Assembly (NCBI GenBank): GCA_028101545.1
Contig: JAOHKZ010000019.1
Span: 1-41,052 of the forward strand
Length of the DNA: 41,052 bases
Reading direction: 5' to 3'
DNA from: Opitutales bacterium
GTDB taxonomy: Bacteria > Verrucomicrobiota > Verrucomicrobiia > Opitutales > Seribacteraceae
Shown: piece after piece, positions 1 through 41,052 of the stretch
Layout: the number at the start of each line of letters is the position of its first letter
Numbering within the stretch: the first letter of the stretch is position 1
Notes under the pieces: model-generated
Databases searched by the model: none
What the model was told of the DNA's origin: nothing
The model's input: the letters and a program-made list of their open reading frames with translations, nothing else
Program-made: the position numbers and the translations under genes

Positions 1-761
1 GATACTCTCTCATGGACCAATTGCGCAAACAGGCCACAAGGTTTGGAGCAAAAGTTGAAAATGCATTTATCGATAAAGTTGACTTTAGCGGTAAAACAAA
101 ACTCCTTTTTTCTGGAGATAAAAAATTTGAAGCCAAAGCTGTTATCATTGCCACGGGAGCAGCACCTCGGTTACTTGATGTACCTGGTGAAAAAGAAATG
201 TATGGCGGAAAAGGAGTGACGACTTGTGCTACCTGCGATGGTGCCTTTTACAGGGGAATGGAAGTTATTGTTGTGGGAGGTGGAGACTCAGCCTGCGAAG
301 AAGCTCTGTTTCTTACAAGATTTTGTTCAAAAGTTACCTTAGTACATAGAAGGGATCAATTACGAGCGTCTCAAATTATGGCAGAAAGAACCCAAGCCCA
401 TGAGAAAATTGATATCGTTTGGAATTCAGCAATCAAAGAAATTCTCCCAGATGCAGAAGGAAAAACGAGAGCAGTAACTCTTGAAAACCTAAACTCAGGT
501 GAATTTTCAGAATTACCAGCAAAAGGAGTTTTTATTGCTATTGGACATCTTCCTAACACGCAACCATTTGTTGATGTCTTACCACTTGATTCAAACGGAT
601 ACTTAATACCCGAAACTGGAAGCCAGGTACACACCTCAATTCCCGGCGTTTATGTTGCTGGAGATTGCGCTGACCATGTTTACAGACAAGCCATTACAGC
701 TGCCGGTATGGGATGCCAGGCTGCTATAGAGGCAGAAAGATGGCTAGCTGAAAATAAATAG
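1..761 (+). CDS. trxB: Thioredoxin reductase, C-terminal part (5' end outside window)
   Basis: This is the NADPH-dependent flavoenzyme that reduces thioredoxin in the cytoplasm. The frame is open to the window edge, and the codons before the first visible Met (position 12) still read as protein, so the true start lies upstream and the FAD-binding N-terminus is missing. Visible are the redox-active CATCDG motif (about nt 225-242), the NADPH-binding [10 protein letters not shown] segment followed by HRRDQLRAS, and the C-terminal FAD segment YVAGDCAD...[15 protein letters not shown]. All are standard for low-molecular-weight TrxB. The next gene starts 8 bp downstream on the same strand, so co-transcription is likely, although the two functions have no obvious link. 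Family assignment is secure; the exact start cannot be seen. Confidence 0.96.
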
Positions 762-769
762 ACGACCAT

Positions 770-2422
770 ATGGGCGAAAATAGTCCAAAACTAAATATTG
801 CCACTCATTTAAGCAGTTCTTCCGAAATTTCGCCTGACCAAATCGCCATTATCTCAGCTCGAGAAGGTGATTTTGACCCTCGCTCATTCAAAGAACTTCA
901 TGAAGATGTAAAGCATTGTGCCGCCTACCTTCACTTTCATGGTATTTCCAAAGGTGATCATGTTCTTCTAGGAGTAAAACCTGGTTTTCAATTAATTCTT
1001 ATTTCATTTTCGCTTTTCTTCCTTGGTGCAATTCCGATAATTATTGATCCTGGTATGGGGCTAAATGCATTTCTGAAATGTATAAAAAATACCAAGCCAT
1101 CTGCATTAATCGGGATTCCAATAATGCATCTGATCGGTAAATTCTTTCCAAAATCCTTTAAATCGATTGAAAAAAAAATCCTAATACGCTCCGAACAATT
1201 TCTAGATGAAATAAAACAAAAAAAGGGTCTTTTGACCCCAAGTCCTGCCACAACAGTCGAAGAAGATCTTGCTGCAATTGTATTTACTTCGGGTTCAACT
1301 GGAACACCCAAAGGCGTTTCTTACACTCATCAGGTATTTAATTCTCAAATTGATCACCTGAAAAATCATTTTGAAATTCAGCAAGGAGAAAAGGACTTTG
1401 CTACGCTACCTATTTTCGCCCTTTTTAACCCTGCATTGGGAGTTACTTCAGTAATACCAGACATGAATCCCAGAAAACCCAGTTTGGCAGACGGGAAAAA
1501 AATCGTTCGAACTATTCAAGAATTTGAAATCACCACTGCATTTGCCTCTCCGGTAATCGGAAAAAAAATTTTTGATGCCTGTAAACCAAAAGATTTGACT
1601 CTTCCTAAGGTTAAAAGATTTTTTCTGGCAGGAGCTCCAAGTCATCCAAGCCTTGTGGAAAATCTCTCCAATATAATTTTAAACGGAACTGTTATTTTAC
1701 CCTATGGAGCAACAGAGGCACTTCCAATTTCAGCAAGTAATCATCACGAAGTTAAAATTTTGGCAAATGATATAGCCAAAGGAAATGGGTCATGCCTTGG
1801 TAAACCTTTACCCGGTAATGTAGTTCGTATCATGCCAATTACTCATTCTCCGTTCGAGTCTGGCAGTAATTGCCCAAAAGGTCTAGAGCAAGGGGTTGTC
1901 GGAGAGATTTGTGTTTCCGGCTCCATTGTAAGTAAAGAATATTTTAAAATGCCCGGAGCCACAATTGACTCCAAGTTTAATGATGGAGAATTGAATTTTC
2001 ATCGAATGGGGGACTTAGGTTATTTTGATTCTCAAGGCTTGCTTCGATTTCTCGGGAGGAAAGTTGAACGTATTTTAACCCATGATGGACCTCTTGAAAC
2101 CGAGCGGTGCGAACCTATTGTAAACGGTATTAAAGAGGTATCAAAATCAGCACTTATAGGAATAGGCTTCGGGAAAACAAAAGAACCATGTATAGTGGTT
2201 GAACTTGTGAAAAACACAAAAAAAACACAATACATATCAATCAAGAAAGAAATTGTTACTTCTCTGAAAAATCGATTTCCTGCACATTCATTTCCTTACA
2301 TTGTATTTGAAAAATCTTTACCGGTTGACTCCAGGCACAACGCAAAAATTCACAGGTTATCTCTTTCTAAAAAATGGTCCAAAAAAGTGCTGAAAAAACC
2401 ATCTAAATATCTCCTTCAATGA
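770..2422 (+). CDS. oleC: OleC-like AMP-dependent synthetase (olefin / beta-lactone pathway)
   Basis: A 550-residue member of the acyl-adenylate-forming (ANL) superfamily. Visible motifs are the P-loop TSGSTGTPKG at residues 173-182, YGATE at 312-316, GDLGYFD at 414-420 and the C-terminal catalytic lysine in DSRHNAKIHR (K526). The HNAK-type ending and the directly overlapping OleD-like gene point to OleC rather than a fatty acyl-CoA ligase. OleC converts a beta-hydroxy acid to a beta-lactone using ATP, in the long-chain olefin pathway OleABCD; that role is family knowledge. The OleA thiolase and OleB hydrolase are not in the window. The stop overlaps the next start (ATGA), indicating translational coupling. 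An ordinary fatty-acid-CoA ligase is the main alternative. Confidence 0.82.
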   Translation: MGENSPKLNIATHLSSSSEISPDQIAIISAREGDFDPRSFKELHEDVKHCAAYLHFHGISKGDHVLLGVKPGFQLILISFSLFFLGAIPIIIDPGMGLNAFLKCIKNTKPSALIGIPIMHLIGKFFPKSFKSIEKKILIRSEQFLDEIKQKKGLLTPSPATTVEEDLAAIVFTSGSTGTPKGVSYTHQVFNSQIDHLKNHFEIQQGEKDFATLPIFALFNPALGVTSVIPDMNPRKPSLADGKKIVRTIQEFEITTAFASPVIGKKIFDACKPKDLTLPKVKRFFLAGAPSHPSLVENLSNIILNGTVILPYGATEALPISASNHHEVKILANDIAKGNGSCLGKPLPGNVVRIMPITHSPFESGSNCPKGLEQGVVGEICVSGSIVSKEYFKMPGATIDSKFNDGELNFHRMGDLGYFDSQGLLRFLGRKVERILTHDGPLETERCEPIVNGIKEVSKSALIGIGFGKTKEPCIVVELVKNTKKTQYISIKKEIVTSLKNRFPAHSFPYIVFEKSLPVDSRHNAKIHRLSLSKKWSKKVLKKPSKYLLQ

Positions 2423-3414
2423 AAATTCTTGTTAGTGGTGGAACAGGTTTTGTTGGAACGGCGGTGACAGAGTCCTTACTGGCACTTGGACATGAAGTTC
2501 ATACTATTGGAAGAAGCACTCCATCTTTTTGTGACAAGACAAAGAATAGATACCATCACACATTCGATTTAACCAAAGATGACCTGCCGAAATCTCTTAT
2601 GTCAGGTACAGAAATCTTTTTTCACATAGCTGCCAAAGCAGGAGTTTGGGGCTCATATTCACAATTTTTTAGTGCTAACGTAACTGCAACCCGAAAAATT
2701 TTAACTGCATGTCAATCTTACCATATTCCCAAATTAATATACACAAGCACCCCAAGTGTTGTTTTTTCTCAAAAGCCTATTAGCAATGGAACGGAAGCAC
2801 TTCCTTATGTTCAAAATGGATTTTCACCATATGCAAAAACAAAATCCATAGCAGAAAAGGAAGTTCTGAAAGCTCATATGCCTGGTAAATTGCAAACCAT
2901 TGCTCTTCGACCTCATTTAGTTTGGGGAAAAGGAGACCCTCACTTACTACCACGAGTTATACAACGTCACAGGGCTGGGAAATTAAAAATTATTGGAGAT
3001 GGCACCAATATGGTCGACCTAACCCACATTGACAATGTAGCCCACGCCCATATCTGTGCAATGCAAGCAATGCTTAAGAATGAAAATTTAGGAGGGAAAC
3101 CATATTTTATAAGCCAAGATGAACCTGTTTATTTATGGGATTGGCTGAACCAGCTTTTTCAACTGCTTGAGCTCCCCCCTCTTTACCAAAGTCTTAATTT
3201 TAAAACTGCTTTTCTAATAGGTTCTGGGTTGGAAAGTTTATGGAGTTTATTAAATTTGAAAAATGAGCCACCCATGACTCGCTTTGTAGCGTGTCAACTT
3301 GCACATGATCATTGGTTTTCAATAAAATCTGCCGAAAGAGATCTTTTGTATAAGCCCGTCAAAAAAATGAACCAAGCGATGGATGAAACTCTGCCTTGGT
3401 TACAATCTCTCTAA
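2419..3414 (+). CDS. oleD: OleD-like NAD(P)-dependent 3-beta-HSD/epimerase family dehydrogenase
   Basis: A 331-residue extended short-chain dehydrogenase. The N-terminal Rossmann motif GGTGFVG lies at residues 7-13, the catalytic Y138xxxK142 pair is in SPYAKTKSIAEKE, and Ser/Thr residues STP near 110-112 precede it. The segment RPHLVWGKGDPHLLPR and the later DGTNMVDLTHIDNVAHAH are typical of OleD and the 3-beta-hydroxysteroid dehydrogenase family. OleD reduces the beta-keto acid made by OleA to the beta-hydroxy acid used by OleC, which fits the neighbour. Its start overlaps the oleC stop by 4 bp. The 3' end overlaps the convergent RNA methyltransferase gene by 15 bp, so no separate terminator fits there. 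Confidence 0.83.
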   Translation: MKILVSGGTGFVGTAVTESLLALGHEVHTIGRSTPSFCDKTKNRYHHTFDLTKDDLPKSLMSGTEIFFHIAAKAGVWGSYSQFFSANVTATRKILTACQSYHIPKLIYTSTPSVVFSQKPISNGTEALPYVQNGFSPYAKTKSIAEKEVLKAHMPGKLQTIALRPHLVWGKGDPHLLPRVIQRHRAGKLKIIGDGTNMVDLTHIDNVAHAHICAMQAMLKNENLGGKPYFISQDEPVYLWDWLNQLFQLLELPPLYQSLNFKTAFLIGSGLESLWSLLNLKNEPPMTRFVACQLAHDHWFSIKSAERDLLYKPVKKMNQAMDETLPWLQSL

Positions 3415-4212
3415 AGTTTCCTTACGATTATATTCTGCCAAGATACAACCAACGCTAACATGGAGGTTTAATGAATCTGCATCCCCTTTCATTGGAATCG
3501 CAATTAAATCATCCACGCGGTTCAACCAATAAGAGCCTAGTCCATCTTTCTCACTTCCGAATAAAAATGCAGTCCTAGACTTATGTTCAAAATCCCAATA
3601 TGAATTTCGGGCGGATCCACTTGCACCAATTATTGAGAATTTATTTTCCTTTAAAAACGAACTGATTTCATTCTTCGTGCCTAACGCAACATTAATTCTT
3701 CCCATTAAACCCCTGGAAGAACGAACCACGTTGGGATTAAAATAGTCAACAGAAGAATCTGCTAACATCAAGGTGTTTATCCCAAACGCTTCAGCAGTGC
3801 GAACAATTGCACCAAGATTTCCGGGTTTTTCAACTTCATCTAGAACGATACAGGTTTGAGGTTTTGAGGTTTTAATATCTTCCATGGATAATTCCCATGA
3901 ATTTACTTTAGCCAAAAATCCATCTGCATTTCTACGATAAGAAGCTTTCAAAAAGGGGGCTTTGCCTAATTCAATTAAATCAAAATCCAATTTTTCAAAA
4001 ATACCGAATTCCTTTTCTAATCCAGCCTTTTGTGTCAATTCACGACAAAAATAAAGCTCTTCCAGTTTTCGGCCTGAATCAAAAATGGTTTTAATATCAG
4101 AAAATCCTTCGACTACAAAATGCTGTCGCTCTTTTCTTTGTTTTGAAGATTCCCGCAATTTGACCAATTCTTTGACTCTAGAATTACTCATGCTTAAAAT
4201 TGGTTCGGTCAT
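3400..4212 (-). CDS. SpoU/TrmH-family RNA 2'-O-ribose methyltransferase
   Basis: A 270-residue SPOUT-class RNA methyltransferase that probably uses S-adenosylmethionine to methylate a ribose 2'-OH in rRNA or tRNA. The N-terminal substrate-binding domain covers residues 1-100 (SNSRVKELVKLR...HFVVEG). The C-terminal knotted domain shows motif 1 (EKPGNLGAIVRTAEAFG, N132 and R138), motif 2 (FGSEKDGL, 218-225) and motif 3 (IPMKGDADSLNLHVSVG, 239-255). Motif 3 has an unusual LHVSV in place of the more common NVSVA. The target nucleotide cannot be read from sequence; RlmB-like and TrmH-like members look alike. It is transcribed divergently from the rRNA uracil methyltransferase, with 57 bp between the starts. 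Confidence 0.92.
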   Translation of the reverse strand: MTEPILSMSNSRVKELVKLRESSKQRKERQHFVVEGFSDIKTIFDSGRKLEELYFCRELTQKAGLEKEFGIFEKLDFDLIELGKAPFLKASYRRNADGFLAKVNSWELSMEDIKTSKPQTCIVLDEVEKPGNLGAIVRTAEAFGINTLMLADSSVDYFNPNVVRSSRGLMGRINVALGTKNEISSFLKENKFSIIGASGSARNSYWDFEHKSRTAFLFGSEKDGLGSYWLNRVDDLIAIPMKGDADSLNLHVSVGCILAEYNRKETLERL

Positions 4213-4269
4213 AGTTTATAAAAAAAGGGTTTTGCATGATTAGGGCGAGCTCGTTACGAAACAAATGCA

Positions 4270-5481
4270 ATGAATTTGCCACCAAAAGGCTTTAATGCCG
4301 ATCCATATGAATACCATCAGGAATTAATTCTTGAAATTGAAAATATAACCAACCTGGGTTATGGAATTGCCCGTGATAATGAATGGGTAATTCAAATTGC
4401 CTTTGTACTTCCTGGAGAAAAAGTTCGGGTCAAAATTTTTAGGAACCATAAAAATTATTCCGAAGCGGATTGTATTGAGGTTCTTTCTGCGTCTCCTGAC
4501 CGCGTAGAACCAGAATGCTCTCTTTTTGGAATTTGCGGTGGATGCCAATATCAATCGGTAAAATATTCGACTCAAGTTGAATGGAAAAGAAAACAAGTAT
4601 ATGACAGTTTTACCAGGATTGGCGGTCTGAATGTAAATGTGGAGAAAGTTATTTCCTCTCCAAAAAAATACGGTTACAGGTCAAAGCTTACTCCTCATTA
4701 TGAAAAGACAAGATCAGATAATCCAAGAAAAATAGGTTTTCTTCGCTATGGTTCTCGGAAAGTAATAATCGATGTACCTCAGTGCCCAATAGCAACAGAA
4801 AATATTAATCTAGCACTTCCATCCGCACGGGAGGAATTACAAAATACCCAAAACAAAAAGAAGGGGGGGACTTTGTTACTTCGTGACACGATTGAGGGAG
4901 TAATTACTAACCCAAAAGAAGTGGTATCGGAAAGAGTCGGGGATCTTATCTTTCAATTTAAAGCTGGGGAATTTTTTCAGAATAACCCCTTTATTTTAAC
5001 TCAACTTGTTGATTATGTTATTCAACAAGCAAAACTAGATGATGCGGATTTACTTGTGGACGCCTATTGCGGAGGCGGACTCTTTAGTTTGTCGGCCGCT
5101 AAACACTTTAAAAGAGTTTTAGGTATTGAAATTAGCAGAGAGGGTTTTGAATGGGCACGGGCAAATGCTTCAATTAACAGAATTGAAAATGCCGAATTTT
5201 TTCTCGGTAATGCATCTTCCATTTTTTCTGAATTGGAGAATAATAATCAAAATTGCTCCCTTGTCATCGACCCACCTCGTAGAGGGTGCGATGAAGACTT
5301 CTTAAAACAGGCTATTGCATTTCATCCTAATAAAATAATCTATGTTTCCTGTGATCCTGTAACCCAGGCACGGGATGCTAAGATATTAGTTGAAGGTGGC
5401 TATAAAATTATAGAAGTCCAACCTTTTGATCTATTTCCTCAAACAAGACATGTGGAAAATATAGTAACCTTTATCCGCTAA
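4270..5481 (+). CDS. RlmD/TrmA-family 23S rRNA (uracil-C5) methyltransferase
   Basis: A 403-residue class I SAM-dependent RNA methyltransferase. An N-terminal TRAM-like beta-barrel (residues 15-75) is followed by iron-sulfur ligands C83, C89, C92 and C172 (pattern CSLFGICGGC ... QCPIA). The SAM-binding core has DAYCGGGLFSLSAA (264-277) and DPPRRGC (334-340). The nucleophilic cysteine is C361 in YVSCDP, and the general-base glutamate is E396 in RHVENIV. All catalytic elements are present, so the gene looks intact. RlmD, RlmCD and TrmA paralogues cannot be separated from sequence alone. A G7 run at 4863-4869 stays in frame. The last 4 bp overlap the convergent lipoate-ligase-like gene. Confidence 0.93.
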   Translation: MNLPPKGFNADPYEYHQELILEIENITNLGYGIARDNEWVIQIAFVLPGEKVRVKIFRNHKNYSEADCIEVLSASPDRVEPECSLFGICGGCQYQSVKYSTQVEWKRKQVYDSFTRIGGLNVNVEKVISSPKKYGYRSKLTPHYEKTRSDNPRKIGFLRYGSRKVIIDVPQCPIATENINLALPSAREELQNTQNKKKGGTLLLRDTIEGVITNPKEVVSERVGDLIFQFKAGEFFQNNPFILTQLVDYVIQQAKLDDADLLVDAYCGGGLFSLSAAKHFKRVLGIEISREGFEWARANASINRIENAEFFLGNASSIFSELENNNQNCSLVIDPPRRGCDEDFLKQAIAFHPNKIIYVSCDPVTQARDAKILVEGGYKIIEVQPFDLFPQTRHVENIVTFIR

Positions 5482-6191
5482 AAAGATTTTCTCTTTTCCT
5501 GCCAAGATAAAGAATTAAATTTTTCCACATAAGAAGTTCGGATAGCCTCCAAATTTTTAGGCCATTCTAAAACTTTAGTTTGTTCTTTAATTAAATTTTG
5601 TAATTGGTCCAGAAAAGAGCCAAGAAAAAACTTCATATCCAAATTTGGAAACTGAGATAAGTCCAAAGTACCCTGAATGAGAATTCCTTTTCTTGTTCTC
5701 TTCATAGCTGCTCCTGCAAGCTTGGAGGAACCGTCTTCTGACATTAAATCCCTACCCACTGGTTCCAAAAAACAATTTCCTGGAATACCTTTCACCTTAT
5801 TTCCTTTCGAAGGGCATGGCATAAGAGAAGTGGTGAACCCTTGATTTTCTAAAACCTCTCCAATTAAAAAATGTAGTTTTTCATACAAATCTAATGCGGG
5901 AATTAAAAAAGATGAATGCCCTTGAGGAAGGATTAACATATATGTCCAATCGCATCCATGTTTTACAATACCACCCCCGGTAGGCCTACGGGTTAATTTC
6001 AAGGAATTAACAATTTTTTGTTTTTTTACCCAGTTCCAATCCTGCCCATATCCAAAAGTTATTTCCTCCTTTTCCCAACCATAATGCCTAAAAATAGGAT
6101 CAGTAGAATTGGATTCTTCAAACAGCCAAAGATCAGTAGCCATATTTTCTGGTCCAGATTCATTAAGATAAGGATAAAACAAAAGTGACAT
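5478..6191 (-). CDS. Lipoate-protein ligase A-like protein (BPL/LplA family)
   Basis: A 237-residue protein of the biotin/lipoate protein ligase fold, which attaches or transfers lipoyl or octanoyl groups to lysines of E2 and GcvH proteins. Visible features are an N-terminal NMATDLWLFEES segment, the nucleotide/lipoate loop RRPTGGG at 68-74, DWTYML at 81-86 and the K157-LAG segment of the substrate lysine loop. It is shorter than E. coli LplA and lacks the C-terminal accessory domain, so an octanoyltransferase (LipM-like) or transfer enzyme is possible. It starts 12 bp downstream of the RmlD-like gene on the same strand. Its 3' end overlaps the rRNA methyltransferase gene by 4 bp. Confidence 0.85.
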   Translation of the reverse strand: MSLLFYPYLNESGPENMATDLWLFEESNSTDPIFRHYGWEKEEITFGYGQDWNWVKKQKIVNSLKLTRRPTGGGIVKHGCDWTYMLILPQGHSSFLIPALDLYEKLHFLIGEVLENQGFTTSLMPCPSKGNKVKGIPGNCFLEPVGRDLMSEDGSSKLAGAAMKRTRKGILIQGTLDLSQFPNLDMKFFLGSFLDQLQNLIKEQTKVLEWPKNLEAIRTSYVEKFNSLSWQEKRKSF

Positions 6192-6203
6192 TATAAATAT
6201 TCG

Positions 6204-7157
6204 TTAAAAACGGGGAACATAACAGGAGGGATCATCCGCAAACTCTCGGTACCATGAATATAATTCATTGGGAACCCGAAGTTCTTGTAACTGCTCGTCT
6301 ATTGATAGTGGCTGGGTACGAACTTTGGATACCAGAGGTTCTAAAACAAATGATAAATGGGATGGACGGTGACCTAGGTTGAGTTGCTCGTCCTTAACCT
6401 TACCTTGAATAATTTGATCTGAATTAATACCAAATCTCTTTAAAATACGAAGGCCCAAATCAAATCTTGAAATTTCTTCGCTCCCTGCCCAATGAAAAAG
6501 TCCATTTAAATTAGGTCTTTCCAAAAGTTCTACTATGACATCAGATAGATTTTCTACTGAGCAGGGCTGTCGAATCTCATCATCAAAAAGAGTTAATTTC
6601 GATCCAATGGCAAGGGATTGTAGAATTTTTTCATGCGGACTTCTTTTCCCCATTGGACTATTACCGTTTAAAAGAGTTACCCTTAAAACTACTAAGTTTT
6701 CATCTGTAACAGAAAGGACTTTTTTTTCTGCATCCAGTTTTTGAACGCCATAAACACTTAAAGGATTTGGCATGTCTGTTGACCTATACGGCGACTTACT
6801 TCCATCAAAAACCATATCAGTTGAAACATGAATAAATCTCGCTCCTATGTGAGCGGCAATAGAGGCTAATCTGTAAGCTCCTTCTACATTAATGTCTTGC
6901 GCAACTGTGGGTGACTTATTCACCTCGTCCGGGGACGAAATTGCTGCACAATTTATTACTGCATCTGGCCATTGATCAAATAAGTCTCTCGTTATTTGAT
7001 CGTCATTGGAAAAGGGTAAAGACTTGCTCTTTAAATTACTGGAAATGGAAACTGTGGATTTATTTGAATATGCACAAAGTGTAAAACCACGACGAATGAC
7101 GGACTCACAAACTGCAAACCCTAACATTCCAGACGCTCCAAAAACTGCAACTTTCAC
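6204..7157 (-). CDS. RmlD-like sugar-nucleotide reductase (SDR family)
   Basis: A 317-residue extended short-chain dehydrogenase resembling dTDP-4-dehydrorhamnose reductase. The sequence has GASGMLG near the N-terminus, NCAAISSPDEV and NVEGAYRLASIAAHIG, and the catalytic STDMVFDG with Y136xxxK140 (VYGVQKLDAEK). The C-terminal half has WAGSEEISRFDLG, typical of the RmlD substrate domain. The GTG at 7157 is chosen as start because it places the beta-alpha-beta nucleotide fold at residue 1. A TTG at 7166 would add three residues, and neither has a clear ribosome-binding site. No rmlA, rmlB or rmlC lies beside it, so the rhamnose role is not supported by context. Other sugar-nucleotide reductases of the same family are possible. 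Confidence 0.85.
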   Translation of the reverse strand: MKVAVFGASGMLGFAVCESVIRRGFTLCAYSNKSTVSISSNLKSKSLPFSNDDQITRDLFDQWPDAVINCAAISSPDEVNKSPTVAQDINVEGAYRLASIAAHIGARFIHVSTDMVFDGSKSPYRSTDMPNPLSVYGVQKLDAEKKVLSVTDENLVVLRVTLLNGNSPMGKRSPHEKILQSLAIGSKLTLFDDEIRQPCSVENLSDVIVELLERPNLNGLFHWAGSEEISRFDLGLRILKRFGINSDQIIQGKVKDEQLNLGHRPSHLSFVLEPLVSKVRTQPLSIDEQLQELRVPNELYSWYREFADDPSCYVPRF

Positions 7158-7241
7158 ACAAGTCAAATAAACGAATTTTTTATTTTAAACAACCACTGCT
7201 TTCATCCCTTTTACTTGAATTACCATAATTGTTTGAATAGT

Positions 7242-8357
7242 ATGACAAATTTTATGAAATTATCCCAACTTGCGAATCCTCGCATTCTGGATCAACCAGT
7301 TTACCAACCAGGCAAACCAATCGAGCAAGTTGCTTTTGAGCATAAACTTGATCCCAAAGAGATTTGTAAACTTGCATCAAACGAAAACCCCTGGGGTGCA
7401 TCTCCACTTTCGATTGCAGCAGGTAAAGCCGCTCTAGATCAAGTTCATTTATACCCGGAGGGAAGCGGAGAAAAATTAAGGAACGCCATCAGTAAAAAGC
7501 TTCAACTTGACCCAGCTCAAATTATTCTAGGAAATGGATCTAATGAAATTATTGAATTGCTTGGCCACATTTTTCTGGACGATGGAGATGAAGTAATCGT
7601 TGGTGAACATGCATTTGTGGTTTATAAATTGATGGCATTGCTTATGGGAGCAACTCCAGTAATTGTTCCTATGCCCAACTTGGTTCATGATCTTGATGAA
7701 ATGAGAAAAGCAATTACAGATAAAACTAAGTTGATATTTTTACCGAGTCCCAATAATCCGACTGGGACTTCTAATTCATCGGACGAAATAATTCGATTTG
7801 TAGAATCACTTCCTGAGCATGTTGTTTTTTGCATGGACGAAGCTTATGCGGAATATCTCGAAAATCCTCCCGACCTTCGCCCTCTCATGAGATTAGGAAA
7901 AAAAATCGTGGCCATGCGAACATTTTCTAAAATTCATGGTCTTGCTGGACTACGAATTGGATACGGCTACGGAAATAAAGACATGATCGAGCTTTTACAA
8001 AAAGCACGACAACCCTTTAATGCAAATGCGATCGCTCAATCCTGTGCAATTGCGGCAATAAATGATAACAGTTGGGTAGATCAATGCAGAAATAGAAACC
8101 TCGCCGGTCTCAAACAAATGTCCGAAGGATTAAAATTATTAAATTTAGAATATATACCCAGCCAAGCAAATTTTTTACTTGTTAAGGTTGGCAATGGAAA
8201 AGAAATCTTTGATTCGCTACAAAGACTTGGTGTTATTACTCGCCCCATGCCTGAAAGTTTAAAAGAATATGTGCGAATCTCGATTGGCACCGAAAAAGAA
8301 AATACCCAAGCCTTACATGCCTTAACACAAATAATCGCCTCGGCAAGGGCATCATAA
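7242..8357 (+). CDS. hisC: Histidinol-phosphate aminotransferase
   Basis: A 371-residue PLP-dependent fold-type I aminotransferase that makes L-histidinol phosphate in histidine biosynthesis. Family segments visible are PVYQPGKPIEQV, KLASNENPWG, LYPEGSGEKLRN, GNGSNEIIELL, PSPNNPTGT, MDEAYAEY and the PLP lysine K230 in RTFSKIHGLAGLRIGYG. The ATG at 7242 is chosen; a further ATG at 7254 and an upstream TTG at 7215 are also in frame. No strong ribosome-binding site is seen. The stop codon shares one base with the start of the next gene (TAATG), so the two are translationally coupled. The only other his gene in the window, hisF, lies 6 kb away, so the pathway genes are dispersed. Confidence 0.95.
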   Translation: MTNFMKLSQLANPRILDQPVYQPGKPIEQVAFEHKLDPKEICKLASNENPWGASPLSIAAGKAALDQVHLYPEGSGEKLRNAISKKLQLDPAQIILGNGSNEIIELLGHIFLDDGDEVIVGEHAFVVYKLMALLMGATPVIVPMPNLVHDLDEMRKAITDKTKLIFLPSPNNPTGTSNSSDEIIRFVESLPEHVVFCMDEAYAEYLENPPDLRPLMRLGKKIVAMRTFSKIHGLAGLRIGYGYGNKDMIELLQKARQPFNANAIAQSCAIAAINDNSWVDQCRNRNLAGLKQMSEGLKLLNLEYIPSQANFLLVKVGNGKEIFDSLQRLGVITRPMPESLKEYVRISIGTEKENTQALHALTQIIASARAS

Positions 8358-9661
8358 TGAGCGAATTTCTTTTTCTTTTCGACAATCGTTTATTTCTCCT
8401 CTTTTCGTGGCTCTTTCTTAGTATTTGGGGGCTTTATGTTAATACCTTTCGAGCACTAATTGATCGGGTCCGTGCTGGTGTTTCCTCCCTGCCTGATAAT
8501 AAAATTGATGATAAGCTATTGCATTCTCTTTTAGCCGCACCAAATCATGAGAGACCCTTTCATATTGAAGCAGCCCTACTCTCTTCTCTACAGATAATTT
8601 TAGGAACGATCACATTTTACACTTTTTTTAGGCAAGGTAATGATTCTTTTTCTACACATCTAATTTTTTATTTTTTCGGGTCAGTTGGAATTGCTTTCCT
8701 TTGGGAAAGAACATGGACGGGAATCGCATCTCATTCAATTGCTGCTAGTTCTTTTCTTTCCTTACATTTAAAAATTGGTAAGCCCTTCATGATCCTTGTA
8801 CAATTTATCAGTTTTCCACTTAGGCTTATCTTGAACCAAATCGAAAAAATGATCAGGAAAATGGCGGATCCAAAGATAGAAGTTGCTGACGAAAAAAATG
8901 AATTAGCTGATCATATTCGCACCCTTAGTAGGGAAAGTACCACCCTTGATCCTGAAGTTTTTGAAATTGTTGGAAATACACTTGAAATGGGGCATTTACA
9001 TGTTCGAGATGTTCTTGTTCCACGAAATCAAGTACAGGTTTTGGATTGCCAAGACTCGATTGAAGAAAACCTACAAATTGTGCGTACCTGTGGACATACA
9101 AGATTACCCATTTGTGAAGGTGATTTAGACCACTGCATTGGAATCATTCATGTAAAATATGCCTGTCGCCTTCTAATTGAAGGGAAAAAAATTGATCTTC
9201 GAAAATTAAGCAAGGCACCTGCTTTAGTTTCTGCTGATGATCCATTACCCGTTGCATTAAAAAAAATGATGCGATGGAAAATTCATATGGCTTTGGTTAG
9301 GGATGAATTTGGTGGCATTGATGGTGTTATTACCCTGGAAGATATTCTCGAAGAAGTAGTCGGTGAAATTCAAGATGAATTTGATGCCGAAGAAAATACA
9401 GTGCAAAAATCTGGAGCTGGAAAGTGGAAGGTTTCGGGATTAAGTCCAGTCCATGAATTACCTGAAGAATTTGGTGTAGTAGAAGAAGAGGAATTAACCA
9501 GTTTTGGCGGGCTTATAACAAAAGAACTTGGACGAATTCCTGAAGTCGGAGAAATTTTAAAATTAAAAAATTTACAAATTACGATTTTAGAGGCAGATGA
9601 AACCCGGGTTCAATTAACAGAAGTTAAACTCCTTTCATCTGCAAATGAATCACCTTCTTAA
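8357..9661 (+). CDS. CNNM/CorC (HlyC) family membrane protein with CBS domains
   Basis: A 434-residue inner-membrane protein. Hydrophobic segments lie at about residues 11-28, 75-92, 102-117 and 143-160, forming a CNNM-type membrane domain. A CBS pair follows at about 215-340, containing HVRDVLVPRNQV and the hallmark DEFGGIDGVITLEDILEE (316-333). A CorC/HlyC C-terminal domain lies at 350-428. Members of this family are linked to magnesium or cobalt handling; older annotation as haemolysins is mostly by name. The membrane part is less conserved than the CBS part, so the transported ion cannot be assigned. It overlaps hisC by one base, although the functions seem unrelated. It ends 1 bp from the convergent metG stop. 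Confidence 0.9.
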   Translation: MSEFLFLFDNRLFLLFSWLFLSIWGLYVNTFRALIDRVRAGVSSLPDNKIDDKLLHSLLAAPNHERPFHIEAALLSSLQIILGTITFYTFFRQGNDSFSTHLIFYFFGSVGIAFLWERTWTGIASHSIAASSFLSLHLKIGKPFMILVQFISFPLRLILNQIEKMIRKMADPKIEVADEKNELADHIRTLSRESTTLDPEVFEIVGNTLEMGHLHVRDVLVPRNQVQVLDCQDSIEENLQIVRTCGHTRLPICEGDLDHCIGIIHVKYACRLLIEGKKIDLRKLSKAPALVSADDPLPVALKKMMRWKIHMALVRDEFGGIDGVITLEDILEEVVGEIQDEFDAEENTVQKSGAGKWKVSGLSPVHELPEEFGVVEEEELTSFGGLITKELGRIPEVGEILKLKNLQITILEADETRVQLTEVKLLSSANESPS

Positions 9662-9662
9662 T

Positions 9663-11189
9663 TTAATCTCTGGGAAAAAGGATTATTTTTTCTCCCAAAG
9701 TTTTACCCTCTAATCTAAAATCCCATTCCAATGCAGTTTTCCAGTTTTCACAGGCGGGTAATCCGAATAATTGATTTACTTTTTCATGCACACCAGGCAT
9801 GACAGGCGCAATCATCTGAATCGCCAAACGAAGAGATTCAACCATAACACCCAAACAAGTTTTTAATTTTTGCCTATCTTCGCTTAAATCTGATTTTGCG
9901 AGTTTCCAAGGGGTTCTTTCATCCGCGTATTTATTAATGGATCGAATAAAAATAAAAATTTGCTCCAAACCCTGATTAAATTGAAATGCGTTAAAATGTT
10001 CCAATGCCTTTTCTTTAGCAGCTTCAAAATTTGTTTTAATTTTTTGCTCAAACTCTTCATTCAACTCTACTTTAGGAACAACCCCTTTCTCGTAGGTGGC
10101 AGTCATGTGAAATAAGCGACTTACTAAGTTGCCTAAATCATTCCCCAAATCTGTTTTATACCTGGATTCAAAGCGTTCCAGGGAAAAGTCAGCATCTTGA
10201 CCAACTGTCATTTCTCTCATCACAAAATATCGAAAGGCATCAACCCCACGTTGTTCGACAAGACTCAATGGATCCACAACTTCACCCGTACTCTTTGACA
10301 TTTTTTCACCCGAACTCATCCACCATCCATGAGCAAGGATTTGCTTGGGGAGTGGTAAATTCGAAGCCTTTAACATAATAGGCCAATAAACTGCATGGGG
10401 AGGTGCTAAAATATCCTTTCCAATAACATGCAAATCAGCTGGCCATAAATCTTTAAATTCTTCATTTCCATAACCTGCCGCAGTAACATAATTTACTAAG
10501 GCATCAAACCAAACATAAGTGACATAATTTTTATCGAACGGAAGCGGTATTCCCCACGCCAACCTTTCTTTGGGCCTAGAGATACAAAGATCATTTAAAG
10601 GTTCCCTTAGAAACTCAATCACTTGATTTTTTCTAAAACTAGGCACAATAAAATCATCTGATTCTTCCAAAAATTTGATCAACCAATCCTGATATTTGCT
10701 AAGCTTAAAAAAATAATTACTTTCGGTAATTTCGGTTACATCACCATAAATTTCAGGCCACTTTCCATTAACTTTATCTTTTTCCTGGAGGAATTGCTCG
10801 GCACGTGTTGAATAAAATCCCTTATATTCAGCTTGGTAAATTTCTCCTCTGTTAAAAAGATCCTGAAGCAGGGAGGACACTACATTTTTATGACGGGGTT
10901 CAGTTGTGCGAATATAATCATCATTCGAAATATTTAAGGTAACCAACAAATTTTTGAATTCCTGAGCAATTCTATCACATCTTTCTTTCGGAAGTATTCC
11001 TTCTTTATCCGCCCCTTGTTGGACTTTTTGCCCATGTTCATCAAGCCCGGTCACAAAATGAGTAGGCATCCCATTCAGTTTTTTTGTTCGAATAATTACA
11101 TCGGCCAAAATCTTTTCGTACGCGTGTCCTAGATGGGGTGATCCATTGGCGTAATCAATGGCTGTTGTTAAATAAAAGGCTTTCTTCAT
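9663..11189 (-). CDS. metG: Methionyl-tRNA synthetase (short form)
   Basis: A 508-residue class I aminoacyl-tRNA synthetase that charges tRNA-Met. The HIGH-type signature is HLGH at residues 19-22 (SPHLGHAYEK), and KMSKS lies at 296-300. The connective-peptide segment reads GFYSTRAEQF and lacks the paired cysteines of zinc-binding MetRS, so this belongs to the zinc-knuckle-free short type. There is no C-terminal tRNA-binding (Trbp111-like) domain. The ATG at 11189 is chosen because MKKAFYLTTAIDYANG matches the family N-terminus and a GGTGAT stretch sits just upstream. An in-frame TTG at 11228 would add 13 unlikely residues. The gene is divergent from rho. Confidence 0.96.
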   Translation of the reverse strand: MKKAFYLTTAIDYANGSPHLGHAYEKILADVIIRTKKLNGMPTHFVTGLDEHGQKVQQGADKEGILPKERCDRIAQEFKNLLVTLNISNDDYIRTTEPRHKNVVSSLLQDLFNRGEIYQAEYKGFYSTRAEQFLQEKDKVNGKWPEIYGDVTEITESNYFFKLSKYQDWLIKFLEESDDFIVPSFRKNQVIEFLREPLNDLCISRPKERLAWGIPLPFDKNYVTYVWFDALVNYVTAAGYGNEEFKDLWPADLHVIGKDILAPPHAVYWPIMLKASNLPLPKQILAHGWWMSSGEKMSKSTGEVVDPLSLVEQRGVDAFRYFVMREMTVGQDADFSLERFESRYKTDLGNDLGNLVSRLFHMTATYEKGVVPKVELNEEFEQKIKTNFEAAKEKALEHFNAFQFNQGLEQIFIFIRSINKYADERTPWKLAKSDLSEDRQKLKTCLGVMVESLRLAIQMIAPVMPGVHEKVNQLFGLPACENWKTALEWDFRLEGKTLGEKIILFPRD

Positions 11190-11257
11190 ATCACCATGAT
11201 TTATTAAACGATAAACAAATAAGGACAAACCCTTTTGTACAAAGATACTTTACTTGG

Positions 11258-11286
11258 TTGACTTAAATCAAAGTAAAACATGTAAT
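11258..11286 (+). promoter_or_regulatory. Probable sigma70-type promoter of rho
   Basis: TTGACT (11258-11263) and TGTAAT (11281-11286) are separated by exactly 17 bp; each matches the consensus at 5 of 6 positions. The pair lies in the only sizeable divergent gap of this half of the window and points towards rho. It would give a leader of about 115 nt. It was found by eye, with no scoring model. Confidence 0.55.
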
Positions 11287-11323
11287 TGTTATATAGATTG
11301 ATTTTAATTCCCTTTCTTTAATG

Positions 11324-11400
11324 TTTGGCAAATTTTAATTCAGTTTATTAATCCCTTCCGATTTTTCGGTTTTCCACAGGCAAAATCTGCCAAAATTTTA
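11324..11400 (+). promoter_or_regulatory. Possible structured rho leader
   Basis: TTTGGCA (11324-11330) can pair perfectly with TGCCAAA (11388-11394). A second GGCA at 11379-11382 can pair with the same TGCC, so the two pairings exclude each other. Between them, CCGA-TTTT-TCGG (11358-11369) forms a small hairpin followed by TTTT. This is what one would expect of a switching leader, and rho is autoregulated through its leader in E. coli. The stems are short, so this is a suggestion only. Confidence 0.25.
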
Positions 11401-11408
11401 TCTTTTTG

Positions 11409-12545
11409 ATGAGTGAACATGAACAAACTGGTCAGAATCTTCTAGAGGTTGAAGGCATTCTTGATCTAAACGAAAACAAAACAGGAGTTCTTCTTAATCC
11501 CCAAAGGGGAGGAAAAACCACCCCTAATGATGCTTTTGTGCCCAAAGAATTAATTCGACGATTTAAACTTAAAAAAGGTTCTGTCATTACAGCTGATGCT
11601 ATTCCTGATAAAAGCAGACCAAATCCAAAAGTTCGCTTTATTCACAAAGTGGACGGAATGGAATTAAAAGAACGCAAACAACAATTTCGTTTTGATCAAC
11701 TTACGACTATCCAGCCAAAAGATAAACTTAATTTGGAGAGCAAGGATGGCAGAATGACAACCCGGGTAATTGATCTATTTTGCCCCATAGGCAAAGGGCA
11801 ACGGAGCCTAATTGTTGCACCCCCTCGTGCCGGAAAAACTACGATTCTTCACGACATCGCTAAAGGAGTAAAAGAGAATCATCCAGAATGCCACTTGATG
11901 GTTTTACTTATTGATGAAAGGCCTGAAGAAGTCACCGACTTTAAACGATCTGTTCCAGCGGAAATTTACGCATCTTCTAACGACGAAGAAGTTAAAAGCC
12001 ATCTTCGAATTGCAGAACTCGCAATTGAGCGAGCCAAAAGATTAGTGGAAAGTAAAAAAGATGTTGTTTTACTACTAGACTCCATAACCCGTCTCTCCCG
12101 AGCTTATAACGCTGCATCAGGAAAAAGTGGACGGACAATGACCGGTGGTCTTGATGTTCGGGCATTGGAAAAACCCAGGCAAATTTTTTCGTCAGCCCGA
12201 AATTCAGAGGAAGCTGGCTCGCTCACCATTGTAGCCACAGCCTTGGTTGAAACTGGTTCTAAAATGGACGAACTTATTTTTCAAGAATTCAAAGGGACTG
12301 GAAATTGCGAAATTATACTTGATCGAAAAGTGGCTGAACTTCGTCTTTGGCCAGCAATAAATCTTGCATCTTCCGGAACGCGGAAGGAAGAAGATCTGGT
12401 TGATCCAAAGATATTAGAAAAAACTTCATTTCTCAGACGGGCTATGTCTCCCATGAAAATAATTGATGCAGCCGAAACTTTAATAGATCGAATGGTAACG
12501 ACTAAATCCAACAAAGAATTTCTTAACCTGATACAAACCCCTTAA
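11409..12545 (+). CDS. rho: Transcription termination factor Rho (short form)
   Basis: A 378-residue hexameric RNA helicase that ends transcription. The cold-shock-type RNA-binding domain is at the N-terminus (VEGILDLNENKTGVLLNP). The ATPase core has VIDLFCPIGKGQRSLIVAPP, the Walker A APPRAGKTT (K143), Walker B VLLLDSITRLSRAYN and the C-terminal FKGTGNCEIILDRKVAELR. It is about 40 residues shorter than E. coli Rho because the N-terminal helical Rho_N domain is missing. The ATG at 11409 is used; an adjacent TTG at 11406 would add one residue. The substitution TGGLDVRALEKP for the usual TGGVDANALxxP is a small variation in a conserved loop. Tight convergent gene ends in this genome fit a need for Rho. 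Confidence 0.97.
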   Translation: MSEHEQTGQNLLEVEGILDLNENKTGVLLNPQRGGKTTPNDAFVPKELIRRFKLKKGSVITADAIPDKSRPNPKVRFIHKVDGMELKERKQQFRFDQLTTIQPKDKLNLESKDGRMTTRVIDLFCPIGKGQRSLIVAPPRAGKTTILHDIAKGVKENHPECHLMVLLIDERPEEVTDFKRSVPAEIYASSNDEEVKSHLRIAELAIERAKRLVESKKDVVLLLDSITRLSRAYNAASGKSGRTMTGGLDVRALEKPRQIFSSARNSEEAGSLTIVATALVETGSKMDELIFQEFKGTGNCEIILDRKVAELRLWPAINLASSGTRKEEDLVDPKILEKTSFLRRAMSPMKIIDAAETLIDRMVTTKSNKEFLNLIQTP

Positions 12546-12548
12546 CTC

Positions 12549-12600
12549 GTTGACAAAAGTAAGTATTATCGACACTTTCAACTCTTTCATAATTTTCTTT
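12549..12600 (+). terminator. Weak hairpin downstream of rho
   Basis: GTTGA...AAGT (12549-12560, with a 3-nt bulge) pairs with ACTTTCAAC (12574-12582). That makes nine base pairs around a 13-nt loop, followed by a pyrimidine-rich stretch ending in CTTTTT. It could be a weak terminator or a processing site between rho and the next gene. The bulge and broken U-tract make this uncertain. Confidence 0.22.
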
Positions 12601-12613
12601 TTCGAGCCCCCCT

Positions 12614-14374
12614 ATGCACAATTTTTCTGATCAATGCTTGGATTTAGCCCGTTCTCTATTGGGCAATAACCTTCGGCACATCAACGAAGACGGAACGGTC
12701 ACTCCCGCATCCGGTGAAGAATCTCGAGCCGACGAGCCAGGTCACGCCGCACTTGCGATTGGAGAGTTCTTTAGAGCAACAGGAGAAGTAGAGCTCGAAA
12801 ATTTTGATCTTCATGATCTTGCAGCACGTTGCATAACCCAACAGGCGTTTAATGAGGAAGCCAACGACAATGGTATGGCATATGCCTCACTAGGACTTTT
12901 GTCCTTTGGGGCATCTAAAGAAAGAAATGCGGTGTGGGAGCGATTGCTCGATCCAACTCGTGAACAACTTGACCAATGCCTTCTTGCCCGATCCGACCAT
13001 GAAGACCACTACCAAGCTTTTAATGTAGCTAAGTCCGTTGCTAGATTTAGTTTCGGTTTATCGAAAAAAGACGATACAGGAAAAGTTATTGATCGTTTTG
13101 TTGAGAGAATTGAAGCAAGCAGTACAACAGGATTTTTCGATGATGATTCCAAAAATAAAGGCGGAGTTTACGATGTGTATGGCCTTTTGTCTTTTATCTT
13201 TATTCGCCAAGCACTTCAGTTACACGCCAATGTTCACCTAAAAGACAGAAAGCTTCCAAAACTTAGGACTTTTGCAGAAAAATACCTGAAAATGCTTCCC
13301 GACATGGTTAGACAGGATGGACTTGGTTGGAATTATGGTCGTTCAGTTGGTGCATATGGACAGATTCATTGTATAAGCATGATTCTTCAATCTATGCGGG
13401 ATCATTGGATTAGTTCTGAGAAGATGCCTTTATATCTTGATACCTTACGCAGGCTTTTTCAGTATTTTTTCGTTACCTATCTTGATCAGGAAAAAGGCGA
13501 TCTAGTTATTCGTGATTCCGAAAGAAACACGGTTCCCAATCACACTACCCGAATGGCAAACTTTGATGCTGCTCGAAATCTTTGCCAGTGGTCTCGCTTG
13601 GCAAAAGTTATTGGCGGATCATTAGGAGTCCCGCCGCCGAATCGGTCAAAAACAGCTGGTCGTTTTGTTATTTTCGATAAGTCTCACAAAAAAGAACACG
13701 GAGCCTTCCTGTTTAGGGACGAGAACAATGGCTTACAATACCAACTTCCCCTTATCGGCCCAGGAGAAAATGTAACCAGTGATAATCTGGCTTTTCCCCA
13801 TTGCTCAGGAATTTTTGATTGGCCAGTTAATAAATACCTGCCCGTCATGATGCCGGAACTCACTTTTGGCGATGCTTCCATTATTCCATCTTATTACGGC
13901 AAAAACTGTGTGACTGGTATTGGACTTAAAAAATCTTTTTATCTTCGATTTGACCAACCTGACCTTGTTAAGATAGACGGTTCCTTTGCTTACGGTTTGG
14001 GAAGTTGCCAAGTCCAATGGTCATTCAGCGAAGGCCGAGTCCAATCCGAATTTTCCTTTAAAGTTAAGAATCAGGTAACCATGGACAAAATGAGACTAGC
14101 CCTTGTAATTGGTTCACCTCATTCTACATATAGATTGGGAACTACTTTAAGACAAGGTCCAGAGGGGTTGCGTGCCAATGTGGAAGTCGATGATTTTCAG
14201 GCTACATGGGGATCTTTTGAAACCCTTACTGAGGATAATGATTATCGAGGATATGCTGGTAATGTGCATTATGTTCAATATCTCGTTCGGGATCATCCGT
14301 TAGTAATGAGGCCAGGCCAACAATATAAACTCGTTCTGTCCTACCAACCGGATATCGCATTCGCTGACGAATAA
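12614..14374 (+). CDS. Uncharacterised protein, possible alpha/alpha-toroid fold
   Basis: A 586-residue protein that I do not recognise. There is no signal peptide or membrane segment, so it is probably cytoplasmic. The first 350 residues look helical, with regularly spaced aromatic and Leu residues. A conspicuous GLGWNYGRSVGAYGQI segment starts near residue 237, and later there are NHTTRMANFDAARN and many beta-rich stretches (residues 370-586) full of Tyr, Phe and Gly. A helical toroid followed by a beta-sandwich is the layout of heparinase II/III and related polysaccharide lyases, but no catalytic residues can be assigned. It sits 68 bp after rho and 49 bp before hisF on the same strand. 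Function unknown. Confidence 0.85.
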   Translation: MHNFSDQCLDLARSLLGNNLRHINEDGTVTPASGEESRADEPGHAALAIGEFFRATGEVELENFDLHDLAARCITQQAFNEEANDNGMAYASLGLLSFGASKERNAVWERLLDPTREQLDQCLLARSDHEDHYQAFNVAKSVARFSFGLSKKDDTGKVIDRFVERIEASSTTGFFDDDSKNKGGVYDVYGLLSFIFIRQALQLHANVHLKDRKLPKLRTFAEKYLKMLPDMVRQDGLGWNYGRSVGAYGQIHCISMILQSMRDHWISSEKMPLYLDTLRRLFQYFFVTYLDQEKGDLVIRDSERNTVPNHTTRMANFDAARNLCQWSRLAKVIGGSLGVPPPNRSKTAGRFVIFDKSHKKEHGAFLFRDENNGLQYQLPLIGPGENVTSDNLAFPHCSGIFDWPVNKYLPVMMPELTFGDASIIPSYYGKNCVTGIGLKKSFYLRFDQPDLVKIDGSFAYGLGSCQVQWSFSEGRVQSEFSFKVKNQVTMDKMRLALVIGSPHSTYRLGTTLRQGPEGLRANVEVDDFQATWGSFETLTEDNDYRGYAGNVHYVQYLVRDHPLVMRPGQQYKLVLSYQPDIAFADE

Positions 14375-14423
14375 AATTTACGCTTACAAAGCCTTCTATT
14401 CCATTTATTGATTGTTTAATTTT

Positions 14424-15185
14424 ATGTTATCTGCCCGCATCATACCGTGCCTTGATGTTGATAATGGAAGGGTAGTAAAGGGAATTAAATTCAAAGAAAT
14501 TCGTGATGCTGGTGATCCTGTTCAAATAGCCAAAGCCTACGAAGAACAGGGTGCTGACGAACTCGTATTTCTTGATATTACCGCATCCAGTGACGAACGG
14601 GGTATAATGCGAGATGTGGTTGAAAAAACCGCAGCAACTTGTTTTATGCCGTTAACTGTAGGGGGAGGAATACGAAATGTTTCTAACATTCGAGATATGC
14701 TTTTATCGGGTGCTGATAAAGTAAGCCTCAACACGGCAGCGATATTAAAACCTTCTATTATTGATGAGGCTTCCAAAACTTTCGGAAATCAATGTATTGT
14801 AGTGGCAATTGACGCCAAGAAAAATACAGAGTCCGAAGGTTGGAGTGTATATACGCATGGCGGGAGAAAAAAAACTGAATTGGACGCAGTTACATGGGCA
14901 AAAGAAGTCGTTCAGCGCGGAGCCGGAGAAATTCTTTTAACAAGTATGGACAGAGATGGTACCAAGATTGGATATGACTTGGATTTAACTCGCACAATAA
15001 GCGAAGCAGTTGAAGTACCTATTATTGCCTCTGGTGGGGTGGGTAAACCTTCACACTTGTCTGATGGAATACTCAAAGGTAAAGCAAGTGCGGTTTTAGC
15101 CGCGAGCATATTTCATTTTGGAGAATGCACGATCACTGAATCAAAATTGGCTATGAAAAAAGCAGGAATTCCAGTACGTCTGTAA
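14424..15185 (+). CDS. hisF: Imidazole glycerol phosphate synthase cyclase subunit
   Basis: A 253-residue TIM-barrel cyclase that, with HisH, makes imidazole glycerol phosphate in histidine biosynthesis. The N-terminus [20 protein letters not shown] is diagnostic. The catalytic aspartates fall at D11 and D130 when the ATG at 14424 is used, exactly the standard numbering; an upstream TTG at 14412 would shift them. Phosphate-binding segments TVGGGIRN and [10 protein letters not shown] are present. hisH, hisA and other partners are not in the window. The gene ends 3 bp from the convergent thioredoxin-like gene. Confidence 0.97.
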
Positions 15186-15188
15186 AAT

Positions 15189-15728
15189 TTATTTAACCTT
15201 TTCCTGCCAAGACAAAAAAGCATCCTTGCCCAAGCTTGCTATATCTTCCTTACCCTTTTTTGTAACAACCTTTCCATTCGGATCCAAAACTACAAGATAA
15301 GGAATGTATTCTACATCGAGAGATAAACTAATATTCCTCGCTGCATCTGACTGGTTTTGCATTGCAAGCCATGGCATGTTATACTTTTTCATATAGTTTG
15401 CCTGAGCTTTTCCACTTCCATCAGAACCAACAAGAACAACTTCAAATTTTTCTACATGTTGATCCCGAAATTTTACCAACTTGGGGGTAAATGAACGACA
15501 AGGCCCGCACCAACTAGCTGAAAAATACAAACCAACAAATTTACCTGCCAGTTCATTACTGGAAATTTCTATTCCATTAGCATCTAATAAATTATCAGGT
15601 AAAGAAATTTTTCCGCTCACTCCAACCTTTTCATTTTCTACCTCCTCAGATTGAGAAAATAAATGAAAGCCATAACCTAGAGCCCCGATAAAAGTTAAGG
15701 CCAAGGTGAATCGAAAAGAATTTTTCAT
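15189..15728 (-). CDS. Thioredoxin-like (nucleoredoxin/TlpA type) exported protein
   Basis: A 179-residue thiol-disulfide protein. The N-terminal hydrophobic segment at residues 6-22 is a signal peptide or anchor, so it probably acts in the periplasm. The redox motif WCGPC is at 73-77 (FSASWCGPCRSFTPKL), and the cis-proline is P143 in VEYIPYLVV. Spacing between the two and the NYMKKYNMPWLAM segment resemble nucleoredoxin/tryparedoxin-like proteins. It may reduce or isomerise disulfides in exported proteins; the nearby giant proteins contain cysteines, but a link is speculative. A weak promoter-like pair (TTGGAG at 15763-15758, TATTAT at 15740-15735, 17-bp spacer, minus strand) lies just upstream and would give a nearly leaderless message. 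Confidence 0.88.
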   Translation of the reverse strand: MKNSFRFTLALTFIGALGYGFHLFSQSEEVENEKVGVSGKISLPDNLLDANGIEISSNELAGKFVGLYFSASWCGPCRSFTPKLVKFRDQHVEKFEVVLVGSDGSGKAQANYMKKYNMPWLAMQNQSDAARNISLSLDVEYIPYLVVLDPNGKVVTKKGKEDIASLGKDAFLSWQEKVK

Positions 15729-15792
15729 GGTCTTATAATATTGAAATTTAAGTATGGCTCCAAGCCTTTATGAAAGTATTTCTAAAAGTTTT

Positions 15793-16911
15793 TCAATCCA
15801 GTAAAACCTGAAAATCTTTAATATATTTTCGTGACAACCTCTCGACTTCATATTCTTTACCCCGTGTTATACATTCAATTGAATAAACGCTGTTTTTCTC
15901 TGAACCTTGCATCGCCTCTTCTAGTTTTCTAGCAAGTCTTTGAACCACATTGTTTGAGCGATGATCAACAACATATCCATTTTTCTGATCAGTAACTAAA
16001 TCTTCGAAGCACTCAAGAGACGAAACAATAGGAACACACCCACAACTCATCGCCTCAAGAACGGCCAACCCAAAAGTCTCACCTTTTTCCGCAAAAGATG
16101 GATATACAAATAATTTTGCTTTTTCTAAACTGGCTTTTATTTCAGTAATTGAAAATGTAGGTTCAAAAATTTCTATGGTAGATCCGCAATCTTTTGCTTC
16201 ATCCTTAACTTGAGACAAGTAGGATTCTCCCCCACCCCCTTGTTCGAATCGCCATGGTCCACGAATATTTAATTTCCATCCGTTACGAATATTAAGGGGA
16301 ATCTTCTTAAATGCTTTTATCAATTCCAAAACACCTTTCTCGGGGTGAATTCTTCCTAAGAATAAAAGCGTTGAAGGTCTGTCAAAATAGCTAGTACTTT
16401 TTTCAACCCTCCAATTTATTGGGTACGGTAAGACAGAAATTGCTTTTGCCCTATCGGGTATTTCATTTTGCACTGCCCGTAAAATCGCTTTTGTGGGAAC
16501 TTGAAACCGACTGGCCTTTTTATAAAACTTTAACTGGCCTTTGGGATATCTTCCTACATGAACATAAATCTTTCCAAATTTTTCTTTATTTAATAAAAGA
16601 GGAGCCCAAAATGCATGAGTTACCAAAATATCAGCTTGTGGTAATACTTTTTTAACACGCAGTACGTAAAAGATTTCTAAAAATTTCAAAAATAAAGAAT
16701 TCTTTACACTATCAAATCCTTTCACTCTTACATGTTGAACGGTTCCAATTTGTTCATTCTCCGGAAGGCCATCACACAGTCTTGAAATATGAGTTACCGA
16801 ATGGCCAGCATCTCCAAAACACTGGCCCAGTGCCTCCCAAGCCTTCTCAATGGCTCCTCCCCTTAAAGCTGGTACCGGTAAAAATGCACCTTGTAAAATT
16901 GTTATTCTCAA
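15793..16911 (-). CDS. Glycosyltransferase, family-4 (GT-B) type
   Basis: A 372-residue glycosyltransferase of GT-B fold that probably transfers a sugar from a nucleotide donor to a surface glycan or protein. The N-terminal acceptor domain starts RITILQGAFLPVPALRGGAIEK. The C-terminal donor domain shows LLFLGRIHPEKGVLELIKAF and the EX7E motif in GETFGLAVLEAMSCG, followed by VPIVSS. The start is a TTG at 16911; no ATG or GTG fits nearby. It begins 15 bp after the preceding glycosyltransferase, so these are co-transcribed. Substrate and linkage cannot be read from sequence. Confidence 0.9.
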   Translation of the reverse strand: MRITILQGAFLPVPALRGGAIEKAWEALGQCFGDAGHSVTHISRLCDGLPENEQIGTVQHVRVKGFDSVKNSLFLKFLEIFYVLRVKKVLPQADILVTHAFWAPLLLNKEKFGKIYVHVGRYPKGQLKFYKKASRFQVPTKAILRAVQNEIPDRAKAISVLPYPINWRVEKSTSYFDRPSTLLFLGRIHPEKGVLELIKAFKKIPLNIRNGWKLNIRGPWRFEQGGGGESYLSQVKDEAKDCGSTIEIFEPTFSITEIKASLEKAKLFVYPSFAEKGETFGLAVLEAMSCGCVPIVSSLECFEDLVTDQKNGYVVDHRSNNVVQRLARKLEEAMQGSEKNSVYSIECITRGKEYEVERLSRKYIKDFQVLLD

Positions 16912-16926
16912 ATTTATGAAATTTTT

Positions 16927-17958
16927 TTAAGTTGAAGGCAGAATAGAGATAATCTTTTCTACAGTGTGAGAAATATGAAGTTTTTCCCTAAAGCATCTCT
17001 CAGCATTATCTATACAATGAAGATGTTCTTTCGAAATCCATTTTATCAAAAGATCACTTATTCCATCCATGTCATCATTTGCAACAAAACCAGCATTTGA
17101 ATCTATAACCTCTCGCCATAAATTTACTTTGTTCGTTAGAAAAACAGGGGTTCCAACCGAAAGTGCTTCAGCTATAACCATTCCAAAGTTCTCTTGATGC
17201 GATGGAAGAATTAAGGAATCTGCGATACGTAAAGCCCCCCATTTTAAATTTCCTTTTAACATTCCCGACCAAACTATTTGAGTCTTATTATGAGTTAAGG
17301 TTTGTAAATATGATATAAAATTATCCCTATGATCAAGAGGTCCTGCTAGAAGAAGAACATCATCTTTATTACTTTCCTTTAAAAAACTCTTTATTAATAA
17401 ATCAACACCCTTTTTAGGATGGAATCTACCTAAATATAAAAGAATTCGTTTATCTTTCAGCTTAGGAAAACTTGAAAGAAACGAACTTATTTCTAGTTTA
17501 GAATCGTTTGAAGGATTTGTAACTCCCAAGCCGGTAACATATTCATTGCATTTATAAGGTGTAAATGTTTTTTGAGCCAAGTTGCGTTCCTCATCAGTTG
17601 TAAAACAAACAGCATGAGCATCCTTCATTATTTTGCCCTGTCGCCAAAACCAATATAATTGTTTCTTTAAATGCTTGATCAGATAATTTTTCTTGAACCA
17701 AGGGTCCAACATGCCATGGGGGAAAATTAAATATGGATTGCCTTGTAAATTATAATTTTGCCAAGCTTTCGAACCTGGCCACTGCCACAAACCATGTGAG
17801 AAGATAATATCATTTTTGTATATTTGATACCTTTTCTCGCAAATTACTTTAGAATCAAAGTTTCTTTTAAGAAACTCGTCGTTTAGTCGATTAACTGCTT
17901 CAATTACTCCACCAGTACGAGGATCTGAAGACTGAATTAAATGGATGAGTCTCGTCAC
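16927..17958 (-). CDS. Glycosyltransferase, family-4 (GT-B) type
   Basis: A 343-residue GT-B glycosyltransferase. Its N-terminus TRLIHLIQSSDPRTGGVIEAV is that of a GT4 acceptor domain. The donor domain shows ILLYLGRFHPKKGVDLLIKSF and the EX7E motif in ENFGMVIAEALSVG, followed by TPVFLTNKVN. The start is a GTG at 17958, forced by an in-frame stop two codons upstream, with a GAG stretch just before it. It lies 20 bp downstream of the 2095-residue giant protein gene and 15 bp upstream of the second glycosyltransferase, so the four genes form one probable operon. A role in glycosylating the giant proteins or a surface polysaccharide is an inference from this order. Confidence 0.9.
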   Translation of the reverse strand: MTRLIHLIQSSDPRTGGVIEAVNRLNDEFLKRNFDSKVICEKRYQIYKNDIIFSHGLWQWPGSKAWQNYNLQGNPYLIFPHGMLDPWFKKNYLIKHLKKQLYWFWRQGKIMKDAHAVCFTTDEERNLAQKTFTPYKCNEYVTGLGVTNPSNDSKLEISSFLSSFPKLKDKRILLYLGRFHPKKGVDLLIKSFLKESNKDDVLLLAGPLDHRDNFISYLQTLTHNKTQIVWSGMLKGNLKWGALRIADSLILPSHQENFGMVIAEALSVGTPVFLTNKVNLWREVIDSNAGFVANDDMDGISDLLIKWISKEHLHCIDNAERCFREKLHISHTVEKIISILPST

Positions 17959-17978
17959 CTCAAATTAAATAACAAAGC

Positions 17979-18263
17979 TTAATAAGATTTCCAAGAATTG
18001 CTCTGAAAAGAATAGTAACTGGCTGAATATTCTCCACTTTCAAAATAAATCCATCCGTTTTCAGATGCACTGTACAAGTATGGATAAATACTTGATTTCG
18101 TCCAAACCCAGCCAAGAGTGTTAGAATAGAACCAAAAGTTGCTGGGGGACACACCCGCAATGTATATCCAACCAAGACCTAATTTATCATCAAAGTCTCG
18201 GTGGTAAACCCATGGAAAATTAAAGTCCCAAAAGTTGCCAAACCAGCTTTCCTGCTTCCAATC
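17979..18263 (-). other. Aromatic C-terminal tail domain, copy 1
   Basis: Residues 2002-2095 of the 2095-residue protein are dense in Trp, Tyr and Phe. The segments WFGNF, WVYH, LGWIYI, LGWVWTKSSIYPYLY and GWIYF line up with the end of the 4532-residue protein. I know of no named domain for this pattern. Similar endings occur in large Verrucomicrobiota proteins, by recollection rather than search. Confidence 0.75.
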
Positions 18264-21200
18264 AGGAAATTCTTTGCCAAGGCTAATTGAATTTTCCCAA
18301 ATTAAATTAAATCGTGATGTATATCGCCGATCGTTTAAGATTTTTGAAATAGCATCAATTGTAGATAATTTTGAATAAGGTTCTACATCTTCATCTTTTA
18401 AGATATCCGCATTTTCTCGCCATAGAAGATGCATCAAAGTGGCGATTTTAAAATGTGAATCTCGAATATCATCCGTCGACAAAATATATGGCATCCTGTC
18501 AAAACGAACCTCTTTCGCCATATTATAAATAAAATCCACTGCTACTTCACCCGCATTATATCCTGCCCTAAAATTTATCGTCCCCCCATTACCAACATCA
18601 TAAGTAGGTGCAGGTACAATTTGATCCCTTCGAGGAGGCGAATCAGGGTTATACCCTGTAAATGCAACACCTAAATTGGGTTTTGTTCCCGATGGTAACT
18701 CCCAATATGCGGGCTCAAATGTACCCCACCATTCAAGCATTTTGTAAGAAGCCTGATACAATTGTTGTAAGGTCGGCTGTACGCCCCACTTGTTTTGGAA
18801 AGAACGTTTGATAAAATCGTACCTATTATTTTGAAAATTAATTATATTAGAAGTGTAATAACTTCCAACCAAATAGGGCACCCGCTCAAACCTAAAAGAG
18901 TAGTCATTACTAAGAAATAAAAAATCAATATAACTTTTTAACCAAAAAGGATCTGTTGCTTGACCCCCAAAAATCCCCGCGTAAGGATCGTTGGATAAAC
19001 CAATGTAAGAGTTGGAGTCAGATTCAAATTTACTAAATTCTGCATGCCAAGAACCAAAAACGACTTTATGAGCTGCGACGATATCAACCCTGTCGGAAAT
19101 AGCACCCATATCAGAAATTCCATTAATCCAACTTGCGACTTGTTGAGAATGATTACCAGAACCATCAAAAGATTCCAGAGCATAACTAATTTCATCAGAA
19201 GTCGGGCTTCTTGCAGTCAAATCAGTAAATAAAGACAATAAATTTGATTGCTCATCAACCCATGGTATTGGAGGAGCTATATTAAAGGTTATCGTGTTAG
19301 ATATAAATACAGGTACATGACCCTCAACACTATCCATTTCAACTAGAGCTAACAGTTGGACAGTTCCATCCGGTTTTGCATATTTCGAAAATTCAATATC
19401 GAAAAAAGTGGTAATTTCTTTTCTCATAATTGTATTTGTACTCGAATTTACATCCGTTGCCTGTAAGGAATTAAAGTTTATTCCGTTGGCTAGGAAATGA
19501 ATATCATTAACTTTTTCCAATAAGTCTGAAGGGCCATTAATAATCCCATTTACTGTAACAATTTGACCATCCAAAATTTGATTTTCACCAAGGCCGCTAA
19601 GTCCATTAACAATATCAATAGTCATGGTAGGAAAAATTTCGTTATGCAGATTGCTACCATATTTGGTATTAAAAGAATAATTACCCTGTAAATCAACAGC
19701 TACAACCGATAATGCCCATCGGGTAAGCAATGTTTTGCCGTCCTTCAATACAGACGGTGGTGAAAAACTTACATGATATGGAGGTGAAGTTTGTTCGGAA
19801 ATTTTTTCTCCATTTAAATAAAACATTACCCTTGCGAGGGAAGGTTCTTTTCCTGTCCGTCCAAGAAATTTTGCATTGCAACTTAAAGTTGATGCATTTG
19901 CAATCAAAGTCCTGAAAGGGTATACATTGGCAAATCCCTGGGCGTCCGCTGGAGTTTGACCTTCGTAATAAGCTAATGACCTTAAGTCAATCGATCCGGC
20001 AGACAACATTGCCTGTATCTCATCTTCCGTGTACGGACCTTCAGTATTATAGCCAACTAAATTACTATTTACAGTAGTTTCACCAGTAAAAAGATTCAAA
20101 ACAGTGGTTTGCTGAAATTGTGGAACCCGGAGATAAATCCGCTGGGATGTGAGTTTGGGATGAATGTCCAAAAATGTTTCAGCAACATCTCCTATATTTT
20201 GTTTAACATTAACATCCACAGGAGAAGAAAAATATTCGTTTCCAAGATTATCAATTAATTTGGCGATAAGCCGGTGATTTCCCGTTCGATTATTATTCCA
20301 AGGAAAAAACATGGTGGTTGTTTGGGATCCCCCGTAATCAACTGGTGAAGAACCTATCAAATTACCATCTGCATATAATTCAACTGAATCCACAGCACCT
20401 CTCAGAACAGAACCATTAATAAAAATTGGGTATTCTGCGTTAAGATTAACTTCATGACCAAGCGAAGAGAAAAAGCTCTCTTCTATAGAAATTTGTCCCC
20501 AATCCTGATAGGATGAATTTGTCTTTAAATCGCGATAAAAAATATCCCTAAAATTATTAGTTAAATTATTAATATCTTGATTAGAGTTTCCAAAAATCAA
20601 TCCACCCAAACCATCGGCATCCGAACTGTAAAAAACATACCTCCCATCTCCACTTAATGTTGGAAAACGGTGGGAAGGCATACTTGTAGTTGTGATATAA
20701 TTTGCTGGATGGCCAAACTTATTAAGGCTAGCTCTTTCATTTGATTGATCTTGGGCATTGAACACATAAATATCGTCAGTGACTTGATCCTCTTCGAAAT
20801 TGAAAACGGGTCTGCTGCCAGGAGATGTAACAGAAGTCATTGTAGTGGAAATTTCTGAATAACCTAAAATCATAGGAGAGGGAGAAATTTTAGGCGTGGC
20901 TCGAGTAAAACCATTCCCTTGAATAAGCATATTAGTCAATATATTCACGCTAAGCGCAGATGGGGTGCTAGAAGTAACCCTACCAGTAAAAGCCTTTAAT
21001 GTAAAATTTGCCAAACCCGTTGCATTATTTTCAATTTGTGGTCCACTGGATAAATTAGATGGGTTTGCCCATTGTTGGTTTATTATTCCAATAATACTAT
21101 TTCTTACCTGCTCTTCGCTTTGATTAATATTTACAGTAAAAGGAGGTGATGCAAATGAACCAAAAATAATTGTAATTTGTTTCGTATAATCTCCTATTGT

Positions 21201-24200
21201 TAAGGTACTGCCAAGAAGTGCATCACTATCCAGTACATTTAGTTCAATATGTTGCTCTATAAAGATTTCTCCATTTGAACCAAAATGAATTCGATCGGGA
21301 TCAATTCTCGCATCAGGTCTACCATCATCATCTTGATCGGCACCATCTCCATCAACAATAATTGAAGGTTTAAGCATTAGCTGCCCAGATGCATTCGGAT
21401 ACCCAATTCCAGAATCCACCATTTCAATTCTATGAATTGATGCACCACCTTGTTTGTTTTGAACAGCACCTGTAGGATTAGCGAACTTAAGCCCACCAGC
21501 TTGAAAACCAGTTCCGCCTGATGCGTTTGCAACAGAAACTATTGTTTGATCCAAGTGATAATTATTTCCCGAATTCTGTATCGTAATGGAAATAATTCTT
21601 CCATTTGCGTCAGCTAAAAAAGAAGCGACCGCTCCGCTACCATTTCCAGAAAGATCTTGAATTATAAAATTACCATTTGCGGGATAGCCAGAACCAGGGT
21701 TAACAATCTCTATTTTTCCAATTCCTCCTTGTAAAACAGCTCTAGCCTGAGCGGGCCTGTAAGTATGATTTGGATAAACCTTAAGATCGGTTCCCGTCAA
21801 ATTTAAATCCAATAGATTCGAAGATTGAGTTGAATAGGCAATAATGTTTCCGTCATCACTTATTGAAGGTTCTCTACTTACTTTATTTCCCCCTACCCGA
21901 CTCCCGACTTCACCATTTAGTTGTGGAGATTCACTTATTCTATTGGAACCCCCTTTTGCTTTTATAGTCGAGACCAAAGAACGAAAAAGGTCTCCACCTG
22001 GATTTACCAAAAGTGGAGTTGCCGATGCCAAACGAGTTGGTGCGTTTGCGGTGGGGTCTGGGAATATCATCAAACTTGGATTCGAATAATTACTACCAGG
22101 AGTTATAATTTGAAGCTGATTTATTTCCCCATGAATATTTACTCGGGGAATAACTTGCGCACCACTTCCTGTAGCGTCCAAAATCTGGATTGTTGCTGTA
22201 TCAGTATAACCTACTCCAGCATCTTGTATGACAATTGAAGATATACCTTTTCCGCTTACCATATTAGATGCAGCGGATTGAAAAACTACCGTGGTACCGT
22301 CCTGACTTATTTTGGGGTACTGTGTTTTACCACCATCCGGTAGTAGTCCCAATTGATTTCTCCCCGCATAATAAAAAGTATTGTTATCCCATAAAAAAAC
22401 ATCCGACTGGTTATTAAGGTCCGACTCGCCAGTGACTAAATTAGACGCGTAACTAGTAAAAACTAACTTCGATCCATCACCACTTAAACAAGAATCAAAA
22501 CTCATACCATTTCCATTTGTTACTTGAATAATTGAACCTGGAGAAGTTACGGAACTTCTTTTAAATAAATATATTTGTTTCGTTCCATCTCCAGCACTAC
22601 TAGTTAGATTTGTTGCAGTAGATTCGAAAGAAATATTAAGTCCAAATTCATCAATACTTGGATAAAAACTTCCATCGTTTGCATTTGTTTTTGTAGTGGA
22701 TTGACTGATCAACTGTAATTCTTCGGAAAAAACATCATAAAGAAATATATCGGGATGATTATTATTATCACCGGAAATCAAATTTGATGCCATCGAATGA
22801 AAAACCACAAATCTGCCATCACCACTTACTTTCGGTGCATAACTTGAACCATCTGGATCTTGACCTTCCAGTAAACCTGTAGTTATTTGCTTTTCAATAT
22901 TGGTTTTAGTATTTTTTAAAATGATTTGAGAATGACCGTCTACAAATGACTCAAACACAACAATACTTCCATCCCGATTCGAAGAAGGTCGTCCACTGCG
23001 ATCCTCCCGGGAATCAGATAATATACCTCCATGTACTTCATTCTGTGAACGAAGGCTTATTTGAGGAGTTGCATTGTCTTGATTAATATTACCTCGCTGA
23101 ATCCCGTTTGCTACTAAATCTGCAACCAAATAATAATCTCCTTCTAAATTATCTGGTAAAAGTTGTACCCAATCAAGGGTGATGGTTTCGTCGGGTCTTA
23201 AGCCCAATCCCAAATCACCATTCCCACCTCCTAGTTCAATCTGTCGTAAAATAAAATCATCGGATGTATTACTCTGAGTAAACGAATTATTTTGTGACAG
23301 GGCAACGCGAAGAGTGAATGTATCACCCGCTACTATGGGTCCATCCCCACTGTTCCTTGCAACCAATTTTAAATTTATGGGATCAAGGCCTTGAAAGGTG
23401 CCTTCTGCGTTAAAAAATATTGTTGCGGCAATATTCGCAGTACCGGAAACAATATTAATTGTGTGTTGAAATTGATTACTTCCTGCCGTCTCATCCGATT
23501 CGATGATTCTATTTTGAGAATCAACAAATACATCTACCTGAAAGGGACCATCCGGTGTATTCGCTGGAATATAAACATTAGGGATAGAAAAAGGTAAAGT
23601 TACTGATGGAAGAACGGGCCAAGCTACCGACGCATCTACCATTGCTTGAGTAGGAAAAAGTAAACTGTTTATTCCGGCACTTGAAGGGAAATTTGCATCC
23701 ACGCGAAAAAAGACAAAACTTTCTGAAGCGGCTGTCGTATTGTTTGTAATTTCACCCTCAATATTAACATACTCCCCTGCCCGTGCAGTTGTTGGACTAT
23801 TCACAGTTATTGATAAATCAGGAATAATAAGATTAAACGGATCTTCATGAGAATTTCCTGGAGTTAAAATAGTTGCTCCAGGAGAATTAACTAATAAACG
23901 AGCTGTCCATACATCCCCAGGTGCGGACCAAATATCATCCTGTGTCCAAGGCATCGTAAAAGTACTTTGAACATCGATTGTTCCACCTGGGCCCAATCCT
24001 GCATTATTTGGGGCAGGTGTATCCTGTAAAATAATGGTGCCGTTCTTATTGGTAATTTGAACGGAATAATTAATCGGAGTACCTCCACTTATTGCAGTTG
24101 AGTTTGCATCAAGGGAAATAATACCATTCACTTGAAATGCCTGCCCCACATTTACTTGGTCAATATCCCCATTTAATGTAACCGTTAACAACGGAGGGTT

Positions 24201-24266
24201 TTGTGCAAATAAACTGTTACACTTTAATATAAAACCAAAAGTGAAAATGTATATAAATATTCTCAC
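17979..24266 (-). CDS. Giant secreted multidomain protein (2095 residues) with PD40, Ig-like and aromatic tail domains
   Basis: The protein starts with a signal peptide (residues 1-21, ending ...SLFAQ) and is exported. In order, roughly: CARDB-like beta modules (150-390); PD40/TolB-like propeller repeats with SGDGRFVVFHS, SGDGSKLVFTS and SQDGTTVVFQS (410-680); GxGY-type beta repeats (680-1010); a further SGDGRYVFYSS near 1200; Ig-like modules at about 1275-1350, 1450-1535 and 1545-1660; a helical region resembling DUF4214 (1670-1990); and an aromatic tail (2002-2095). The start is a GTG at 24266, 9 bp after the stop of the 4532-residue gene and in the same frame, with no Shine-Dalgarno, which suggests coupled re-initiation. 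No catalytic site was recognised. It is probably a cell-surface or extracellular binding protein; the function is unknown. Confidence 0.9.
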   Translation of the reverse strand: MRIFIYIFTFGFILKCNSLFAQNPPLLTVTLNGDIDQVNVGQAFQVNGIISLDANSTAISGGTPINYSVQITNKNGTIILQDTPAPNNAGLGPGGTIDVQSTFTMPWTQDDIWSAPGDVWTARLLVNSPGATILTPGNSHEDPFNLIIPDLSITVNSPTTARAGEYVNIEGEITNNTTAASESFVFFRVDANFPSSAGINSLLFPTQAMVDASVAWPVLPSVTLPFSIPNVYIPANTPDGPFQVDVFVDSQNRIIESDETAGSNQFQHTINIVSGTANIAATIFFNAEGTFQGLDPINLKLVARNSGDGPIVAGDTFTLRVALSQNNSFTQSNTSDDFILRQIELGGGNGDLGLGLRPDETITLDWVQLLPDNLEGDYYLVADLVANGIQRGNINQDNATPQISLRSQNEVHGGILSDSREDRSGRPSSNRDGSIVVFESFVDGHSQIILKNTKTNIEKQITTGLLEGQDPDGSSYAPKVSGDGRFVVFHSMASNLISGDNNNHPDIFLYDVFSEELQLISQSTTKTNANDGSFYPSIDEFGLNISFESTATNLTSSAGDGTKQIYLFKRSSVTSPGSIIQVTNGNGMSFDSCLSGDGSKLVFTSYASNLVTGESDLNNQSDVFLWDNNTFYYAGRNQLGLLPDGGKTQYPKISQDGTTVVFQSAASNMVSGKGISSIVIQDAGVGYTDTATIQILDATGSGAQVIPRVNIHGEINQLQIITPGSNYSNPSLMIFPDPTANAPTRLASATPLLVNPGGDLFRSLVSTIKAKGGSNRISESPQLNGEVGSRVGGNKVSREPSISDDGNIIAYSTQSSNLLDLNLTGTDLKVYPNHTYRPAQARAVLQGGIGKIEIVNPGSGYPANGNFIIQDLSGNGSGAVASFLADANGRIISITIQNSGNNYHLDQTIVSVANASGGTGFQAGGLKFANPTGAVQNKQGGASIHRIEMVDSGIGYPNASGQLMLKPSIIVDGDGADQDDDGRPDARIDPDRIHFGSNGEIFIEQHIELNVLDSDALLGSTLTIGDYTKQITIIFGSFASPPFTVNINQSEEQVRNSIIGIINQQWANPSNLSSGPQIENNATGLANFTLKAFTGRVTSSTPSALSVNILTNMLIQGNGFTRATPKISPSPMILGYSEISTTMTSVTSPGSRPVFNFEEDQVTDDIYVFNAQDQSNERASLNKFGHPANYITTTSMPSHRFPTLSGDGRYVFYSSDADGLGGLIFGNSNQDINNLTNNFRDIFYRDLKTNSSYQDWGQISIEESFFSSLGHEVNLNAEYPIFINGSVLRGAVDSVELYADGNLIGSSPVDYGGSQTTTMFFPWNNNRTGNHRLIAKLIDNLGNEYFSSPVDVNVKQNIGDVAETFLDIHPKLTSQRIYLRVPQFQQTTVLNLFTGETTVNSNLVGYNTEGPYTEDEIQAMLSAGSIDLRSLAYYEGQTPADAQGFANVYPFRTLIANASTLSCNAKFLGRTGKEPSLARVMFYLNGEKISEQTSPPYHVSFSPPSVLKDGKTLLTRWALSVVAVDLQGNYSFNTKYGSNLHNEIFPTMTIDIVNGLSGLGENQILDGQIVTVNGIINGPSDLLEKVNDIHFLANGINFNSLQATDVNSSTNTIMRKEITTFFDIEFSKYAKPDGTVQLLALVEMDSVEGHVPVFISNTITFNIAPPIPWVDEQSNLLSLFTDLTARSPTSDEISYALESFDGSGNHSQQVASWINGISDMGAISDRVDIVAAHKVVFGSWHAEFSKFESDSNSYIGLSNDPYAGIFGGQATDPFWLKSYIDFLFLSNDYSFRFERVPYLVGSYYTSNIINFQNNRYDFIKRSFQNKWGVQPTLQQLYQASYKMLEWWGTFEPAYWELPSGTKPNLGVAFTGYNPDSPPRRDQIVPAPTYDVGNGGTINFRAGYNAGEVAVDFIYNMAKEVRFDRMPYILSTDDIRDSHFKIATLMHLLWRENADILKDEDVEPYSKLSTIDAISKILNDRRYTSRFNLIWENSISLGKEFPDWKQESWFGNFWDFNFPWVYHRDFDDKLGLGWIYIAGVSPSNFWFYSNTLGWVWTKSSIYPYLYSASENGWIYFESGEYSASYYSFQSNSWKSY

Positions 24267-24275
24267 TTTAATGAA

Positions 24276-24551
24276 TTATTGGTTTTCCCATTTTTTTGTA
24301 TCAAAATTATAATAAATTATTGGATTCGAATTGAGATCCCAATAATTCCAAACGTTATTCGAATTATAGAAGTATGGAAAAACACTAGGTTTCGTCCACC
24401 ACCAAATCTTTAAATTATTATGCCATATCCAATAGCCACTTGAATCCCCGGAACCTATATAAAGCCATCCAAGTTTGGCATGATAAACCCAAGTGGATTT
24501 TGTAGAGTAAAAATTTCCCATCCAATCTGAACCAAGCCAACCATCAAGGCC
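24276..24551 (-). other. Aromatic C-terminal tail domain, copy 2
   Basis: Residues 4442-4532 carry WMGNF, WVYH, LGWLYI, IWWWTKPSVFPYFY and VWNYW, matching the tail of the 2095-residue neighbour in order and spacing. Shared tails at the extreme C-terminus of otherwise different exported proteins are often sorting or anchoring signals. That role is inferred. Confidence 0.75.
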
Positions 24552-27500
24552 ATTAAGTGATTTAGAGGTTAAGCTTAAATGATTGTCAATTTGGAGAGAA
24601 CCAGTAGCGGTGCTACTCATTTGTCCATCTGAAAGGCGTACTGTTATTTGACGACTTTTTCCAAGATAAGGTAATAGATCATCCATATCTCCAATTATTA
24701 CTTTTCCGTCTTGATCAATGTTAAATGGTTTATTTCCATCTGCATCCAAATCAAAATTGGAAGATATAATCTCCCATGATATGTTTGTACCTGGATCTCC
24801 ATCATGTCCACTTATTAAGCCTACATCCGAATTATTGCCCCAGGAATTTGGTCCAATGTAAAATTGAAAATTCGAGGCAACGGGAGGGAAAACATTAATT
24901 GTATTTATGGCTAAACTAGTTACTGATAATTTGTCGGTAGTTGAAGAATTACGGATACTTGTAAGACTTGAGCCGCCAACTATTGCTTGATACTCATCTA
25001 TAATTTTACTCTGAACGGCCAATTGATTTTTAGCTAAATTGATCGCAATAGTCGTTGCATTCGAATCTGGATTTTCTGAAGTACTTTTTAGAAGGCTATC
25101 ACTCTGCTCCATGATTGCCACAGCATCATCCAATTGTGAAGGCGATACTCCGGGACCCACTACTTGTAAGGACTCTTTTATTGCGGTGTTTAAAAAATCA
25201 CTGTCTTCAAGAGGGTTATTTGAATCACTGATAGAAATTTTATCCGCAACTTGATTAATAAATGCCACACTTGCTGCACTGCCTGAATTCAACGATGTTG
25301 AACTCGCTAATGCGTCAACCTGATTCATTGCACTAGCAAGACGTGCAGTTGCACCTAATACAGATTTTGATAAATCATCCCCAATCGAAGCAGCATAAAT
25401 GGGGTCGTAAGCGATGGGATCTACTTCTGTTAGATCAGGCAAGCCAAGTGCAGTGGCCACTTTTTGAGATGCAGCATTCAATTGATCTGGTGACGGATTA
25501 TCACCGGCAATTGCTTCTATTAGAGTCGTGAGTGGACTAATGACAGAAGCAGTTGCCCCGGACTTATATTTCCCGGTAAAACTTACATTCCTTGATACAT
25601 CCATTCCTCCCGAAATAATAATTTTTCCTTCATTAAAATCAATTATTCCATTTTCATTAATGTCATAAGCGATAAATTCCTGAGGAGTGAACTGTAATTT
25701 GAACCCACCGTCACTGTCAGTAGTAATTATTTGAACAAGATCGTGCTGTCCGTCAAATCCATCTTCCTTGGCATCAAATACAACCGTGGAGCCAACTAGA
25801 TATCCATCTATTGCTTTTCCAGACATTACATAGGCATAATCCTCTATTATAACTAGTAACGATTTTTTTACTTCGTTTTTACTGGAATCAATAACGGAAT
25901 AAACCACCTCATATTCTCCAGTCTGATTAACATCAATTGAAGTATCTCCACTTATACTTATTTGGATTTTAGAAGTTAAATTCCCATCTACCGTATCGCT
26001 TGCTGAAGGATTTGAGTTAATATAATCCAATAAAGGAATGGAATTTATAGTACTGGATCCCTTGTACATTTTAATAGGACCGTTATCGGATAAAGTCAGA
26101 CTGGGCGGACTATCCAGACCAACAATATTCAAAGTTTGTGATTTCTGAATGATACGCTTGTAGCTATCCAAAACGGAATAATTCACCTTGTATATTCCCG
26201 AAATCGCATTGGGGAGAACGGAGTATATATATCCAATTTCTGAGTTACCGCTTCTGCTTACCGCACTAGTATAATTTCCCTCCATCTTGACAGTTAATTC
26301 AGTACTTTGTTTATTAGGTAGCTTCTCGGAAGAAAATGCACCTAATAAAATGGTCGCCCCTGCATTTGTGGAAATAGTCGCATTTCCAAAAAGCGTAATG
26401 ACAGGAGGCGGAGGCAAAAAGTTAAAAACTACAGGATTAAGGGGTTTATTGCCATCTGCATCCTTGTAACTGTGTTCATAAAAATCATCAAATCCATCGT
26501 TATCAGTATCTGCGACTAATGGATTAGTGAAAATATTCGTGATTTCATCCCAATCTGTAAGATTGTCATCATCTGTATCAGGTTCCCTAGGGTTGGTTCG
26601 GTAGTTCCATTCTTCATAATCAAATAATTGATCCGAATCATTGTCGTCGGTGGAAGCAATTACATGATTTGTCGAATAGAAATATTGATCCAGCCATTTT
26701 TCTTTATCAGATAATGTCGTTCTGCCGGAAGCCATTACCCGGGTGCTTACATTTTGATCGTTCCAATATGCAAACAAGCGTGCCCCTTTTCCGCGAAGAG
26801 AGGAAAATAATGTCAGTACTGCCTGCCGACTGGAAAAAGAACTTGAACTCTCAATCACAAAAAGAGATTGCATGGAATTATGCTTGGTGCAGAAGTAGAG
26901 AAGATTTCCTGAAAAATCATTGGGTAAGTTTACATTTATCCGATCACCCAAATTATTAGAATTAAATTCACCACCATGAGAAACATGTATTGAATTACTG
27001 TCTCCATAGCTTTCTCCAATCATAAAAGGATGGTCATCCGAGACACCATCATTAATAAAAATATATGTTGAGCCGGGGTATAATTTATATTCAGAAAAAT
27101 CTACAATGCTTCCGCTTAAATCAGAAAAATTATAGTAAGGTTTAGTGCCATCTCCGCCACTTACCTTAAAGATCACAGGGGCAGGAGACAGATTTAAAGT
27201 TTTACTAGATATCGTACTATTTGGATCTTTTACATTTTGATCAAAAACAATGCCCCAAGTTGCTTTGGAAGAATACTTCAAACCAGAGGTTCCATTTATA
27301 TCACTTCCGTTCTCATCGAACACCGATAAATTAAAAGAAGTGGAAGCAGAAAAATTATTTGCTGCAGCTGCAATATCTAATTCAACCGCATTATGTGAAC
27401 CACTCGATTGAGGGGTCAATTTGAGGGTAAAATTACTTGTACTATTACTCTCAGTTGCTTTACCCCCACCCCAGTAGGAATTGCTCAAATCTGCATATTC

Positions 27501-30500
27501 GTAATCTTGTGTAAAATCAATTCCCTCAATAGAAGAGGCATAGGATACAGTAAATTTATCGTTTAAATCAAAATTGATAGATTCATTGTTATCCACCACT
27601 TGTAAAGTAAGTGTTCCATCAATAGCGGAGATAGTTGCAGTTAAAGCAGGAGTACCACGACCTGTATTGTCGGGATGCGGTAAAAAACGAAACTGAATTT
27701 TAGACTCTTCTCCCGCTTTAAAACCACCACCAATTCCCTCAAGTATTTTATTCAAATTGGGCGGATTAGCGGAATTATGTATGCTTCTAGCCTGACTTGT
27801 TTTATCCCAGACCAAAGAACTCAAACCATTACCTGTTCCGTCTGATTGTAGGGTTAAAGAATCAAACCCAGGAACATAAACCATTTGGGAAATTAAGGTA
27901 AGATTAGAATCAGCACGAAAAGTAATGTCCTGGTATTTTTCATCTTCCATTATAACCCCTATGTTATACATACCGGGCTCCAAATCTGGCATTACATAGT
28001 AACCATTAGAATCGGTGTAGGCGATTGAATCCCAGTCATTGGTATCTCCCCAATTATCTCCAAGCATACCTTCCTTAACAACAATTTCTCCACCCATTGA
28101 ATACCAATTGGAAGAATCTAGACCATAATAAAGATTGTTAGGTACCCTTTCATCTACAAAGAAATCAAAATACGATTTTTCCGAATCAATACTGTAATTA
28201 AATGCACCATTAAGACGGAAGGTTTCATCGCTTTTATCTTCACTTTCAAAATAAGAATAAGTTTCGGAACCAAGAGTATTTAAAAGATCAACGGTGGGCT
28301 CAGCAAGAAAAGTACTACGCCAAAGGGTATACTCTTTATTATCAGCCATAAGTTGCTTGTCTATTTGATATGTAGCATTTCCATCCAAATTAAAACTAGA
28401 TAAACCATTAGTTACAAACGCAGTCAAAGAAGCGGGTTGAAAGTCTGGATAATTTGCATGGGTTGAATTGAACTCAACAGCAGGTTGTGCTTGATTTAAA
28501 ATAGTAACAGATAACGAGGTACCATTAAGGTAAGATCCCTGGTCCAGAATATCCACACTCATTACCCGATCGCCCCAAGCGTCTAGTAAGGAAGGGGACA
28601 AGGGCTGTGGTGGGTCGTTTTTCTGTGGACTGTCACTATTTTCAAAAGTTACATCCCGTAATGCTTTTTTTTGATATGCTTTTTCCCAAGACACGGTCAT
28701 ATGGACCATATCCCGTTCGTTAACAGCAGAATTATATTTGTAATCTTTAGTAAATGGTCTTTCTGTGAATCCATGACCCGCTCCACTTGGACGGTCTATC
28801 AGATCCATCTCTAAATTTTTTATTCGATCATCGTAATAAAATATTTCTTTAATCTTACCGTCACTATTAAAAACGGGAACCGCATCCACTCCGCCTCCTG
28901 TACCGGAGAAAGTAAGGTTGGGTGCATAATAATGAGTACCATGATTATCAATTACAATTTCTCGAATTTTTCCATCCTCAGAAACTGCAGAACAATTAAT
29001 ATCCAAATGTTTAAATTCTTCGTATGGTCTGTGTGGGTCATTAATTAAAATGAAATTTTCTGAAGTTGCAGAACAAGTATTGATCGTAAAATTTCCTTCT
29101 AGATGATCTCCATGATCCTGACAGAGAGGAAATGGTGCTCCAAATTTTGAATTATGATTAAATCTCCAATCAATCAAATCTTGCTCTGATGGTCTTTGCT
29201 TTAGATCTTTTTCTCCATGACAAGAAGTCGGTCGATTTTGAGAACCAACCACATGACCACAAATTACTTTTCTACCCGCTCTATTTTCTCGAATATTATA
29301 ACATTTCCAACGTGGTTGAGCTAATAATTTAGACAATAGTCCCGGAGGGGTTGGAGAAACTTTAACATAAGGATCAATATAATTCTTTCCGCTTTTAGTA
29401 ACGATAATTTTAGTTATATTTCCATCCACTACTTTTGCAGTTGCTTCTGCTTTGTCAGATTCTGGAATAGAGGATCTTCCCCGGTCAAGTATGTCAATCC
29501 ATGGAGCTGCATAAGCAAAAGAATTCCAAAACTTTATTGACATACTAACCACAGGTTTTTGCAATCCACCACCTAATCTAAGAAGAACACTTGCGTTTGT
29601 TTCATCCCCAATAGGTCCACCAATCTTAGAAACTTTTGCAATGGGTGTATTATTATTATCGACATTTCGATAGCCTCTTCCAAAGAATTCGGGCATTACT
29701 GATGCTAGTTGACCATTGCCATTTATATCAGCAATTGCAGTCGCTCCAAGCCCTCCCCCTCCAGTAATGCGAATTACTGGCTCTTGTCCTGGCGTAGTTT
29801 TGTAACCCTGTCCTGGGTCTACAATTCGATAGCTAGTTATCCCGGAATAGCTATCTAAAGTTTGGGGAACAACAACCGCAGGTCTAAAAGCATAGCTCGG
29901 GTCGCTTGTGATCCGATTCCCACCAACCACTTGCACTTTAACTGGCACCGAATAGCCAAATCCAGGATTATCCACAGAAACATGGGAAAGTGTAGTATTA
30001 AATTTAACATCAACCGGGCTAACATCACGATTAGGATTTGTCCAATCAAGATAAACCGCAGGTTCCTCCGTCCACCCAAAACCGCTTTTGCCAACACTAA
30101 TTCCGGTAATTTCATACTTATTTGCTGCCCGGGTAGTATTGGTTCTATTCTGATCATTTTTTTTCCATGGAGAGACAGGGATTTGGGGGTTAGCGTTTCC
30201 ACTGTGCAATGAAAGGTAATGAATTTTATTAGTTGATTCATCGTAATCACCCTCGCCTCGTTGAACTAAAGAAAAGCCATAAAACTCTCCGTTATTTATT
30301 AATGCTTTAAACTTTGGAGGTCTATATCCTTCGCCAAAAATTCTTACTCCACTTCGGTTCTTTATTCCGCCAACATAAGTAAGTGCTCCTGTATTTACAT
30401 CACGATTCATCCAATTTAATGTATCATCAGAACTCGCAGTCACATAGGCTCTTAGTCCATCTTTGCTAATAGAAATAGAAGATGCACTTCTTAGCCCATC

Positions 30501-33500
30501 TATGTTATTCACTCCATCTTCCAAAGTTCCAACATAAGTCAATCCACCAGTTGCTAAATCTCGATCAAACCAACTTACGCTATTATTCTGTTTAGAGGTT
30601 ATATAAATATGATCGTTCGTACCAATAATATTCTCTGCTCCAGTTAATCCATCTACTCCATTCACACCTTGTTCCAGTGTTCCTCTATAAGTTAGGGCAC
30701 CCGTTGTGGTATCCCGATCAAACCAACTTACACTTTCATTTACATCTGCAGTCACATAAACATGGTTATCATTAGGGCTTATTATGACTGAGTTTGGACC
30801 ATTTAATCCTTCACTTGTAATGTTATGTTCCAAGCTTCCAACATAAGTTAAGGCACCCGTTGTGGTATCCCGATCAAACCAACTTATTCTGTCATAAATT
30901 AGAGGTCCTGTAGAAATATTCCCGTCATACCAGCTGTTACTTCCATTCACATCTGCAGTCACATAAGCATGTTCACCATCTAGACTGACTGCTAAAGAAA
31001 TTGGACCGCTTGCCCCTTTTACGCCAGTCACATTATGTTCCACGCTTCCAACATAAGTTAAGGCACCCGTTGTGGTATCCCGATCAAACCAACTCACACT
31101 TTCATTTCTTTCAGCAGTCACATAAACATGATGATCGTCCGGGCTTATTGTTACAGTAGATGCTCCGTCCAATCCATCTACTCCATTCACACCCTGTTCC
31201 AGAGTTCCCCCATAAGTCAGTGCACCAGTTACTAAATCTCGATCAAACCAACTTACACTTTCATTTACATCTGCAGTTATATAAACATGTTTTTCGTCCG
31301 GACTAATAGCAATTGAGTTTAACCCATTTAAGAAATTGAGAGCAAATGGATCAAGTGGATCATATTTTATATAATCATATGAAATTACTCCGAAATTATT
31401 ACTGTGCCTTATCCAAGCAATTGTACTAGACTGGGTAGATAAAACATAAAGATGTGAAATATTTGAATCTGTGGCATCCTCAACTGAGATAACATCTTCT
31501 GCACCATCCAACCAATCAACTTTCCAATCAAAACCAAAACCAGCTGAAGATGTATTATATCCTCGCCCACCATTTAAAACATCTACGGACTGATTTTCGT
31601 CGAGATAGAGTAAGGGAAAACCGGTGGCATTCAAATCGCCTGGTTTTCCTAGAGATGGCTGAATAGTAATTTCAGGAGGAGATGAAAATCCAGATACTCC
31701 TTTCGGTAAAGTAGCAAGAGGTACATTGATTGTTCCACCAGGTAAAAAAGCACCTGCACTATTCACAATCTCAACTTCGTCAGTTTGTACAATATTTCCA
31801 TCCGGTAATTCAATATCCAATGGATTTGGAAATTTTTGGACCATAATTATTTTTTCAACTGAGGTAGCATTTAATTCGGGCTCTCCGTAAGCTTTACTGT
31901 AATTTACGCCATTGTAATGAGTAGCATTGTATTCAAACTCAACTCTTGGCTGTACCTGATAGCCTTTTCCATTATCGATCACATTAATGGTGCCAACAGC
32001 ATCAACATGGGCATGTAATCTGGCACGCATAATTTTATGCTTAGTGATTCCCTGATTAATCAGGTAAGTAATTTCATTGTTATTTAAAATACGATCATAA
32101 AAATGAAATTCATCTATAAAACCCGAAAAATAATCAGTTCCTAGTGTTGTTTTAAAATAGCCAATCGCAATTTGATTTACTCCTTTAATGTCAGAGATAA
32201 ATCCTCGATCTTCTTTGGATCCAGCAGGTGGTTTTGCACCAGTATTTTCACCGTCCACCATAATAGTGGTTCCTTGCTCAGTAATTTGGACGACAACATG
32301 GTGCCAACCAGTATTTGAAACTTGGAAATTTGTATTTAATAAATTATTTTTTTGAGTTTGAAGAAAATTAATTTCTTCTCCCTTGTTAATAACTTCCTGA
32401 TTTATAAAGCCATCTCTGTTAATGAACAGTCGATAGTACGAAGCATTATCGTCCACATTTGAGGCAGAAAAAAGAGTCATTTCTTTATCAGTCGAATCTG
32501 GCTTAACCCAGAAAGCATAAGTGGCTACCGATAATGTGTTAAAATCTGCCCGATTATTAGTTAAGTCCAAATATTGACTACCATTTAAATATAAAGCATC
32601 ACCCAAATCCGAGGAATATTCTAGTTCGGTCAATTCATTTGGTTTAATAGTGGATGCAAATGTTGATGCATTCATATCAATGCCTATTGGCACAATATTT
32701 CGACGATTACCTGATAGATCAAGAAATAGCTTACCTGCCATTTGGCGAATTTCTGAATCGGTGAGCACTCGGGTATATACTTTTACTTCGTCAAGTAAAA
32801 AGCCTAGAAATGAAGCAAATTCAAGATTTGTATTTTGTACAGTATCGCTGTGTTTCTCTTTCCCATTAATAAAGATTTTTCGATTCACTCCATTCCAGGT
32901 AGTGGCAAAATGAAACCATTTTTGCAATGTGGGGTTGAAAGTATAAGATCCAACTGTCATATCCGGAGAAAAATTTATTTGATTAGTCTTAAAAATACCC
33001 AAAAGTGAATTCGATTCGGAGGCATTTAACCAACAGGATACAGTGAAATTTCCATCGGGGATGCTTTCTCCTCCATTGACCCATAATTTGTGATTAGGAT
33101 CTGTAAGACTGAGTGCTTTATTTTTTACACCCCATGAAAAGGTAGGAACATTATTATTTTCTTCACGTCCATGATTGGATGGATCATTACCAGAAAAATC
33201 ATTTAAATAAAATGTGTCATTATTTTTATCCGTTCGGTTTTCATCGCATTTCCAATATAAATGAAGCTTTGATGTAATATTATTATTAAAGGCAGGACTT
33301 GGCTGGAATTTGGTTTCGTTCGAATCAAAAAGACTTTCGTTTCGATCAAAAGACCAGTAGGCAAATGGGCTTTTGGGATACAATGCTACAGGCAAGGTGG
33401 AATTAGGATCGAATTCTTTACCCTGATTTTTTATATTTAATTCGGATGTATTTAAAATAAATTTCTTTTGCCACCATTGATCTTTTTTAACACTCCAGTT

Positions 33501-36500
33501 TCGGATGGAGCCAGTTGCATTAAAATCTTTTCCTGCACCAACCATTACAATGTCCGGTGTACTTGTATATCCACTTCCACCATAATTTAAATTCTCTATG
33601 GTTCCAACACCATCAACTATTGCTTCAGCTCGGGCAACTGGAAGATCAAAATCTTCCCAATATGTATTTCTGTAAACTACAACTGCTGGTGGAAAATCCC
33701 TTAAATTTCCAAACCCACCATATCTTATAAAATCATCTGTTATTGGATCACGTTTTAAATCAGCCACTTCAATAGCTAAAAGTTCTGTTGGGGTTAATAG
33801 GGATTTGGCAAAAGGTTTCGTTATATTTGTACCGTTCGGCCCAATTCCGTTTTGATATTCATATAAATTTGTTAAGGTTTTTGAATAATGTGAATCAAAT
33901 AAAGAGCCCCCTGTAAAAGTAACTTTGGGTTCTAAGGTATATCCATTCCCTTTAAATTCAACGAGGGGGTCGAAAAATAATTTAAGTCGTACTTTAGCCG
34001 GTTCATTATCTGGTTTATCAAAAAAGGTGAGGGGATACCCAGCAGATGTACTCTCCATAATAAATCGGTGAACTTCTCCACGATGAACCTCGAGTTGTTT
34101 ATTTGGTATACCATCGATTACAAAATTTAGTGAATTCGAATTGGCTGAGGGTATATGAGAATCCTGTAAACTTCCCACCACCCGAACGGTATGCTCGATT
34201 ATGGGTGCTTTTTGCAAAACTACTTTTGCTCCCTGAATGGGCCCGCTTTCAGACTTTACTTTTCCACTTAATAAAGAACCTGAGGTTTGATCAGCATCCC
34301 CTACTCGAATGGTAACACTCTCCGATGAAATTCCTCCCTTCATATCAGAAACTACTACTTTAACGATGTGATAACCAGATTTTGTAAATTTTGTTGAAAT
34401 ATCCCGACGGTTCAAATTCCTAGGATCACTTACAGGAACTTCATTAATGTACCAAGAATAAGCATAAGCCTTTTCATCGCCAGATGTGGGAACCACTGTA
34501 AAATTGGTATTGTGATTGATGGCTGGTGAAGAATCACTCACAAGTAAATTAAAAGTGGGGGCTTTTGATAATTTTCCCTCAATTGTGCCGATATTTACCA
34601 CTACTTCAATATATTCCATTGGATAAATTCCCCCCTTCGCAATGGGGGTAATATGTGCGTCCTGATCGTATTCGGAAAAAGTATGACCTAGTAAAAGTAA
34701 GGCATCGTCAAAATTTCCAGGCGTATTGGGTGTGGCGTCAATTAAGTAATTTTCCGCACTTTCGCTACCGAAAGCATTGCCGTTTAAAACATTTAAACCA
34801 TAGTCCAATTTTTCATGTTTTCTTCGGTATGAGAAATAATTTTTAGAATAAGGGGATAAATTATTAGCAGGTAAACGAATTCCGCGAATTCCGCGATGAG
34901 CAGAATTGGTTAAATTTCTTAATTCATGTGGAAACAAAGATGGATCAATCGTAAGCACACTTTGATTGTTTTCATCTAAGACACGTATTGTGGGTTCTGA
35001 AGAATATCCAAAGCCAGTTTCATTTACATCCAAAATAAAATGTACTTTTTCCGAAGAGTGGATTTGTGCGAGACTAAAGTTGGCATTTGCACCCTGCCCC
35101 GGCCCACCAATTTCAACACTACCATTCCAATCATAATAACCTGTCGAAACATTAAAAATCCATTGTGGATTCGAAGAATTCTGAAGAACTTCGACCAAAT
35201 CATCTGTGGAAAGATTCAGGTCATATGAAATCGCTGAAAGTGGATTAGGAGCGTGCCCAAAATCATGTCGGTAAATACGAAATGTATTATTATGTTCCGA
35301 ATTTTTCACCTGAAAAGGAGAAGACTTAATTTGGTCGGATTCGTAAAAGTCCAAAATATCTACTGAACTATTTGCCTCACGCCCAATTTTATAACCCATG
35401 GGTAAATAACCTTTTGCTACAATGGTTAAATCACCTTTTTCAGGCTGTCCAGTACCCATAACGGAATACTGGTTACCATATTCGAGTTCCCCCCATTCGT
35501 CACCTATCGGGTTATAACCTTCTGATATAAGTTTGTTCGCATGTAAAAGACCAAAGTTATGACCGAGTTCATGCGCCATCACTTTAACCGAGGATTTGGC
35601 CGTACAATGACTACCTGGTGCACCCACTGCACCTAAGCCTCCTCCGCTATCAGTCGTAACACCGTCACTGTTATCATAAGTAGAAACGAATACCCAGGAT
35701 ACTGCTGTCATTCCCCACTTAACTTGAACAAATGGCGAAGTGATAGGGTTGGAACCAGCCCTTTCAACGATAGTCAGTTTTGGCATAGAGTGATAATAAG
35801 CACCATTATCGAGAACTTTTATTGCGTAAATCTCGCCATTGAGAATTTTGGCAACGGCCTGTGCGGATTTAAATTTGGGATCAGGAAGACCATTACTCAT
35901 CAAATTCCCACCCTCAAAAATTATTACGGGGTCTGTAAAATTACCAAAAGGTTCACTTACAACTATGTCAGTCACACCCTGAAAAGCATAACCATTAAAA
36001 TCATAGTCATCTGAAATAGCTCTGGCTTTGTGCAATGCACTTACGCCGACATCACTAATTATGCTATGTCCACTTCCCGTATTAGGAACAGTTTCTGGAC
36101 GGAAATAATTATTAAAAAATTCCAACCTTTCTGGAACGGGAAAGTAAACTACAGGAGATGACCACCATGTCTGACCGGTGCTATCAAAAATTCGGTTATC
36201 AACTCCAGTAGTACCTGCAGGCACTCTTTTCCATTTTGGATAATCAAGAGTAACCGTTGGCGAAATTACATAATCCAGATCAAAATTTTGGTCGGAATTA
36301 TCAAGATAAAATTTCTGCACTCCATCCATAACTGCAATTAAATCTTCTCGCGTATCAGGATCAAAGGAATCATCTCCCCGCGGTCCGGTAATTGGATTAC
36401 CATTTTCATCAACAGGATTACCCGAAGATCCTTCGAAATAATTTCCCTCATCATAAAAACGACCCGGTACAACCAATACCTTTCTTCGTCCCTGTGGTTG

Positions 36501-37874
36501 CGCAGCAGCCATGGGATCTTTATCTATTTCAAATTCAAACAAGGCATATGTTTTGTTACTTTCATTCAAATCTACCCAGTTTCCATCATTTAAATCCATG
36601 GCAAGTGCACCCATCGGAGGATTTTTGGGATGCCCGGTTTTCCATTTTGAGTCTGTTTGATTAAAATCTTTATTATCAACCCATACCCATTGACTAGAAT
36701 TAACATCATATTTACCACCTAACCAAATATAATTAATGGAGGCAGGAATTGAACCCGTAATTTTGTGCCGCTTCATTAATTCAAAAATTAATTCATTTTC
36801 ATTATCATCTTCAACACAGGCTAATTTCCCAGTAATTCCATTAAGTCCATCATACAAATTCGCAGTTTCATTCGATTCCAACCAAGAACGCTGAACTTCC
36901 ATCAACCAATAACTACTGAAGTAAGTGTCTCCTGTACTAGATGCGATAATGGGATATTGCATTCTACGGTTCCCCCAAGATGATCTTTCAAAACTCTCAA
37001 TTTGTTCAGAGAAAAATTTTCGTTTAAGTTGACTAGGAAAACTGAAATTTTTACCTCCTAGGGATAGGTTATATTTATCATCTTCACTTGAATCATTTTC
37101 ACGGAGTTTGTAGGAAGTTTCTGAAATGGCTAATTTACCATTTAAATGAACACCCCAAATGGCTAATTTTTTAACAGTTGGTAAAGATTTTCTTTTGCCA
37201 TAAACAAAAAGTTCGTAATCAGACCCATCCTGTAATTTTGCTTTGCGAACAATCATGCCAGCGGGCTCTTTGGGGTTAAAGCACATGTGAATGGAATCCA
37301 CATCCGCAAAATCATGCACCCATTTTTCGGTATGTTTTTGAATCTCTTCAGGCAAACGAGCTAATCGGTAATCTTCGATCGCCAGCTCGATAGCCATTTG
37401 GGGATCTCCCTGTATAATTCTTTCGAATATTTTTTTTCTCTCTTTCGCTATGTTTTCACCGTCAATTAATAATTGTCGATGAAATCTTGGGTCATGAACA
37501 CAGCTTTTTAAACTTTCACATTTAAAAGCTTCGTATGCCTGCAACCAATTTTCAAAAGCAAGAATTGATTGATGTTGCGAAAGATCTTCGTAGTCATCGG
37601 TTTTACACCATTCAGGTTCGTCTGATTTAACTACTTTTGTAATTAGAGATTTAGTCTCTAATTCTGATAGGTTTTGATCATTAGGTTCAGAAGATATTTC
37701 TTCTTTGATATCAATACCTGTGGGGAGCGGGGGAGGTAATAGATTTTGGCTTTTTCTAAAAATTATAAATGCTAGTATTACTAAACATACCCATGGAAGT
37801 AAACTTTTGCCCAACCAAGAAAAAGACCTTGGATTAAGGTTATTTTTTAGGCGATCAAGGGCGTGTAGGGGCAT
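24276..37874 (-). CDS. Giant signal-anchored mosaic protein (4532 residues) with a metzincin-like protease domain
   Basis: A single transmembrane segment at residues 23-40 anchors or exports the protein. In order: a Cys-containing helical region (60-230); a C-type-lectin-like domain (305-445, YIWLGG and WKTGHP); a zinc protease site HELGHNFGLLH (H768, E769, H772, H778) with Met-turn YSVMG (M806); a PKD-like module (1103-1190); two LamG-like domains (about 1538-1717 and 1750-1943); a lactonase-like propeller (2118-2502); GxGY repeats; a Cys/His-rich stretch (2858-2960); a cupredoxin-like module (3598-3675); Asp-rich calcium-type repeats (3740-3810); Ig-like modules; and an aromatic tail (4442-4532). 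The coding sequence is intact over 13.6 kb. Likely a surface-anchored adhesin/protease; substrate unknown. It heads the giant-giant-GT-GT operon. Confidence 0.92.
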   Translation of the reverse strand: MPLHALDRLKNNLNPRSFSWLGKSLLPWVCLVILAFIIFRKSQNLLPPPLPTGIDIKEEISSEPNDQNLSELETKSLITKVVKSDEPEWCKTDDYEDLSQHQSILAFENWLQAYEAFKCESLKSCVHDPRFHRQLLIDGENIAKERKKIFERIIQGDPQMAIELAIEDYRLARLPEEIQKHTEKWVHDFADVDSIHMCFNPKEPAGMIVRKAKLQDGSDYELFVYGKRKSLPTVKKLAIWGVHLNGKLAISETSYKLRENDSSEDDKYNLSLGGKNFSFPSQLKRKFFSEQIESFERSSWGNRRMQYPIIASSTGDTYFSSYWLMEVQRSWLESNETANLYDGLNGITGKLACVEDDNENELIFELMKRHKITGSIPASINYIWLGGKYDVNSSQWVWVDNKDFNQTDSKWKTGHPKNPPMGALAMDLNDGNWVDLNESNKTYALFEFEIDKDPMAAAQPQGRRKVLVVPGRFYDEGNYFEGSSGNPVDENGNPITGPRGDDSFDPDTREDLIAVMDGVQKFYLDNSDQNFDLDYVISPTVTLDYPKWKRVPAGTTGVDNRIFDSTGQTWWSSPVVYFPVPERLEFFNNYFRPETVPNTGSGHSIISDVGVSALHKARAISDDYDFNGYAFQGVTDIVVSEPFGNFTDPVIIFEGGNLMSNGLPDPKFKSAQAVAKILNGEIYAIKVLDNGAYYHSMPKLTIVERAGSNPITSPFVQVKWGMTAVSWVFVSTYDNSDGVTTDSGGGLGAVGAPGSHCTAKSSVKVMAHELGHNFGLLHANKLISEGYNPIGDEWGELEYGNQYSVMGTGQPEKGDLTIVAKGYLPMGYKIGREANSSVDILDFYESDQIKSSPFQVKNSEHNNTFRIYRHDFGHAPNPLSAISYDLNLSTDDLVEVLQNSSNPQWIFNVSTGYYDWNGSVEIGGPGQGANANFSLAQIHSSEKVHFILDVNETGFGYSSEPTIRVLDENNQSVLTIDPSLFPHELRNLTNSAHRGIRGIRLPANNLSPYSKNYFSYRRKHEKLDYGLNVLNGNAFGSESAENYLIDATPNTPGNFDDALLLLGHTFSEYDQDAHITPIAKGGIYPMEYIEVVVNIGTIEGKLSKAPTFNLLVSDSSPAINHNTNFTVVPTSGDEKAYAYSWYINEVPVSDPRNLNRRDISTKFTKSGYHIVKVVVSDMKGGISSESVTIRVGDADQTSGSLLSGKVKSESGPIQGAKVVLQKAPIIEHTVRVVGSLQDSHIPSANSNSLNFVIDGIPNKQLEVHRGEVHRFIMESTSAGYPLTFFDKPDNEPAKVRLKLFFDPLVEFKGNGYTLEPKVTFTGGSLFDSHYSKTLTNLYEYQNGIGPNGTNITKPFAKSLLTPTELLAIEVADLKRDPITDDFIRYGGFGNLRDFPPAVVVYRNTYWEDFDLPVARAEAIVDGVGTIENLNYGGSGYTSTPDIVMVGAGKDFNATGSIRNWSVKKDQWWQKKFILNTSELNIKNQGKEFDPNSTLPVALYPKSPFAYWSFDRNESLFDSNETKFQPSPAFNNNITSKLHLYWKCDENRTDKNNDTFYLNDFSGNDPSNHGREENNNVPTFSWGVKNKALSLTDPNHKLWVNGGESIPDGNFTVSCWLNASESNSLLGIFKTNQINFSPDMTVGSYTFNPTLQKWFHFATTWNGVNRKIFINGKEKHSDTVQNTNLEFASFLGFLLDEVKVYTRVLTDSEIRQMAGKLFLDLSGNRRNIVPIGIDMNASTFASTIKPNELTELEYSSDLGDALYLNGSQYLDLTNNRADFNTLSVATYAFWVKPDSTDKEMTLFSASNVDDNASYYRLFINRDGFINQEVINKGEEINFLQTQKNNLLNTNFQVSNTGWHHVVVQITEQGTTIMVDGENTGAKPPAGSKEDRGFISDIKGVNQIAIGYFKTTLGTDYFSGFIDEFHFYDRILNNNEITYLINQGITKHKIMRARLHAHVDAVGTINVIDNGKGYQVQPRVEFEYNATHYNGVNYSKAYGEPELNATSVEKIIMVQKFPNPLDIELPDGNIVQTDEVEIVNSAGAFLPGGTINVPLATLPKGVSGFSSPPEITIQPSLGKPGDLNATGFPLLYLDENQSVDVLNGGRGYNTSSAGFGFDWKVDWLDGAEDVISVEDATDSNISHLYVLSTQSSTIAWIRHSNNFGVISYDYIKYDPLDPFALNFLNGLNSIAISPDEKHVYITADVNESVSWFDRDLVTGALTYGGTLEQGVNGVDGLDGASTVTISPDDHHVYVTAERNESVSWFDRDTTTGALTYVGSVEHNVTGVKGASGPISLAVSLDGEHAYVTADVNGSNSWYDGNISTGPLIYDRISWFDRDTTTGALTYVGSLEHNITSEGLNGPNSVIISPNDNHVYVTADVNESVSWFDRDTTTGALTYRGTLEQGVNGVDGLTGAENIIGTNDHIYITSKQNNSVSWFDRDLATGGLTYVGTLEDGVNNIDGLRSASSISISKDGLRAYVTASSDDTLNWMNRDVNTGALTYVGGIKNRSGVRIFGEGYRPPKFKALINNGEFYGFSLVQRGEGDYDESTNKIHYLSLHSGNANPQIPVSPWKKNDQNRTNTTRAANKYEITGISVGKSGFGWTEEPAVYLDWTNPNRDVSPVDVKFNTTLSHVSVDNPGFGYSVPVKVQVVGGNRITSDPSYAFRPAVVVPQTLDSYSGITSYRIVDPGQGYKTTPGQEPVIRITGGGGLGATAIADINGNGQLASVMPEFFGRGYRNVDNNNTPIAKVSKIGGPIGDETNASVLLRLGGGLQKPVVSMSIKFWNSFAYAAPWIDILDRGRSSIPESDKAEATAKVVDGNITKIIVTKSGKNYIDPYVKVSPTPPGLLSKLLAQPRWKCYNIRENRAGRKVICGHVVGSQNRPTSCHGEKDLKQRPSEQDLIDWRFNHNSKFGAPFPLCQDHGDHLEGNFTINTCSATSENFILINDPHRPYEEFKHLDINCSAVSEDGKIREIVIDNHGTHYYAPNLTFSGTGGGVDAVPVFNSDGKIKEIFYYDDRIKNLEMDLIDRPSGAGHGFTERPFTKDYKYNSAVNERDMVHMTVSWEKAYQKKALRDVTFENSDSPQKNDPPQPLSPSLLDAWGDRVMSVDILDQGSYLNGTSLSVTILNQAQPAVEFNSTHANYPDFQPASLTAFVTNGLSSFNLDGNATYQIDKQLMADNKEYTLWRSTFLAEPTVDLLNTLGSETYSYFESEDKSDETFRLNGAFNYSIDSEKSYFDFFVDERVPNNLYYGLDSSNWYSMGGEIVVKEGMLGDNWGDTNDWDSIAYTDSNGYYVMPDLEPGMYNIGVIMEDEKYQDITFRADSNLTLISQMVYVPGFDSLTLQSDGTGNGLSSLVWDKTSQARSIHNSANPPNLNKILEGIGGGFKAGEESKIQFRFLPHPDNTGRGTPALTATISAIDGTLTLQVVDNNESINFDLNDKFTVSYASSIEGIDFTQDYEYADLSNSYWGGGKATESNSTSNFTLKLTPQSSGSHNAVELDIAAAANNFSASTSFNLSVFDENGSDINGTSGLKYSSKATWGIVFDQNVKDPNSTISSKTLNLSPAPVIFKVSGGDGTKPYYNFSDLSGSIVDFSEYKLYPGSTYIFINDGVSDDHPFMIGESYGDSNSIHVSHGGEFNSNNLGDRINVNLPNDFSGNLLYFCTKHNSMQSLFVIESSSSFSSRQAVLTLFSSLRGKGARLFAYWNDQNVSTRVMASGRTTLSDKEKWLDQYFYSTNHVIASTDDNDSDQLFDYEEWNYRTNPREPDTDDDNLTDWDEITNIFTNPLVADTDNDGFDDFYEHSYKDADGNKPLNPVVFNFLPPPPVITLFGNATISTNAGATILLGAFSSEKLPNKQSTELTVKMEGNYTSAVSRSGNSEIGYIYSVLPNAISGIYKVNYSVLDSYKRIIQKSQTLNIVGLDSPPSLTLSDNGPIKMYKGSSTINSIPLLDYINSNPSASDTVDGNLTSKIQISISGDTSIDVNQTGEYEVVYSVIDSSKNEVKKSLLVIIEDYAYVMSGKAIDGYLVGSTVVFDAKEDGFDGQHDLVQIITTDSDGGFKLQFTPQEFIAYDINENGIIDFNEGKIIISGGMDVSRNVSFTGKYKSGATASVISPLTTLIEAIAGDNPSPDQLNAASQKVATALGLPDLTEVDPIAYDPIYAASIGDDLSKSVLGATARLASAMNQVDALASSTSLNSGSAASVAFINQVADKISISDSNNPLEDSDFLNTAIKESLQVVGPGVSPSQLDDAVAIMEQSDSLLKSTSENPDSNATTIAINLAKNQLAVQSKIIDEYQAIVGGSSLTSIRNSSTTDKLSVTSLAINTINVFPPVASNFQFYIGPNSWGNNSDVGLISGHDGDPGTNISWEIISSNFDLDADGNKPFNIDQDGKVIIGDMDDLLPYLGKSRQITVRLSDGQMSSTATGSLQIDNHLSLTSKSLNGLDGWLGSDWMGNFYSTKSTWVYHAKLGWLYIGSGDSSGYWIWHNNLKIWWWTKPSVFPYFYNSNNVWNYWDLNSNPIIYYNFDTKKWENQ
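26440..26660 (-). other. Asp-rich calcium-binding-type repeats
   Basis: Residues about 3740-3810 of the giant protein read DNDSDQLFDYEEW, REPDTDDDNLTDWDEI and VADTDNDGFDDFYEH. The spacing of Asp and Asn resembles thrombospondin type 3 repeats, which bind calcium in many marine exported proteins. Confidence 0.65.
26850..27080 (-). other. Cupredoxin-like module with type 1 copper ligand pattern
   Basis: Residues about 3598-3675 begin with TYIFINDGVSDDHPFMIG and end with LYFCTKHNSMQSLFVIES. A His in HPF followed by Cys, His and Met in CTKHNSM is the ligand order of type 1 copper proteins. Copper binding is therefore plausible but unproven. Confidence 0.5.
28995..29305 (-). other. Cys/His-rich insert in the giant protein
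   Basis: Residues about 2858-2960 hold WKCYNI, VICGHVVG, SCHGEKD, LCQDHGDH, NTCSA and NCSA. That is six cysteines and several histidines in about 100 residues of a protein otherwise poor in Cys. Disulfides or a metal site are possible. No known domain was recognised. Confidence 0.5.
30370..31520 (-). repeat. Tandem lactonase-like beta-propeller blades
   Basis: About seven blades of roughly 52 residues (156 bp) each contain SWFDRDTTTGALTYVG-like segments and VYVTADVNESVSWF. The DNA of three blades is nearly identical over about 35 bp, starting at 30696, 30852 and 31062 (plus-strand GGCACCCGTTGTGG...). The step between the last two is 210 bp instead of 156 because one blade carries an extra 18 residues (NISTGPLIYDRISWFD region). 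This indicates recent duplication. Confidence 0.75.
35440..35600 (-). other. Metzincin-like zinc protease active site
   Basis: HExxHxxGxxH (residues 768-778) is followed 28 residues later by a Met-turn YSVMG (M806), the arrangement of metzincin peptidases. All three histidines and the glutamate are present, so the domain could be active. Confidence 0.8.
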
Positions 37875-38156
37875 AACTATAAGTTACATTATAAAATGTC
37901 GTATATCAAGGTATGTAATATTAAACAATTTTCTTTCAATTCATTAACATAACTGGCGATTTTGATACATATTAAAAATTGGAGGCATACACACAAGATT
38001 TTCCTCAATTAACGCCTTACCAAATACTGGTGATGTTTTAGCCCATGGCTGTTCAAAACTTTCTTACCATCAAATAAAAACATCATTTGTAGTTAGATGG
38101 CACACAATCATATAACAGAATATTCAACTACATCTGTAGTGAAGATTAAATTAAAC
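37875..38156. other. Intergenic gap between the giant protein and the secretin
   Basis: These 282 bp are AT-rich and contain no convincing gene, tRNA or strong terminator. A short palindrome CTACA-TC-TGTAG occurs near 38128-38139. It is the only long gap in the minus-strand block, so the giant-protein operon probably has its own promoter here. Confidence 0.5.
37888..37893 (-). promoter_or_regulatory. Possible -10 box upstream of the giant-protein operon
   Basis: A perfect TATAAT reads on the minus strand, ending 13 bp before the ATG at 37874. There is no good -35 at 16-18 bp (a TTGATA sits only 10 bp away), and the leader would be very short. Weak evidence. Confidence 0.22.
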
Positions 38157-39617
38157 TTAGTTTCCGGGCCCATCTTCTTTTTTAACAGTTCTACGAATCG
38201 TGCCCGTTGGAGTCATTATAACAGGGTCTTTAAAAATAGATTGGGGGCTAATGTTTTGGATGACTTCCCTGACGGGGGAACCTCCGCGAGAGACAATACT
38301 GGCACTTACGAAAATTAAGAGATTTCGCTTAGAGTAACTTTCGGCAGACGACTGAAAGAGCCTTCCTAATAAAGGTATATTACCCAAAAAGGGTACTTTA
38401 TCATTAACAGTCTTTACCTCTTCTCGAGTAAGTCCACCTATTATAACAGTTGCACCATCGAATATTGTAACTGAGGTGTTTACTTTCCTAACTGAAAAAA
38501 TTGGCATTAATATTCCAGAAGGTTGAATAATCATTGGAGGAGAGCCTACTGCAGAAGTTCCTATCATTGCAGAAGATCCACCATATTCAATAAATCCATC
38601 GAATTCAGTTACCTTAGGGCTTAACTCCAAGGCTATGGAATTATATTTTTCTATTCTTGGAGTAACATCCATTACCACACCAACCTCACGAAACCCTGGT
38701 TGCTCATCGTCTGGAGCAACTGTATCAAATTGAGGGATTGCACTTTGTATTTGTATTGCCTGAGCCAAAGCAGCCGCACCTTGGTTATTTTGGCCTCCGC
38801 CTCCTCCGCCTCCTGGAGTTGGTGCCGGCTCATAGTCAGTTGGATATATAAATTCTTGAGCAATCGTTATTTGGGCGGGTTGACCGTCCATCACGGTAAT
38901 TCTTGGAGCACTTAACAAATCTGTTCCCTGTTTTCGTTGCAGTGCATTGATCAGCAGATTGGCTTGTGAACCACCCAATATCATAGATCCACCACCAGCG
39001 GACAATTGAAGGTCTAACTCCTGTGCATCAACAAAAGGGGTTACACCAACACCAATTCCAATGCGACCGGGAAGGTTAGGCAAGTTATTAGGAATACGCA
39101 TACTTGCTTCTTCATTGTCAGGCATACTAATTATTGTATCTCGAGTTGTTCCGGTAGGTGAATGAGCTTCAGCCAGATTACGGGTGCCACCAGATAAACT
39201 TCGAGGAAAACTCAACATAGGCTGACCCTTTGAATCCATCAAAGGTTGTCCAGTTTTTTGATCAACAATATAATTAGGCGTTCCAAAACTATAAGACCAG
39301 TCAAAACTAATCTCATCAAGTGCACCTTCTTGAACTTCTAAAAATTTTGTCTCTATCTCGACTTGCCTACTAGAATCTGCATCAAGTCTTTCCAGAATTC
39401 GCTCTATTAAATCAAGAAATCGCCTTTCATGAGTAACAATCATTTGAAAACCATCAAAAACAAACTTGTGTCCTTTTGTGTCATCAAAGGGAATTCCAGC
39501 ACCCTCTAAGAAGGCTTTTATTTTTACTCCTGTGTCATCAGCACCTCCACCGCCACCTCCAGGTGCAGGTGCGAAAGGATCTGCCCCTCCCCCCCCCCAT
39601 TCCGGCACCAGCTCCAC
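38157..39617 (-). CDS. Secretin fragment 3: N-domain and pore domain
   Basis: This frame encodes the C-terminal part of the secretin. It starts with a Gly-rich linker and continues with VKIKAFLEGAGIPFDDTKG and FDGFQMIVTHERRFLDLIER, a periplasmic N-domain. VEIETKFLEVQEGALDEISFDW and the pore signature TVIIGGLTREEVKTVNDKVP with PFLGNIPLLGRLF follow. A second Gly run (PTPGGGGGGGQNNQ) lies in a surface loop. The apparent ATG at 39617 is in the Gly-rich linker and is probably not a real start, because the upstream frame supplies the rest of the protein. All expected secretin elements are complete through the stop at 38157. Confidence 0.85.
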   Translation of the reverse strand: MELVPEWGGGGADPFAPAPGGGGGGADDTGVKIKAFLEGAGIPFDDTKGHKFVFDGFQMIVTHERRFLDLIERILERLDADSSRQVEIETKFLEVQEGALDEISFDWSYSFGTPNYIVDQKTGQPLMDSKGQPMLSFPRSLSGGTRNLAEAHSPTGTTRDTIISMPDNEEASMRIPNNLPNLPGRIGIGVGVTPFVDAQELDLQLSAGGGSMILGGSQANLLINALQRKQGTDLLSAPRITVMDGQPAQITIAQEFIYPTDYEPAPTPGGGGGGGQNNQGAAALAQAIQIQSAIPQFDTVAPDDEQPGFREVGVVMDVTPRIEKYNSIALELSPKVTEFDGFIEYGGSSAMIGTSAVGSPPMIIQPSGILMPIFSVRKVNTSVTIFDGATVIIGGLTREEVKTVNDKVPFLGNIPLLGRLFQSSAESYSKRNLLIFVSASIVSRGGSPVREVIQNISPQSIFKDPVIMTPTGTIRRTVKKEDGPGN

Positions 39618-40200
39618 CTGTCATTCTTTGAATAGTACCTTGGGTAACTTCATAAAATTCGGTTTCTAAAGACCTACCAGTAAAAGTACCTCCTGATTTG
39701 GAAACCACAATCGCATCCGATCGAACATCGTAAGTCCAACTTACCATTTCAGCAATAAATTGAATCATCTGACCCAATGGCATTGTGTTAAGTGTTATGG
39801 TTACATTCGGAAAAGGTTCATCACCATTTTGTAATGGAATAATATTAACACCTTTTTTCGAGGGGTCTGGCTCTGTTAAATCAAATGTTTTTGCCTGTCT
39901 TTGTAGCTCAGCCATAACTTCTGGCAATGGCGACTCAAAAAATTGAACACCGGGTACTTGAATGATCTTTAATTTACTTTCAAGGTTACTTGGTCCTTCT
40001 TTCACTTTTTCAACCTCTTCTATTTGTCTATCAAATACTTTGGGCCTTTCCCATTCTCTTTCAATTTCTTCCAACATTTCCTGCCTAGTTTTAAGATAAC
40101 CCAAATAACTTTCCTCGCCCCGCATTCTTGCTATTCTTTTCATTGGCCTCATAATTTTCAGAAAACCGAGTTTCAACAGTTCTGTAGGTTTCAGTGGCAC
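39538..40200 (-). CDS. Secretin fragment 2: linker and STN-like module
   Basis: This middle frame carries YLKTRQEMLEEIEREWERPK and VQFFESPLPEVMAELQRQAK. A short STN-like module follows (VTITLNTMPLGQMIQFIAEM ... YDVRSDAIVVSKSG). It then enters the G10 run and reads out as Trp/Arg-rich nonsense before the stop at 39538. The sensible protein passes into the third frame at the G run. The first 20 or so residues after the nominal ATG (40200) overlap the end of frame 1 and look less protein-like than frame 1, so the frame change probably falls near 40140-40160. Confidence 0.75.
   Translation of the reverse strand: MPLKPTELLKLGFLKIMRPMKRIARMRGEESYLGYLKTRQEMLEEIEREWERPKVFDRQIEEVEKVKEGPSNLESKLKIIQVPGVQFFESPLPEVMAELQRQAKTFDLTEPDPSKKGVNIIPLQNGDEPFPNVTITLNTMPLGQMIQFIAEMVSWTYDVRSDAIVVSKSGGTFTGRSLETEFYEVTQGTIQRMTGGAGAGMGGGRGRSFRTCTWRWRWRC
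39589..39598 (-). repeat. G10 homopolymer inside the secretin gene
   Basis: Ten consecutive C on the plus strand (G on the coding strand) sit in the Gly-rich linker. With ten G the frame is broken; nine or twelve would join frame 2 to frame 3 as ...GMGGGGADPFAP.... Such tracts are known slipped-strand sites and also common sequencing-error sites. Confidence 0.9.
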
Positions 40201-41052
40201 CCGTTAAATCGCCATTTATGAATTGGACTTTTGCACGCATCAGTAATTCGTTTAAATCATTCCTGTCTTCTCGCCAATTAGGAGTAAATTCAGTTATATC
40301 TCTTTTATATGGATTTGCTTTATCCTTAGATATTCTATTTTCCATTCTTTCCGCCTTTTGAAGTTCTTCTTTTAACGATTTTTCGCCATCAGTCTTTTTT
40401 AACCCGGGTCTACCATATGACAAGGGATCTCCCTGAATATCACGATCTTGATAAAAACCCGTTCTAAAAGCATCTAAATATTGGTTAGCTAAATCCCAAT
40501 CTTTTTCTTCTCGTGCGTCTTCCGCTTTTTCTAAATTAATACGATTTTTCAACAAAGCTGCCTCTAAAATAATAGGCCAAGTGCGAGTATTAGGTTCTAA
40601 AAAGGTTTTAATTTTTAAAAGAGATGTATCAGCATCTTCATAATTTTTTTTCCTTATTTGTCCCTTTGCCTTAGCTAACATCTCTTCCGCCTTAATTGCC
40701 TGTTCCTCGACTTTCTGTTTTGCTTTTTCCATCTCAGCCTCAAAATCAGGTTGGGTATCAACGCCGAGAATATTAGTTTCTGCATTTCTTTTACCATCCT
40801 CGACTTCCTTGTATTGAACAACTAGTTCCTGTACTTCACCTACCTTCCCCTTAAGCATCGCCTCACCCATTCGATACCAAGTAATTTGCTGTTTAGTTTT
40901 ATAAATATCACTAATCAAAGCAATGGAGGATGTATTTTCTGGCAGAATAGAAAGTGCTTCGTCTAGTTGATCTGCAGCAAGATCATACTGGCCGTCTGAT
41001 CCATCATTTCGAGCTTTCTCCAATAGTCGCTCAGCACGACGCATGAGTGTTC
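40091..41052 (-). CDS. Secretin fragment 1: N-terminal helical/TPR-like region (partial)
   Basis: The frame is open to the window edge, and two codons before the first Met (41044) are still coding, so the signal peptide and true start lie outside. Helical repeats such as RRAERLLEKARNDG, YDLAADQLDEALSILPEN and NYEDADTSLLKIKTFLEPN are TPR-like. A charged coiled-coil-like segment (about residues 105-135) lies between them. The last 17 or so codons (after FSENYEA) are the frameshifted tail. The helical region probably lies in the periplasm and may contact peptidoglycan or inner-membrane partners, by analogy with related secretins. Confidence 0.78.
   Translation of the reverse strand, partial: TLMRRAERLLEKARNDGSDGQYDLAADQLDEALSILPENTSSIALISDIYKTKQQITWYRMGEAMLKGKVGEVQELVVQYKEVEDGKRNAETNILGVDTQPDFEAEMEKAKQKVEEQAIKAEEMLAKAKGQIRKKNYEDADTSLLKIKTFLEPNTRTWPIILEAALLKNRINLEKAEDAREEKDWDLANQYLDAFRTGFYQDRDIQGDPLSYGRPGLKKTDGEKSLKEELQKAERMENRISKDKANPYKRDITEFTPNWREDRNDLNELLMRAKVQFINGDLTGATETYRTVETRFSENYEANEKNSKNAGRGKLFGLS

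What the first reader, a model, noticed from the sequence alone, without database searches (positions are those of the whole stretch)
15793..41052. Secretin, two tail-sharing giant surface proteins and two glycosyltransferases in one minus-strand block
Four genes (4532 aa, 2095 aa, GT, GT) follow each other with 9, 20 and 15 bp gaps. An outer-membrane secretin lies directly upstream. Both giants are exported and end in the same roughly 90-residue aromatic domain. A plausible reading is a dedicated export/display and glycosylation unit in which the tail directs the giants to the secretin or outer surface and the glycosyltransferases decorate them or an attached glycan. The order and shared tail are seen; the functional link is inference.
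Basis: partly seen in the sequence, partly recalled or inferred. Interest (0 to 1): 0.75.

Follow-up and report, generated by a model that had tools for sequence, protein, structure and literature searches.

The report
Pilus-type secretin locus with giant proteins
In one family of Verrucomicrobiota bacteria, the genes for a pilus-like surface machine are followed, in a conserved order, by two giant probable surface proteins and two sugar-transferring enzymes, and both giants end in an uncatalogued domain that many other exported-looking proteins of these bacteria also carry.

Summary
On the minus strand lie a secretin, 4532-aa and 2095-aa proteins, and two GT4 glycosyltransferases, with gaps of 282, 9, 20 and 15 bp. 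The two giants share only a ~85-residue aromatic tail (BLASTP E 6e-15).

The block recurs. In the window's family the Amuc_1098-type secretin is followed by giant1 in 27 of 27 fetched loci with enough downstream sequence. Giant1 to giant2 holds in 14 of 14, giant2 to GT-A in 11 of 11, GT-A to GT-B in 9 of 9. Upstream, relatives carry PilM-like and other genes in the order of Amuc_1102-1099, so this resembles the Akkermansia "MUL2" type IV-pilus-like locus with an added giant-protein cassette. A shorter giant2-like protein follows the same secretin in four other families, once without a tail.

Tails occur 3-38 times per genome in the family. Away from the giants they are no nearer to GT4 genes than chance (6 of 112 within 5 kb, ~5.2 expected). 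Two ~90% complete genomes have tails but no Secretin match. The tail looks like a general C-terminal surface or sorting domain without a Pfam or NCBIfam model.

Best reading (inferred): the pilus-like machine deploys giant adhesin/hydrolase-like proteins for particle or glycan attachment.

The parts
38157..41044 (-). Amuc_1098-type outer-membrane secretin, 3' part, in three overlapping ORFs (40091-41044, 39538-40200, 38157-39617); 5' end off the contig
   Evidence: NCBIfam NF042912 Amuc_1098_fam E 2.4e-82 and 2.5e-20 for two of the ORFs, below the curated cut-off of 750 bits; Pfam Secretin E 1.1e-35; collinear with intact 1166-1265 aa secretins
24276..37874 (-). giant1, 4532 aa: N-terminal hydrophobic stretch, weak C-type-lectin-like and metzincin-like regions, LamG, lactonase-type propeller, Ig-like, C-terminal tail
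   Evidence: orthologue follows the secretin in 27 of 27 fetched family loci that can be judged, own included
37746..37802 (-). giant1 N-terminal hydrophobic stretch, possible uncleaved signal anchor
   Evidence: hydrophobic window within the first ~40 residues in 13 of 13 orthologues; absence of a cleavage site judged by eye
35541..35573 (-). giant1 HELGHNFGLLH zinc-protease motif, residues 768-778
   Evidence: HExxHxxGxxH in 10 of 13 orthologues; Pfam Reprolysin_5 E 5e-4, below its cut-off
32070..32585 (-). giant1 LamG / ConA-like lectin domain, residues 1764-1935 (best of two stretches)
   Evidence: Pfam Laminin_G_3 E 1.5e-25
30684..31148 (-). giant1 lactonase-type beta-propeller, best of four stretches, residues 2243-2397
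   Evidence: Pfam Lactonase E 2e-28
24282..24527 (-). tail domain of giant1
   Evidence: tail profile E 2.6e-22
17979..24266 (-). giant2, 2095 aa: signal peptide-like start, PD40 propeller repeat, Big_7, core related to DUF4214 proteins, C-terminal tail
   Evidence: DUF4214 is not matched in giant2 itself but its core is homologous to secretin-downstream proteins that do match DUF4214
17985..18248 (-). tail domain of giant2
   Evidence: tail profile E 3.0e-24; 40% identical to the giant1 tail
16927..17958 (-). GT-A, GT4-type glycosyltransferase, 343 aa
   Evidence: Pfam Glycos_transf_1 E 2.4e-23; nearest NCBIfam HpsP E 9.5e-36, below cut-off; orthologue next to giant2 in 10 relatives
15793..16911 (-). 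GT-B, GT4-type glycosyltransferase, 372 aa
   Evidence: Pfam Glycos_transf_1 E 8e-27; orthologue next to GT-A in 8 relatives
15189..15728 (-). thioredoxin-like protein with a signal-type start, 179 aa; at this place in some relatives only, so a doubtful member of the unit
   Evidence: Pfam Thioredoxin_8 E 5.6e-22; an ORF of 172-184 aa at this place in G048, G039, G011, G003, G049 and none in G016, G017, G032 (by size and place)

Best explanation
The block is the 3' half of an Amuc_1098-1102-like ('MUL2', type IV-pilus-like) envelope locus that, in one family of Opitutales-type Verrucomicrobiota, carries its own giant proteins. SHOWN: conserved gene order (a signal-bearing ~225-aa gene, a PilM-family gene, two genes of ~370 and ~430 aa, secretin, giant1, giant2, GT-A, GT-B); the shared tail; a giant2-like partner behind the same secretin in four other families. 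INFERRED: giant2 is exported by Sec and giant1 is held by an N-terminal membrane helix. Both cross or sit at the outer membrane through the pilus-like apparatus. There their lectin-like, propeller, Ig and metzincin-like modules bind and perhaps cleave particulate or glycan-rich material, in the manner of a pilus-associated adhesin. The tail is a general C-terminal surface-retention or sorting domain used by many other exported-looking proteins, not an address for this secretin alone. The two GT4 enzymes make a glycan that decorates or anchors the giants. This last step is the weakest.
For: Secretin to giant1 in 27 of 27 fetched family loci that can be judged, own included; 5 further fetched loci end within the secretin or within ~130 bp of it. 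Giant1 to giant2 14 of 14, giant2 to GT-A 11 of 11, GT-A to GT-B 9 of 9, own included. Where the ORFs could be measured, gaps giant1-giant2 are -19 to 146 bp and giant2-GT-A 8 to 42 bp. Upstream genes in one relative (G001): NCBIfam Amuc_1101_fam E 2e-69, pilM E 1e-32, Amuc_1100_fam E 6.5e-6, secretin Amuc_1098_fam E 2.3e-92, all below curated cut-offs; Pfam PilM_2 over its cut-off. Giant2-core homologue directly after the secretin in G020, G019, G074, G163 and G210, of 19 loci outside the family that can be judged (weak in G163 and G210, whole-sequence E 5e-7 and 3e-9). Tail at the C-terminus of 13 of 13 giant1 and 11 of 11 giant2 orthologues with that end present; in five giant2 the match ends 23-28 residues before the end. 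Of 7 other tail proteins scanned, 6 carry trypsin, subtilase, cadherin, LamG, LRR or PQQ-propeller domains. [quoted passage not shown]
Against: No functional data. No genome of the family reaches the NCBIfam cut-off for Amuc_1098 (0 of 42), so the link to MUL2 rests on order and sub-threshold scores; the Amuc_1099- and 1102-like genes match no pilus model and are named by place. The lectin-like and metzincin-like regions are below Pfam cut-offs, and the zinc motif is missing in 3 of 13 orthologues. In 14 of 19 loci outside the family that can be judged, no protein of this kind follows the secretin, so the machine works without giants there. Presence of pilin, PilB, PilC or PilT genes in these genomes was not tested. 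GT-A and GT-B could belong to the hisF side of the locus.
Confidence: 0.45

Rival explanations
1. One reading: the tail is the signal that directs its bearers to this secretin, and the GTs decorate tail-bearing proteins.
For: Outside the family, a tail protein lies directly after this secretin in G163, G210 and G020; G020 has only 2 tail matches in its genome and one is this gene. All 24 giant orthologues with the end present keep the tail.
Against: 3-38 tail matches per family genome. Tails in G031 and G035 without any Pfam Secretin match (G031 has one weak NF042912 match, E 9.3e-7, outside the secretin pore part). No tail match in the giant2-like protein after the secretin of G074, and no tail gene after it in G182. 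31 of 35 named tail loci show no secretin, upstream-gene or GT-A/GT-B match in the held flanks. No excess of GT4 near non-giant tails.
Confidence: 0.12
2. Co-regulation only: the giants are exported by another route (for instance one of the other secretins of the genome) and are attached by the tail to an outer-surface glycan; the operon groups surface genes needed at the same time.
For: The window's own genome has two further secretin genes on C1 and C14, whose type I did not test. Tail proteins include a trypsin and a subtilase with signal-type starts (starts judged by eye), which resemble general secretion substrates. The tail is predicted all-beta and is rich in aromatic residues.
Against: Does not explain why the giant pair follows this one secretin in every judged family locus, nor why a giant2-like gene sits there in four other families.
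Confidence: 0.28
3. The two GTs are unrelated to the giants: envelope-glycan genes that happen to sit between the locus and hisF.
For: No GT pair follows the secretin-neighbour protein in G163 (f14) or G020 (f3), where flanks were read. A hisF-like gene (named by eye) is the next gene, or the next after the thioredoxin-like ORF, in all 9 family loci that extend so far, own included.
Against: GT-A follows giant2 in 11 of 11 and GT-B follows GT-A in 9 of 9 loci, on the same strand with short gaps or overlaps, while hisF is on the opposite strand.
Confidence: 0.3

Closest known systems
MUL2 / Amuc_1098-1102 type IV-pilus-like locus of Akkermansia muciniphila and aquatic Akkermansiaceae (PMC13174399, PMC4960237, PMC5332112: passages read)
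   Same: Secretin related to the Amuc_1098 family, preceded by a PilM-like Amuc_1101 relative, an Amuc_1100 relative and further genes of like order and size.
   Different: Two giant proteins and two GT4 genes follow the secretin here. Secretin scores in the family are under the cut-off.
PilY1 / PilC type pilus-tip adhesins (recalled, not retrieved)
   Same: Large propeller-containing exported protein tied to a type IV-pilus machine.
   Different: No PilY1/PilC family among the Pfam matches of either giant at E up to 0.1; the giants are larger (recalled comparison) and coded after the secretin.
C-terminal sorting domains such as PEP-CTERM or the type 9 secretion CTD (recalled)
   Same: Short domain at the C-terminus of many unrelated exported-looking proteins of one genome.
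   Different: About 85 aa, aromatic, predicted all-beta, no transmembrane segment or Arg cluster by eye; no NCBIfam match at E up to 1 and only single Pfam matches, best E 0.066, among 34 members.
Hormogonium polysaccharide GT HpsP
   Same: GT-A's best NCBIfam match, E 9.5e-36.
   Different: 123.6 bits against a cut-off of 550; not a member.

Membership tests
Amuc_1098 family type IV pilus secretin (NF042912) | score over the curated cut-off of 750 bits | tested here: not met
   277 bits for the best window ORF, which is a fragment; 0 of 42 family genomes over the cut-off, best 399.8 bits
Amuc_1098-1102 (MUL2-type) locus | secretin preceded by a PilM-family gene and further genes in the order and sizes of Amuc_1102-1099 | tested here: met
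   order in relatives; Pfam PilM_2 83.8 bits against a cut-off of 27 in G001. In the window itself these genes lie off the contig
Amuc_1098-1102 (MUL2-type) locus | upstream genes over the NCBIfam cut-offs for Amuc_1101 and Amuc_1100 | tested here: not met
   235 against 650 bits and 25.8 against 180 bits in G001
Amuc_1098-1102 (MUL2-type) locus | mediates attachment to glycans | not testable with these tools
   function proposed for Akkermansiaceae in PMC13174399 (passages read)
Type IV pilus system | pilin, PilB/PilT ATPases and PilC in the same genome | not tested
PilY1/PilC adhesin | PilY1/PilC Pfam domain | tested here: not met
   absent from the Pfam matches of both giants at E up to 0.1
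Catalogued C-terminal sorting domains | match of the tail to a Pfam or NCBIfam model | tested here: not met
   34 tails: NCBIfam 0 families at E up to 1; Pfam only single weak matches, best E 0.066
GT4 glycosyltransferases | Pfam Glycos_transf_1 over cut-off | tested here: met
   83 and 94.3 bits against 26.4
Metzincin peptidase (giant1) | HExxHxxGxxH plus Pfam metzincin match over cut-off | tested here: inconclusive
   motif in 10 of 13 orthologues; Pfam scores below cut-off

The most novel reading that the evidence does not exclude
Giant1 is a trans-envelope tether: fixed in the inner membrane by its uncleaved N-terminal helix, threaded through the Amuc_1098-type secretin, with its lectin, protease and propeller modules and the tail outside the cell. 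That would be a secretin that permanently displays a tethered giant instead of a pilus. The tail would found a new family of C-terminal surface-sorting domains.
Probability: 0.15. Interest if true: 0.88.

Novelty: new variant of a known kind. Interest (0 to 1): 0.6.

Why it matters
Proteins of Amuc_1098-1102 are highly abundant in Akkermansia (PMC4960237, PMC5332112, passages read), and what this machine displays or carries is, in my judgement, unsettled. A family of relatives codes for two giant proteins immediately after its secretin. They are concrete candidates for the cargo or tip, and allow a test of whether the machine works as a pilus, a secretion channel or a tether. The tail domain, up to 38 matches per genome in the 42 family genomes and without a Pfam or NCBIfam match, marks a set of probable surface proteins that can be predicted from sequence.

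Tried and rejected
Tail as a GT-linked mark: tested in 5 genomes and rejected beyond the giant locus. Four of the 6 near cases look like one other conserved tail-GT4 pair; homology was checked for G000 and G017 only. The expected number ignores contig ends and uses rounded genome sizes; at 3 kb it was 4 seen, 3.2 expected, at 10 kb 6 seen, 10.2 expected. Tail as a secretin-only signal: see rival 1. Tail fold: the AlphaFold2 model is all-beta, 10 strands, mean pLDDT 77, best PDB match E 0.79, so no fold is claimed. Sequence search of the PDB with the tail profile: only ribosomal mS26 at E 2.7, taken as chance. Fold of the giant2 C-terminal core from 4 sequences failed (mean pLDDT 41) and is not used. 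Promoter/terminator scan of the secretin-giant1 gap: nothing on the minus strand. First tail alignment was too diverse for the named-genome scan; a narrower one worked, so that scan is biased to tails with the motif W[VI]YHx[KQ]LGW.

Scope of the synteny tally: I count 33 of 42 family genomes with a hit below E 1e-20. 31 of these were fetched or are the window; G005 and G006 were left out because their hits lie at contig ends. Judged loci have at least ~750 bp after the secretin. Further hits on other contigs of G015 (C95, C144) and G042 (C29) were not fetched, so the tally is of fetched loci, not of all. Names such as hisF, rho and metG were given by eye, and the call of the family as marine would rest on recall of record names, so I do not make it.
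Full report
WHAT IS IN THE WINDOW. The window is a complete 41,052-base contig (C11) of a 2.2-Mb, 57% complete, 92-contig genome. On the minus strand lie: a secretin in three overlapping ORFs (41044-38157), giant1 (37874-24276, 4532 aa), giant2 (24266-17979, 2095 aa), GT-A (17958-16927), GT-B (16911-15793) and a thioredoxin-like protein (15728-15189); a hisF-like gene (named by eye) follows on the other strand. Gaps from secretin to GT-B are 282, 9, 20 and 15 bp. The three secretin ORFs map in order to one 1259-aa secretin of a relative, with two frame breaks, one of them at a run of G; the 5' part is off the contig. I did not read through or mend it.

THE TWO GIANTS. They share only the last ~85-90 residues (BLASTP E 6e-15, next alignment E 0.26). 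Giant1 has two LamG stretches (E 1.5e-25), a lactonase-type propeller (E 2e-28), an Ig-like domain (E 3e-7) and sub-threshold lectin- and metzincin-like matches. Giant2 has a PD40 repeat and a Big_7 domain above their cut-offs, and CARDB below. An HExxHxxGxxH motif is present in 10 of 13 giant1 orthologues and missing in G017, G046 and G032. The 13 giant1 orthologues have a strongly hydrophobic stretch near the N-terminus without an obvious cleavage site; giant2 orthologues mostly start like signal peptides, often ending in AQ or GQ (judged by eye, no signal-peptide predictor was available).

THE GENE ORDER IS CONSERVED. Searches of the window's family (42 genomes, four genera) for giant2 and for the secretin gave hits on the same contigs at like distances in many genomes. 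I read the DNA round 16 secretin loci of 15 relatives and round one locus in each of 15 more genomes. Giant1 follows the secretin in 16 of 16 and in 10 of the 15; the other five contigs end within the secretin or within ~130 bp of it. With the window this is 27 of 27 loci that can be judged. Homology was checked by BLAST; the weakest case is a 158-aa stub, E 3e-15. Giant2 follows giant1 in 14 of 14, GT-A follows giant2 in 11 of 11 and GT-B follows GT-A in 9 of 9 loci that can be judged, own included. The secretin is a single ORF of 1161-1265 aa in the 14 loci of the first set where it does not lie at a contig end. Upstream, relatives carry four genes in the order and sizes of Amuc_1102-1099. 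In G001 the second matches Amuc_1101_fam (E 2e-69) and pilM (E 1e-32) and Pfam PilM_2 over its cut-off; the third matches Amuc_1100_fam (E 6.5e-6, under cut-off); the first and fourth match no pilus model, so their names rest on place.

OUTSIDE THE FAMILY. Twenty secretin loci of 20 other genomes were read. A protein homologous to the giant2 core follows the secretin in 5: G163 and G210 (f14, weak, E 5e-7 and 3e-9), G020 (f3), G019 (f2, cut by the contig end) and G074 (f12); three of these scanned with Pfam (G163, G074, G020) match DUF4214. The protein carries the tail in G163, G210 and G020; G074 has no tail match and G019 cannot be judged. No giant1 homologue was found in these stretches at E 0.01. 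So the secretin/giant2-like pairing is wider than the family, while giant1 and the GT pair at this place were seen only inside it.

THE TAIL. The tail profile finds 17 places in the own genome and 3-38 in each of 42 family genomes. In the class sample it finds copies in 4 of 286 genomes, the own one and three of f14; at most 19 candidates a genome were scored there, so counts are lower bounds. In one search one genome each of f2 and f3 has 10 and 2, and one genome each of eight other families none. Giants with the C-terminus present end in it in 24 of 24 cases. Of 7 other bearers scanned, 6 match Pfam: a trypsin, a subtilase-cadherin protein, LamG, LRR, PQQ-propeller and cadherin proteins. Thirty-four tails match no NCBIfam family and only single weak Pfam hits. 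A motif-biased scan of named genomes found 35 loci, 31 in records titled Opitutia, Opitutales or Verrucomicrobia/-microbiota and 4 in two MAGs titled Deltaproteobacteria. The AlphaFold2 model is a 10-strand all-beta chain of middling confidence without a PDB counterpart.

Tail and GT4: in five genomes, 6 of 112 non-giant tails lie within 5 kb of a PF00534 hit, about 5.2 expected; at 3 kb 4 against about 3.2, at 10 kb 6 against about 10.2. Tail and block: of 35 named tail loci, 4 hold the giants and 31 show no secretin, upstream-gene, GT-A or GT-B match at E 1e-8 in the held flanks, some of which are short. Tail without secretin: of 11 genomes searched with PF00263, G031, G033 and G035 have no match but 3, 8 and 5 tails. 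G033 shows an N-terminal secretin fragment at a contig end, so only G031 and G035, 90-91% complete, count; G031 has one weak NF042912 match (E 9.3e-7), and incompleteness remains a caveat. The class-wide secretin search found matches in 270 of 286 genomes, 81 over the cut-off. It also rings in 8 of 14 control genomes below the cut-off, so the 270 include other secretins.

HOW IT MAY WORK. The Akkermansia counterpart of this operon has been called MUL2, part of a type IV-like pilus system proposed to mediate attachment to fucose-rich glycans (PMC13174399, passages read, abstract included). [quoted passage not shown] PMC12418764 (passages) served as background. I infer that in this family the same kind of machine has a dedicated pair of giant adhesin/hydrolase-like proteins, with the tail as a general surface-retention domain and the GTs making a glycan for the giants or their anchor. 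Order, homology and tail distribution are shown; export route, display, binding, proteolysis and glycosylation are inferred.

NOVELTY. Searches of the open-access library for giant proteins or genes, sorting signals, PilY1, type IV pili and the mucin utilization locus with Verrucomicrobia, Opitutales or Akkermansia listed no title or abstract start on such giants beside this secretin or on this tail; apart from the four papers named above I saw the listings only. I file the locus as a new variant of a known kind, with an uncatalogued domain attached.

Noticed in passing
L087, L088, L095, L101 (records titled Deltaproteobacteria, WY4.bin13 and BP6.bin57): Canonical C-terminal tails in two MAGs titled as another phylum: transfer, a misnamed MAG or a wider range of the domain.
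   Followed up: partly
L130:3627-4913 and L138:1930-3219, with the GT4 at L130:5764-6876 / L138:4073-5191: A second conserved neighbourhood of a tail protein (trypsin domain in L130) and a GT4 gene in G000 and G017; tails within 1.5 kb of a GT4 in G046 and G016 may be the same pair.
   Followed up: partly
L120:7814-8629, L133:2055-2888, L137:3552-4424: A homologous 271-290 aa protein with a signal-type start and the motif F[AS]HE[FL][GA]H[IL][IL]CG, a possible small metalloprotease, sits directly downstream of a tail-bearing protein in G000, G035 and G017.
   Followed up: no
L063 and L064 (G012:C55 and C8): One genome carries two secretin-giant1 loci with different giant1 stubs: duplication or a mixed MAG. 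G015 and G042 also have secretin hits on more than one contig.
   Followed up: no
L132 (G000:C76): A short contig with tails in tandem, one with a TAG inside.
   Followed up: no
window 38157-41044; giants of G017, G048 and G049: Frame breaks in the window's secretin and in some relatives' giants, intact elsewhere; probably MAG errors but not proven.
   Followed up: partly
G032, G046, G017 giant1 (L040, L046-L047, L032): The HExxHxxGxxH motif is missing in three of 13 giant1 orthologues, so the protease-like region may not be essential.
   Followed up: no
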